Shown piece after piece: positions 1-64,000 of a stretch of 64,000 nt of DNA; positions within the stretch are counted from its first letter, which is position 1, and each line of letters starts with the position of its first letter. The notes under the pieces were generated by a model. The model ran no database searches. It was not told the DNA's origin and saw nothing but the letters and a program-made list of their open reading frames with translations. Source of the stretch: Brachycybe producta (taxonomy: Eukaryota; Arthropoda; Diplopoda; Playtdesmida; Andrognathidae); contig JAUPFP010000068.1 of the NCBI GenBank assembly GCA_036925085.1, positions 341,501 through 405,500 of the forward strand, in the 5' to 3' direction. The position numbers were made by a program, and so were the translations under genes.

Positions 1-316
1 CTTCAGTTCCACCAGCAGAAAAGGTATTTCGCTTTGAAATCAACTCGAACCACCAGGTGGCGCTGCAAATAATGGTCGCCACTCGCCTAATGCCATTATT
101 GAACTTCCTCGCTTCATATTAAGCTCCTCTATGTATATGTGTTGGTGTATTGAACGTTGTCATTAGCGAAATTTCTGCTATTTGAGTGATTGCTGCTAGC
201 CTCCGTGCGCAGGTTCCCCTGGTGTAACGGTTGACCAACCGAAAATACCAAACACCTTCATGGGTTTTTTTTAAAGTTAGTTTTAAAGTGTAAACACGCC
301 TCTCTCGTACTTGAAT

Positions 317-522
317 ACAGGCAGTTAGAAATAGGTAAAAACTTCAGTTGGCGACGCCCTTTTTATGACGACCGGCAACTTCTAATTGGTTGGTTATGTA
401 GTCTGACGTCACATGCTCCGCCCTTTTCAACGTCGAACCACACAACAAACCAATTAGAAGTTGCCGGTCGTCATAACAAGGGCGGAGCTAACTGAAGTTC
501 TCCCCGATTTCTAACTGCCTGT
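317..522. mobile_element. ACAGGC-family MITE, 206 bp
   Basis: Near-complete inverted repeat with termini ACAGGCAGTTAG and CTAACTGCCTGT. Inner arms carry CGCCCTTTTTATGACGACCG and CCAATTAGAAGTTGCC. Flanks TACTTGAAT and CACTTGAAT form a 9-bp duplication with one mismatch. Confidence 0.9.
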
Positions 523-619
523 CACTTGAATAGGTTTTAGAAACTAGAAGGGTTAACCTCAATCACTTAGTGGCTGAATAAATATTTTGTTTTCGCCACC
601 CCCCCCCCCCTTCTACACC

Positions 620-1130
620 AAGATGACGCGCATGCGTGGCTATTATGTCCTATAGGAGCTATATCTTCTCTGGGAAAAAAAAAACGGTTTTGAGACAATG
701 TTGATATTTTTCAAGCGAACGTTTTTCAGGAGAAACATTACGAAAAAATGCAAAGTGTTTTAGAAACTAGAATAGTTGGTGATAATGCTAAACGTTTTTT
801 TCATTATAATATCTTTCAAAATAAACTTTTTATGACAAGTTTGAAAATGGCGGAAATAGTTTTTTTTCCCATGAAATTTCAATGGAAAAACCGAAAAAAA
901 AACCGGGTCATTTTAACAAACTGAACTATAAAATCGTTTATTTTTTAAGATATAGCCATGAAAAAAACTTAATATAATATTTTACCATTCTAGTTTTGAA
1001 AACAATTTGAATTTTTTTAATAACGCTTTTAAACGCAACGCTTGACGTGTTTTTGCTTCCAAATTTTCCAAAAACGTTTAATAAGAAATGCATTCGTCAC
1101 TGCAGTAGTGCCGTCTGGAGAGACGAAAGC
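620..1130. mobile_element. About 510-bp foldback with inner TCTAGTTT repeat, copy 1
   Basis: GCGCATGCGTGGCTATTATG near 630 is mirrored by GCATTCGTCACTGCAGTAGT near 1090. The inner arms run from TTTTAGAAACTAGAATAGTT (about 755) to CATTCTAGTTTTGAAAAC (about 1003). The same element recurs in direct orientation at about 60919-61440. Confidence 0.75.
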
Positions 1131-1152
1131 AAAATGAATATCTATTCAGCCA

Positions 1153-1505
1153 ACAAGCTAGTGTGCCCAGCATTAGAATTTCTTTTGCTCCGCCCCTTTT
1201 ATGAGCGTCATCAATTTCTAATTATTCATTACTGGGTCTGACGTCATAAAAGGGCGGCGAAAAAAATTCAAATGCTGGGCACAATTCCCACAGGCAATTA
1301 ATTTGAAAACGGGATAAAACAGAAGTTGACTCCGCCCATTTTATGACGACCGGCCACTTCTAATTGGTTGGTTATGTAGTCTTGACGTCACATGCTCCGC
1401 CCCTTTTCAACGTCGAACCACACAACAAACCAATTAGAAGTTGCGTGTTCGTCATAAAAAGGGGGCGGAGCCAACTTGTGTTCGTCCCGATTTCTACTTG
1501 CCTGT
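1153..1505. mobile_element. Composite of two MITE families inside one 9-bp duplication
   Basis: The left part (1153 to about 1289) belongs to the GTGCCCAGCA family and lacks its own right terminus. The right part (1290-1505) is an ACAGGC/AATTAG-family element with a complete CTTGCCTGT end. Flanks are ATTCAGCCA at 1144-1152 and ATTCAGCCA at 1506-1514, and no duplication separates the two parts. Confidence 0.8.
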
Positions 1506-2030
1506 ATTCAGCCACCTTAAATTTGAAAGAACGAAGCACCTTCCTCCCCCCCCCCCACCCTGAAAAATATATTTCACGGCCGACATCTTTTTTTTTTTTT
1601 AAAAAAAAAAGATTGTTAGAACTTCACACAAAAACCACCGAAACAAGAACAGAAAAAAAAGCGAACCAGGTCAAAAAATGTATTATACAAGAGAGAATGG
1701 GAATTAAAAGAAGGCCATTGACAGCCAGCCAGCCAGTTAGCCTCCTCCTCAGTCCTCATTTACACTCAAGTCAACCACGAGAGAAAGAAAGAAAGAATGA
1801 GAAAACTATGTCTTTCTTGTTGTTGCAAAACCAATTGTTTTCTCAAAAACGAAACAACAACCCTGACACTGTCACAATTAAGTAATAACTCAAAAACACA
1901 CAAGAAAAAAGATCTCTTGTTCTTATTTTTAAAACAAGAAAAGCCAACACAATCATTACCGATGGCGTTTATGCCGAGTGAGCATTTTCACAGAGCGGCG
2001 GCCGGCGACGACCCACAAACCTCAAATGAG

Positions 2031-2231
2031 ACAGGCACCTGTAGACAGCTTAAGAATTTTTTTTTTGGCTCCACCCTTTTATGAGCGTCAGACCAAATAT
2101 CAACCAAATAGAAATTGAAAATGGGCGGGGGCATGTGACATCAGACCCAGTAAAAAAAACCAATTAGAAATTGATGACGCTCATAAAAGGGCGGGGCAAA
2201 ACAAATTCTTAAGCTGTCTACAGATGCCTGT
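2031..2231. mobile_element. MITE of the CTGTAGACAGCTT family
   Basis: Termini ACAGGCACCTGTAGACAGCT and AGCTGTCTACAGATGCCTGT are inverted repeats. The core has CCACCCTTTTATGAGCGTCA and its inverted copy. Flanks share CCTCAAA but the duplication is imperfect. Confidence 0.85.
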
Positions 2232-2249
2232 CCTCAAACCCTTCAAATT

Positions 2250-2445
2250 AGCAGCCATCTGTAGAAAGCGCTAGTTTTTCGTATGCCCCGCCCTTTTGTG
2301 AGCGTCATCAATTTCTAATTGGTTTGTTGCTGGGTCTGATGTCACATGCCCCGCCCTTATCAATTTCTAATTGGTTGATATTTGGCCTTGACGCTTATAA
2401 AAGAGCGGGCGAAACAAAATCTTAGTGCTGGGCAGAACTGTCTCT
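2250..2445. mobile_element. MITE of the CAGCACTA/TAGTGCTG family
   Basis: Left arm GCGCTAGTTTTTCGTATGCC and right arm with CTTAGTGCTGGGCAGA. Inside are CGCCCTTTTGTGAGCGTCAT and TTGGTTGATATTTGG. It is closely related to the copy at 39335-39543; the ends are degraded. Confidence 0.75.
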
Positions 2446-2524
2446 GTTTCAAATTGCATACGTTTTAAAGGCCAGATTCGAAAATGGTTACGCGGAACTT
2501 AAGGTGGCTAAATAGATATTCGTT

Positions 2525-2730
2525 ACAGGCAATTAGAAAACGAGATAAACAGAAGTTGGCTCCGCCCTTTTTATGACGAACGGCAACTTCTAATTGGTTT
2601 GTTGTGTGGTTCGACATTGAAAAGGACGGAGAACGTGACGTCAGACTACATAACCAACCAATTAGAAGTTGGCGGTCGTCATAAAAAGGGCGGAGCCAAC
2701 TTCTGTTTATCCCGATTTGTAATAGTCCGT
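2525..2730. mobile_element. ACAGGC-family MITE with decayed right end
   Basis: Starts ACAGGCAATTAGAAAACG; the right terminus reads GATTTGTAATAGTCCGT. Arms and loop match the family, including TGACGTCA. No duplication is readable. Confidence 0.85.
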
Positions 2731-3468
2731 GGCGAAAGCACCGTAATTAGTACAACCCCCCCCCCCCTTACACAGAGGCTAAGCAGCTCCTAATCAAAAG
2801 AATGTCCACAATCTTCTTAATTATTAAAACCCGCATCTATTAAACCATCTGAGACCGCAGTGTAGCGATAAAATGACAAATCTCAGCGTAAAAATCGGAT
2901 GCGGATTTCGAAATACAACTAGAAAAAACGACACCCAGATTTAATCCTTTTTTTTTACCTGAAACACCACATATTTTTCATCATTCTAGTTCAAAACCCA
3001 CTTATAATATTGAACCAATTAAAACCGCATTATCTTTCCACACAAAACCCGCTTCTTTCCAGCTAAAACCGCATTCAATTTGGCGGCGACGACACAGTCA
3101 TCGATCATAGTACAGGGTGACTCATAACCAGAATGATGATGATGATGATGATAGCGGATCTACTCTTCAACAATTCACTGATGTTACATCAACTAAGGCT
3201 GGGTACAGACGATCGAATCTGTCTTGTCAATCCTAGATTAGGTTCGTACCATTTGGTGCGTTTCTTTCGATTATCTGCTGCTTATAGCCTCTATGCAGGA
3301 GATAGTGTCGCTTTTCGCCTTATTTCGCGCCTTCGACCACAACCCTATACAACACCCTACACAGCCTTACATTAGAGGCTATTAAATGGCTGCTAATCGA
3401 AAGGGATTACCTCTTATTCTCAAATTGGGAAATTCTTTCGATTAGCAGGCATTCACACAGCCTCTACA

Positions 3469-3672
3469 ACACGCATTTAGAAATCGGGACAAACATAAGT
3501 TGGCTCCTCCCTTTTTATGAAGAACGCAAATTCTAATTGGTTGGTTAGGTAGTCTGACGTCACATCTCCGCCCATTTCAACGTCGAACCCCACAACAAAC
3601 CAATAAGAAGTTGCCAGTCGTCATAAAAAGGGCGGAGCCAACTTCTGTTTATCCCGTTTTCTAATTGTCTGT
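3469..3672. mobile_element. ACAGGC-family MITE, diverged ends
   Basis: Ends ACACGCATTTAGAAATCGGG and TTTTCTAATTGTCTGT. The interior has CTGACGTCACAT and AACAAACCAATAAGAAGTTG. It carries substitutions relative to the family. Confidence 0.85.
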
Positions 3673-4066
3673 TCCCGAATGCCGTCCAATACCCTCCCCT
3701 CCAATGTCTGAAGTCGGCAATAAGTCGACATCCGTCTCGCGGCAATACTTGCGTGTCAAACTATCATCATTCAGCCAGCGTGAGAAGGCATAGCGTGGTC
3801 CCAAGCATCAGAGGACGCTTGTGACGTCAGAGGAATTTCAGATTGTTGTCATTTTTGTCAGATACAAAGAGATGATAAACATTTTCAACAATTTAAACAC
3901 AAGGGTTCTTTCGTGCCGAGGTTCTCGAGTTATTTCGTTATGCAAACAATTTTATGATTGACAAAAACGACAATCATAAATTTGTTGTTAATCCCTCTGA
4001 CGTCACAAGCTTCATCTAAGGGTGACGCAATAATATCTTCTAAATAGCAATAAATGCAGAAAAAAT

Positions 4067-4277
4067 ACACGCAATTAGAAATCGGGACATACAGAAGTTG
4101 GCCCCTCCCTTTTTATGACGACTGGCAACTTCTAATTGGTTTGTAGTGTGGTTCGACGTTGAAAAGGGCGGAGAGCATGTGACGTCAGACTACATAACCA
4201 ACCAATTAGTAGAAGTTGCCGGTCGTCATAAAAAGGGCGGAGTCAACTTCTGTTTGTCCCGATTTCTAACTGCCTGT
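4067..4277. mobile_element. ACAGGC-family MITE
   Basis: Ends ACACGCAATTAGAAATCGGG and GATTTCTAACTGCCTGT. Flanks are GAAAAAAT and GAAAAATT, so the duplication is only approximate. Confidence 0.85.
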
Positions 4278-4639
4278 GAAAAATTAATGTACAAACTCTA
4301 CTACGGAATGATCAATTTTCTGATTGCCAAGCCAGGATTGTCAAGCGAGAATTGATCGTCTGTGTACGTAGCCTAAACAGTCGAAAGCATAGACGGAAAA
4401 AACAATAAAAGTTGAATCGAATCGACAAAAATTGATCGTGTGAACCCAGCTTAACACCTGAGGTCATTGGGGTTATTCCTTCAATTAGAAACGATTAGCG
4501 TCAAAAATAAGAGGCCGCAGATGTATGGGCGCAAAGAGCGACTTTCCTAATCGAAAAACAAAATGAGTATTCTTTCGAATTAACTGCCGCTAGCCTCAAA
4601 GTCTAAGGTAAACGCTGCCGAGTTGTTAAATATACCTGG

Positions 4640-4856
4640 CTTCATCGCTAGTGACGTCAGAGGGGTTGACGAAATTTTTTTTTAGAATTGTTTCATTTTT
4701 GTTCGATAAAAAGGAATAAAAATAATTCAATGATGCTTTTGTTTCAAATGTCGATAATTAATTATCATTCCTTTTTTTAATCAAGACTTAAATGACACAA
4801 TGTTAAATTTGAACATCAACCAACCTGTGTCTGACGTCACAATGATGAAACCAGGT
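4640..4856. repeat. Foldback with TGACGTCAGAGG-type ends
   Basis: GGCTTCATCGCTAGTGACGT on the left mirrors GACGTCACAATGATGAAACC on the right, with an AT-rich middle. It is related to the copy at 3799-4012, which also ends in (A)GTGACGTCAGAGG and CCTCTGACGTCACAAG. Confidence 0.7.
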
Positions 4857-4949
4857 ATAGAGAGAGAGAGTTGCGGAAAATTAAGGCGCGAAAACAAGGT
4901 GATAAAAGCTGTACAACCTCTTGCATTGAGGCTACACCGCTTCTAATCA

Positions 4950-5165
4950 TCAGCAAGAATTTTCCGAATTTACCTTCTAGGCGCTTACCGCGTATACGGC
5001 GCGCTATAAAGTGGCAATCGCGTTGGCTTATTTCAGCGCGTTCTCTCTCTCTCTCTCTCACGCAATGCGGATTCAGGAAGAATTTTACGAAATTACCATC
5101 TAGGCGCCAACCCTGTATATGGCGCGCTATAAAGCGCAAACGCGGGCTTTCAGCGCGTTCACTCC
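4950..5165. repeat. Two-copy tandem duplication, about 110-bp unit, GC-rich
   Basis: GAATTTTCCGAATTTACC...TAGGCGC...CGGCGCGCTATAAAG recurs as GAATTTTACGAAATTACC...TAGGCGC...TGGCGCGCTATAAAG, followed in both by CAGCGCGTTC. A CT microsatellite separates them. Each unit contains a TATAAAG box-like sequence, but no gene was found downstream. Confidence 0.7.
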
Positions 5166-6505
5166 ATCATGCAAGAGCGCACCTTTTTTTTTTAAAAATA
5201 TTTTCCTTATTTTTTAACTTCGTCCAATCTTTCGCATCGAAAGAATTCGCGACGAAAGACGACGGTTAAAAGAGAGAACGGCGAACGGACGAAGAGACAA
5301 CGGAAATGAAGAAGGGAGGGACGGCGGGCGGAGACAAAAGGGGGGTCAAAATAACAGATAAACAAACCGATCAAAACCAAATAAACATTAAAAAAAAACA
5401 CAAATACATAATAATTTAGAAAAAAACGGCAATTCAAATGGAGATCTTAATAATTGTATTTGAGCTGGATGGCCCAGCCGCCCGCCATTATTAAATAACG
5501 AACGGAGAAAGAGAGACGACGACGACGACGTCCATTTCTTCTTTTTGACCTCAGAATTGAAAAAAAAAAACCAACAAATTTGGAATTTACCTTCAAGAAG
5601 CCGTGCGATTATACTGTCTATATTCAGCTTTTCAGTATCGGCCATTAGTTTACGATGTATTTATCCTATTCGGTTTGATTTCACTTTTCAGATGATCGAG
5701 ATTGAAGCCGATTTTTCTCGTAGAAAAATAATTTTTTTTTTTCCGAATCAACAAAATACAAGAAGATCCATCGCGAAACGAAAAATGGCGAACGAAAAAC
5801 ATAAATTACATCATTATTTTCACAGTGTTTTTTTAACAATATACACGTAGCGCTTACTAAGCGGTAAACCAAAATACTACCAAACTGGAGAAACTGTCGC
5901 TACTATAAACATGACGTCATTTTGTATGACTTAACTACGGGTTGTATTATCATGGCGTTAATTACATTAACATTGGGCATTCATAACGCCATATTGGATT
6001 ACCCTTCACGTTGAATATAGGAGTCACCGTAGCAGCAGAACGTGCTTCATATTGTTTTTTCATTTATCGAGACATGCCATATAACCATTAACATAAATTC
6101 CTCTTTCAACAAGCGGCTTAATACTTTCAGGAAAGCGGTATAACAGCATGATGTCATATTTATGAGGTCAAACTGAGAAAACCATGGGGCGTACTAACAA
6201 AGAATTTCAACTTGATGAAAAGGGGCTTTCAGAACGCCATGTTGGATCACTCTTCCCCCCTCATTCATCAGCACAAGACAGACGGTTAGAAACTGAGCTT
6301 CATTATGTTACCGTACTAAGGTGAGCTAATGTCGTCCATAATTTTGTATATCGATTTTTCTACAGGTATACCAGTGACATCTGACGATTGAAGTTCATAG
6401 TACCACTCATACACTATGTGGCGCTGCTAAGAAACCCAATGACAAAAACATCGTCTGCTTAGTTTGTCATTTTCAAGCCGCCTTAAAAAGGTATCAACAT
6501 GGAAC
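5166..6505. other. No gene recognised
   Basis: Mixed sequence with polyA/polyT runs and a GAC-rich patch near 5510-5535. No conserved reading frame or repeat family was identified in this interval on either strand. Confidence 0.5.
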
Positions 6506-6646
6506 ACAGGCATCTGTAGACAGCTTCAGAATTTTTTTTGGTTCCACCCTTTTATGAGCGTCAGACCAAATATCAACCAATTAGCAATTGACGACACTCA
6601 AAAGGGCGGAGCCAAAGAAATTCTGAAGCTGTCTACAGATGCCTGT
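6506..6646. mobile_element. MITE of the CTGTAGACAGCTT family, shortened core
   Basis: Termini ACAGGCATCTGTAGACAGCT and AGCTGTCTACAGATGCCTGT. The core has CCACCCTTTTATGAGCGTCA but the middle is about 60 bp shorter than the copy at 2031-2231. Confidence 0.85.
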
Positions 6647-7434
6647 GCGAATTGGACTTGTGACTTGATTGGACTGATTTTGAATCGACTTGCACATCCC
6701 ACAATGACCTCGACGTTGAAAGAGACGTTAAATAAAGTAATAAAGAAGAAGGCCATTAAGAGGGCTCCATAGAAAAACACTTGTGTAAATGCAAGGTAGA
6801 TGGCGCCAGCTACCTCCATAGGTGGCAAACTTGAAACTACACTTGGCACCAATTAGTTGAACCAAATGCTTTCTAGCAATAAAAGCGTCCGAAGCACCCT
6901 TAATTATCAGCACGTAACAAACTTAACCCAGAACATAATATAAGTGAAGAGAGCACGCGTAAAAATAGCAAAAGCAATTAAAAGTTTGCCGCGTGATTAA
7001 AGCAAGGCGAGTCATATTTGTAGTGTCTTTTACATTTCTATGGGAGGGCTGGTGGCGCCATCTAACGCTACACGCCAAAAAAATAATCTTGCATTCTTGA
7101 GTGACTGAGCTACCTTCTAGTTTCTAAAACAAATTTAGATTCTCTCCTTTTGCACCTGAAATGCAGAATAATCGAAAGTTCAAGAACCATTTACAGTTTA
7201 ACACGACCTTTAAGAAACCACAAAAATGCATATTCCACTCAGAGTCAAGTCTGAGCAAGAATAGTTTCTGATGCTAGTTTGACCTCTAACCTGGTTTTTT
7301 CAATGGAAAAACCGAATTTTTCTGGTTGCTTACTAATTCGTTTATCAAATTAGCTACTTTTTTTGTAACTTTTTTTAACTTCAACTTTAAATGAAACAAT
7401 TCGTAAACTATTTTTCCAAAGATCGATTGTTTTT

Positions 7435-7440
7435 TTTATT
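7435..7440 (-). terminator. Candidate RPL6 polyadenylation signal
   Basis: AATAAA on the minus strand, about 65 nt past the stop codon. It lies in an AT-rich stretch, so chance occurrence is possible. Confidence 0.4.
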
Positions 7441-7505
7441 TTTTGTCAATTTTTCTTACGAGCAGAGAAATCACTAAAGAAACAGACGACACTTTCCTCG
7501 TTTCC

Positions 7506-7667
7506 TTAGAAATTCATTTTATGCGGAAACACTTTGTTTGTGAGGCGGAACATCGCTATCATATAACGGAAAAGAAACTTTCTATCCGGGTGTTTCTGCA
7601 TCACGCGTAAAATCTGTTTGTCGACATCGGACTGATACTTCCTCCTCTTTTCAGACAAATACCGCTT
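7506..7667 (-). CDS. RPL6: RPL6 last coding exon
   Basis: Encodes the 53 C-terminal residues from [12 protein letters not shown] to FPHKMNF, ending in TAA at 7508-7506. It is preceded by a 79-bp intron (7746-7668) with acceptor TTTTGAAAACAG. The matching donor reads AAAAG|GCAACG, so this looks like a GC-AG intron. Reading straight through instead gives residues unrelated to eL6 and loses the family C-terminus. Confidence 0.92.
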
Positions 7668-10600
7668 CTGTTTTCAAAATGAAAAGAAAACCCATTTTCA
7701 GAACTAGGAAACGAGAAACAGATAGGTATCGTGAATTCGGCGTTGCCTTTTTCTCAGTCTCGAAGATCTCTCCTTGATCCTTCTTTTTCTCACGACGTTT
7801 CGAACGCCTGAAGTAACCGTCCGATATCCCCCTCGGAATTTTCACGCCGCTGATGTCCACCTTAGTCTTGGTGGCGATCACGTAGATCTGGTTCATGCGA
7901 CGAAACGGAACCTTGTTCAGCAGATACGGACCTTGAAATGCAAATCGAAAGAAGGAATATCAAACTAAAACACTTGAAATGCATTCAAGAGTTTATTGAC
8001 ACTCGTGCACGTGTTGCATGACGCAAATAGACGCGACACCTGATGCGTCCAAAAACGTGGCCTCCATATTTTACCTACCTTAGTGTCTTTAACCTGATTT
8101 TTTAACGCTAATCATTCATGTTGCAACCTCTTCTTGAGCTTTAAGAAAAACTGGGCGTGTTTCGTTACGCTCATTTCTATGTACATTCTGCACGTGTTTC
8201 TAGCCTTTTACGTACATTTCGCACGTGTTTCCCCGCTTTACATACATTTCCCACAAGTTACTCTGCTTTTACGTACATTTCGCACGTGTTTCTCCGCTCG
8301 ACAACCATTTCGCACGTTTTTCTTCGCTTGACATACATTTCACACGAGTTTCTATGCTTTTATGAACATTTCGCACGTGTTTCTCCCTTCACATACACTT
8401 CGCACGTGTTTATATTTTATGTAAATTTTGCTCATGTTTCTCTACATTTTGCACGTGTATCTCCGCCTTATGTACATTTCGCACGCGTTTGTGCACTTTT
8501 AAGTACCTTTTGCACGCGATAATATATTTTTCCTACATCTTGCTTCTGTTTCTCTGAAGTACAACCATTTTGCACGCGTTTCCAAGTTTCACACACATTT
8601 TTCACGTGTTTCTATGTTTTACGTATATATATGTTACTGTCAATAGGCGGAATCAGTCAATCTGCAAAACAACCAACCTGCTAGTGAATCTGCAAAATTC
8701 AACACCTAAAATGTATTCAATTTTACAGATTCACTAGCATTTTGGGTGGTTTAGCAGATTTCCTAGGCAATCTGCAGATTGACTGATTCCGCAGATTAAC
8801 AGTAACATATATATCCTGCACGTGTTTTTGTTTTATGTCTATTTTGCACGTGTTTCTTTCCTTTACTGCGTGTCTCAATTATATGTCTTTTCCTATTTAT
8901 TCTGACCCAATATGAGAAAATACGAGAGAGTAAAATAAACGCACCAGTAACCAAAAGAAGTCCCGATTTCAGTTGCTTCAAAAAAACGACCCTCTGAAAC
9001 GAATAAGGTGCGGCAACATCCCGATTAACGACACGAAGACACTTCACACATGAACCGTGTTCCGAAAAGGATTAAAAACAACAATACGAACCCTTCCTCT
9101 GTATCTGCCAGCAACCAGGATGAGAACGGTTCCGGGAGTTATACTCTTACGCAACTTACGCCTGTGTGTGCTAAAGGCTTTCTTTAAATTCGTCCTCGGC
9201 TTACGGAACGCAGTTGTCGGATAATAATTAGGCTAAAAAGAAAGAAAGAAGAAAAAAAAACCATCAAACTCCGTGATAAGAGAAACTGTTCAGTTTCGAA
9301 CGGAAGAGAAAGTAATTGCAAAAAACCCTTTATGGAAAAAAAAGTCAATTTTTTTAAAAGAAACTAGAACAGTAAACAACGATGAACAAGTAAAACGAAA
9401 AAAAAAAATAATTATGCTTTTTTGCAATCGAAAAGGCTGATTTGAGGCTAGCTTTTCAAGGCAGTTTGAAAATGAACCAACTTTAGGCAGACGACACTTC
9501 ATTTTTATAATTTTTGCCTAAGAAAAGTTTATTTTGAAATTATCAACATGATTATCAATTATTAGCTACCCTTCTAGTTTCTAAAACCTTTTCTAGTTTT
9601 TCTTAATGTTGCTTCTGAAAAACAGCATTGTCAAGAGTTCGACAAACAAGCTATTTTCAGTGATTCACAAATCTTTCGGTTATTCTTTCCATTAGCAGCT
9701 GCTTATAGCCTCTGTGCAGGAGAGCTAGCTTTTAGCCTTTGGCTCAACATATATAATATATAACACCTCCATAGCCTTAGATTAGAGACTATACATGGCT
9801 GCTAATCGAAACAATACTCCCAGTTTTTTTTTTTTTTTTAAATCCTAGAATTCGTTCAGGATATTTTCATTTTTTCAAATGAGCCATATGTCCAATAGGC
9901 GCCTCTAGTGGCAGCAGGCTAAAAGATGGCCCCCTAAAAAGTTAGCAGACGAAACTTTAACATAGAACCCTATGGAAAAATCGCTGCACCGGTAAGTTTT
10001 ATTTTGCCGTTTTCTCCCAAATTACTCGCCCAATTTTCGTGAATTTTTGAAAAAATATAGAAAAAAGTACGTAGTTTCACATCAATGCATTAGTTTTTTT
10101 AATATTTCACATTGTTTTGTTATTTTTGATGTTTTATTCTGAACGTTGCTGTTAAACCGAAACTTTTAACATAGAAGCCAACAGAGATTTCGATAAGTCG
10201 GTAAGTTCTTTTGCTTATTTCTTGCAAATTACTTGCACAAATATCGTGAAATGTTAAAAAAAAATAAAAAAAAGTACGTAATTTCACAATCAGGTATTGG
10301 TTTCTTAATGTCCCTCATTGTTTGTTTGTTTTCAATGTTTTATTCTGAATCCTAAACAGAATAATTAGAGTGAATTTTTTGAACAACACAAGAAAAACAA
10401 AAAACCAGGAAGAATATTTAATTAAACACTGATTAATTATAAAACTAGCCATTTTTATCTTTATTTCTTTAAAATTTCACGATAATTGTTCTGTTAATTT
10501 GCAAGAAATAAGTAAAAGAACTTACCGACTTATCGAAATCTCCATTGGCTTCTATGTTAAAAGTTTCGGTTTAACAGCAACGTTCAGAATCAAACATCAA

Positions 10601-11314
10601 AAATAACAAAACAATGTGAAATACGAGCCGTATTAAAAAAGTAATGCAAGGATGTGAAACTACATACTTTTTTTCTTTATTTTTTCAAAAATTCACGAAA
10701 ATTGGGTGAGTAATTTGCGAAAAAACAGCAAAAAAAAACTTACCTGTGCAGCGATTTTTCCATACAGTTCTATGTTAAAGTTTCGTCTGCTAACTTCTTA
10801 GGGGGCCATCTTTTAGCCTGCTGCCACTAGAGGCGCTTATTGGACATATGGCTCATTTGTGGGCTTTTCGGGTCCTCAGAGGGGGGAGGGGTCTCTGTTG
10901 GGCCCATCTGAGTTAGTTTTGGGTCGTTTCCGTGCTTTGCAGGGCATTAAATCTATATAATATGCTCCATTTCTTCTTAATGTCGAACCTTAAAATCTAA
11001 ATAAACATTTCCACCTCGTTTATGTTTCACTAGCGCATATTTTCGCACTGACAATGGTACAAATGTTTATGAAAACGTTTAAAAATATTCCTCACCAACT
11101 TCTTGATGCGAACTTGTCTGAATCCGCCGTTCTTTTCGCCTCCGATTGGTTTAGTCTTGAAAAGCGGAGCCTTTACTTTCTTTCCATCTTTTCTACCTTT
11201 CCTTCCTTTTGGTCCACCGCCTTGTTTCCGCACCGTTTCCCCTTCTACGGCCTTCGTCTCACCTTCTGCCGCCTTCGTCTCACCTTCTGCCGCCTTCACC
11301 TCAACGTCTGCCAT
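7506..11314 (-). CDS. RPL6: 60S ribosomal protein L6 (eL6), complete five-exon coding region
   Basis: Structural protein of the large cytosolic ribosomal subunit. Coding exons on the minus strand are 11314-11096, 9232-9092, 8993-8945, 7931-7747 and 7667-7506 (219, 141, 49, 185 and 162 nt), giving 251 aa plus TAA. Family blocks appear in order: GGEKNGG near residue 58, NYYPT at the start of exon 2, [34 protein letters not shown], the [16 protein letters not shown] block in exon 4, GEIFETEK, and a C-terminal [12 protein letters not shown] that corresponds to the LTNGIYPHKLVF end of the human protein. Junction phases all agree. The start is chosen because an acceptor (TTTATAG) abuts the ATG at 11314. 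The protein is shorter than vertebrate L6 (288 aa) because the N-terminal RN..L..GV.RYSRS block is absent. It lies head-to-head with the aldehyde dehydrogenase gene. Confidence 0.95.
7932..8944 (-). repeat. 30-bp degenerate tandem array rich in CACGTG, in RPL6 intron 3
   Basis: Units such as TTCGCACGTGTTTCTCCGCT followed by TTACGTACAT repeat about 15-17 times from about 8160 to 8630, resuming at 8815-8850. Around nine units keep the palindromic E-box CACGTG. The array is interrupted by an inverted repeat at 8637-8812. Confidence 0.85.
8637..8812. mobile_element. 176-bp inverted-repeat element inserted in the CACGTG array
   Basis: GTTACTGTCAATAGGCGGAA on the left mirrors TTCCGCAGATTAACAGTAAC on the right; GCTAGTGAATCTG and CAGATTCACTAGC form inner arms. 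ATATATAT lies on both sides. The array continues after it. Confidence 0.8.
9672..9815. repeat. GCTGCTTATAGCC inverted repeat, RPL6 intron 1
   Basis: CATTAGCAGCTGCTTATAGC is mirrored by ATGGCTGCTAATCG. A second copy is at 3268-3420, with the same CTCTATGCAGGAGA continuation. Confidence 0.7.
9877..10862. mobile_element. About 980-bp foldback in RPL6 intron 1
   Basis: GAGCCATATGTCCAATAGGC at the left end mirrors GCTTATTGGACATATGGCTC at the right end. The arms of about 450 bp match almost throughout, including ACATAGAAGCCAACAGAG and CGATAAGTCGGTAAGTTCTT, with a short AT-rich centre near 10330-10450. There is no coding potential. Confidence 0.9.
11096..11314 (-). CDS. RPL6: RPL6 coding exon 1 (low-complexity basic N-terminus)
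   Basis: Encodes 73 residues beginning [13 protein letters not shown]. It has a threefold 7-residue repeat ([21 protein letters not shown]), then a Gly/Lys/Arg-rich stretch, then [18 protein letters not shown], which anchors it to the eL6 family. Donor TTG|GTGAGG is in phase 0. The 21-bp repeat unit is visible as repeated CGCCTTCGTCTCACC-type blocks at 11240-11300 on the plus strand. Confidence 0.93.
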
Positions 11315-11621
11315 CTATAAATGAACAAACGCAACGTTAATTACCTCAACATTAAAGCATTTTCGAATCAAAACGATCATTTTCGGCGTCTCAAACACTC
11401 AAGAAATTAGAAAGTCTTTTCAAAACGTGCGACAACCGAAGTGACGTCAAAAAACACCAAGAAAAACACGAATAAAACCTCTTTTCAGCGCAAATAAACG
11501 ATCAAACGGCTAAGTTCACTTCTTCATTAACGTTTTTCAATCACAAATTGCGAATAATAAGAAAGATGAAACAGATTTTAATAAATATATAAAGATTACA
11601 ATGAGAGTTATTGTACTTACG
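11315..11621 (-). other. RPL6: RPL6 5' UTR intron and end of the non-coding first exon
   Basis: A canonical donor reads TTTTTTCACC|GTAAGTAC, with the exon ending at 11621. An acceptor immediately precedes the start codon. This defines a 306-bp intron (11620-11315) entirely within the 5' UTR, as is common in ribosomal protein genes. Nothing else was recognised in the intron. Confidence 0.75.
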
Positions 11622-11691
11622 GTGAAAAAATATCCCAAGATCACGGAAGTGACGTCCAAAACACAAATGGCTGACACTTCCGGTGTATGAC
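11622..11691 (-). promoter_or_regulatory. Probable RPL6 core promoter with paired ETS-type motifs
   Basis: On the minus strand, upstream of the inferred first exon, are CCGGAAGTG and CACTTCCGTG, both matching the ETS/GABP core GGAAG. A half CRE (TGACGT-like, GACGTCAC) lies between them. ETS sites close to the start are typical of ribosomal protein promoters in animals. The exact start site cannot be read from sequence. A transposon (11692-11886) sits directly upstream. Confidence 0.45.
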
Positions 11692-11886
11692 ACAGGTAGT
11701 TAGATATCGGTCAGAATTTCAGTTGGCTCCGCCCTTGTCATGACAACCGGCAGCTTCTAATTGGCTGGTTATGTAGTCTTTCGTTAAAAAGGGCGGAGCA
11801 CCTGATGTCAGACTACATAACCAGCCAATTAGAAGTTGCGGAAAAGCGAAGCCAACTGAAGTTCTGACCGATTTCTAACTGCCTGT
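11692..11886. mobile_element. ACAGGC-family MITE abutting the RPL6 promoter
   Basis: Termini ACAGGTAGTTAGATATCGG and CCGATTTCTAACTGCCTGT. Flanks are CTTCCGGTGTATGAC and CTTCCGGTGTGTGAC, a 15-bp direct repeat with one mismatch. This is longer than the 9-bp duplications of other copies. Confidence 0.88.
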
Positions 11887-11899
11887 CTTCCGGTGTGTG

Positions 11900-14546
11900 A
11901 CAGTGTTGCCAACTTTCATATACGCCAATATCCTTATTCATTTCCATTAGATTCGTTTAGTAAACGTGGCCAGTTTCCATGTACATCAATATCCTTACTC
12001 AGATCTCGTTTTTTTCCTACCTATTTGTAAAATAAATAATGCTGTCAACGTCCGCATATACCAATTTCCCTATAGTTTTTCCGATTTTCTTTACAAATAC
12101 TTCTTTACGGCAATAAACTTAAAACATGTATTAAATGTTGTAAAGAAAAATAACAATAAGATATTAAAACTTTCAATTCAGTATGCAATGAAAGTTTTAC
12201 AATATTATAATTTAATATTAAAGGAAAACAAATGCAGTAAAAGTAATGAGAAAATGTCAAAATTGAAATAGAATTTTAAAAGAATTTTAAAAGAAAAAAT
12301 AAATGTTTTCTAAAATGAAAATTCTTTAACAAATTAGAAACAAGATTTTTTACACATATATTTTTTTTAGAAATAAACATAATTTAAATGAACAAAAAAT
12401 TAAATTAAAAATATTCTTTAATAATTTTATAAAATTCTTTACAAACATAACGTGAAAACGAAGATAGACTAAGATATTTTGTATTAAAATGAATAGGAAA
12501 ATTAAATTAATACCAGGTATTACAATATATCTATCAAATTATGTTTTAATTTTGTTTCTATATCATTTTATTACATTTTTCCATTAACGACATAGTGGGT
12601 GTGGTGAACAGATGGTCTGATTGCAAGGTCGCAACCACATGACGTTGCGCCCCAACAACCAATCAACGAATACAAAACCTATCGGCACACCTCCCCCTTG
12701 GTGAGAGATGACGATGATGTTGCCATGGTAACGGGCCTGCTTCCCTACCAAGGGCCTAATGGTGTCAGAAATAAATAAAACCATAAAATCAAACATTAAC
12801 AGATAAAAATTAAATATAATAAAAAATACCTTCAGAAATAAAATCATCCAACTAAACATAAAAATGCATAAAAACGTATTTAAAAAGAAATATTAAATAA
12901 AATGAAATAAAATCTTAAAAAAAACAATAGCGAAAAATTACAATAAAATGCAAAACAATTATTAATAAAAATATTTAATGGAGAAATATTTATTTTATCG
13001 ATATGCATATCACACTTAAAGAAATAAAATGCAATATAGACGTAATTCGAAGGAAATCGTTAAAGGCCAATGGCCCAAATTCAAAAGAGAAACTTTGCAT
13101 TTCAACTCCAACTTGAACTCTCTATGCAGGGTTGCAATTTTTTTTTTAAAAAAACCTACTCGGTCTAAACATGGTTATTCAATTCTGGAAACCTGTTTGG
13201 AGGATACAAGTTGAGTGTGAAATAATTTATCTTCTTGAATTCGGGCCCCTGTTTTTGGCTAAGTGTTTGCCTTGAGTTTACCCAGAAAATGTTTTATAAT
13301 GAACTATTCCAAATCTTGTATATAAAAAACCGCCCCTGGATAAATGCTGACAATTCTGTTTTCGTGTAAATTTTTTTTTCTCAGTCTTTGAAAATATTTT
13401 CTTCGTAATTTCTGCAAAAAAAATTACTATGGCCATCAGAAACCCAACTGTTAAATTCACACAGGCATGTATTCATTTTTTAGTGCAAAAGAAATATATA
13501 TATATATTATCAAAAATATAAAATCGTTATTCAGAAAATTAATAACTTGTGTTTTTGTTGCCTTAAAAAATAAGTAATTAAAAATTTATTATTTTATATT
13601 TATTAATTTATTTAAAAATCTTCCAAGTAGTTTTAATGGAGAAAAAAAATAATTATCCATAATTTTCATACAAATTTTATCCATTTAAATATTTATTTAA
13701 AAAATATGAATTTAATATAACATAAAAAAACAATATATGTAAATAAATGTTTCTAAAAATTTGTTAATTTCAAATTTAATTATTTATCGAATTTTAAATG
13801 ATCATAAATATTTTTTTTAACAAAAAAATTAATCAAGTTAAGCATTGTTTAAAAAAAAATCCTGCCATATTTTTAAAATAATTTTTCCGTCATTTAATAA
13901 GGTCGTAATTTTGATTTAAACAGTCTAACAATGCAAATAATTATTAGATATTATGTATTTTATGTAAATAGAAAATAAACCAAAATAAATAGCTGAAACA
14001 ATAATAAAAAATGTAAAATAAAAAAATTTTGGTTTAAGAAACTCTGAAGAATTGGTTTTTCAGACATAAGTGTATTTTTTAAAGAATTCATTGAAAATCT
14101 GCAAAATGTGCTATGCAAAATCATCCAAAAAATTATGCAGTGGCAATTTTTTCTCGCAAAAAATTCCTTGCAAGGAATAAGTTTTTTGGAAAGAAAAAAA
14201 CGAAGATAAGCGTTTTCTGTAAAACGGTTTGCAAGAAACCACTTTTTTAAGTCTTGCAAGATTGGCAATTGTAGTTAATTCAAGGGTCACACACATTGCA
14301 TTGAATCTTGCTTTAAATATTGCCAATTGAGATCATTACTTTAAACCAAAATTCTTCAAAACATTATGCAAATAGTTTATTTTATAAAATTTTATGTTTT
14401 GGATTAAACAAATTATTCCACTTATGAGATTAATATGGTAGCATAGTGCAACCCGAAAAGGGGATTGGAATTGCCATTAATACATTTTCTGCATTTTATG
14501 AAAATTTCTGACCTTTTAATTTTTACATTTTAAACATTTTTAAGCA
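11900..14546. other. Intergenic AT-rich desert; no gene recognised apart from the island at 12584-12780
   Basis: Very AT-rich with long A/T homopolymers. The missing first exon of the ALDH gene should lie here or in the island, but no reading frame resembling an ALDH N-terminus was identified. Confidence 0.5.
12584..12780. promoter_or_regulatory. GC-richer island in an AT desert, with an RFX X-box; candidate ALDH promoter
   Basis: About 190 bp of mixed composition within several kb of very AT-rich DNA. It lies between the divergently transcribed RPL6 and ALDH genes. It contains a CCAAT box (AACCAATCAACG) and, at 12719-12732, GTTGCCATGGTAAC, a full match to the RFX X-box pattern GTNRCC-N2-GGYAAC. 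No protein match was found. The role as ALDH promoter is inferred from position. Confidence 0.35.
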
Positions 14547-14554
14547 TCTTAAGG

Positions 14555-14683
14555 CAGGGCCGGACTGGCTAGTGGTTGGCCCCACCGGCTATGAAATTGT
14601 GTTGGCCCTGTTTTTTTAAATTTATTTTTGGCCCCCAATTGACTGGTGAACGCCGGTCAGCCGGCCGGGCCATTCCGGGCCTG
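14555..14683. mobile_element. hAT-like MITE, 129 bp
   Basis: Termini CAGGGCCGGACTGG and CCATTCCGGGCCTG are inverted repeats. TCTTAAGG flanks both sides (14547-14554 and 14684-14691), an exact 8-bp duplication. Both features are typical of hAT elements. Confidence 0.88.
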
Positions 14684-14982
14684 TCTTAAGGGTATTTTTC
14701 ATGTTTTCTTTTTAAAATAAGCTTTTTATGGCAGTTTGAAAACGACCCAACTTTTAAGCAATCAGTATTTTTTTAAATTTTTGTTTATAAAAAAAATCTG
14801 AAAGATTAAAAATACTATCAAGTAATTCAGCTACCATTCTAGTTTTCTAGTCTCTTTTAAATTTTCTCCTTTTCTCCTCAAAGGCAGAATAACTAAAATA
14901 GTTCGAAAACGAGCTATTTTATAAATAGCTTGAAATAATTTTAGAATTTGTTTTAATAAAATTTTCTTTTGATTCAAAAAAG

Positions 14983-17900
14983 ATATTCATTAATAATGAA
15001 TGGCATAATTCAGTGAGTAGCAAGAAATATGCTGTTTCTAATCCAACCACTGGAGAAGTAATAGCACATGTTCAAGAAGGAGATAAGGTATTCATTTTAA
15101 TAGATTTTAATTTAATTCTTAAAATAAAATTTAATTAAATTAAATGAATTTCAGGCTGATGTGGACAAAGCTGTGAATGCAGCCAAAAATGCATTCCAAC
15201 TTGGATCAACGTGGAGAACAATGGATGCCTCAGCCAGGGGTGTCCTTCTTCAAAAACTGGCCACTTTAGTCGACAGAGATGCTAACTACATTGCTGTAAA
15301 TAAGATAACATTTTCTTTTTGTCTGCAAAATGATTAAATATTTATTTTGAGAAAACACTTTGAAAAGAAACGACTCAATGACAAAATGTCATAATCTTCT
15401 GTTGCTAACAGAAATAGATATGTTAATTTTAAAAAAAGGAAGTCATTAAACCTTTCCCCTCGGATCAATATCATGTAAGTGACACAGGGGGGGGGGTCAG
15501 ACTCGGGAGTCAACCATAACTTATAAAATTTTAAAACCAAGTTTGACTTTGAAATGAAATAAGTGTTATCACATTTTATTAATTGTTGCTTGAGATAATT
15601 TCAAGAAAAGAAATTAAAAGGATTTTAAAAATATTAAATAATATTTCTCTACATTTATTACAATTTAAACGCAATTTAAATAAATAATTTTAACAAATAT
15701 AAAAAATAATTTTCTTTGAATTTTGTTAAGACTAAAATTCCGCTATAAAAAAAATTAATATACATTAAATATAAATTTAAATAAAAAAGAAACTTGTACG
15801 TCGAACACTATTTAATTTTATTAATATTGGAAAAAAAAATATTTTAACTGCAATTTGTACTATATATATATATTTTTTTTAATTTTAAAAAAAATATTTT
15901 AAATTTTTAGTATTTCAATAAATTTAACAATTTAAAAAAAAATAAAATCGATTGCTTTCTTTTATCTTAATTTCTCTTAATTAATAATTCCAGAATAAAC
16001 TATATTTAAAACAATTACATTAATTAAAATTTAAAAATAAAAGTTGAACAATTTAATCTGTTAGTGCTATAAGTATGGCTCGGATTTTTATGCAAAATAT
16101 CAAAGCAAATGTTTCTCAATCTGTGGCCCAAGTAAGAATTGTGAATTCTAATAAAAAAAGCTGATTAAGAGGCTAAATGTCTGGTTGCTATCAATTGTTA
16201 ACTAGAATTCTAGCCTCTAACCAGTATTTCTTTTTTTTATTGAAAACCATACTTGTTGGTTGATCTAAATGGGGATTGTTACTTCACAATTGGCCCTTGA
16301 GCCACAGAGAAACATTTCATTGCATAAAAATCCGAGCAATATCTATAATACAAATTAAAATATTATTTTTTAAAAATATCAAATATTAATTTCAATTCAA
16401 GAGTTTGGAGACTTTGGACAACGGTAAAATATTTGCCGATTCTCTTTTCGATGTTCAAATCACTGCGGCCACTTTCCGATACTATGCTGGATATTGTGAT
16501 AAAATTCATGGAAAAACTATTCCAGCCGGTAAATATACAAAAAACTAGAAACATTTCTTTTAAAATTTTATGAATAGCTCTCATTTTGGAACCCGTGGTT
16601 AATTCTGTATATAACAAGAGCAACAACACTAAAGAGAAAATTAGTGTTAGAAACTAGAATAAGTAGCTCAATTATATAATAGCATTTTCATCTTTCAAAA
16701 TAAACTTTTTAAACAAAAATTAAAAAAAAAATCTACTTAAAGCTAGCTTATTTTGAAAGATATCAACGTGAAAATACCTTCGATTGATTGAGCAACCCCT
16801 CTAGTTTTTAAAACGGTTTTCAAATTTATTATTAATTTTGATCCTAAAAGATAGACCAACCAGAGTTTGAGGATTGTTTATATAATAATTTAAAACCGTC
16901 TTAAACTCCTTTTTAAAACAACCAGATGGAGATGTTTTTTCTTTCACTCGACAAGAACCGGTCGGAGTTTGCGGTCAGATTATTCCAGTGAGAACATTTT
17001 ATTTAAAAAAAAATTAAAATAATTAAAAATATGAAATTAATTTTTGGTTCTTGTTTTCAGTGGAATTATCCATTGTTGATGGCAGCCTGGAAAGTTGGTC
17101 CAGCTTTGGCTTGCGGTTGTACGTTGATACTAAAGCCAGCTGAACAAACTCCGCTCACGGCTTTATACTTGGCCTCTTTGGTCAAAGAGGTACATTCCCC
17201 CCCCCCCCCCACTTAATTAAAATTTGCATAAAGTATAAGTTTCAACTAATTCAGTGCCATCTTAATGGGGGGAGGGCCAACTGGGCCTGGCCCTGGCCCA
17301 GGGCCTCAGTCACTTAATTGTCACTATTTTCTGTATTTTTAAATCTTTAATTTCAATTTATCCGACATCAAAATCATTTTACTATTTTAAAAAATATAGG
17401 AATATTCACTTAAATGATTTACTTCATAAAAGTCCTGCTGTTTCAATATATACAATGGAAATCATAAATACTTTTTATATATAAAGAACACTGATTCCTT
17501 GGGGGGGGAGGAGGAAATGAGTTCATTCGTAAGGCATGGTTGGAGGCCCTCAAATAAATCTTGTGCCAGGGGCCACAAAACTTAGACGGCACTGATCCAA
17601 TTTTTAAATACTACATTAAATTGCATATCCTTTGCATTTTCTTCATTATAAAATATAATTCAAGGCCATGCCGAGATTAGAAACTAGAATAGTCAGATAA
17701 TGAATAACGATGCTCAAATATTTTTTATGACTTGCCTTTAAAAAATAAACTAATTATTTTAATTATTTATTTTTAAATTTATCATTAAATTTTAATTTCA
17801 CCTAATATATTCTAGTTTCTAACGAACTTCGAAATTTTTCTTGTTCATGCTACTTTAAAAATGTTTACGTCAATTTGAATGAATGCTCACCAAAAAATCT

Positions 17901-20395
17901 GTTAAGAACTATCTTGAGCATGTCAGACCTATAAAGAGACAGTTGTGGTTCTCTTCACTTCTAGTCCATGTGAGCCCATATCGACCATGTTAGCACCTGC
18001 AACACTTAGTGTGCTCTTTTAAGTCACGTGGACACGCGTGCTCTAAAGCTGCACCATGGACCGTGTTTGGTCACTTCACACCTCTAATCCATATGAGCAT
18101 GCACTCATCTGCTCTTTAAGGCGTGCTTTAAAAGGTGTATTGAATCACTTTTGACCTCTTTAGTCCATATGAGCACATGTGGGACCATCTCAGCCCTTCA
18201 GCACTCACTCTTGTACTTTTTACATCACGTGAACACGCGCGTGCTCTAAAGTGCACACAAATCTTGAACACCGTGGGGGGAAAACACTTAGGTCACTTTT
18301 GGACCTTTCATAGTCTATATGAACACTTGTGAACCTCGTTGGCACTTAAGGTAGCCATGTGCTCTATAGTCCATTCTAAGCTCTTCACTGCACCAGTGTT
18401 TTCCCTAAAACATTGTACACACACACACACACATGAGTTAAATGAATTTAAATTAAATGTGTTTAGGTGAATTTATACAGAATCCAGTTAAGTACATGAA
18501 CACCAAATAAAAATTGACTTTAATTATTAATATTTTAAAATTGAAATACTAAATCAATAGTTTATATAAATTATATTTACGTATTAACTCAATATTTTCA
18601 GATTCACAGAACCCTTCACAGGGCTCTGTAGAGAACACTTTTGATTGTTTGAATGCATTTAAATTATCAGGTGTGTACTATGTATTATGCACTAGGGCTA
18701 TTTTGAGGATATACGACCCCCCCCCCCCCCTTCTTTTTACACTTCGAAGACCACAGATCTAGGCCTACTTAATATTTTAATTATACCCATTATCATCTAA
18801 TTTTATATAAACTAGTTATAATAAGACTAGTGTAAAATTTAAAACAAAAAAACAAACAAGAGATTTGTATTTAGATAGAAGGAAACTAATAAATTTCACA
18901 CAAGGTCTGTTTTGTTTCGCGAGTCACCTTGAAAAACAAAACAGAATATAAAATAAGTAAATTGCTCAATTTTGAACCCGTTAAAACAGCAACCTATAAA
19001 AATAAAACAAACCTATGGAGGGTTTTTTTAAAGGGTCATTAATTAAAAACTAAAGACTTATTAAAACCAAATTTAAAATAAAATAATGGGAGAGAGAAAT
19101 AAATAACTGTAATTAAAATAATTATTTGTTTTAAGGCTGGTTTTCCACCCGGTGTTTTTAATGTCGTTCCCGGTTTTGGACCAACTGCGGGAGCTGCAAT
19201 TTCTTCACATCCTGATATTGATAAAGTGGCATTTACTGGCTCGGTCGAGGTGATTTACATCTTCGATAATAAAATAATTAAAACCGTTAGGAATAACTTG
19301 ATTTTAAAATTAATGTCTTTTGACTCTTGCCAGGTTGGAAAATTGATTGAAGAGTCTGCGGCACGAAGCAACATCAAGCGAGTTACACTCGAACTGGGTG
19401 GCAAGAGTCCGATCGTAATCTTTCCGGATGCAGACTGTAAGATACAAAACTTGTAACGGATTTATATTTTAAAAAAAATTAATCGTGATCTGTTTACGAA
19501 CCTAAGTGGACATTGCCGTGGATATGGCCACCGCGGGCTGTTTCGCAAACCACGGTCAGTGTTGTTGCGCCGCCACTCGTACCTTCGTTCACGAAGATAT
19601 CTACGAGAAGTTTGTTGAGAAAGCTACTCAAGTGGCTCTACAACGTAAGGTTGGAGATCCGTTCGAGCCAACAACGGTTCAGGGACCACAGATCGATCAG
19701 GAACAGATGGATCGTATCATGGATTTGATTGCGAGTGGCAAAAAGGAAGGTGCTACTTTGAAGTGTGGTGGAAAGCAGATCGGAAACAAAGGTTTCTTCG
19801 TCGAGCCGACCGTTTTTGCCGATGTTAAAGATAACATGCGCATTGCTAAAGAAGAGGTTGAGCTCTTTTTGAAGTTTAAAATGTCGAGTTGCAAACAAAT
19901 AATTTTTGTTTCAATTTTTTTTGAAGATCTTTGGACCAGTTATGCAAATCTTGAAGTTCAAGACTCTCGAAGAAGTTCTCGAAAGAGCGAACAACACTCG
20001 TTATGGTTTAGGAGCCGGTGTCGTTACGAACAATATCAACACCGCTCTCATGTTTGCTCAAGGAGTCAAATCTGGATCTGTTTGGTAAGTTGCAGTGTTA
20101 AACCGCACATTCCAATACAAAATAAGAGTTTCCAGACCCGTTTACACTTTAAAACTGACAAACACCTTTTTTTTTTAAATTTAGGGTCAACTGTTACGAT
20201 TTTGTGACACCGCAAACTCCTTTCGGAGGTTTCAAACAATCTGGCCACGGACGAGAAAAGTAAACAAATTTTTGCTCGGAAGTTCTTTTAAAAATATTAA
20301 ATAATGTTTTTTGTATTTTCAGTGGCGAAGACAGTCTCACAGAATATCTGGAAGTGAAAACTGTGACAGTCAAGATTCCACAGAAAAATGCTTAA
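14983..20395 (+). CDS. NAD(P)-dependent aldehyde dehydrogenase, ALDH1/ALDH2 type (N-terminal exon missing)
   Basis: Oxidises aldehydes to carboxylic acids with NAD. Exons: 14983-15087, 15155-15295, 16402-16528, 16926-16987, 17061-17189, 19136-19249, 19334-19436, 19507-19856, 19927-20084, 20185-20259 and 20323-20395. They join in phase into 478 aa plus TAA. Visible family blocks are [10 protein letters not shown] at the start, [16 protein letters not shown] (cofactor fold), [33 protein letters not shown] (general-base Glu), NHGQCCCA (nucleophilic Cys), [16 protein letters not shown], and a C-terminal [13 protein letters not shown] close to the human ALDH1/2 ends. The family is about 500 aa, so only some 20-35 residues are missing upstream. 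That exon was not recognised, so cytosolic versus mitochondrial targeting cannot be decided. Introns are very AT-rich; the largest (17190-19135) is full of repeats. Convergent with the AUTS2-like gene. Confidence 0.95.
16078..16337. mobile_element. 260-bp inverted-repeat element in ALDH intron
   Basis: GCTCGGATTTTTATGCAAAA mirrors TTGCATAAAAATCCGAGC, with further pairing of AAATGTTTCTC and GAGAAACATTT. It lies in the intron between 15295 and 16402. Confidence 0.8.
16642..16814. mobile_element. TCTAGTTT-family foldback in ALDH intron
   Basis: GTTAGAAACTAGAATAAGTA mirrors a right end containing CCTCTAGTTTTTAAAAC. The inner arms TTTCAAAATAAACTTTTT and AGCTTATTTTGAAAGATATC are the family signature. 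Confidence 0.75.
17253..17592. mobile_element. hAT-like element in the largest ALDH intron
   Basis: Termini CAGTGCCATCTTAATGGGG and CTTAGACGGCACTG, with an interior rich in GGGCC. The duplication is not clear. It resembles the CAGGGCCGTCTT element at 27371-27654. Confidence 0.55.
17672..17826. repeat. TCTAGTTT-family foldback, short copy
   Basis: GATTAGAAACTAGAATAGTC at the left and TATTCTAGTTTCTAACG at the right, in the same ALDH intron. Confidence 0.6.
17930..18410. repeat. Degenerate tandem repeat in ALDH intron
   Basis: Recurring phrases such as CACTTTTGACCTCTTTAGTC, CCATATGAGCACATGTG and TCACGTGAACACGCG alternate every 100-130 bp, four or so times, with much substitution. Confidence 0.55.
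18412..18681. mobile_element. Foldback of the ACAGAGCCCTGT family, inverted copy
   Basis: Reverse complement of the elements at 45708-46012 and 48639-48959. It contains ATGAGTTAAATGAATTTAAA, TTCACAGGGCTCTGTAGAG and GAATGCATTTAAATTATCAG. It is preceded by a short CA microsatellite. Confidence 0.8.
19334..19436 (+). CDS. ALDH general-base exon
   Basis: Encodes VGKLIEES...[19 protein letters not shown]. The Glu of LELGGKSP is the family's general base. It ends in phase 1 (GAC T|GTAAGA) and joins the following exon to give DADLDIAV. Confidence 0.93.
19507..19856 (+). CDS. ALDH catalytic-cysteine exon
   Basis: A 350-nt exon, the longest of the gene. It encodes [14 protein letters not shown] early in the exon. 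In the ALDH1/2 family the second Cys position of this GQCC block carries the thiohemiacetal intermediate. The exon ends with MRIAKEE before donor GAG|GTTGAG, and the next exon resumes with IFGPV, as in the family. Confidence 0.95.
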
Positions 20396-20485
20396 ATTCG
20401 AATATTTTTTTTTCTTGCTTAATTATTTTTCTACACTAATTGGAAAATTTGAATTTATATTATTGGTGGTTAATAATGGGTTACT

Positions 20486-20491
20486 AATAAA
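20486..20491 (+). terminator. Candidate ALDH polyadenylation signal
   Basis: AATAAA about 90 nt after the stop codon, followed by an overlapping AATAAAA. Position and strand fit an mRNA 3' end. Confidence 0.55.
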
Positions 20492-20499
20492 ATAAAAGG

Positions 20500-21334
20500 T
20501 ATATGAATTGTTATAACTAAAAAATAAATTGGAATTTTATTGAAGAATGTATCTTGAAGTAGGGGAAAGATTCCTTTTTAGGTACTTGGGTTGCTATTTG
20601 TTAAGGCTGTACCGATCACTTTTTTTACCGAGCCAAAACCGAACTGATCACTCGAAAAAAAAATTGGCATGCCGATCGATTTTTACCGAGCCATTCATCC
20701 CGATTTTGGCTACTTGCGTCGGCCAAGAGAGAAGCGATTTGCACAAGAACGTATGGAAAAAGAATTAAATTAGTTTTCGAGTTTACAAAAGCAACGGCAA
20801 GACAGCAATTTCCTTTTAAAGATGAATTAGGGATGAAGTTGGTAATAAACTGATTGACAGGCCACTGTTGCCGTTTTATCGCGGAGCTGACCTAATTGAG
20901 TGCGAAAATCGGAAATTGGTTAACATTTGCACACCGATCCGATTATCTCGGCTTATTTGTAATGATTGCTAAATGTAAGATAGTCAAAATGCTAAAATCA
21001 ACTTTTTGACAAGAAGTTTCATCTAAATATTGATGAGTCCAGCATTAGTTTTATCTGCAGTAGATTCTGGTTCATCTGGTTACCTTTTACTTAGGGACTG
21101 TCACTTATTTGGGACAAATCTTATTGAACTATGTTTGCCTTATAATTATTTTGCATAAATGTCCCAATGAACCAGAATCCACTGTATTTCAACTACTACT
21201 ACTAAAAAGACGTGGAAGCCACAGAGGCAATGAAATCTAAAAGGATGTCCAAAAGTATATAGCATACAAATCAGTGGTTATGCACTATACCACTATGCAC
21301 CCTATACCGTGTGGCGAAACAAGCAAACACTCTT
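20500..21334. other. Intergenic; one short inverted repeat, no gene
   Basis: GCAGTAGATTCTGGTTCATC (about 21057) and ATGAACCAGAATCCACTGTA (about 21186) form a 130-bp inverted repeat, possibly a Tc1/mariner-type remnant. Nothing else was recognised. Confidence 0.5.
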
Positions 21335-22112
21335 AAAGGGTAGTACACACCGGGATTCTTTGTTGCGATACATTGTTGTGGGGCTGAATCGTGGCTGAAT
21401 CTCGTCTGTTGCGATTCTGTCCCGCAACAATGTTGAAATGTTTCGGGGCTGAATCGCGTCAGCTCAGATTCATGTTTTTTTGAGTCCCATCGAAATGGGA
21501 AACATTTCAACATTGTTGCGGGACATTTCATGGTGTGGACGTCTTTTGAAAAATGAACAAACACTCAAAGGGCTCAGTTTGCTTTTAATTATTAAAGACC
21601 TCTTTAATAATTAAAAGCAAGCTGAGCCCTTTGAGTCTTTTTTCAGTGGTCCACGTCGTTTTTTAAGTCTAGTACTAGACTTAAAAAAATGTGGCCCACT
21701 GAAAATATTGTTAAACTAATTGAGGACCTTTTGTATAAATTGTGTTTGTGGGAAGTTATGGTCTTCTGACTACAAAGACAAATAAAAGAAATGAAATTTA
21801 GAAATCTTGCCCCATCTTCCAATTTCAGGGTGTTCAAAAGGCTTAAACCGAATGTGCTCTCAGCTGAGAAGAGCGTGTGTGCCCACCACCACTTCTGCTT
21901 TTATTTGCCCATATTGCAAGGGCCACTTCCGCTGGTGATATTTACATGGTGAAAGCAAGAAGAAGGAAGAAACACTGATTGTAGGTGTGGACACGAAACA
22001 ATGTTGCGGGTCTGAATCGCGTCAGTTACGATTCTGCCCACCACCAACATTGAATCGGAGTAGTCCCGCAACAATGTATCACAACAAAGAATCCTGTGTG
22101 TACTAGGCTTTA
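21335..22112. mobile_element. About 780-bp foldback element
   Basis: AGTACACACCGGGATTCTTT at the left mirrors AAAGAATCCTGTGTGTACTA at the right. ACATTGTTG/CAACAATGT and a central TTAATTATTAAAG hairpin lie inside. The middle also repeats CAACATTGTTGCGGG in both orientations. Confidence 0.8.
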
Positions 22113-22320
22113 GATGTCAAGCAGCTCAATACTCGATTGATGACGCGATTGTTGCTTTGTCTGCAAGAATTGTCTCCACTCATCGAAAAACATCGCTGAC
22201 GATAATGTTTCCAGAGATTATCGTCCAGTCTGTACCTAGACTTTAAGCACGTTAATGTTTCTTCATTTTGCTTCTGAACGACAGAATAACCAGTTCAAGA
22301 AAAGTTTACTCTTTAAATTA

Positions 22321-22370
22321 TTTTAGAAAATTTTAAATGTTTTTTTAAAGCATTTAAAATTTTCTAAAAT
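22321..22370. repeat. AT-rich hairpin
   Basis: TTTTAGAAAATTTTAAATG pairs with CATTTAAAATTTTCTAAAA around a short T/A loop. Confidence 0.6.
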
Positions 22371-22379
22371 ATAACATTT

Positions 22380-24394
22380 TTTTGTGGCTACAAATATGAA
22401 CATAAATGATTTCTTAATTGTGATGCCATAAAAGACTTGTGAATTCAAAAAGGAATATTTAACAATCAAAATTAAACTTAAATTTTGAAGTAAAAAAGCT
22501 CACATATTGAGTAAAAAATTGGGTCTATACAAGATAAGTCAATTTTGGTACGCACACCAATAGGAAAGAGGCTACCTATCCCGGTTTCATCACTGCAAAG
22601 TGAATCTTGTGTAGGCCATGCCATGCCAAATTGGGGAGGGGGGGACACAGTTTGGTGGCAAACAAACAACAAACATGTATTTGCGTGTAAACCTAAATTA
22701 TGAATAATCAAATGAATAAAAAGTACAATTAAGAAATCATATTTGCCACTTTTCCACAACAAGAATGTTTGCCATCCAGGCAAATTTGCCAGATTTGGAG
22801 TAATACATTGTTACATAACGTGTCTACCAACGACATTGCTGGAAACTGCCATTTGTAGCACCGGATTCCAACTGTAGAGACTGTAGCCGGACGGTGTGCC
22901 ATGTTTGCAGTGATATATCTGCACGTCGGCTGGAAGCGTGGCACAACACAAAAAAACCAACTTCTTGGGGAAAATTAGTTTATAGTTAAGGGAACATTCA
23001 TGGCTTACTTTGCTGAGCTTTTCAAGTGCAAAAAAAACCGTTTTAACTATTCACAATATCGGTTTATTTGGCTCGTTTACAATAGATTGAGATAGAAAGA
23101 AAAAAAAATGCAACTTTAAACTTATTTTCCTAAAAAAAAAAGTGTTTTTTGAGTAGTGCCACTATTTTAGCCGAGGTGCGATATATCAACATGTCTGCGT
23201 GTCCACGAGCCGATAAACTTACCGTTGTCAACAGTTGGGCTTTGACCATAAAATTAATATAATGCAATACATCTATTGTATCCATTCCACACAAAACGTT
23301 GTAAATATGCGCACCCGAGCACTAAAAAAAGCGAACCGTTTTTTTCTAAACAGGCCAGCGGATTTGCTGCGAAAATTCTTGTCATAGAAAAGGGGGCTCT
23401 CTTTCTGTTTCAAATTAAATGTAATTGTCTAAACAATCTTTTTCATCAACTCATATTTGATAATTTATTACAAAACCACTTCAATTATTAACAAATGTAG
23501 GTATTCCCATTTTTTTTAAATGTGCTATAGTCACTTTAATGTGGTGTATATTTGCAAAGGGGGGAAAAATGGGGGGTGGGGAATGAAGGTTCAAAGGTGT
23601 TTCGTATTCATTAAAGTGACCCACAAAAAAAAACCATTGTTTTTTTTTTTCTTCTTTCAAATTATTTTACAAATATTACAAGAGAAGAGGAGAAAGAAAA
23701 AAAAAACCAGCATATTTTTTTTTCGAGAGTTTTAAAAATTATTTCACAATCAATCATATCACCGATTTTTCTTTTAATAATATATATATTTATAATATAA
23801 ACATGATCATATTTTTTATGTGCAAATTTGTTTTGTTTTTTTAACCAACCAAAAAAAAAAACAAAATTATGATGACATTTAATTACTCGTTTTAACACAC
23901 TTATTTCATATAAACAGGGGATTCGACGGAAAAAGGACCTTCGAAAAGAAATGTACACAATTTTATTTACCAATAGTCTTTCTTCTTTTTTTGGGAAATA
24001 GGGGCATTTTTGAGAGGTGATTTTGGAGAACGGGGGGACCTTTTCGAAAAAGGGGATGTGGGGGCCACACACAATTGACCCACATATTTCTTCCCTTCTC
24101 CTTCCTCCTCCTACTCTTCCTCCCAATAATCCTCAAAATTTTTTTTTTAAAAAAAATGCTTTTCTATACAAAGAAAAATCCCTGAAAAAAAAAACATCAA
24201 TAAAATTTCTATAAAATTCTTATATAAATTAAAAAAAAATGTCAAGTACACTCTCCGCACAACAATTCCTTCTTTTTTTTTACAGTTAAGGATAAATCTT
24301 TTTTTTTTATAGAAATAATTTTGTAAAACAATTTTGTCAAAAATTGTTTACTTTTTGTTGTTGTTGCATTGTTTACAGAAGAAAAAATTTGAAG
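22380..24394. other. No gene recognised; homopolymer-rich
   Basis: Contains many A/T runs and a G-rich patch near 23560-23585. Open frames on both strands are short and dominated by low-complexity codons. Confidence 0.5.
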
Positions 24395-24605
24395 AAATAA
24401 ATTCGAAGGAAACACAGGCAAGAAGACCACTTTTAGTGGTCGATTTCGACTGCAAAAATGGAAGTACGGTTTAGTCTCGCAAAAAACCGACCATGTCCAA
24501 GTGTTTTTCCATTAAAAACAAAAATACATTGCAACCACAGCAAAACCACATGTAGTCGAAATCCACCACCAATAAAAGTGGGTCTGTGTGCAAACGGCCC
24601 TAAGA
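24395..24605. repeat. 210-bp inverted repeat
   Basis: AGACCACTTTTAGTGGTCGA with GATTTCGACTGC on the left mirrors GTAGTCGAAATCCACCACCA with AAAAGTGGGTCTG on the right. Confidence 0.65.
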
Positions 24606-24689
24606 TTGTTTTATGAACAAGGCTGATTTTTGCTCTTGTTTATTCTGTGATGTTGCCAGAAGAAAAAAACAACATTAAAAAAAATTGAA

Positions 24690-25360
24690 AATGTTAAAAA
24701 ACTAGAATGATATTTCAATCACATGATAGTATTTTCATGTCTTCTTTCATCTTTCAAAATAAAACTTTTTATAGACAGAAATTAAAAAAATACCGTCAGC
24801 GTAAAAAGTTTAGACATTTTCAAACTGACTTATTTAAAAAAATATCAACAATGAAAATAGCCTTAAGTGATTCAACTACCCTTCCAGTTTCTAAATTTCT
24901 CTTAATTTTTGTAAGTTAAAAACTAGAAAGACGTTTTTGTATTTTCAATGTTGATGATTTATCTTTCAAAAAAGTAACTTTTTCAAATTCAAAATATACT
25001 TTTTATAAGTTAATTCATTTCTCAAACTGACATAAAAAGCTTATTTTAAAATACAAGCTTCTTGTAATTTTGCTTCTGAAAGACATTAATAACCACAATT
25101 CAAAACTAGTTTAAGAGACTAGAATAGTAAATGAATGAGTTGAAACTATTATGTACACACAATGATATCTTTAGAAATAAACTTTCAAAATTCCGATAAG
25201 ACAAAACATTGATAAAATATTGAATAAAATGTTGATAAAAAGTTTTATTCTCAAAGATATCAAAATTGACAAAAAACTCCAAAAACCCTTACAAACTGAT
25301 AAAAAGTTCATCTTCATCGAAATCGTCATTCTTTTACTATTCTAGTTTCTAACCAATTTT
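24690..25360. repeat. Two or more adjacent TCTAGTTT-family foldbacks
   Basis: AAAACTAGAATGATATTTCA to CTTCCAGTTTCTAAATT (about 24694-24900), a partial copy to about 25080, then AGAGACTAGAATAGTAAATG to CTATTCTAGTTTCTAACC (about 25115-25355). They share TTCAAAATAAACTTTTT. Confidence 0.65.
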
Positions 25361-25535
25361 AAATTTCTAAAAAGCTGAGTAACTAACTCGAACCCGTTAT
25401 CCGACCGAATTCCACATCTCGCTCTCTTTCCCTCTCAAAAAAAAAAAAAAAAAAATCAAAACTTCCAAAATTATCCTCCTCCTCTCTCTGTCTCTCTCTC
25501 CTTCCGTTAAAGGTTCGAACTAAGAACAGACCATT

Positions 25536-25683
25536 AAGTTAATGCAAATTAAGGTAAGGTCGCCGCTCTCTACTGCTCATGTGCACTGTTTAAATGCAAC
25601 AACCGAAGTAGAGAAAACTTCAATGACTGCATTTTGCAAATGCAGAGTAAAGAGCGACCTTACCTTAACTTACATTAGCCTCA
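25536..25683. mobile_element. 145-bp inverted-repeat element
   Basis: TTAAGGTAAGGTCGCCGCTC on the left mirrors AGAGCGACCTTACCTTAA on the right; GCAAATTAAGG and TTTGCAAATGC-type blocks flank these. Confidence 0.75.
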
Positions 25684-25689
25684 CCGTCT

Positions 25690-27060
25690 GAACCAAATCT
25701 CACGTTCAACATTTTCTTCCTTCCTTTAAAACAAATAAAAATTTTTTTGACACGCTCGTTTCCGAAACAGGCACGAACCAATCAATGCGATAGTTGAAGC
25801 CGTAATTTTCGATTACGCTGTTGCAAATAAGCCGAAACAGCGTAAAACAAACCTACGACTCCATGACCGTACTTGTGGTCACTATCACATCGAGCCATTT
25901 CGGCTCGAACAGATCGAACTGCATCTCGACAAAGAAGCACAAAGAAAAGCCAAGCTTAAACATAAGGAGTACATTTGAGACCGACTAAGTATGTTGCATT
26001 GGTAGAAGCATCGTAAGAGGCTAGTAATTGTTTCTACCAAAAAAACAAAAAATGCCACCTCGGCACCAACATGTCACCAAGACAGTAACCTTCACCACAC
26101 ATGTCTGCTACTCCTGCACATCATTTTGGTTGTTTCTGTCAACTTTGTCCAAGAGTTCTATCGACGTCACAGAGATTCTGAAACGCCTCGTACCAAATGT
26201 CGTCAAACAGCCTACGCTTATAATCATTGGCAAAGAGGTTCATGCACTTAAAAGCAACAAAATATGCATGTAATCATGCAACAAAAAACAACTAAATATG
26301 CAATTAAATATGCACTATAAAAAAATCTTATTCGAAATTTTACCCATGGAAATTGAAGAAAATGGCAACAAGCAACATTCTTAAATTTTCAAATTCAAAA
26401 ATTAATCGATTTTTTGTCAAAAAAATTTAATATTTAGAAAAATTTCTCTCAACATGAAAGGATGTACGAGGAGGAGCGTAAGTGGTTCAGAGTATCATTT
26501 GTATCAAGTTCATCGTTAATTTCATTTATAAGATGAACCTGATTCTATGTTCCTCTTATATTACAGTATATTTCCACAATTTTCATAAAATCAGAAAAGT
26601 TCCGAGACCTATTTTTTTTTTTTGAAAAAATTGCAAAAATTACAATTAATGCACTTTTTTTTGTTGCCAATTTTGGCAAAATATGAATGCTTTGAAAAAA
26701 ATGTCAAAATATGCAAAAACATGCATTATAAAATTCAAATATTTAGCTTCAGCATGACAGGAATCATGCTCCTATCTCATTTAGCATGAATTCTGAGCCA
26801 GAATACTAAACATGCATTTGCATGAACCCCTCCTTGCCCTGCTTATAAGTCATTTCCAAATGCAACCATAGACTGATTAGAGAAACTGTCTTATGTTTTA
26901 AGCTTAGCTTAACTGGAGGTTAAGTGTCAACTTGCCGTAGCAAGTCGTTTTTTTTTTTCTACGGCAGTACGACAAAACGCACATACATAATTAGCCGCAA
27001 TAAAAACAAGCAACGAGAAGATTGAAACTGTCCCGACAATTGCCTTCGAGCATAATATCA
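25690..27060. other. No gene recognised
   Basis: ATGCA-rich and AT-rich between 26220 and 26840, where AATATGCA recurs. Nothing resembling a conserved protein or RNA was found. Confidence 0.5.
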
Positions 27061-27061
27061 G

Positions 27062-27291
27062 GGCTTATTCTTATTTTTTTTAGGGTGCTCTGCAATACGG
27101 TTATCTCCGCCGAACTGTCCCGTGACGTCGTAAAGTAGTGTACGTAGTTCTCTTAAGACCTTCCTGAATTTCCGACTTCTCGAAAGCATTGACCACACGG
27201 CATACTCACGACAAGCGCAAAACGAGCGAAAACGCGCTCTAAAACATACTTTAACGGCGAGCGCATTGCAGAGCACTCTAAAAACGAATAA
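27062..27291. mobile_element. 230-bp inverted-repeat element
   Basis: TTTTAGGGTGCTCTGCAATA at the left mirrors ATTGCAGAGCACTCTAAAAA at the right. It directly abuts the CAGTGAAAACCGCT element. Confidence 0.75.
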
Positions 27292-27295
27292 TACC

Positions 27296-27790
27296 TACAG
27301 TGAAAACCGCTTAACACGAAAAATCGGATAGCACAAAATATATTTTCGGTCCCGTTCCGTAGTATGGAGTCAGGGCCGTCTTAGGGCATGTCGGGGCCCT
27401 TGGGCACACAAGAATTGGAGGCCCCGTTGGATAGTAAAAATTAGAAAAAAATTAAAAATCTGATCTGGTGTCCTATTAACATTTCAATTTAGAAATGTTG
27501 ACGGTAATTCTTAGTAGGTATCTACCTAAAAATAGAAAAAAATTTGAGCTCCTTTTTTTAGTGTAAGCGAATATATCGGCCTTTCCGGGGGCCCCCATGA
27601 GGTCGGGAGCCCTGGGCACGGGCCCCGTGTGCCCTTATAGTAAAGACGGTACTGTATGGAGTTTTCCATGTACCATGTTAGCACGAATAAGAACTCGTTT
27701 TATATTCGAGGACTAAATATTTAGGTACGTTTCAACGTGTGTATACATATTTTTCTTCGGACACATTCGTGTTAAGCGGTTTCCACTGTA
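27296..27790. mobile_element. Pogo/Tc1-like MITE with TA-flanked CAGTG termini
   Basis: Starts TACAGTGAAAACCGCTTAAC and ends GTTAAGCGGTTTCCACTGTA. The CAGTG terminus with flanking TA is typical of Tc1/mariner-pogo elements. A hAT-like element is nested inside (27371-27654). Related sequence lies at about 34080-34462. Confidence 0.85.
27371..27654. mobile_element. hAT-like element nested in the pogo-like MITE
   Basis: Termini CAGGGCCGTCTTAGGG and TAAAGACGGTACTG. TATGGAGT occurs on both sides (27363-27370 and 27655-27662), an exact 8-bp duplication. Confidence 0.85.
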
Positions 27791-28196
27791 TTAAGTCGCG
27801 TACAGACCAAAATCCGCTCGGGAAACGTTTGAGAGCTTCACGTGAGCATTACAATTACACCAAAAAAAAAAAAAAATTAGCGTGTTCGCGTTCACATGGC
27901 GAAGAGTTCTCTCGTTGTTAAATTTGTAATAATTTTGCACAAGTTGTTTGTAATAAATTAATTATAAACTAGCTAGACGAGCTCACAACACGTCTAGACC
28001 GGGTTCTTTATTTGTTTGGCAGATGTTCTAGAACCAACCCGTTGATGGGTATACCTACCGCCTTACGAGCGTACTTTGTACTGGTTCGCTAAACAGCTGT
28101 CCACTGTTTGCTAGCTCCCGTCTAAACTGGGTTCTGTTTCTGTTCGTGGACTGCTCTAGAACGGCTCGCGAATTTGGTCTGTACGCGGCTTTATAA
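27791..28196. mobile_element. 400-bp inverted-repeat element
   Basis: AGTCGCGTACAGACCAAAAT on the left mirrors ATTTGGTCTGTACGCGGCTT on the right. It is immediately adjacent to the previous element. Confidence 0.8.
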
Positions 28197-28574
28197 ATTA
28201 CGATTTCGAAGAAGACGACAAAACAATACGAATGCATAAAACGAGACACAAAACACAAGAACCACCCCAGCCATAAAAACTATGTCACAGACACTAACAA
28301 CGGAGATCAGTTTTTTTTAAAAAAAAAAATGTATGTAATTTCTTGAAGCAACGAAAAAAATCATTTTTGTATTTTAAATTAAATTTAATTATAAGAAATA
28401 AATTTAATGTTAAAAAGAAATTCTTTTCGTTGTTTATTTATTGCCTCGTAAACAACTCTTCTTGATATGTTAACAAACAAAAAAAGTTATCGCAACGCTC
28501 TCTTACGGCCTTATTCTAAAACGTTGCTTTAAGACAAAAGCAGAACTTAAAAATTCTCCTTAACATTTTTTTTT

Positions 28575-28852
28575 TCGAACTCTGCTTATTTCGTCTTTCA
28601 GAAGAGAAATAAATAAGAAAAAAACTAGAAAGTGTTTCAGAAACAAGAACGGTTACTCAATTATTTAAGGGTATTTTCAAGTTGATATCTTTCAAAATAA
28701 ACTTTTTCGGACTCGCGTAAAAAGCTTAATTTGAAAACTATCAACGTGAAAATACCCTTAAGTGATTGAGCTACCCTTCTAGTTCTTAAGACACATTCAA
28801 GTTTCTCTTTATTTTTGCACTTGAAAGACGAAATAATGAGAGTTCGATAGGC
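28575..28852. mobile_element. TCTAGTTT-family foldback, long copy
   Basis: TCGAACTCTGCTTATTTCGT and CGAAATAATGAGAGTTCGA are the outer arms. GTTACTCAATTATTTAAGGG and CCCTTAAGTGATTGAGC are inner arms. It lies downstream of the AUTS2-like stop codon, possibly within its 3' UTR. Confidence 0.75.
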
Positions 28853-29496
28853 GTTTACAACTTTAAAACCACCTTCAGACAAACACTTTTCAGTCATGTT
28901 ATAAAAGCTTAGCTTTCTTTTAAAGTGAAGCTTTAGAATAACTCGGGAAGAACAACGGAACGTAAAACTTTTGAGAAGTGTTTTTTGTCAAGAACCTCGA
29001 GATTGTGCGCGACATTCTTGAAATGTATTTAACTTGCGGGTCAGCTTTAACAAAACCAAACCCTAAAAATTTGTATTGTCGTAAAAAAAACAACTGAGAA
29101 TTGCAAGTGAAATTTAAATGAAAGTGTGAACAAGAAGAAAGAAAGAAAGCGAAAATTCCAAAAACTACATCAAGTAAACTTCTCCGCTTCATTTAAAAAC
29201 CTCTCGAACAAAATAAATAACAATAAAACAAACTAATTTCGTATCAACTGTACTCCGTCCACGTAAAACTTGTTACCGTAAAACACCTGGTTTGTGAGGA
29301 TTCCAGTTTTGCTTTTAAGAGCTGGAGGTAGGAAATTAAGACTCGAGTAAGAGAAAGAGAGACGAGGAGGGAAAAATGGGAACCGTACGAAGAGAAAATG
29401 ACAAAAAAAAATAAAGAGGAAGAGAGGGAAAAAAAGAAGGAAGAAAGAGAGCAGACATTAAGAGAGTTTACTTCGTCCTTAACGGCCAAGTAATCA

Positions 29497-30610
29497 TTAT
29501 CTGGACTGCGATTCCAGTTCGAGAGGATTGGCCGAAGCCGAGGCCGAGCCGTCCTTTTTACTCGACTTTGTCGTGTGACTTTGTTCGTGAGAATTCTCGA
29601 CGACAGGACTAGCATTGCTCAGTTTGTGTATTGCTGGAGAGCTGCCTTGACTCCGTTGTCCCACATGGTTTTGATTGTTAGCCGAGGGAATGAGAGGTGG
29701 AGGAACACCGACCGAATTCATCGGAGAGTTACTTTTACTCCGCACCGAATTGTTTACGAGGGGATTTATGGGAGGCGGAGGAAAGAGACCTCCCGAGAGA
29801 TAAGCCTGCTCGGCAGGCCTCAACGTTGCACTCAGTTTGGCTCTCTCGAGAGCTGCTTGCCGCTCGCGATCTATCTGCTGAAACCTGTCCGCAGAAGACT
29901 CGACGTGCCGCGCAAACTCGTGTGCCGCAATAGCCGCATCGCGATCGCGAGCCGCATACATCATCTGCCCGAGGGGATTGAATCGATGAAGCATCTGTTC
30001 GCGCTCTCGCTCTAAGTCTCTCTGAAGTTCCATGCGATGCGCATGAAAATCGAGGCTTCGATACGGATCTCGGAACGGATCTGTCCACATCGCTAAGTGA
30101 TGAGGATGCCTTTCCATTCCGGGTGCAGACGAATGCGTTAGACCAAACGGCGCCATCATACGACTCCGTTCCAACATTGCCATTCCGTGAGGCGGTAATC
30201 CCCTCGGAAGATAACCACCGGCCATCATGGCGGCGGCCGCCATCGAATCGTTTCGCGACACATCGACCGGAGGTCCCAAACGACCACTGCTCACAAGCAT
30301 CATCGGATCATCGTCTTTCTTCGGCTCGTCTTTTACACGAACGTCTAACTTTGGTGTAGAGTTAAGAATGTTGTCGAAGGCACTTTCGTTTTTCTGAATG
30401 GAATCCCTTCGACTCGTTTCGTGGCGTAACGGAGAACGTGAACTATCGCGCCTATCTTTAGGTCGTTCTATAGTCCGATCTCTCGAGCCTCTACCGTCGT
30501 CACCGTTACGATTATCGTGGTAACTCTGCGCCGCTCTTTGTAGATTACGCGCTTCTCTGTCTCTTTCCTTCTGTCGCTCTAATTCGCGTTCCCTCTCGCG
30601 TTCTTTTTCT
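29497..30610 (-). CDS. AUTS2-like terminal coding exon
   Basis: 1114 nt, 371 codons including TAA at 29499-29497. It begins by completing the RE-rich helix, continues through VKDEPKKDD, then RSRMMAPFG, the block DPFRDPYRSLDFH and a charged helix with QRDLEREREQMLHR. It ends in Ser/Pro-rich sequence with PPPLIPS. The RMMAPF, DPFRDPYR and PPPLIP blocks align in order with the human AUTS2 C-terminus. Confidence 0.93.
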
Positions 30611-33600
30611 CTACAAAAAACAGGAATAACAAAAAAGTAACCATTATTTCATGCTTTCGATTAAAAAAACTTAACAAACTCTCTATGTTTGCAACTGATA
30701 CAAACCTTTCCAATTCTTTTTCTCTTTTCTCTGCTTCAGCAGCTGCTGCGGCGGCGGCTGCAGCAGCGGCTGCGGCTGCTGCCGCCGCTGCCGATTTTCG
30801 TTGTTGTTCCCTCTCTTTCTCTCGTTCTCTTTCCTTCTCTTTCTCGTGTTCTCGTTCTCGATTCTCACGTTCCTGTTCTTCCCACTGTTGCTTCTCTCGG
30901 TCAACTTCCGCTTTCATTGGCCACGTACTCGTCGGAGGCGTCGGAAACGAAGACGGCGTTCGATGAAGACGATTCCACTGTTCGTGAGCCGGCGATGGAA
31001 GTCCGGTTAAAGACGATAAGTCACGACCCGTACTAAAAATTCCTCCTCCTGCGGCTGCTCTCGAAACACAAAATGATTTTCATTAGAGAATAACGTTTTT
31101 AGGGGGTACGGGCTTCCGTGCCGCAAAACGTTTCAAATCAGTTTTGATTTAAGTTATATGGAACAATTTCGAGACTAGAAGAGTAAACGAACTTACGAAG
31201 GCGATTTTCACAATAGTATACATTTCAAACTAAACTTTTTATGGCTGTTTATAAATTAAAAAAAATGATTGAACGTTTCACTTTTTTTTTGGTGAAATCC
31301 GTTTAAAAACGCCATAAAACGTTTATTTTAAAAAAAATATCATCATGACATTTTTTCAGCACCTAGATATGGACTTTCGCTATTTAATCGAAATGATTTC
31401 GGAATTGTAAACCTTGGCATTATTGAATTCAGGAATTTCAAAATGAAATTGAAAATAATTTCAAATAATTGTGAAAAAATATTCAGCGTCGTCTTCTTAT
31501 CTTTTGTGAATTAAACAAAATCGGTTTCGCAAAAAAGGACAAAACAGAAGTCGAGTTCAGCCCGATTTACGAAATCGAGACCGGTTTCACAACACCATCT
31601 ACCATTAACTCTTTAAACCCCACTTTAACCCCCCCCCCCCCAAAAAAGAGAATCGGTTCGTCATCCGTACCCAAAGAGCCCAATCCTCCGAAAGCACCGA
31701 CCGACGTACTAAACCCGGGATAACCAGGCCTTGGAAATGTAGACATACCCGGAGCTGTAAAAGGCGACGACGTTTTTAAGGCTGAAAAAAAAAAAATGAA
31801 ATAAACGTCACGATTGACGAAGCGTCGCGATTAAAATCGAGAAAACGAACTGCTAACCTAAGTGGCCAGCACTTGGATTTAGGAAACTGTTATGATGTGG
31901 CGACGTAGCCTCAAACGGAGTCCTCGGATGGCTGGAACCTAAAGAGAATTTTCCACCCAGTATTAAAAGAGGACTAGAAAATGACGAGGCAAAATAAAGA
32001 CAAAGAAGCCACGAGTCTTACCGGGCCCCATTAGCGAAGTGAGATCATGATGAGGCCGATGAAGAGACGGAAAAAGATGACTAGGAGGACGAATGAGATC
32101 GCTCGCTTTCGGAGCACTGTTTTTGTGCGCTTCCGCTTGTTGCTTTTGTTGATGATTGTAAATCTCCCACGCTATTCTAACATGCATTGCACACCACCGG
32201 CCAGATTTCTAACAAAATTTAAAAAAAAAACAACAAATCAAGATTTAATTAAGCTGGTTTTTAAAGTGTAAACGCCTCTCTCGTACTTTAAAGGAGGCAA
32301 ACACAAAAAAAAACTAGAAAAGTGTTTTCGAACAGGGTTTCTTAATCGAGAATATGAAGAACGCCGAACGAAAGGCAAACTTTGAAGTTGCACAACTTCA
32401 CACCGGAAATTTGATTATCTTCGGCAAGAGCATTATGTTTTGAATAAAATGACCGTTTTGCATTTCACCTAATCGCCTCAATTCTTTTTTTAGCGATTTT
32501 TTTAATGTTAGAGATGTCAACAGTTCGGAACTGGTAGAACAGGTTCGCCAGTATAAGTCGAACTAATAAGAACTGGTTCCAAACCGAGTAAATTCGGTTC
32601 AGTTTTACCAGTTGCCACCTTTGACAAATGTACTATGCAAATCTGCTAATACAAATTTGGAACCGGTTCGTCAATATCAACGAACCAAAAAAAAAAATCG
32701 CCAACCGATTTAAAACAGTTCCGAACCTAGTAAAAAAACGGTTCGGTTTTATCAGTGAAAACAAAAAAAAAACAACTTACCATATTCTTGGTTTTTACGA
32801 GGGGCGTCATCTATTAAACAAAACAAAAAAGAAGGTTTCGATCTCGTTAAAAAAAACATCCGAAAGAGTATAAAAAAAAAACACAAGAGAAAAATGAAAT
32901 ATATGTGGCAGCGATCGATCGTACCTTCGGCTGAAAAGCAGCCAATGGATTCGGAGGTGCGAAAGGTGTCGTGGCTGAGCCGGCACTTGATGGAGGAATC
33001 AACGACGACATCCCGCCATAACCCGGAGGTAACCCAAGCTACAGTAAAAAAGAAAAACAAGGAAGAAAAAAATCAAACGAATGTCGCTCTCCATTAGACT
33101 CTCTCTGATTGAAGGAGAGAAAAAAAAAGTTTACCGTTTGTCGATAAAATGGAGAATCCAATTTCGGAATTTTATCAAACTGAAAATTAATAAAAAAAAC
33201 ACACAAAGTGTTCAGGATTTAAAAAAAAAAACCAAGAGTTTAATGCCGATCTACGTCAAGCTAACAAAACAGAAACTCAAGTGTTTCGAGACAAATTGGC
33301 GACAATTCTAAAACATTTCTGCGAGTGTTTTGTTCATGTTTTGTCTGCAATTTCTCATACTATTCCATGTCCCGCCACAAGTTTGTGTTTTGTCTCCGCA
33401 TTATGCAACATTCTTTCAACTCTGTTCGTGAAGTGTGGACAGTTAACAATAAAACAACAACAGAAAAGTTGGATAGTTTACGTAGAACAACTACAGAAAC
33501 AAAAACAAAACTCAAATTTGTTTGTGTTTCGTCACAAATTTGTTATGGTTTTGTCTCGAGTGCTGCTGACAGTTATTTCCGGTTTGTTTTGTTTTGAAAA

Positions 33601-36600
33601 TCTGCTTTTTTTCTGGCATTTTTGTTATGTTTTTGTCTCGAACTCATCATGTTGCACCTTTTTTCAGCTTGACGTGTGGATCGGGCATTAGCGAACGACG
33701 TTTTACCAAGTGTGGCGTTGGAGGAGGCACAAGAGAACCTCCGAGCGACGGAGGAATGAGATGACTGTGCTGATGAAGATGCGTATGCTGATGCTGATGT
33801 TGATGCATCTCTGTCCTCATGTACGGAGGCGGAGGAATGCTCACCGACCGATCCTGCGACGCAAGAAACCTGTTGTCCAGTTCGCGTCGTAGTAAATCGG
33901 CTTGGTCTGAAAATACGAACGGGGAGAGATTTTCCATTGTTAACATACGAAACCGTAAGATATACATTGAAAACAAGTTTAACACGTAGTGGGAAATTTT
34001 TCGGAATATCTTTACGTGATAAACGAATTTCTTGTTATAAGACGTATTAAGGTACCAAACCGAAAACATTTCGTGTTATCCGAACTTTGTCCGTTTTCGT
34101 GTTAAACGGTTTTCACTGCCAAAGTTGAAACCGTTTAACAACGAAATGGAAGAGACCGAAAATATATTTTGTGCTATCCGCTTTCGTGTCAAGAAAATTT
34201 GTTTCTGCTATTCTGAGAGACAGAACCGAAAACATTTCGTGTTAAAAGAATGTTTTGCTATTTTAATCGGCTGAGAGGAAAATACATTTCGCGTTATCCG
34301 ATTTTTCCTTTTATTCATTTTCGTGTTAAAAGAACCAGACCGAAGATGAAAGGTACCGAAATATTTTTTCGTGTTAAAGGAAAGTATTTTATGCTTTCTA
34401 AGGAACCGAACTGAAAAATTCATTTTGTGTTATCCGTTTTCGTGTTAAACGGTTTTCACTGTATAGAAGAAAAAAAAACATGAAAAAGGAAGTGAAAAAA
34501 GCGCCAATAAACTAGTAAGTGCGCTCACTTCCTTGCGGTAGCAAGAGATCGGCACCAAAAGGGCTAGGATTGCTTCCATGTAGTGGGAGTCCAGTCGATG
34601 TCAACTGAGCAGGTGACGGAATGGGAGGTGCGAACATCCCGTGGTGAGGATGCAACGATGTGGCCGGAGGCGGATGAGTAAACGGCGATTGTGCGTGATG
34701 ATGACTGTTATGCAAAGGCAGACCAAAGTTTTGTGTCGGAGGCGGAGGAGGTGGAGGAGTTGGCCTCAGAGAAGGAGGAGCAGGCGAAATATGAGGACCC
34801 GGATGAGCGCCTAGTACGGGATTGGCACTTGAGCTGCTTTTATTTTTAAAATTAAAAAAAAAACAATATTAAAAAAATACATATTAATTAAAGCAAAATG
34901 TCGACAACGGCGACGGTTTTAACCTGGCCCAAGTGGAGGCCTTGGAAAAAGAGAGACTAGCAAGGCTGGAAGTGAAGGCGATACTGGTAAAACTGGTGTT
35001 GGCGCTGCTGTTGCTACTGCTGCTCGGAGTGACGCTGCTCCTACTCAAACTGCTCACGTTACTACTGCGAAGGAGAAAGCAAGTGGTAGTTTTTCTTGGT
35101 TTGTATTTCTCGAAACGATAGTCGTTTCGAAACATCGAGCGACCAAAAGCATCACAGACGATACTTTTGGTCACTTGAAAGTTGTTTAAAAACTAGAATA
35201 GTAACTGAATCACACAATGTGAATTTCACGTTGTCGACGATATCCTTCTCGAAACGATAGTCGTTTCAAACCTTCAAGCGACCGAAAACATCACAGACGA
35301 TACTTTTGGTCATTCGAAAGTTACTCTCTGGTCCATTCTGCGTTTCATAAACAACTTCGAGATAAACTAGAACTTGTTTTAGAAACTAGAACAGTAACTG
35401 AAATCACACAATGAGATTTTCATGCTGGTGATGATACGCTTCTCGAAACGAGCTTTTTACAAACTTACGAGTGACCAAAAACATCGTAGACGATAACTTT
35501 CGATCACGCGAAAAGTTTTTCTCTCTTCTCTGGTTTCTTCTGCGTTTCTAAAAAAAAACTTCCAGATAAACTTGAACTTGTTTCAGAAACTAAACTAGTA
35601 ACTGAATCACACGGATGACATTTTTTCATTTAGTCGACGATATACTTCTCGAAACGACTATCGGTTCGAACCTTTGAGGGAACAAAAAGTATCGTAGACG
35701 ATACGTTTGGTCACTCGAAGGTTTATTCTCTGAACGTATAAGATGATTCATATGCACTTCTAGTTTCTTAACAAACTTTGAATTTCTTCTCAACAGTTGC
35801 TTTCGAAAAGCAGAAGTAACCAACTTTACGATGTTTAAACCTCGTAATAAGCAACAAAGAGCAACACATTTTGCATCGTCGTACCTATAACTCTGACTAT
35901 CTCTCGTCGTAGACGGACTGTGGTTCCGTGCTGTCACCAAAGGCGTCGTCACGCTCGTAGTAACCGTAACCGTGGTCGTAGTCGTACACGTAGCGTTCGA
36001 AGAAACGGGTAGTGGCGTCGCAGAATGCGGCGTCGGAGGCCTCACCACTCGTTCGACGGCCGAATGAGGCGTCGGAGGTCGCACCCTCTCGGGAGCGACC
36101 GTCCTCGGACTCCTTGGCCTCGGCGACGGAGTGACACGAGAGGTCACCGGGGTAATGGCTGGAATTACGGCCGTGTTGACAGGGGTAGGAATGGATGAGG
36201 AAGAGGCGCGAGGTGTTGCCGAAGTCGTCGTCGTGGTCGGCGTCGGCGGCGTCACGACCGGAAAGATCGTGGGTGGCGTCGAGGCAGCTCTAATACTGTT
36301 ATCTCTGGAGTTCGACTGCAGATGCTGATGCTGATGCTGATGAAGACCGGGATGAATAAGATGATGTTGATGGTGGTGATGAGGAGGATGATGGTGCCGG
36401 TGATGCGGGTAATGATGTTGATGAGGAAGGGACTGAGGTGGTTGCTGTTGTTGTTGTTGATGATGGTGATGATGAAGATGATGTTGCAACTGTTGTTGTT
36501 GTTGTTGCTGCTGCTGTAGCTGTTGCTGCTGTGGAGGCGCTGGAGGAAGCGGAAGAGGAAGAGGCGGTGGAGTAGGATTAAGATTGGGAATAGGTTGAGG

Positions 36601-39600
36601 TGTAGGAGTGGGAGTGTGGCTCGGTGGCGTCGGAGTCGGACTCGGCTCCTGCAGTCGAGGTCCGTTGGGCAACAGATGAGGAACTAGAGACGCCAATTGA
36701 GACTGCACAATCGAGCCACCGTTGCTACTACTGTTGTTCTGGTTATTCAGAGCAGCACTGAAGTTGCCCAACGGGGAATTACTCCTGCTATTTGGGAACA
36801 GGCTGTTGCCAATGTGATTTGTAATTTCCCCTACAGAAAATGACACAAAAAAATACAAAAAATGGCTTATTAATGTTTTTCGTATTCCTTAAAGGTGCGT
36901 TTCCACTCAAGCTCATCTATAAAGACTCACGAGTATGAGAGGAATTGTCCGAATTGTCTCAAATGCCCTACCAAACTCAAAAAACTGCAGCAAATCTTCC
37001 AAAAGCCCCAAACTACCCATTCACAATCGGATCAGAACTAACTGATTGAGGCAGACATTCCTTACCCATCATTTGGGCCCAGATCCGTGAGTCATGATCC
37101 GATCGTGCTAGGAATGTCTGAGGAATTGCTTCAAATGTCACGCGAGCATTTAGAATGTTCAAAAATGTTCTACGATTTTAAAGGAATTGCCACAAATATT
37201 TCATTAAACTCTGGAATTGTCTCAAGTGTTTAAATTACCCTAAAGAATGGCTTTAAATATGACATTTAAAGCCATTCTTTAGGGTAAAATTGCCACAGAT
37301 ATTCTACAAGCTTCAGAAATTGTCCCAAATATTCTACGAGCCTCCGGAATTGACTAAATTGTCCTAAATGGTCTATGAGTCTCAGAAAATGACTCAACTT
37401 CACATGATCCTAAGAAGTTGTCTTAAAAATTCCATGAATCTCAAAAATTCCTACAAATCTGACACAAAGCCTCAAAAATTCTCCACCATATGTTTTACGA
37501 GTCTTAGGAATTGTCTCAAATTTGACATTAAGTTTCAGAAATTGTCTTAAACAATCCTGAGTCTCGGAAATTACCTCAATTATCACCTGAGTCTGAAAAA
37601 ACTATTCCAAAATTTTTACAGGCCTCAATGGATGCCTCAATAATTGTTTCACGCGCCTCAAAATGATTCTCAATAATTGTCCAACATGTTCCAAAACTTC
37701 CCACCCCCACCCACATCCTTTCTTCAATCCCAACTTGCACCAAACCAAATTTTATTTAGTTCCCATGTTAATAAAAAAAATCTAAACTACGAAACATGTT
37801 GAGAACGTTATATAAAAATGAAATGTTTTTTTAAAAAAAAACCATTCAAAATGAAAAAAGCAAGAAAAAAGTCGACGATTTTGTTGTTGTTGTTCTTCTT
37901 TATTCCTCTCCTCACGCCTCCCCCCCCCCCTCCTCTAAGCAAAAACTAACATTTTTATTAGTAAAGATTATTTTGAAAATAGTTCTTTTATATTTGTGTT
38001 GTTCAAAGACAAATCGTTTTGAGTTTACGACTTGAGACGTTGACACTTAATAAAAAGGAAAAGAAGAAAATAACCACCACATAGTGACTCCAGTGAGTGA
38101 CTCAGCTTGACTTCTCTCTCTTCGCGTTCTTCCCTCAAGTCAACATCAAACTAATAATAAAGTGTTTTTAAAAAGCTCTCAGATAACAAGAAGAAGCAAA
38201 AGAACAAGTTTAAAGAGTCGCTATTTTTAAGTATCATCAGCCCAACAAAAAAATTAAATAGGCGTGAGACCAGACCACCAACAAAGTGCTAAAAACCCAC
38301 ACCAACTGGCACCAGGAGAGAGAATAAGATAGAGAGAAACAGAGAAAGAGAGACCGGGAAAGAGATAGAAAGAAAGAGATAGAGGGGAAAGAGATAGAAA
38401 GAAAGAGGGGAAAGAGATAGAAAGAAAGAGGGGAAAGAGATAGAAAGAAAGAGGGGAAAGAGATAGAAAGAAAGAGGGGAAAGAGATAGAAAGAAAGAGA
38501 GAGGGGAAAGAGATAGAAAGAGAGGGGAAAGAGATAGAAAGAAAGAGGGGAAAGAGATAGAAAGAAAGAGAGGGGAAAGAGATAGAAAGAAAGAGGGGAA
38601 AGAGATAGAAAGAAAGAGGGGAAAGAGATAGAAAGAGAGGGGAAAGAGATAGAAAGAGATAGAGGGGAAAGAGATAGAAAGAGATAGAGGGGAAAGAGAT
38701 AGAAAGAGAGGGGAAAGAGATAGAAAGAGATAGAGGGGAAAGAGATAGAAAGAGATAGAGGGGAAAGAGATAGAAAGAGAGTGGAAAGAGATAGAAAGAG
38801 AGGGGAAAGAGATAGAAAGAGAGGGGAAAGAGATAGAGGGGAAAGAGATAGAAAGAGATAGAAAGAGGGAAAGAGAGAGAGAGAGAAACAGAGAGGGACT
38901 CCTAGTGACATCAATTTGAATACAAATTGCCCCATAGAGACACAGGCAATTAAAAATCGAGACAAACAGAAGTTGGCTCCGCCTTTTTTATGACGAACGG
39001 CAACTTTTAATTGGTTTGTTGTGTGGTTCGACGTTGAAAAGGGCGGAGCATGTGACGTCAGACTACATAACCAACCAATTAGAAGTTGCCGGTCGTCATA
39101 AAAAGGGCGGAGCCAACTGGTGATCGTCCCGATTTCTTATTGAATGTCATAGAGACAGGACGTTGGCAAACAGGCAATTGTGCCCAGCATTATAATTTCT
39201 TTTCTTCCGCCCTTTTATGACGTCAGACCAAGTAACAAACCAATCAGATATTGATGACGCTGTGCACACTTGCCTGTAGACAAGTGTGCCCGCTCTCCAA
39301 AATCAATAGTATACTAAACAGAATCCTAAAGCACACAGACAGTTCTGCTCAGCACTAACTTTTCGTTTGCTCCGCCCTTTTATGAGCGTCATCAATTTCT
39401 AATTGGTTTGTTACTGGGTCTGATGTCACATGCCCCGCCCTTTTCAATTTCTATTTGGTTGATATTTGGTCTGATGCTCATAAAATGGCGGAGGGGGGGG
39501 GGGGGGGGCAAACGAAAAGCTAGTGCTGGGCAGAGATGCCTGTCTTAGAGAGAGAGAGAGACTCTACTTTTAATGTGTTTGTTGCGCCCTCTAGTGCGCT

Positions 39601-42600
39601 TCGTATCCTTCCACTGGCACGAATGCTCTTTACGTCGGCCACCCAACCACCCTCTCATATATCAATTAGTGTTCACTGAGGCTTGTAATTTTCTCACTTT
39701 AATAAACAGATGATGACAGACTTAGTTTGTTACAGCATCCAAGCAAGCAAGTGCGCCCCCCCTTCCCCTTTTCCTTAGCCCTTCTTTCTCTCTCCCTCCC
39801 CCCCCCTCCTATCCAACCCCCCCTCCCTTCAATCTAATCCAATCAATGTCCAAATTCCCTCATCTGTTTATGATACATAACATCTGCCCAAAGCAATCCA
39901 TTTTGCTTTCAAACAAAATGGTGAAATGGTCCATGTAGTAGTTTAATATTTATTCCCTTGATGCGCGCAAACACATCAACGCCAGTGTTTATTAATTAAT
40001 AAACTCAAATTAAGTGATTTGCACAACTTGTAGACACAAAACGACCAAAACATATTTTTCAAAAAGAAAAAGAAGAAAAAAATGCAAAATTTATTGAAAA
40101 ATAATAGCAAAAATATGTTGACGCCATAATTGATCGTCTTCTAGCTGTTGAAAATTGCGTTCTCCATTTGGCTCATTATTAGTTTGCTACTAAACATTAT
40201 TAGATCAGCACCAACGGCGCCTCCGGCGGCGCACTCGCGTCTGCGACCCTTTTTCTATGCACATCAATTGCGACCTCAACAGCCTATGGTAAAATGATTC
40301 CCACCGGAAGTCCAGATCATCGTGATCCGAATTTAAAAAACATGTTTCAATTACATGATGAATAAATATATTCAAAAAATACAATTGCTAAAATATAGAA
40401 GACATTTTGCATTTAAGATGGAGGAATAGATGTTTATTTTGCTTTTGTCTTCTTAGAGGGCGCCACTGCAATGGCTAACGCTATGCTCCATAAACGTTTT
40501 TGTAAAAGCCCAGAGTAATCTGCAACGGCGGCGGCGGCGACAGCATCCTCTAGAACAGGCAATTAGAAATCGGGACAAACAGAAATTGACTCCGCCCTTT
40601 TTATGACGATCGGCAACTTCTAATTAATTTATTGTGTGGTTCGACGTTGAAAAGGGCGGAGCATGTGACGTCAGACTACATAACCAACCAATTAGAAGTT
40701 ACCGTTCGTTCTAAAAAGAGCGGAGCCAACTTGTTTATTCCGTTTTCTAATTGCCTGTTCCTCTAGAGCATGCTTGCTGCAGCAATCTCAGCGGAGCATC
40801 CTGAAGCCACTTTCTCCCCTATTTCAACAAGGAAGTGTTATGCCAGGGACACACATGCAGAAAACATGAAAGAAAACAGACAATTCTTCCGTTTTCAAGT
40901 GCAAGAAACATAAATGAACCAATAGGATTGTTGCTTGCAATGACGTCATCAAAACATTTTTGTAGACTCAAAGCAAACAAAACTGTAGAACACATGTTGC
41001 CTGTGTTTCACAATAGATGGCGTGTCACATTTCTGTTCAGCATGTGTGTTCATCACACGCAAACGTAAAAAGAAAACGAACAAAAATTTCTTTTGTTGCA
41101 ATGGTTTTCTTGTGTGTTTTCTGTTGTCTGTTTCTGCATGTGTGTCCCCCTGACTTTAGAAAGAAACAAAAGTTGGGAGAGGGGAGGAGGAAAAACACTT
41201 TTTTCGGTAACCTAAACTAAATGATCCTAACAGAACCTAACCGAAACGAACCTAATTTACTTTCAAAGAGAAAAAAAAAAGTGTTTTCCCACCTCCTCCT
41301 AACTTTATTTTGTTAAAATAAGGGAGAGACTGATAGCAGAATACTCGATGAGATTCCTGCTGCAGCATACTCTAGAGGATGTTGCTGCTGCTGCAGATTA
41401 CTCTGGGCTGCTCAGATTTCTACCACATATACAGTACCTTGAAGAGAGGCTATACAAATTAAAGCTCACTTACACTTTTTTTTCTCTCTAAAGCCTCGTT
41501 TTCACGATAGTTGCTATCATGAGAGCAGCAACTATTGCGAGAAGACGTGAAGACCACATGACAGTCACTATCGCCCACTGTCACGATAGCACTATCACAA
41601 CTATCCCGTTTGACTAGATAGTTGATAGTACTGTCGCGATAGTGATAGTTGTTGTGTGACAGCTTTGTAGGGAAAAATATCCACTTTGTAGGGAAATTTG
41701 GCTTTCTGGAGGGCGAGACAGAGGCAACACTGCTGTTGACACAATGATATCAATGAAGTAGACGTCACACTGTCACATGTGACAGAACTATCACGTTAAC
41801 TTCAAGACGTGTAGACAGTTGCTATCGTGATAGAGTGAACTATCGCAACTTTCATGACAGCTACTCTCACGATAGAACTATCGCCACCGTGAAAACGAGG
41901 CTTAACATATGAGTTGAACTACCTCTATGTATATATTAAGTTAAATAATAAAAGTGATGCTGTCATAAGAAAAACAGGGGGAGGGGGAGGAGAAAGCTAA
42001 GAAAGATGCTACTAGCAACCATTTTGGTTGCTAAGCAACCAAATTCAGTAAAAGATCTCTTCTGTTAGCTTATTAAATAAAGATGCTACAACAACATAAG
42101 AAAGAAAAGAAGAATTTGGCAAAAAAAAAAAACATTAAAAGGGGGAAAAAAGAAGATCATTTCTGTGTCTTTTTCTCTCTCAAAGTCAAGAGACTGTTTA
42201 TAGAAAGAAAAGTCTTAAATTCTAAAAGATAAAATTGTCTTAACAGAAAGAAACAACAAGAAGAAATTTATGAGACTCTCTCTCTCTCTCTCTCTTTTTC
42301 ATTTCTTGTTTTTTGACAGCTGTTAATGAATGGAAAACACCTGCAAATTGTAATCCTTTTCAAGAATCTCTTTAAAAACATTTGTTTTGACAGCCATTTT
42401 ATTTTATTACACTTTTTTTTTTTTAAAGACAAACAAAAAATGGTTTTGTCTTTAACAAAAAAACATTTACAAGGCGGAGGGAGGAGAAACATTTACACAC
42501 AAATTAGAAAAAAAAGGGTCAAAATACTTAAAACAGTATTTTTTTTTAAAAAAAAATCCACATCTTTTAAGATATTTAAAGAGACCATTCATTAACTCCA

Positions 42601-45600
42601 GAAATTTCTTTGTCAAAATATTGTCAAGAATTATATTCAACGATTACCCAAAACGATTTTTAAAATTTAAAATAAGTGATTTTAATGTAATTTAAAAAAT
42701 TAAAAATCAGTTGACTTCATGTGAAATGAACTTTATCAGATAGATGCGCCACCAAACAACGGACATTGGCAACAAACCTCCCCCAAAGTCTACTCCTCTA
42801 CTCGAATTCTAATGTGTTGTCTGTCACCTCACAGGCAATTAGAAATCGGGAAGAACATAAGTTGGCTCCGCCCTTAGTTATGACGACCGGCAACTTTTAA
42901 TTGGTTGGTTGCGTGGTACGACGTTGAAAAGGGCGGAGCATGTGACGTCAGACTACATAACCAACCAATTAGAAGTTGCCGGTCGTCATAAAAAGGGCGG
43001 AGCCAACTTCTGTTTGTCCCGATTTCTAATTACCTGTGTCACCTCACATTACTTTCATTTGAATTACTAACATTTGAAATTTTGAATGATTCCACACATG
43101 GAAGGTTGTATTCAGTTGAATATGAATAGGGAATACCTATATTTCATAAAGGATTTCTGCCTTTGCCACAAAAATGGCGGACGGAGGCTTTCGTTTTTGG
43201 AAATTTAAAATGGCGTCGTTTGGTGACTCAGGAAAAGTCACTTCATTTTCAAGTTTTTTTTATGGTTTCAATGATTTATTTTAAATTTTAAAAATCGTTT
43301 TGGCAATCGTTGTGTAAGTCTTGACAATATTTTAAAAAGAAATTTCTGGAGGTAATTATGGTCTCTTAAGGTGGCTGAATATATATTTAATTCAAAAGCC
43401 CCCCCCCCCCAAAAAAATGGCCTCCGTTCTGAACAATGACAGCCATGACAGTTGTTTTGAATTACTCTTTCTCCTGTTGTTGTGGTTGAGGGTTTTTTTT
43501 AAAAAAAAGTTAAGAAAAAATAATTATTTTCATCCTAAAGTTTAGAAAAAACAAAGATTCCTGTGGGTTCCCCCCTATTGTATAGATGGGGTGCTGGGAG
43601 AAAGGGGCAGAGACAAGAGAGATGGGTGAAGAAGAAAAAAATGAAACTAAAAACAACATAAATTTATTGTTTTTCAAAAATAGGGGGAGGGGGGGGGGAA
43701 TGCCGAACGGAATATTAAAAATACATTTGTGTTTTACAAAAAAAAAATAAGTAAAAGAAGCAACAGAAGCCACCTTATTTCCACCCATTTTTCAATCTCC
43801 ATCCGCTTTTCCCCCCTAAGCCTACATATGTTGTAGAAAATTCATCTACCCTGATAAATCTCCTATTTGGATAAACGCTCTAGCCTCCTCTTACAGCCCT
43901 TTCGCACCTTTGTTAGACTGGCAGTGTGCATTGGAAATCCAAAATAACAAATCCCACAGTTCGGTTCTCTCATAAATGAGCCACAAGGCTCATCAACATG
44001 AAATGACCCTTAAAGCGACCGGTACACACCTCCGGAAGTTTACTTTCAAAATATTGTCAAGAGATTTACCCAATGATTGCCAAAATAATTATTTTTTAAA
44101 TTTTAAATAAGTAAATATAATTAAAAATCAATTAATTTCATATAAATGGACTTTATCAGATAGATGCGCCACCAAACAACACACATTGGCAACAAAATCC
44201 CAAAGTATACTCCTCTACTCGAATTCTGATGTTGTCACCTAACATCACCTTTTAATTCCCTATTCAAATACACGTATTTCCTATTCGTTTCAAAGTACAT
44301 GGATTTAATATTCGAATTATCTCCACCTGCCCACGTGGCTCTCGAGTTGATTGGAAAGTTGTATTGAGTTGAGTATGAAATGGGAAATAGATGTATTTGA
44401 TTCAGGAATTATGGAAATGTGAGGTGACAACATTTGCCACTAAATTAAGGGGGAGACGTTCGGTTTTTAAAAATTTAAAATGGCGTCGTTTGGTGATTTT
44501 TGTAATTTTAATGTCGTGCCGCAACTAGGAATTTTGTGCCCGGAGACTATATTACTGTGAACGCCCCCCTTACCTCCCTAACAGCTAGCTACTCACACAA
44601 ATTTGAGTAGTTTGTATATAGTGTGATTAAATGTGAATTTTCAGGCTCACAAGTGTTAGCTTAAAATAAAAACCTACTATATATTCTCTTTAGTATAAGT
44701 ATTGCTTATAGCAGAGCCTACAACTTTTTGTAAATTTTGCAAATTGCACGACGGGTTTACTAGTCTGAGTAATTTGTACAATACATGAAAACTACTAAAT
44801 TAATGTGGAATAAAGAAAATAGTGGGGGGGGGGGGAAGTATAATTTCAAAATTTATAAGTCATTATTAAATTTTAATTTCTAAACGTTTGGGCGCCCGAA
44901 GATTAACTTTTCTCCATCCTCCTCGTTGTTGCGCCACTGCCTCCAATAGCAGAAATCTCGCTAATAGCAACATTTTCGACACCGCATATACATAGACATA
45001 CATGTAAATAATATATTGATCACATTTTTATCATCCGTCCGTCGTCTTCTCAAAACTGCAGAGTTGAAAATTGAAAGAAAAAAAAACGGGGGAAGAAAGA
45101 AGTTGCCAGAGAAACGTAAAAGAGAGATAGACATTTGGTATTAGAAGCACGTAAATAAAGAAAACAGATAACACACATATATGTGTATATTATATGCATA
45201 AAAGAAGCTCAAGAAAATTGGATAAAATATTCTTCAAAAATATATATATATCTTGAGCTCGTTTTAATTTTCATAAGAAACTCATCTTTTTTTTTTTTTG
45301 GAATATAATAATATTCAGAATGAGTGGAAGAGAAGAAGAAGAAAAAAAAAACAAAAAAACAAATAAAATATATGAAGTTTGAAAATTGAAGCAGAGGCTA
45401 CACTGTATAATTTATATTGAGGATGAATTCAAACCATGTGACTTTCGTGTGACCTTCACAGCCAACGACCTTTGTATAACCTTTCATCATTGCATAAACT
45501 TTTAATTCAATTCAACTCAGTACAATTGTAAAATCAGCTCGTGAGCCACGTGGCAAAGGAGGGAAGGGAGAAAATAGGGGAGAGGAGGAGGAAAAGAGGG

Positions 45601-47018
45601 GGGGGGGGTACGCTGTACCTTTTCTATTTCATGCAGTAGATTTAAACTCGGAAAAGAATTGCAAAATTGGGGAACAATATTCTAATAGTGATCTGACGAG
45701 AGTAATACTTGGTACACACAGCTGATAATTTAAATGCATTTAAATAATAAACGTGTTCTACAGAGCCCTGTTAAGGACAAACAAACAACATGTCGAATTC
45801 AATTTATTCAGTTAATAATCTGAAAATATTCTGTTAATTAACTTAAACATAATCAGATAAACTATTGACATTAAAATATTGATTTAGTATTTCAATTTAA
45901 AATATTAATAATAAAGTCAAGTTTTATTTGGTTGATGTGTCCTTAACTGGATACCGTATAATTCACCTAAACACATTTAATTTGAATTCATTTAACTCAT
46001 GTGTGTACCAAGGTATAAAATAACTACGGATGGAACATTCAAATCCTCGAATCCCGCGAATCTTGAAAAATATTCGAGATTCGATTTCTCGAAAGGAGAA
46101 AAAATATTCGAGATTCGAATCCTCGAATCTTGAAAAATATTCGAGATTCAAATCCTCGAATCTTGAAAAATATTCGAGATTCAAATCCTCGAATCTTGAA
46201 GCGTTCACTAACAAAAAAAACGGCGATTGTTGCAATTTCGGTGGTTATCCGGATCACCAATGAATTACCTTGTGGCAGCGACCCTGAGTCCACACTTGTT
46301 TTTTATTATTAATTTAATATTTAATATTATCTTCTTAAGGAATAATATACGATTCTTATATGAAGGATTCGAGAAATTCGAGAACCTTTTAGGATTCGAG
46401 AAAATTTAGGATAAAATAAGAGAACTCTCTTACATTTTACAATATTTCAAAGTTCGTTGTACGAACTGCAGCCTTTAAATGTTGCATAACCTATATTGAC
46501 CTCAAAATGACTTTCTAAATAACAAGATTACCTATGAAGGTCACACCTTCAAATGACTACAGCGTGACCTTCCCATTAAAGATGACAACTTTTGAAATGA
46601 TCGCAAATTAAGACTCAAACCTTTTTTACTTACAAAAACGCTAAAAAAATTTCATCAAAAATGAACTGAAGATGATTTTAAAGTATTAACGTGGCAAATT
46701 TGACCTTCGTGACATTGGAATCACCTTCAAACACTGAAAGACCCTCAATAGGATGAGACTTGTTAGAGGCTATAATAGGCAAGTGTGTGCCCAGCACTAA
46801 AATGTCATTCGCCCCGCCCTTTTATGACATCAGACCAAGTAACAAACCAATTAAAAATTGATGGCATTCACAAAAGGGGCGGGGCAAACGAAATTTTAGT
46901 GCTGGGCACAATTTGCCTGTGAGGCTATATCGGGGTTCAGCAATTTAAAACAATTCAAAGAGAGGGACTTACGTTTTGGAGCTGCCGTTGTGAAGAGATC
47001 GGACCCAGTGTCAGACAC
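29497..47018 (-). CDS. AUTS2 / tay-bridge family protein, 13 exons, 5' end missing
   Basis: Nuclear regulator. Vertebrate AUTS2 is a subunit of PCGF3/5-type PRC1 complexes and recruits P300. Exons (minus strand): 47018-46973, 36830-35885, 35064-34924, 34833-34529, 33906-33707, 33179-33135, 33038-32925, 32810-32781, 32208-32022, 31938-31858, 31781-31671, 31057-30706 and 30610-29497. They sum to 3672 nt, one frame of 1223 aa plus TAA. Family blocks in order: SDTGSDLF, GMFAPP, LRRELDNRFLASQ, a His-X repeat, [63 protein letters not shown] and DPFRDPYRSLD. These correspond in the same order to human AUTS2 and FBRSL1. Pro/His/Gln/Ser-rich low-complexity sequence fills the remainder. Upstream exons were not recognised in 47019-64000. 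The absence of a precise orthology test keeps the symbol blank. Confidence 0.93.
30706..31057 (-). CDS. AUTS2-like exon with WNRLHRTP block, charged coil and 18-Ala run
   Basis: A 352-nt exon. [18 protein letters not shown] matches the human [18 protein letters not shown] segment. It continues into an Arg/Glu/Lys-rich helix of about 45 residues, then an uninterrupted run of 18 alanines encoded by mixed GCN codons (about 30737-30792), then more Lys/Glu. Acceptor choice (GAGAG|CA) is set by phase; neighbouring AGs are possible. Confidence 0.88.
31160..31345. repeat. TCTAGTTT-family fragment in AUTS2-like intron
   Basis: GAGACTAGAAGAGTAAACGA and CATTTCAAACTAAACTTTTT, with an inverted GCCATAAAACGTTTATTTTA arm. 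Confidence 0.55.
32022..32208 (-). CDS. AUTS2-like conserved core exon (RWCAMHV block)
   Basis: Encodes [22 protein letters not shown], then SDLIRPPSHLF and RPHHDLTSLMGPG. This is the most diagnostic block of the AUTS2/FBRSL1/tay family (human KWCAMHVHIAWQIYHHQQK). Acceptor TTTTGTTAG, donor CCCG|GTAAGA. Confidence 0.95.
32781..32810 (-). CDS. AUTS2-like 30-nt micro-exon
   Basis: A 10-codon exon (MTPLVKTKNM) with acceptor TTTAATAG and donor ATG|GTAAGT. It is phase 0 on both sides and lies between the LAAFQPK exon and the RWCAMHV exon. In human AUTS2 a longer segment occupies this place. Confidence 0.75.
33135..33179 (-). CDS. AUTS2-like 45-nt exon
   Basis: Encodes [15 protein letters not shown]. 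It is flanked by acceptor TAATTTTCAG and donor ACG|GTAAAC. It corresponds to FDKYPTKVDPFYRH in human AUTS2. It is too short for ORF calling and was recovered from family knowledge and phase. Confidence 0.85.
33707..33906 (-). CDS. AUTS2-like exon with the His-X repeat
   Basis: A 200-nt exon encoding QADLLRRELDNRFLASQ, PPPPYMRTE, then HQHQHQHTHLHQHSH and PPPTPHL. The order and wording match the human AUTS2 segment containing its HX repeat, a region implicated in P300 binding. Donor TTG|GTAAAA is preferred over later GT sites because it keeps phase with the FDKIPK exon. Confidence 0.88.
34080..34462. repeat. CGTGTTAAACGGTTTTCACTG repeat cluster in AUTS2-like intron
   Basis: Several alternating inverted and direct pieces of TTTTCGTGTTAAACGG and GAAAACATTTCGTGTTA. 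They end in GGTTTTCACTGTA, matching the pogo-like MITE at 27296-27790. Confidence 0.65.
35100..35800. repeat. Irregular tandem repeat in AUTS2-like intron (four copies)
   Basis: CTCGAAACGATAGTCGTTTC at about 35107 recurs in diverged form at 35249, 35443 and 35648. Each is followed by ACCAAAAGCATCACAGACGA-like sequence and a TTAGAAACTAGAA piece. Spacing is 142, 194 and 205 bp. Confidence 0.7.
35885..36830 (-). CDS. AUTS2-like large low-complexity exon (Pro, Gln, His, Thr rich)
   Basis: A 946-nt exon with acceptor TTTTCTGTAG. It encodes REITNHIGNSLFPN, then PTPTP repeats, two polyglutamine runs (longest about nine), His-rich runs, and Thr/Ser-rich segments including twice-repeated RPPTPHSA. 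No folded domain is seen. The CAA/CAG and CAT/CAC runs are interrupted, so the tract is not a pure repeat. It is likely intrinsically disordered. Confidence 0.85.
36940..37700. repeat. Degenerate tandem repeat (about 40-50 bp) with perfect palindrome
   Basis: Phrases like CAGGAATTGTCTCAAATGTC and TCTACGAGCCTCAG recur throughout. At 37234-37288 a 26-bp arm (ACCCTAAAGAATGGCTTTAA...) is mirrored with a 3-nt loop. It lies in the 10.1-kb AUTS2-like intron next to the large exon. Confidence 0.7.
38318..38898. repeat. Polypurine minisatellite, GGGGAAAGAGATAGAAAGA units
   Basis: About 580 bp of nearly pure purine on the plus strand. The 18-32 bp units all contain GGGGAAAGAGATAGAAAGA with variable (AAAGA)/(GAGATA) extensions. 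Long mirror-symmetric purine tracts of this kind can form triplex DNA; formation here is inference. Confidence 0.95.
38942..39147. mobile_element. ACAGGC-family MITE with 9-bp duplication CATAGAGAC
   Basis: Starts ACAGGCAATTAAAAATCGAG; the right end is mutated to TTATTGAATGT. CATAGAGAC occurs at 38933-38941 and 39148-39156. Confidence 0.92.
39170..39277. mobile_element. GTGCCCAGCA-family MITE, internally deleted
   Basis: ACAGGCAATTGTGCCCAGCA on the left, GTGCACACTTGCCTGT on the right, with a core of CGCCCTTTTATGACGTCAGA. The inverted CGCCC block is missing on the right. Confidence 0.8.
39335..39543. mobile_element. CAGCACTA-family MITE
   Basis: ACAGACAGTTCTGCTCAGCA on the left, AGTGCTGGGCAGAGATGCCT on the right. 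The core has TCCGCCCTTTTATGAGCGTC and CATGCCCCGCCCTTTTCAAT. A 16-bp G run sits in the right arm. Confidence 0.85.
40507..41411. mobile_element. About 900-bp foldback carrying nested insertions
   Basis: CCCAGAGTAATCTGCAACGG with GACAGCATCCTCTAGA on the left mirrors TCTAGAGGATGTTGCTGCTG and GCAGATTACTCTGGG on the right. Nested inside are an ACAGGC MITE (40555-40758) and an inverted repeat of AGGGACACACATGCAGAAAA (40846) with TTTCTGCATGTGTGTCCCCC (about 41130). Confidence 0.75.
40555..40758. mobile_element. ACAGGC-family MITE with 9-bp duplication TCCTCTAGA
   Basis: Termini ACAGGCAATTAGAAATCGGG and TTTTCTAATTGCCTGT. TCCTCTAGA occurs at 40546-40554 and 40759-40767. Confidence 0.93.
41489..41905. 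mobile_element. 417-bp foldback, TAAAGCCTCGTTTTCACG termini, copy 1
   Basis: TAAAGCCTCGTTTTCACGAT mirrors ACCGTGAAAACGAGGCTTA. The interior is built of repeated CTATCGTGATAG-like palindromes. The second copy is at 60504-60895. Confidence 0.88.
42577..43369. mobile_element. Foldback with GAGACCATT...GGTCTC arms, interrupted by an ACAGGC MITE
   Basis: AGAGACCATTCATTAACTCC with AGAAATTTCTTTGTC on the left mirrors GAAATTTCTGGAGGTAATTA and GGTCTCT on the right. Inner arms include GATTACCCAAAACGATTTTT and its complement. The MITE at 42831-43037 splits it. A second copy at about 44030-44520 lacks that insertion. Confidence 0.85.
42831..43037. mobile_element. ACAGGC-family MITE inside a foldback
   Basis: Termini ACAGGCAATTAGAAATCGGG and GATTTCTAATTACCTGT. 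GTCACCTC flanks both sides exactly (8 bp; probably 9 with one base lost). The paralogous site near 44230 reads GTTGTCACCTAACATCACC with no insert. Confidence 0.93.
44030..44520. mobile_element. Second copy of the 42577 foldback, without the MITE
   Basis: Shares CAAAATATTGTCAAGA, AGATAGATGCGCCACCAAAC and CTCCTCTACTCGAATTCTGA with 42610-42815, and AAATGGCGTCGTTTGGTGA with 43209-43227. The right end is shorter. Confidence 0.8.
44530..45700. other. AUTS2-like intron, no feature of note
   Basis: AT-rich with a G run at 44823-44834, AT microsatellite pieces near 45180-45250 and a G run at 45599-45608. No reading frame or repeat family was recognised. Confidence 0.5.
45708..46012. mobile_element. 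Foldback of the ACAGAGCCCTGT family, copy 2
   Basis: CTTGGTACACACAGCTGATA mirrors AACTCATGTGTGTACCAAGG. It contains CTACAGAGCCCTGTTAAGG, TCAATTTATTCAGTTAATAA and CCTTAACTGGATACCGTATA. Confidence 0.85.
46041..46199. repeat. 33-bp self-complementary tandem repeat
   Basis: AATCTTGAAAAATATTCGAG followed by ATTCAAATCCTCG repeats four times, the last copies exact. Because CGAATCTTGAA and TTCGAGATTCA are near-complements, each unit is itself a hairpin. The 33-bp length keeps frames open on both strands. Confidence 0.9.
46775..46920. mobile_element. GTGCCCAGCA-family MITE with 9-bp duplication GAGGCTATA
   Basis: ATAGGCAAGTGTGTGCCCAG to GCTGGGCACAATTTGCCTGT, 146 bp. GAGGCTATA occurs at 46766-46774 and 46921-46929. 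It lies just 3' (53 bp) of the most upstream AUTS2-like exon. Confidence 0.92.
46973..47018 (-). CDS. AUTS2-like exon encoding an acidic SD-type motif (most 5' exon found)
   Basis: A 46-nt exon with acceptor TTTGTTTCTCAG and donor AAAC|GTAAGT. It encodes VSDTGSDLFTTAAPK and a split Arg, matching in position the ASDASSEKLFNT segment of human AUTS2. Its phase 1 end fits the GG start of the exon 10.1 kb downstream. Short length makes this the least certain exon. Confidence 0.75.
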
Positions 47019-47203
47019 CTGAGAAACAAAAGAAAAACAATCAAACATTAATATTAGAAGTACTCAACATTTCAATTATACATTAAAGCAGCCATTTTCT
47101 TTTAGACTTATGGTGGCCATTTTGGTTTCACAAAAACACAAGGGACCAAAATGGCGTCTTCCTTATACAAAACCAAAATAACAACCACATGTATAAAAAA
47201 AAC

Positions 47204-47291
47204 ACAGGCAATTAGAAAACGGGATGAACTGAAGTTGTCTCCGCCCTTTTTATGACGAAAGCAACTTCTAATTGGTTGGTTTTGTAGTACG
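47204..47291. mobile_element. Left half of an ACAGGC MITE, truncated
   Basis: ACAGGCAATTAGAAAACGGG through CTTCTAATTGGTTGGTTTTG, then the sequence changes abruptly to the 47294-48022 foldback. The right half is not present at the far side. Confidence 0.75.
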
Positions 47292-47293
47292 AG

Positions 47294-48022
47294 TTTTAAG
47301 AGGCTACAAAGCAAATCGTTTTTATATCGACCCCATAGACGCGGCAATATATTTATTTTTTCATATTTAAAGTTGTCCAATATAAAGTTTTCAAAGTGCA
47401 ATGTGCACCTTAAATATATGCTGATCAAGTGATAAAATGACAAAAAATTGGAAAGTGCGGTTCTATTTTTAAAAAGTATTTCAAAATCGCGAATTTCTAA
47501 CACTTATGTTAAACTCCATTGAGTATGTGCTCGTAAGCAAAAAACATCCATTAATAATGCTCGTAAAAATACCTAAAAATAATTTTAAAAAACCAAAAAA
47601 TAAGCAGCACGTGCGCCAATGTGTTGGCTTCACTGTGGTTTAATTGTGGTTTTTTTAAAAATTATGTTTACTAACATATTTAATGGATGTTTTTTTGCTT
47701 ACGAGCGCGTACTCAATGGAGTTTAACATAAGAGTTAGAAATCCACGATTTTCAAATAGATTTTAAAAATAGAAGCACACTTTCCAATTTATTGTCATTC
47801 TATCACCCAATTAGCATATATTTAAGGTGCCCATTGCACTTTGAACCATCAAAATTGGACAACTTTAAACATGAAAAATAAACAAATTGCCGCCGCGACT
47901 GTGTGTATTTTAAAAATGAACGTTTTTTCTTTAACATCGGGTCTATGGGCTCAATAGAAAAAAACGATGCTAGCGCTCGTTGCGGAGATTTTTCAAAGTA
48001 ATTTTGCGATGTAGCCTTTTAA
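47294..48022. mobile_element. About 730-bp foldback
   Basis: TTTTAAGAGGCTACAAAGCA mirrors TTGCGATGTAGCCTTTTAAA. Large inner arms match, e.g. AACTCCATTGAGTATGTGCT (47513) and CGCGTACTCAATGGAGTTTA (about 47707). Confidence 0.85.
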
Positions 48023-48638
48023 AGGGTAAAGCAAATCACTCATCTGGATTGCTTACAGTATAAATAAAGATTTAGTTTCCAATTGCACTCATTGATTAAT
48101 GGCAATTAAATTTTTTTTTAACAATTGCCAAAAACGTTTCTTTTTCTCAATACAAAAAAAAATTGAAATGGCTGAAGTTGACATTTGAAATTTCTGAATC
48201 GATTAAATCAGAATCAAGAGAAGAAAAAAAAACAAGTAAAAGTAAAAGTTTCGAGCAAAAAAAGAAACGCTCCATTGAAAATTGCAAAATCATTTCCACG
48301 AAGAACTATTCTTAAAAATTGGCCAAAAAAAAATAAAACTTAAAATGAATTATTTCTGCAACAACTTCGCGCCATTTTTTTTTTCTTTTCTAAGTAATTC
48401 AGTCACACTGAACAGAAGAGGAAGAAAAAAACCTCCTCCATGCAATTTGCAAACTAACAAGTTTTTTTCGGTTTAATCGAACATGACCATGAATTTGTGG
48501 CAAATCAATTTGCCAAATAAAAAATGTATGGTTATGCCCATTTAAAAGAAGAATTTCTGGCAACAACAAAAAACTCGGATCAAACAGATGTTTGATTCAA
48601 AGTATTTAACAAATGACGTCACACTCATCTATCTGCCT

Positions 48639-48959
48639 AATACCTTTGACAACACACATACTCAGTTAAATGCATTTAAATATTAAACACGTTCTACGGA
48701 GCCCTGTGAAGGGCAAACAAACAATATGTCGAATTCAATTTATTCAGTTAATAATCTCAAAATATTGAGTTAATTAACTTAAATATAATTTATATAAACT
48801 ATTGACAAAATATTGATTTATTTATTTATTTTATTATTTATTTATTTATTTATTTTATTTATTTTTTTATTTGGTTCATGTCCTTAACTGGATTCCGTAT
48901 AATTCACCTAAACACATTTAATTTGAATTCATTTAACTCATGCGTGTACAAGGTATTAA
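48639..48959. mobile_element. Foldback of the ACAGAGCCCTGT family, copy 3
   Basis: AATACCTTTGACAACACACA to CATGCGTGTACAAGGTATT, with CTACGGAGCCCTGTGAAGG inside and an expanded TTTA microsatellite (about 48816-48865) not seen in copy 2. Confidence 0.83.
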
Positions 48960-48986
48960 GCTCTGGTCAATTACTGCCTGTAAATG

Positions 48987-49182
48987 ACAGGCAAGTAAAG
49001 ACAGTAAGATACAGTCGTTTGCTCCGCTCCTTTTATGAGGACTGGCAACTTCTAATTGGTGTGTTATGTGGTCTGATGTCACATATCCCGCCCTTTTCTA
49101 TCTCCAATTGGTCTCCAATTTGGTCTGAAGCTCATAAAAGAGCGCGGCAAACGACTGTATCTCCCTGTCTTTACGTGCCTGT
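48987..49182. mobile_element. ACAGGC-type MITE (AAAGACAG subfamily) with 9-bp duplication CTGTAAATG
   Basis: ACAGGCAAGTAAAGACAG to CTGTCTTTACGTGCCTGT. The arms contain CAGTCGTTTGCTCCGCTCC. CTGTAAATG occurs at 48978-48986 and 49183-49191. Confidence 0.9.
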
Positions 49183-49729
49183 CTGTAAATGTTGTAGAAA
49201 GGAATTATTAAAAAGGAGTCACGTGCTGAGAAAGGTGACGTCATTTTGGCCACACTAAATGATTCTAGTGAGCTGTAAGCCACATAGACATGACCAGAGC
49301 ATTATTGCTTACATATCTTAGCATTTGCACATTTTTTGTTTACTGAAATATTGCAATATGGTGTGACAATGAATGTCGCCTTTTTCATAGACTGAAAATA
49401 TCATAATTGCGCACAAAAAATTCCAAATTAAAAATGGTGCCATATATGCAGCTAAACACTTTTTCCACATAATGATAGATGGCACTAGTTTCCTAAACAC
49501 TCATTTTAAAGAAGAATAGCATTTATTGCTCCTGGTCACCAATGTGACTAGCCGACGACTCAGAATACAGATCAATACAATAATGTACATAGAGTGAAAA
49601 CAAATGATCAGGTTTAAGATATTACAGTACTAGAAAAGTGAAAACATAGGGCAAACAAGCAAAATAACATGGTGTTGAATAGGTATAGTTTCTAACTACG
49701 TAAATGGCTAGCATTATGCTGGTGATTTC

Positions 49730-50240
49730 TCACAATCTGTACTGAATCTTTGATTACAACGGTCACATTTCGGTAACCAATGATTTTGGCAGGTCGAATC
49801 TGGTGCAAAAGTTCTCAAAAAGTCTGGCAATGGTGCCTTTAGCACCCACCATAAGACCAATGATTTCTATATCCTCTAGTCCATAGCGCTCCAGAAAAAT
49901 GGGAATCGTGTCCTTATAGTGTTCAACCTTTTCGGTGTGCACACATTTTGGCTAATCTACATCACGTTCCATTCAGACAGTATGGTCAATCATGTACCCC
50001 TTCTTTTCACCCTCACGGAAGGCAATGATCTCAGCTCTTTTTTGCTGCCATCTAATCTAAAGGCTTGGCCATGAACTTCCTCGTCAACCTTAAACCCTGC
50101 CACACGAAGAGCACATGCAATTGCTGATCTGAAATGGCGCCTAAAATATTCTAAATTAAAAATGACGCCTGTTATGCAGCTCTCCATACCTTTATTTTTA
50201 AAGAGGGCACTGGCTTCATAAACAATTTCATTGATTCATT
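49730..50240 (-). pseudogene. Decayed non-LTR retrotransposon C-terminal fragment
   Basis: Minus-strand reading gives pieces resembling the C-terminal endonuclease-like region of R2-type reverse transcriptase ORFs. These are ALRVAGFKVDEEVHG, then (after a frameshift) EIIAFREGEKKGYMIDHTVW, then (after an in-frame stop) VEHYKDTIPIFLERYGLEDI and IIGLMVGAKGTIARLF. At least one frameshift and one stop break it. No RT domain is seen nearby. It is the only trace of a protein-coding transposon I recognise in the window. Confidence 0.6.
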
Positions 50241-50244
50241 TGAA

Positions 50245-52050
50245 ACCTCAAATGTATTTTCTTCACTATTCTCGAAATCTCAAGTTCTAACTGAAAATGG
50301 CAACCATTATATTATAATTTTAAAAAGATGGCGATCACAAGATGGCCTCACAAAAGAAGTGCATAAAAAAAGTTACTTCTGTACATTTCTCAACATATTT
50401 CAAACGAAGCAGAACATTATTTAGTGTCACTTGCTTATTTTATAAGCCAGATATAAAAAAAGAGAGAGAAAAAAAAACCTATCTTATTTTTTTATTTCTA
50501 GTCCTGTTATTGTTAATGAAAGAGTTTGGAGCAGGCAAAACACATAACCGTAAAATTTCAGCCCCATTTACAGCAGAGGCGTTAGATTAGAAAAATGGAA
50601 TATTAACAGCCTCCAAAAAAAAAGTATTCCCCCCCCTTCACTACCCCCCCCCCCCTATTTCCCCCAAATACATAAAAAAACAACCCCCAAAAACACACAA
50701 AAAAAAGTTATTGCGGTCGTTCAAACGTGATGCATTTATTTGAAGACGGCAATAACCCCTCTATTCCCCCCCCCCCACCTCATCCTCCTCCTCCGCCAAT
50801 ATAACTTTAAATCTCCCACAAAGCTTCCCCTCTCCACCTTCTCCCAGAATGAAAAAAAAAGCCATCAAAACGCCAGACGAATTACAAGATGGAGGACTTG
50901 GGTCGTAAAGTAAAACCTAAATGTTTATTATGGCGCTTTGGTCAAAAGACAGACGCTACACACAACCCTATCTTTAAATTATTACTTTCAACCTCATTTT
51001 TTTTTGTTGTTGGTTTGTTTCTAACTCAAGAGAATCCGTGATAAAAAACCTCTCAAACTACTCATTTATTATCAGAATTATGTTATGAAAGAGAGAACAA
51101 ACAACAAAAAAAAACAGCTGATAATCATAAATAAATTAGCATAAAAATCACTTAAAATAATTCATTGATGAAGAGAAGAAAAACAGGCAAGAGACATACA
51201 TAATCTTAGGTTTTCAAAGGGGCTTTAATTATTGTTTATTTTGTGTATGTCTTTTTGCACGATCTGTTTTTTTTTTTGCGAGATAATGAGATTTCGGTTT
51301 ACCCAAAACGGAAAACCGCAGAGTTTTACAGCAAAACCGTTATCAAAATCAATGACTATCACTAAAGTTTGATCATCTTTAAACAGCACTTTCTACCATA
51401 AAACCATCCTCAACAACATATGCCAAAAGGACATTTTTGTTGAGTTGTAATTTTTTGTAAAAAATTTCATTCACGATTATCTGATGAATCAGTAAATGCT
51501 TTCTTGTTTTTGTTCCTAAAAGGTTATTATCTACACAAATTATAACTACTTAAAGAATAATAAAAATGTTCGATTATGATTGAGTGTTTTTAATCAAAAA
51601 TTATATATATATTTTGCCAGGTCTGTGTCTCTTGTGTGTCTTTCTACATGTATATATCTTTCTCTCTTTCTGGGATAACGCTGTACAACCATTGAAGCAC
51701 ATCGGAATTTATATAAATTTGAATAAATGAACTGTTTTTTTCTTCTTCTCAAGGTCAACTATATGTTGCACCCTTCCCATCCAAGAACCCCATGATATTA
51801 AATTGGAGAGGGGAAAAGGTTGGAAAGTGTAGAGGGGGAGAAAGAAAAGTGGGAGGGGGGTGACGAAAATTGAAATCAAAGGAGAAAAAAAAAGGAAAAA
51901 ACGACGCGCACGGGCACAATTGCCTGTTAATTTTGCTCCCGTCATTTATGACGGGTTACCCCACTAGTTTTAAAACGGTATGCAGGAACTTTGGCAACAT
52001 ACTGTATTTGCGAAACAAACATATTGCCAAATACTAGGACAAATCAAATG
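50245..52050. other. No gene recognised; C-run and A-run rich
   Basis: C runs at 50627-50660 and 50767-50777, and A runs throughout. Frames found are short and low-complexity. It may be intron upstream of the AUTS2-like exon at 47018. Confidence 0.5.
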
Positions 52051-52056
52051 AGAACG

Positions 52057-52185
52057 AGTAGTAGTAATAGTAGTATTAGTAGTAGTTGTAGCAGTAGCAG
52101 TACTAGTAGTAGTAGTATAATAGTATTAATAGCAGTAGCAGTATTATTAGTAGTGATAGTTGTAGCAATGCTGCAGTAGCAGTAT

Positions 52186-52217
<32 letters not shown>

Positions 52218-52702
52218 TTAGTAGTAGTAGTAGTAACAGTAGTAGTAGTAGTAGTAGTGGTAACAGTAGTAGTAGTAGTAGTAGTAGTAACAGTAGTAGT
52301 AGTAGTAGTAACAGTAGTAGTAGTATTAATAGTAGTAGCAACAGTAGTAGTAGCAGTGTTAGTAATAGTAACAGTAGTAGTAGCAGTGTTAGTAATAGTA
52401 ACAGTAGTAGTAGCAGTGTTAGTAATAGTAACAGTAGTAGTAATAGTAGTATTAGTAGTAGTTGTAGCAGTGGTAGTAATAGTAGTATTAGTAGTAGTTG
52501 TAGCTGTAATAGTAGTAGTTATAGTAGTAGTAATGGTAATATAAGTAGAAGTAGTAGCAGCATTAGGAGTAGGAGTTGTAGCAGCGGTGGTAGTAGTAGT
52601 AGTAATGGTAGTAGCAGCAGTAGTAATAGCATTAGGAGTAGTAGTAGAAGAAGTAGTAGTAGCAGTAGTGATGATAGTAGTAATAGTAATCGAAGTAGTA
52701 GT
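52057..52702. repeat. 650-bp AGT/ATT trinucleotide array with higher-order units
   Basis: Nearly continuous AGT with interspersed AAT, ATT and AGC triplets. A 36-bp unit containing GTAACAGTAGTAGTAGCAGT with GTTAGTAATA repeats exactly about three times near 52364-52440. The frame is conserved because every unit is a multiple of 3, so spurious ORFs appear on both strands. Confidence 0.95.
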
Positions 52703-52709
52703 GTGCACG

Positions 52710-53728
52710 CACCCTTGCGATCTGACGTGTGGTGCATTTCTATGCATATAGACATGATTTAACATGTTATCCCTTATTTTCGTTCCTAGCTTTGTAAAAT
52801 TTAAAATTCAGAAGCACCCTGTTAAATTTCATCGGTTTTTTTAACACACAAGACAAACAGACAGACAAAAAACAGAGAGAGAGAAAAAAAAACGCATAAA
52901 AGTTTATGGGTGGCTGGGCTCAGTACCCCACTTCTAATGGGGAGAAAGAAGAAGAAAGGAGGAGGAGGAGAAGGGGGTAGGGAGAGAGAGAGTTAAAATT
53001 GTGAGGTTTATCTGCTACTTAAATTAAGCCGTTATTATGGCGTTTCTCTCTCCTCAAAAGATATAAAAAGAAATTCTCATAACATCTCTTGGGGTTTTTT
53101 TTTTCTTCTTCTTAAAAAAAAACTCAACTCCATCTAAAAAACACACCGAAAAAAAAAACGTCCACAGTTGAACCATAAAAGGATAATCATTTCAAAGAAA
53201 GACGAAAAAGAAGAAGAAAAAATGCATAACATGGAAACATATTTTTTTTGTGTATTTGTTTTTATTTCTTCTTCCTGGAAATAACATTTTCTAATAATAA
53301 AAAGAGAGACTTATTCAAGCAAGAATAAGAAGAAAAAATGAAATACTAAAAATTACTGACTTGTGTAAATATTACATTTTTTTTTTGTTTAGAAATTTTA
53401 AAGGCAGTGAAAATCATTTAACATTTTTACATATTTTTTTCTTTCACTTTCTCTTCTTTTTTTATTATCGTCCATAAGAATAACAATAATAATATTAAAC
53501 AAAGCATTTTATTTGTTCTTTTCTCACACCTTAAAAATCCAACGTTTTCAAATTGCTTCAAGTCAAAAATTTATTTATGTTTTTTTGTTTTTTAACAAAA
53601 AAAAAACCCTTAAACTTTTTTAATATTTTAACTAAGATGTATACATAGAGGTAGTTCAACTAAAATCTCTCTGCTGCCTATAGAGCATTTTAAGCCATAA
53701 AAAGACAATAGATGGCACCACCTCTACT
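52710..53728. other. No gene recognised
   Basis: Purine-rich (52940-52995) then A/T-rich sequence. No repeat family or conserved frame was identified. Confidence 0.5.
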
Positions 53729-53732
53729 TAAG

Positions 53733-54444
53733 ACAGGTAATTAGAAATCTGGATAAGCAGAAGTTGGCACCGCCTCTTTTTATGACTGGCAACTTCTAAT
53801 TGGTTGGTTATGTAGTGTGACGTCACGTGCATGCTCCGCCCTTTTTAATGTCCAACCACACAACAAACCAATTAGAAGTTGCCAGTCGTCATAAAAAGGG
53901 CGGAGCCAACTTCTGTATGTCCCGATTTCTAATTGAATCTGATACTCCCCCCTTCAAAGTTTCTCCCGTGGGAGCAACAAAGACAGGCATTTAGAAATCG
54001 GAACGAACTTCAGTTGGCTCCGCCCTTTTTATGACAACCGGCAACTTCTAATTGGTTGGTTATGTAGTCTGACGTCACATGCTCCGCCCTTTTCAACGTC
54101 CAACCACACAACAAACCAATTAGAAGTTGCCGGTCGTCATAAAAAGGGGCGGAGCCAACTTCTGTATGTCCCGATTTTTAATTGAATATGATATTTCACT
54201 CCCCCCCTTTTCAAAGTTTCTCCCGTGGAAGCAACAAAGACAGGCATTTAGAAATCGGGACGAACTTCAGTTAGCTCCGCCCTTTTTATGAGGACCGGGA
54301 ACTTCTAATTGGTTTGTTGTGTGGTTGGACGTTGAAAAGGGCGGAGCATGTGACGTCAGACTACATAACCAACCAATTAGAAGTTGCCGGTCGTCATAAC
54401 AAGGGCGGAGCCAATTGAAGTTCGTCCCGATTTCTAAATGCCTG
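53733..54444. repeat. Tandem triplication of an ACAGGC MITE plus spacer
   Basis: Three MITEs in direct series start at 53733, 53993 and 54240. They are separated by near-identical spacers containing TTCAAAGTTTCTCCCGTGG and AGCAACAAAG. The third has an intact right end followed by AGCAACAAA, a 9-bp match to 54230-54238. Confidence 0.9.
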
Positions 54445-54449
54445 AGCAA

Positions 54450-55380
54450 CAAACATGTTATCTCCATTGAAATGAAACCCATTGAGAGTGCGCGCGGCCT
54501 AATATGTTAGTAGCAAATCTACTAGAAATCATATACTGAAGATAATTAACTGAATGAAGAGACTAATAACAGCTTCTTTTATTTAATAAAATCTGACAAA
54601 ACAGATCGATACAATGAAAAGAAAAAGAAATTAGGACCTGAAAGGACAAGCTTCCCCTCCCCCCCCATTATGTTTATTATTACTGCAATAGAATAAAGAA
54701 GCAAAAAAAAAAAGAGATAAGAAGCTGTGTGGGCGTATTGATTAGGCGTTCAGTATAAATATATATAATTATATAATGAGTACAATTGAAAAAGGCGTCA
54801 AAGTGAAAAACACTTGTCTCAATGGCTTTTATTATAGTGGGAGGAGGAGACGGAAGAGCAAAGTCACTCAATTAATTTTTTTTAACATTAATGGAGTTTT
54901 TCTACTCTTCTTATCTTTAATTAAAAGCTCGTATTTATTTATTTTTTTATGGGTGGGAGGCGGGCTTTTGTTTTTAAGTGGGTCCCACTTTCTTCAGCGA
55001 CTTCAATTAATTTCCTTATTGATATATAAATTAAAAGGAAATTTCCCACAAAAAAGTCATCAAAAGGCAAATAAATATATTATAACAAGCTATTATATAT
55101 TTATTAAATTAGCAGGATTTATTTTTTTTTTGTTAAAGCGGAAAAAAGACCTCAAAAGAGGGGGGGGGGGGCGCTAATTCATTTAAATTTGAATAGTTAA
55201 TGTTTAATTAGTTTATTGTCAGTTTGAGGTTTATTATCTCATATGCAGAGATTTTATTGTTAGTAAGACCCCCCCCCCCCAAAAAAATTTATGAATTTGA
55301 ATAATTAATCCGAAAGCAGCCCCACAAATGCTACACAGAATAAATGCCAAATTTTGGCATTTGTGGGCCAAACAGAGGTT
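54450..55380. other. No gene recognised
   Basis: AT-rich, with a G run at 55159-55171, a C run at 55269-55280 and an A-rich tail. Nothing supported. Confidence 0.5.
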
Positions 55381-55386
55381 TAAACT

Positions 55387-55592
55387 ACAGGCAGTTAGTA
55401 ATAGGTCAAAACTTCAGTTAGCTCCGCCCTTGTTATGACGACCGACAACTTCTAATTGGCTGGTTATGAAGTCTGAAATCACATGCGCCGCCCTTTTCAA
55501 CGTCAGACTACATAACCAGCCAATTAGAAGTTGCCAGTCGTCATAACAAGGGCGGAGCCAACTAGCGTTTTCACCTATTTCTAACTACCTGT
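55387..55592. mobile_element. ACAGGC-family MITE
   Basis: ACAGGCAGTTAGTAATAGGT to CCTATTTCTAACTACCTGT. Flanks GTTTAAACT and TTTAAAACT suggest a 9-bp duplication with changes. Confidence 0.88.
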
Positions 55593-56079
55593 TTTAAAAC
55601 TCAGTTTAGCACTTATTTCAATTGGCGCTTTTTTCCATTTCGCACTTGTTTCAATTTAGGAATTTGGCATTTATTTAAGAATGCAAGTAGATCATTTATT
55701 TTGTTCCTGTAGCGTTAGATGGCACCACTAGCCCTCCTTACATAGAAATGTACTAACACCTCTTCAACTCACCTTCTTCCTTTTTTTTTTGCACGTGGCA
55801 AACTTAATTGCGTCATCGCTATTTCTACATGTGCTCTCTCTTCGTTTATATTGTGTTCTGGAGGGAAGGTCGTCACGTGCTGATAATTAAGATTGTTTTG
55901 GACGCTTTTAGAGGCTAAAAGGCTGCATTCGATTTCAACTACTTGTAATTGGCGACGAGTGTAGTTTGCCACCTTATAGAAGTTGCAGGCGCCATCTAAC
56001 TTACATTCACAGAAGTAGTTTTCTATGAAGCACCCTTTTCTTAAGGTGGCCTTCTTTCAAATCTGGCACTTGCTCAGAG

Positions 56080-56220
56080 ACAGGCAGTTGAGCGCAGCCA
56101 GAAAAATTCTGTTAGCTCCGCCCATTTATGAGCATCAGACCAATAACAAACAGAATCAAACACGTAACAAACCTAAATAACCAATCAGAACGAACTTTTC
56201 TGGCTGCGCCCAACTACTTC
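56080..56220. mobile_element. MITE of the GCGCAGCCAGAAAA family, copy 1
   Basis: ACAGGCAGTTGAGCGCAGCC with AGAAAAATT on the left, and TTTTCTGGCTGCGCCCAACT on the right. Core CTCCGCCCATTTATGAGC. Flanks TGCTCAGAG and TGCTCAAGAG are similar. Confidence 0.83.
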
Positions 56221-56320
56221 TGCTCAAGAGCCACCAAAGGTAATTCTTTTGTATATGTGATTACAATCATACAATTATCACAAAATCATTGCTCCACAAA
56301 ATCGCCTACTGTACTATTGC

Positions 56321-56514
56321 GAGTGTGCTCAGCAGAATAGTCGTTTGCTCCGCCCTTTTATGAGGAACAGCAACTTCTAATTGGTTAGTTAATTGGTCAA
56401 TGTCACATGCCCCGCCCATTTTCAATTTCTATTTGGTTGATATTTTGGTCTGACGCTCATAAAAGGGCGGGGGTAGGGGAACGAACGACTAATCTGCTGA
56501 GCACACTTGCCTGT
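56321..56514. mobile_element. MITE with GTGTGCTCAGCAGA arms
   Basis: GTGTGCTCAGCAGAATAGTC mirrors CTAATCTGCTGAGCACAC, ending TTGCCTGT. The core has TCCGCCCTTTTATGAGGA and GACGCTCATAAAAGGGCGGG. It belongs to the same superfamily as the 39335 copy. Confidence 0.82.
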
Positions 56515-57116
56515 TTATTATTTCTAGCCATTCCCCCCCCCCCCCCCCGGCGTTAACGTTATCATCGTCACGTTACTAATGGTGCTTATTCCCAAATTTA
56601 ATTGCGTAAAAAGTATAACGTTCTCACACTGCCTATCATCAACATAATAAAAAGTAAATAATGTTGGTTCTATTAATGAGCTAATGATACAAATATATAT
56701 ATATATATATCCTCCATCACTACCAACCCACCCCCCTTTCCCCCATCCCAATCTCCATCAAACAAACAAATTAAAACCAGTTTTTGTTGTAATTTGTAGC
56801 AACTTGGCCCATTATAGTTTACATTTGAATACACCCCCCCCCCTCCTCCTCCTACCAAACAGCAGCAAATTGTATATTTTTTATTTTTCTTGTGACAATG
56901 TTAATTTTATACAAAAAATAACACATTAAAAGTAATGGAATTATTTTTTTGTCATATCTCTCTCTCTCTTTTGTTAATTGCAATACCTTTTTTTGTGTTG
57001 TCCTCTATTCCTCCTCCTCCTCCTCCTCCCAAACCAAACAATAAAATATATTTAAAACCAGCTGTTAAGTAGTTAACAACTCCAACCACCCCCACCTCCT
57101 CTATTTTCCCTATTTA

Positions 57117-57156
57117 TTCATACCCCAAGGGAGGCCTCCCTCCCTTGGGGTATGAA
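57117..57156. repeat. Perfect 18-bp-arm hairpin
   Basis: TTCATACCCCAAGGGAGG and CCTCCCTTGGGGTATGAA are exact complements around a 4-nt loop (CCTC). Confidence 0.9.
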
Positions 57157-57507
57157 TGGGGGGGTAGATTGTGTAATAAACAAAAATAATGTGAATTTTC
57201 TTTTAGAGCCTCTCAAGATAACAAAATTTGTTTGTTTTAACTTCCATTGGAAGACAACAACAAAAAAAATCTGATCAATGATAGCAGAATAATTATAATT
57301 TATGAAGAAACATTTAAAAAAAAAAGGTTAATTGTTTGTCTGTTATTGTAATAAAATGTGATATTTTCAGTCATTTTTAACTTCAAGGTGAATTTTTTTT
57401 TTTAGATTGAGGTCCTTATCTAGGTTTGTACCTTTGATTGGGAGCAGCAGAACACATAAAGCATTAATTAATAATGACAGCAAAATAAATGCACTAATTT
57501 AAAGCCA

Positions 57508-58250
57508 CCCTTCTCTATCACACTAGCAACTTGCAATGCAACCTGTGATGTGACTTGCAACAAAGAACTTTGTAATAAACTTCTATTATCACACTATGGC
57601 AACCTAGTAAATTGCCTATCAAGTTTTCAAAACTTCGTTTATGTCACGGGGCCGACACAATCGGGTGAATCTCGTACGGTGGTATCGGAAGCCATTTTAC
57701 TTTTAATTCGCGTTTTACTGAATTTTAAAATTTCAATTCTATTCTGGATTATCCAAGTAAAATGCAGCTAAAAAGTAAAATGACACGATTCTGCTGTGAA
57801 TCTTAGTGAAAATCGTACATGATTTTCTTCAATGTCTGCCCCCTTGGTTTGTGTCCATATTGGGATTCACTAACAGGAAGTTCATAAACCGGAAATTCAT
57901 TCAATGTTACATATGTCATTTCCGACAAACAGCCTGATTGGTTGTTTGTCAGAAAGTTTACTTGAAAAGTCTCTCAAGGTTGAACATGTGCAACTCAATG
58001 AGACTTGAGTTTGACACAAGTTAAAAGGAAAGTTTTATCAAGTTGCATGTCATATCACAACTATAAACATTGAAGTCGCATGTCACATTGCACGTTTTAT
58101 TGCATCAAAAGTTGCTAGTGTGATAGGGGTTTAAGATATAACATGCAACTAGTGAGACTCAAACCCCTATCATACTAGCAGCGTTTGATGAAACTTTTGA
58201 TGCAATAAAACTTGCAATGTGGCAAGCAACTTGATAAAACTTTCTTTTCA
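57508..58250. mobile_element. Foldback with ATCACACTAGCAACTTGCA arms
   Basis: CATCAAAAGTTGCTAGTGTG with ATAGGGG (about 58100-58130) mirrors CCCCTATCATACTAGCAGCG (about 58163). ACATTGCACGTTTTATTGCA pairs with GCAATAAAACTTGCAATGTG. A further related arm is at 57515-57560. Confidence 0.7.
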
Positions 58251-59018
58251 AGTAGTGTTGAGACTCAAGTCTCATTGAGTTGCACACATGTTCAACTTCT
58301 GAAAGATTTTTTTTTATGAAACTTTATGACAAACAAACAAACAAGGCTGTGTCTGTATGGCAGAAATGACATCAAAACTTTGAATGAATTTCCCGGTTGC
58401 CCCCTTTGATTTTTTTTAAGGAAAAGCGAACGTCGTCATTCTCAATTAACGCGAATGCTTTCAACTTTTGCCCTGGCAGACATTTTCACACTGTTCAATG
58501 CTTAATAAAAGAACAGATTAAAAATGGCGTAAAATACTAACAACATTTGAAAAAAAAGCCTCTCTTTCTCTCTCGCTTTTAAGATAGAGATTACAACAAA
58601 CACACTTTATACCATATTTATTATTATTATTATTATTATATAGTAGAAAAAGCAAAACTGTCTCATCTCATTCACAATTTAGTGAGAAAGGATTCAGAAA
58701 CAAAAGAGGTGGAAAGCGGAAAAGGGGGAGGGTAATTGAGATAACCTTTAATTAACCCCAAGGAATTTCTCCACACTTTCTCTCTGTCTCTCTCTCTCTT
58801 TGGTGAAACATTTATTGCAGATGGTTAAAAGCAACATTAAACAATAAACCAAAAAAACACACACAATACTCATTAATTTGTTTAAGTTGCGCTAAAAAAA
58901 AAGGAGGTAAATTGAAAAAAAGAAAAAAGAAGTCTACAGTGTTTTACTATTATAGCATTTGATTGCTAATGTCAAGGTTTTCCATCCGGAAATGGGCTCC
59001 AAGAGAACACTTGATTAC

Positions 59019-59231
59019 ACAGACAATTAGAAAACGGGATGAACAGAAGTTGACTCCGCCCTTTTATGAAGAACGGCAACTTCTAATTGGTTTGTTGTGT
59101 GGTTCGACGTTGAAAAGGAAGGAGAGCATGTGACGTCAGAGTCAAACTATATAACCAACCAATTAGAAGTTGCCGGTTGTCATAAAAAGGGTAGAGCCAA
59201 CTTCTGTTCATCCCGTTTTCTAATTGCCTGT
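59019..59231. mobile_element. ACAGGC-family MITE with 9-bp duplication CTTGATTAC
   Basis: ACAGACAATTAGAAAACGGG to CCCGTTTTCTAATTGCCTGT. CTTGATTAC occurs at 59010-59018 and 59232-59240. Confidence 0.93.
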
Positions 59232-59309
59232 CTTGATTACGTTGGGTGTATTCATTTTCTGAGCACCTCTTTTTTGCGCTCGTTGCTCGTTTGAAGCCCA
59301 CTCACAACA

Positions 59310-59416
59310 CAGATGAGCGTCATCAATCTCTAATTGGTTTGTTACTTGGCCTGATGTCACATGCCCCGCCTTGTTCAATTTCTAATTGGTTCTTATTTGG
59401 TCTGACGATCATAAAT
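59310..59416. mobile_element. Internal fragment of a CAGCACTA-family MITE
   Basis: GATGAGCGTCATCAATCTCT, then CATGCCCCGCCTTGTTCAAT and TTATTTGGTCTGACGATCAT. Termini are missing on both sides. Confidence 0.7.
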
Positions 59417-59573
59417 CCAGCATTATGCTTTTAAGTCCGGATACTGGTTTATTTAATAATTTCATAATTAATATAAAATTATATATAAACCCATTTCAAA
59501 CACTGGATATCGATAATATCGTTTGGCCCCTCCCAGACCACAATCCTGGTTGTGCCACGGATGTGTATTGTGT

Positions 59574-59781
59574 ACAGGCAAGTAGAAATCGGGACAAACA
59601 GAAGTTGGCTCCGCCCATTTTATGACGACTGGCAACTTCTAATTGGTTGGTTATGTTATATGACGTCACATGCTCCGCCCTTTTCAACGTCGAACCACAC
59701 AACAAACCAATTAGAAGTTGCCGTTCGTCATAAAAAGGGCGGAGCCACAACTTGTGTTCGTCCTGATTTCTAATTGCCTGT
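59574..59781. mobile_element. ACAGGC-family MITE with 9-bp duplication GTATTGTGT
   Basis: ACAGGCAAGTAGAAATCGGG to TGATTTCTAATTGCCTGT. GTATTGTGT occurs at 59565-59573 and 59782-59790. Confidence 0.93.
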
Positions 59782-60503
59782 GTATTGTGTTGTGTTTTTC
59801 GTGAGGGAGGGAGGGGAGAGGAAAACTCAAGGACCGCCCAGGGCGGCACAAACTCTAGCTACGCCACTGGGAGCAACCTTGACAAAGAGTTCGAGAAAAT
59901 CAGCTGTTCATAAAAAAAAATACTCGAAAAATGATTTTGCAATGAACAACACGTGAAGAGGAGGACGGCGCTCAAAAATAAGTGGGCTAATTTTTAGTGA
60001 CCCACCCTATAATAATAATAATAAAATTATTATTAATAATAATAATAATAAATAAAAGGTACAAGTGGGTGTGTTTATAATATAATTTAAGAGCCATTTT
60101 GAAAATGAACAATGTCTTTTAAAACCTCTAATCACAGATGAAAAATGCCATTTTGCATAAAAATGTAACAAAAAACCTATGAGATTATTCATTCAAACTC
60201 ATAATATGTAATTTGCGCTTTTCAATCTTTTTGTCTTGAAAGGAAATTCTCCTGTTTTCGGTGCTCTTTTTTTTTTCTTCTCATTATTATAGTTATTAAC
60301 TTTCCATATAATTTGAACACCCTTTTATATTCTAACTGGTTTAACATTACGTAATGAATGAAGAGCGGGAGAAAAGAGGGGGGGGGGGGCGGGGGAGGAG
60401 GTCAATGAAATTTTATTCTGTTGTATTTGTTTTGCACGAATGTGGGATCCAGGCCTAAGCTAAAAAAATTTCTAGTGCTGCAACAGACATGAATTACTGT
60501 GAA

Positions 60504-60895
60504 TAAAGCCTAGTTTTCACGGCGATAGTTCTTTCATGAGAGTTGGCTGTCATGAAAGATGCGATAGTTCACTCTCACGATAGCAACTGTCTACATGTCT
60601 TGAAGTAAACGTGATAGTTCTGTCATGTATGACAGTGTGACGTCAACTTCACAGATATCATTGAGTCAACAACAGTGTTGCCTCTGTCTCTCCCTCCAAA
60701 GTGGATATTTTTCCCTACAAAGCGGTCACACAACAACTATTACTATTTTGCGACAGTACTATCAACTATCTAGTCAAACGAGATGGTTGCGATAGTGCTA
60801 TCGCGACAGTGGGCGATAGCGACTCTCATGTGGTCTTCACGATGATAGTTCTCGCGATAATTGCTGCTCTCACGTGACAGCAACTATCGTGAAAA
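60504..60895. mobile_element. TAAAGCCTCG-type foldback, copy 2
   Basis: TAAAGCCTAGTTTTCACGGC to CAGCAACTATCGTGAAAA. It shares TGATAGTTCTGTCATG, TGACGTCAACTTCACAGATA and ACAACAGTGTTGCCTCTGTC with copy 1 at 41489-41905 (opposite orientation). Confidence 0.85.
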
Positions 60896-60918
60896 GTAGA
60901 TATTTATTGTTTTTTGTC

Positions 60919-61440
60919 CTGCTAGGTGGCGCGCATGCAGTGGCTATGATGCTATTATGTTCTATATACGATGTCTCTTCCGCTCACCCGTGCAGTTTGG
61001 AGAAATTTTATATTTTTCAAGCAAACGTTTTTCAGGAGAAACATTACGAAAAAAAAATTCAAAGTGTTTTAAAAACTAGAATAGTTGGGTGATATTGCTA
61101 AAAGTTTTTTCAAGATGATGATATCTTTCAAAATAAACTTTTTATGACAAGTTTGAAAAAAGGAGAAAATAGTTTTTCATGAAATTTCATTGGAAAAACC
61201 TAAAAAACCGGGTCATTTTTCAAACTGAACTATGTAAAATGTTTATTTTTTAAGATATTGTCATGAAAATACTTTTAGCATATTCTTTTACCCTTCTAGT
61301 TTTGAAAACAATTTGATTTTTTTTTTCATAATGTTGTTTCTAAAAAAAAAAACGTTCGCTTGATGCTTTTGCGTCAAAATTTTACAAAAAACTGTCTATG
61401 GAGAATAGCATCAGCCACTGCAATGGCGCCGTCCGAGAGG
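60919..61440. mobile_element. About 520-bp foldback with inner TCTAGTTT repeat, copy 2
   Basis: GCGCGCATGCAGTGGCTATG mirrors ATCAGCCACTGCAATGGCGC. The interior is highly similar to 620-1130 (GTTTTTCAGGAGAAACATTA, AACCGGGTCATTTT). It immediately follows the previous foldback. Confidence 0.82.
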
Positions 61441-61518
61441 ACAAATGGAAGATTTTTTTTCTGCATGTGTGAACCATCCAATAAGGCCACGATAAAAAAA
61501 AACACCTAGCGAATCTGT

Positions 61519-61837
61519 AGACTACAGAGCCCTGTAAAGGTCTTGCGAGATTTTTTTTTTTTAAATCTCGACATGTCGACATTTAATTTGTTTTATTCGG
61601 CCATGTTAATTATGCCATGTTGCGCGCACCATACTCATAATTAAAGTATTGCAAGCGCCCTCTTTTAGCAGCAATAATTTAATTATTAAGAGTATGGTGC
61701 GCCCAACATGGCATAATTAACATGGCCGAATAAAACAGATTAAATGTCGACATGTAAAGCCCTGTAAAGGACATTCGAGAATTTTTTTTAAAAAAATCTC
61801 GAATGTCCTTTACACTACAGGGCTCCGTATAGTGGAC
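61519..61837. mobile_element. 320-bp foldback with ACAGAGCCCTGTAAAGG ends
   Basis: ACTACAGAGCCCTGTAAAGG mirrors CCTTTACACTACAGGGCTCC. Long inner arms ATTCGGCCATGTTAATTATG and CATAATTAACATGGCCGAAT pair almost perfectly. Confidence 0.85.
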
Positions 61838-61839
61838 CA

Positions 61840-62590
61840 ACTTGATTTCCAACTTCTCCCACAGATTTAATAAGAAAAAAAGTCTCGATATTTTTCTATG
61901 TAAAAACGCGCCAGTTTTTGCTCTTCCCAACATCCATAACTAATTCTTATTAAGTTTAATAATAACAAAAAAATGAAATTTTAAATTATAAAGAAAAGAA
62001 TGAAAAAAACTCTTAAACCGGAAAAGATTTAAGTTGAAAACCGTGAAGTAGAAAAAGAAATCAAAATATTAAAAAAAAAAACAGCTGAAGCAAAGAAAAA
62101 AGGATTCAAAAGTTTACATCGATTTTAAGCTTGAATTTCAGCTTCGCTTTTTTTTTTCTTTTCTTGTCAGAAATACCAATTTTAAAAATCTTCTTAGAAG
62201 AGAAAAAAAAAACTCAATAGAAAAAAATATCTAAAAACACTTTTCCATCCATTGAGAATTGACTACATTTTTTTTTGTTCTTGTTTCCAATTGAACCTGA
62301 ACTTTCTATCTCATCTTATTGATTTGCTTCTTTTTTGTGTTGTTGCAACAATGTTGTTGAATGTTTTTTTTTTTAATTTTTTATTGAATTTACAGACAAT
62401 TTTCAGACATTTTTTTAAAGCTTTCTTGAGAGTTGTGAGGGCCAGTTAAACCTTAGACTATTACTTTACTGGACTGGCAACTCCCTATCTTCTCCATGTT
62501 AAAGCATTGAATGCATGTTCTTAGGCAAAAGTGATGCCAGCTCCGTCTGGTGCATAATTTTTTTACAGAAAATCGGAGTGAAAGTCTGTT
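61840..62590. other. No gene recognised
   Basis: A/T homopolymer-rich sequence with no supported frame or repeat family. Confidence 0.5.
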
Positions 62591-62596
62591 TTTATT

Positions 62597-62715
62597 TTGT
62601 GTGGTTCGACGGTGATTGATGTGACGTCAGAGTACATAACCAACCAATCAGAAGTTACGTTCGTCATAAAAAAGGCGGAGCCAACTTGTGTTCGTCCCGA
62701 TTTCTAAATGCCTGT
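62597..62715. mobile_element. Right half of an ACAGGC-family MITE
   Basis: GTGTGGTTCGACGGTGATTG through GATTTCTAAATGCCTGT. The left arm is absent. TGACGTCA is retained. Confidence 0.8.
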
Positions 62716-62719
62716 ACCA

Positions 62720-63487
62720 AATGGGCACAGATCCAGACCTGTTCTCGGAAGCAGGCCATTTCGGATAGCCCGAATATCAATTTCAAAACACCAGTTGTTG
62801 GTTAACTTAAAAGTGCTTTAGTTTGAAGAAGAAGAAAGAAAAAACTAAAAGTGACATGATTCGTGTCACAATAAAGTCAATCTCTAAGTACTTTTGTGCA
62901 ACAACCCAATTCTAAAAAGAAAAAACGCAGCATTTCAAAAAAAAAAAAAAAAAAAAAAAAAACAGCCAAGAATAAAAAAAAAATCGCCTAAAAAACTATA
63001 CCATAACTTCATCCCTGATCCTCCCCTTTCAACCTCACTCTTTTTTTCCAACCAACCGACCAACAACAGAGAGAATAATAAGAAAAACTTTCATAGAAAA
63101 AGGACCAAACCCTCCCTTTTAACAATTTGAAACGTATTATTATGACATGCTCAAAGGTTGAGTGAGCACATCTTAAAAAAAAAACCTCAACGTAAAGAAA
63201 TAATAAACATACACACAGTCAGATATATATATAGGAATTTTTGATCCTTTTTCTTGAAAGACATTGATCTGTATTTGACACAACATCAAACAAAAGAAGA
63301 AGAAAAACCTCTCAAAAGACCAAAAAGAAGAAAGTGCAAAATCACCAATAACAAACCTACTTGCAAAATACAACCAAAAAAAAAACCGCCCTATCATCAA
63401 AAAAAAATTCATAAAAGATCGGTCTACTCTCGTCCATTCCCTTTTCATTCTTAACTTATCGCCGCCATCTTGTGACAGATACCTCCT
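62720..63487. other. No gene recognised
   Basis: Contains an A run of about 24 at 62938-62961 and generally A-rich sequence. Nothing supported. Confidence 0.5.
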
Positions 63488-63696
63488 ACAGGTAGTTAAA
63501 AATAGGTGAAAACTTCAGTTGGCTCCGCCTTTTTTTTATGACGACCGGCAACTTCTAATTGGTTGGTTATGTAGTCTGACGTCACATGCTCCACCCTTTT
63601 CAACGTCGAACCACACAACAAACCAATTAGAAGTTGCCGGTCGTCATAACAAGGGCGGAGTCAACTGAAGTTTTCATCTATTTCTAAACTGCCTGT
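63488..63696. mobile_element. ACAGGC-family MITE
   Basis: ACAGGTAGTTAAAAATAGGT to ATCTATTTCTAAACTGCCTGT-type end. The core has TGACGTCACATGC. Flanks share only CTCCT. Confidence 0.88.
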
Positions 63697-63792
63697 CTCC
63701 TTCATTTCCTCAACAGGGCTCCGTATAAAGAGGCCTGGAGTTCAACTTGGATTACTAACGTGGTTCCAATGCCACTGCCAACGCTCAACAAC

Positions 63793-63930
63793 ACAGCCAG
63801 TTGGGCGCAGCCAGAAAAATACCGTTAGCCCCGCCCTTTTATGAGCATCAGACAAATAAAAAACAGAATCAAACACGTCACAAACCTAAATAACCAATCA
63901 GAACGAACTTTTCTGGCTGCGCCCAACTGC
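63793..63930. mobile_element. MITE of the GCGCAGCCAGAAAA family, copy 2
   Basis: CAGTTGGGCGCAGCCAGAAA mirrors TTTTCTGGCTGCGCCCAACT. The core CCCGCCCTTTTATGAGCATC and ATAACCAATCAGAACGAACT match copy 1 at 56080-56220. Confidence 0.85.
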
Positions 63931-64000
63931 ATCTTGCAATGACTGCCTTTCAATCCCCATTCCAACCTTCAGAAGTCCAATCCCATCCCAAACTAACTGA

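Follow-up and report, generated by a model that had tools for sequence, protein, structure and literature searches.

Short ACAGGC...GCCTGT foldback-type MITEs with mostly 9-bp target-site duplications in Brachycybe producta, and a Mutator-like transposase as their likely mobiliser

The window, that is the whole stretch of 64,000 nucleotides analysed here, carries ~30 transposed elements with mostly 9-bp target-site duplications, which lie in 29 intervals and make up 8.7% of its length. Since they are short, non-coding and bounded by terminal inverted repeats, with thousands of termini in the genome and a near-constant duplication length, they are miniature inverted-repeat transposable elements (MITEs), and more precisely non-autonomous MITEs of the foldback type. 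The families are new, the kind of element is already known, and what we describe is ordinary transposon biology at high density. We consider it likely that a Mutator-like element (MULE) mobilised them.

Results

Most elements measure 110-215 bp and single ACAGGC units 108-216 bp; they start with ACAGGC and finish with GCCTGT, or with decayed versions of both, and display the box CTCCGCCC-TTTT(T)ATGA ~35 nt inward of the end (Table 1). The motif ACAGGC occurs 46 times in the window for 15.0 +/- 4.1 expected occurrences, and CGCCCTTTTATGA, with up to two mismatches allowed, 20 times for 1.8 expected. The full signature (ACAGGC, 20-48 nt, CTCCGCCC, TTTATGA), searched by fuzzy matching, gave 43 matches corresponding to ~40 termini, three matches (3457, 39155, 46765) being double readings of a neighbour, and ten order-1 Markov controls gave 0, 0, 2, 0, 0, 1, 0, 0, 0 and 0. 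Self-complementary identity lies between 0.59 and 0.83 for 22 of the 23 listed intervals. In the common 206-bp type, approximately two arms stand head to head and meet in the middle of the palindrome, each arm reading ACAGGC (6 bp), a family-specific stretch of ~29 nt, the box CTCCGCCCTTTT(T)ATGA and then TTCTAATTGGTT; the middle frequently displays TGACGTCA. CCAAT, TGACGTCA and GC-box-like words are present in many of the palindromes.

These data support the proposal of the earlier note that inverted-repeat families with a common terminus and box form one group. Its dense swarm is confirmed as well, with ~30 elements counted here against its about 25 copies. The family it had written as CAGCACTA/AAAGACAG had to be split, as it merges family D (48987, AAAGACAG) with an F/B-like group (GCTCAGCACTA/GCCCAGCACTA), and 56080-56514 consists of two elements.

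Table 1. ACAGGC elements of the window, with family termini where first listed.
Element	Coordinates	Strand	Duplication or remark
Family A (AGTTAGAAATAGG/CGGGG ends)	317..522	.	TACTTGAAT/CACTTGAAT, 8/9
Family B (GTGCCCAGCATTAG), right end cut by A element	1153..1289	.	outer duplication ATTCAGCCA at 1144-1152 and 1506-1514
Family A, inside right end of B element	1290..1505	.	
Family C (CTGTAGACAGCTT)	2031..2231	.	no flush 9-bp duplication
F/B-like, ends decayed	2254..2450	.	
Family A	2525..2730	.	no duplication
Family A, decayed left end	3469..3672	.	
Family A	4067..4277	.	no duplication
Family C	6506..6646	.	no duplication
Family A	11692..11886	.	near-duplication of 15 bp, CTTCCGGTGTATGAC/CTTCCGGTGTGTGAC, 14/15 matching
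Family A	38942..39147	.	CATAGAGAC, exact with decayed right end GAATGT
Family B, short	39170..39277	.	
Family F (CTGCTCAGCACTA)	39335..39543	.	
Family A	40555..40758	.	TCCTCTAGA, exact
Family A	42831..43037	.	GTCACCTC, exact, 8 bp
Family B	46775..46920	.	GAGGCTATA, exact
Family A, left half	47204..47310	+	inner limit placed by eye
Family D (AAAGACAG)	48987..49182	.	CTGTAAATG, exact
Family A	53733..53941	.	
Family A	53983..54189	.	
Family A	54240..54445	.	GCAACAAAG/GCAACAAAC, 8/9
Family A	55387..55592	.	7/9
Family E (GCGCAGCCAGAAAA)	56080..56238	.	right end placed by eye
F/B-like (GTGCTCAGCAG)	56325..56514	.	left end placed by eye
Family A	59019..59231	.	CTTGATTAC, exact
F/B-like core, ends lost	59282..59403	.	
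Family A	59574..59781	.	GTATTGTGT, exact
Family A, decayed left arm	62515..62715	.	left end placed by eye
Family A	63488..63696	.	
Family E	63793..63930	.	right end placed by eye

The 9-bp duplications vary from site to site, except in two copies that have a common flank (L005/L006), and are flush with ACAGGC and GCCTGT. Among the 25 listed window pairs, six match at 9/9 and two at 8/9, and one further pair (38942) is exact at its corrected end. Not every window element has a duplication, and odd lengths occur at 42831-43037 and 11692-11886. Of eight duplications spelled out previously, six proved exact and flush (ATTCAGCCA, TCCTCTAGA, GAGGCTATA, CTGTAAATG, CTTGATTAC and GTATTGTGT); CATAGAGAC is exact provided that the decayed GAATGT at 39147 is taken as the right end, and AGCAACAAA has to be replaced by the 8/9 pair GCAACAAAG/GCAACAAAC, shifted by one base. 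We also followed 19 family-A copies, selected solely because both of their ends are intact (exact): 13 have a 9-bp duplication with at most one mismatch, one has exactly 8 bp and five have no clean duplication. The 9-bp length is thus largely constant across the genome, as the earlier note had expected, rather than lacking consistency. Again, for 50 end pairs the duplication is exactly 9 bp in 14, exactly 8 bp in four and exactly 5 bp in one, no exact duplication of 10-14 bp being observed among them; with one mismatch allowed, 18 of the 50 have 9 bp, compared to 0.5 when shuffled. In 313 kb of sequence, 35 pairs show an exact 9-bp duplication and 29 of these are 146-216 bp long, the sole such pair above 479 bp having ends that do not match. 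The targets are weakly symmetric: in 30 listed duplications T is found 14 and 15 times at positions 2 and 3, and A 16 and 12 times at positions 7 and 8.

In the 295-Mb genome, the 21-nt terminus of family A has 6,545 exact copies, compared to 0 for the reversed pattern, and ACAGGCA-N25-32-CTCCGCCCTTTTTATGA has 5,245 matches, compared to 0 in the controls. Family E has 67 exact ends, and inspection of this list by eye revealed no two of them less than 20 kb apart on one contig. Copies are scattered over contigs, and sampled family-A copies differ on average by 11.5% from a common consensus that mixes subfamilies. One copy is locally duplicated (L027) and another lies within an inverted duplication of its flank (L008). 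In element density the window exceeds the genome average ~3.5- to 6-fold; a rough extrapolation from this one rich window gives some 15,000-26,000 short palindromes genome-wide.

At 1153-1505, an A-type element sits within the right end of a B-type element, and the outer duplication is probably that of B. Had this 353-bp composite moved as a hybrid unit, the A and B families would share a transposase. We dropped the hybrid reading because the A/B junction pattern has only six exact matches in the genome, because one of the six (L104), judged by eye, shows plain nesting, A being placed within the final bases of a B end and flanked by CACTTGCC left and right, and because the outer duplication surrounds the window's own copy (L107) alone.

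We then relate these elements to the transposase genes of the genome, for which the profiles PF10551, PF12762, PF20700 and PF00867 were used. PF10551 gave 21 matches (MULE loci), with open frames present. One MULE of 4.17-4.19 kb was resolved in two copies, C28 and C13 (L033+L052, L034+L053), with 70-bp terminal inverted repeats (TIRs) that are 91% identical; C28 is flanked by the exact 9-bp duplication AAAGAAGAT and C13 by CCTTTTATC/CCTATTATC. Like the ACAGGC MITEs, this MULE has inverted ends and a 9-bp duplication; unlike them, it starts with ACTAGCG, which has four of six bases in common with ACAGGC, and apart from these its C28 TIR does not resemble the MITE arm in sequence (97.6% of shuffles score at least equally well). 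At C32, a short palindrome whose ends are like those of this MULE (ACTAGC...GCGCATGCGCATTGG) was seen by eye. PF20700 gave 53 matches in the genome, four of which were looked at for ends. The Merlin/IS1595 domain PF12762 yielded 0 candidates in a six-frame, exon-by-exon search of the whole genome, a search that was positive in one of 14 control genomes. Altogether, the case for Mutator rather than Merlin made in the earlier note gains strength from this result, from MULEs with open frames and from the MULE copy flanked by exactly duplicated 9 bp.

A transposase enclosed by ACAGGC ends that have their own duplication, which the earlier note had looked to, was not found in the loci and sequence examined: neither in 14 of the 21 MULE loci, extended by ~2 kb of flank, nor in 3.3 kb at each of the remaining seven is the gene enclosed by ACAGGC ends with a matching duplication. 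Several candidates were rejected as TIRs. The A-type MITEs upstream of the genes at C89a and C89b are neighbouring insertions, with GCCTGT facing the gene. At C89b, B-type ends lie 3.6 kb apart around the MULE gene with no duplication (attcaggat versus gaattttgc), and the left end (1670) belongs to a complete MITE, the right one (5312) being a 34-bp B-type end. The MITE adjoining the MULE gene at C32 is likewise complete and is flanked by a duplication of its own, GTTATAAAA. Further end pairs, in which 15-16 of 24 bases match (C43, C1_5.03, C1_14.99, L042, L043), were attributed to chance, none of them starting with ACAGGC, and so was the outcome of a phage search with the MITE pair (23 records, best E value 0.5 among the 20 listed).

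Discussion

The elements are filed here as MITEs, with a MULE named as their likely mobiliser and no membership claimed. Units of ~200 bp leave no room for a transposase gene; the transposase would act in trans. We infer that it is of the MULE type because of the duplication length, the long arms, and a genome in which a MULE that duplicates 9 bp is present and Merlin apparently absent. MULE TIRs are often longer than 100 bp; in the MITEs the two arms meet mid-palindrome, so that their length says little about the TIR of the parent. Such a transposase would most likely bind the family-specific stretch and/or the box, putative binding sites in view of their conservation, and would join both ends of the element; insertion at a 9-bp (sometimes 8-bp) staggered cut followed by repair would then produce the duplications. 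The Mutator-like assignment stands as the best reading, if an indirect one; a MULE partner with the same ends, not found in the loci read, may have been missed, been lost or lie in another genome. Several observations speak against a MULE: no MULE gene was found between ACAGGC ends in those loci, the resolved MULE has unrelated TIRs, a partner of the copies' age (11.5% divergence) is expected to leave recognisable remains and none were seen, and some duplications are 8 bp, as for Merlin and hAT.

It is rather unlikely that the mobiliser came from a different DDE superfamily that duplicates 9 bp, described or not (an Academ-like one, for example), its autonomous copies being lost or outside the searched profiles. 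The absence of a partner among the MULE loci examined and the restriction to four profiles favour it. Academ carries an XPG nuclease, and the XPG_I profile PF00867 has four matches at ~3 loci, not the expansion expected of an XPG-bearing Academ element. Besides, MULE duplications normally range over 8-10 bp (PMC5225508). A slimmer chance still is that the ACAGGC families owe their spread to a transposase lineage beyond these profiles, for which the 6-bp end and the CTCCGCCC-TTTTATGA box would be fixed and the ~29 nt between them free to vary; one end architecture could then have given rise to several families that differ in their inner ends.

Mobilisation as passengers of a Merlin (IS1016/IS1595-type) transposon is very improbable, as the genome has no PF12762 candidate and exact duplications of 9 bp dominate over Merlin's 8 bp (14 to 4 for the 50 end pairs, 9 to 1 for the 19-copy sample). 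Merlin ends begin with GG. The hAT duplication is also 8 bp, and here 9 bp dominates. In favour of Merlin, its duplications are near the same length, 8 bp (PMC10045372), and some MITE copies of the window and genome have exactly 8 bp. That the ACAGGC units are pieces of a satellite or of some larger repeat and never transposed is scarcely credible: the locally duplicated copy and the one within an inverted duplication would fit, and for most copies this is refuted by flush 9-bp duplications that vary between sites; dispersal across contigs also speaks against it.

Returning to MULE mobilisation, root-knot nematodes harbour one of the closest known systems. Their Tm1 family (Mutator/Foldback; PMC3169594) resembles the ACAGGC elements in its MITE-like members, inverted arms and short terminal motifs; 45 of its 53 complete elements have duplications, which measure 8-10 bp (9 bp in most) and show no clear target consensus. 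In contrast, Tm1 includes a member encoding a Phantom-type MULE transposase, none being found between ACAGGC ends, and its arms differ in length and are of composite build (PMC3169594), whereas the common ACAGGC type keeps a constant layout with a single box. In Aedes aegypti, all 14 MULE families described (Muta1 and others) duplicate 8-9 bp and 12 of the 14 have TIRs above 100 bp, some families being accompanied by hundreds of non-autonomous derivatives (PMC5225508). Most long Muta TIRs have subterminal tandem repeats, unlike the ACAGGC elements, and Muta derivatives have their TIR in common with an autonomous element that is known (PMC5225508), a link not found here; the ACAGGC elements exceed these derivatives in copy number.

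Should the assignment hold, the genome owes its many short palindromes to a MULE-type MITE group. The missing transposase partner is a concrete, testable gap, and the elements provide ready sites at which to study the diversification of MITE ends and to ask whether regulatory DNA is seeded by MITEs.

Layout and families of the ACAGGC-ended elements

Self-comparison of the window returned families of repeats of about 200 bp (groups D4-D9 and D11-D15), and the counts of ACAGGC termini and of the inner box lie far over chance. About 40 window termini have the full layout of ACAGGC, about 29 nt, CTCCGCCC and TTTATGA, compared with 0-2 in ten random controls, so the earlier note was right to claim ACAGGC inverted-repeat families here. 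The stretch of about 29 nt distinguishes the families; wherever readable, both ends of one element belong to the same family, with the exception of a nested pair. Nesting of one family inside another was found at genome locus L104. The elements are imperfect palindromes, with a self-complementary identity of 0.59-0.83 in 22 of the 23 listed intervals. The window contains 27 copies of TGACGTCA, where 0.5 are expected; 17 lie within elements (8.7% of the window) and 10 elsewhere.

Families, repeats and other features of the window
Feature	Window position	Description
Family A		A[AGT]TTAGAAA[AT]CGGGA...GAAGTTGG
Family B		GTGCCCAGCATTAG...
Family C		CTGTAGACAGCTT...
Family D		AAAGACAGTAAG...
Family E		GCGCAGCCAGAAAA...
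Family F		GCTCAGCACTA...
Nested pair	1153-1505	
Two elements in one interval	56080-56514	self-complementary identity 0.56
A-type element	11692-11886	within a 15-bp near-duplication (14/15) where 9 bp is the rule
Two palindrome-like repeats	3800-4025 and 4630-4860	GTGACGTCAGAGG...TCTGACGTCAC-type arms, also bearing TGACGTCA; apparently a further foldback family
Aldehyde dehydrogenase exon	19.5 kb	PF00171 profile match
Low-complexity long reading frames	29-37 kb	presumably atrophin gene-like; no profile match for the single frame scanned

Target duplications and genome-wide abundance

Flanking duplications were tested on 50 end pairs, 25 from the window (the nested pair and its inner part being counted separately) and 25 from 29 genome loci, four of which were dropped for having no recognisable ends; L005 and L006 have a common flank and are not independent. 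Exact duplications measured 9 bp in 14 pairs, 8 bp in four, 5 bp in one and 10-14 bp in none. A cleaner sample was made of 19 family-A pairs whose ends are both exact and lie 170-220 bp from each other, out of at least 27 counted by hand among the matches listed on contig C1; the remaining eight were excluded before any flank was inspected. Nine of the 19 are exact at 9 bp, four have 9 bp with one mismatch, one has an exact 8 bp and five have no duplication, although two of the five (L094 and L101) look by eye like a duplication with an inserted base. The 9-bp duplications claimed earlier are thus found, with at most one mismatch, in 18 of the 50 pairs (0.5 in shuffled sequence) and in 13 of the 19 family-A pairs (0.65 in the shuffled control). 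Among 30 listed duplications, T is favoured at positions 2-3 and A at 7-8.

The 21-nt family-A terminus has 3,201 + 3,344 exact matches in the genome and a looser A-type pattern 2,620 + 2,625, with none for either reversed pattern, while the family-E terminus has 35 + 32. The window is unusually rich, with 5 and 7 matches to the two A patterns against genome means of 1.4 and 1.1 per 64 kb. A rough extrapolation from the 40 termini of this one rich window (C68:341501-405500) gives about 30,000-52,000 termini in the assembly (295.3 Mb, 442 contigs). The MITEs are discrete units, present in thousands of copies and bounded by inverted ends. Their duplications lie flush with these ends and are mostly of 9 bp, and a single unit is not long enough to hold a transposase gene.

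Search for the transposase partner

The MULE domain (PF10551) has 21 matches in the genome, all without a stop inside the match. For 14 of these, the reading was extended by about 2-2.7 kb to each side of the 3.2-kb locus (to one side for C13 and C28, and with the three C1_21.9 genes taken together as one stretch), and the sequence was checked for inverted ends that enclose the gene and carry an exact duplication of 8-10 bp. C28 alone yielded a convincing end pair. At five other genes the scan gave weak pairs, which agree at 15-16 of 24 bases; none of them starts with ACAGGC. The remaining seven loci (L045-L051) have no MITE-type ACAGGC end within 3.3 kb, ACAGGC being only gene-internal.

The C13 and C28 copies are 99.45% identical across the full element of 4.19 kb, with terminal inverted repeats (TIRs) of 70 bp (91%) beginning ACTAGCGTCTGGAGG and a duplication that is an exact 9 bp on C28 and 8/9 on C13. 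Therefore, this genome has seen the movement of a MULE that duplicates 9 bp, apparently in the recent past. The encoded protein contains the MULE domain and, more weakly, a match of ZSWIM1-3 type, and two related MULEs have added C2H2-finger matches, near or under cut-off. The C13/C28 element does not end in ACAGGC, and its TIRs are no more like the MITE arms than shuffled sequence is.

Several MULE genes have MITEs nearby, one with its own duplication; these were rejected as MULE ends and taken as independent insertions. The nearest miss was C89b, where B-type ends flank a MULE gene without a duplication. An end-pair survey of 77 partly overlapping stretches (313 kb of genome sequence), using near-ACAGGC ends and an exact 9-bp duplication, returned 35 pairs: 29 at 146-216 bp, a 353-bp composite entered twice (window and L001), three arrays holding at least two MITEs each (389, 448 and 479 bp) and a 1,198-bp pair dismissed as chance, its ends mismatching (9/24). 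The long transposase-coding element with ACAGGC ends that the earlier note proposed to look for was found neither in the stretches read at the 21 MULE loci nor in these 313 kb.

Among other candidates, PF20700 has 53 genome matches. Of four loci read (L076-L079, on C107, C259, C49 and C134), which encode PF20700 'Mutator' proteins (L077 also with a YqaJ exonuclease domain), L076, L077 and L079 contain neither ACAGGC nor GCCTGT, and L078 has two ACAGGC with MITE sequence behind neither. In the former three the gene end adjoins telomere-like CCTAACCTAACC repeats, and these elements are possibly a telomere-associated transposon; the occurrence of CCTAACCTAACC-type repeats beside such loci outside the window suggests an arthropod-type telomere repeat and hence probably an arthropod source. 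Merlin (PF12762) has no match in the genome, and PF00867 shows no expansion.

Other MULE genes were observed. Those at L036, L037 and L039 form a group about 94% alike, L037 with a RING-like cysteine pattern by eye, and the inverted-end scan found no element ends for them. Those at L045-L051 (C2, C5, C38 and C89) are near-identical (at least 99.4%), have a sub-threshold SWIM-finger match and, on C2, C5 and C38, lie head to head with a palindrome between. A MITE on C32 (joined locus L064+L040+L065, about 6510-6710) has ends ACTAGCATTTGGATACTAGAG and inner sequence GCGCATGCGCATTGG like the C28 MULE TIR; from this likeness, it may represent a second MITE group, with the C28-type MULE as candidate partner.

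Rearrangements, nearest described cases and proposed movement

At L008 (1476-2000), 25 bp from the left flank of a MITE recurs in inverted orientation on its right side; beyond this lies a second MITE, which ends at the duplication of the first. The arrangement looks like a hairpin-mediated inverted duplication. Separately, a repeated unit, CCCGTCATAAATGACGGGAGCAAAATTC and variants, abuts ACAG(A/G)CAATTGTGC ends at three places (C43 joined locus 5300-7170; C89b 5312), as a flank common to separate ends.

ACAGGC-ended families were not met in the literature searched for ACAGGC and MITE terms. As far as the available parts of the sources go, Tm1 of root-knot nematodes (PMC3169594) and the Muta families of Aedes (PMC5225508) are among the nearest described cases, and the novelty of the families is modest. 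PMC3310237, in its available part, places transposase sites and promoters in the TIRs of MULEs, and the promoter-like words in the MITE arms would fit this.

The Mutator-like assignment of the earlier note stands in part: the 9-bp duplications, the presence of MULEs and the apparent lack of Merlin favour it, while an ACAGGC-ended MULE was not found at the loci read. This interpretation is likely but unproven. The MITEs would move by cut and paste, with a transposase acting in trans and presumably binding at the family-specific stretch and the box, and their palindromes may form hairpins that give rise to local rearrangements such as L008.
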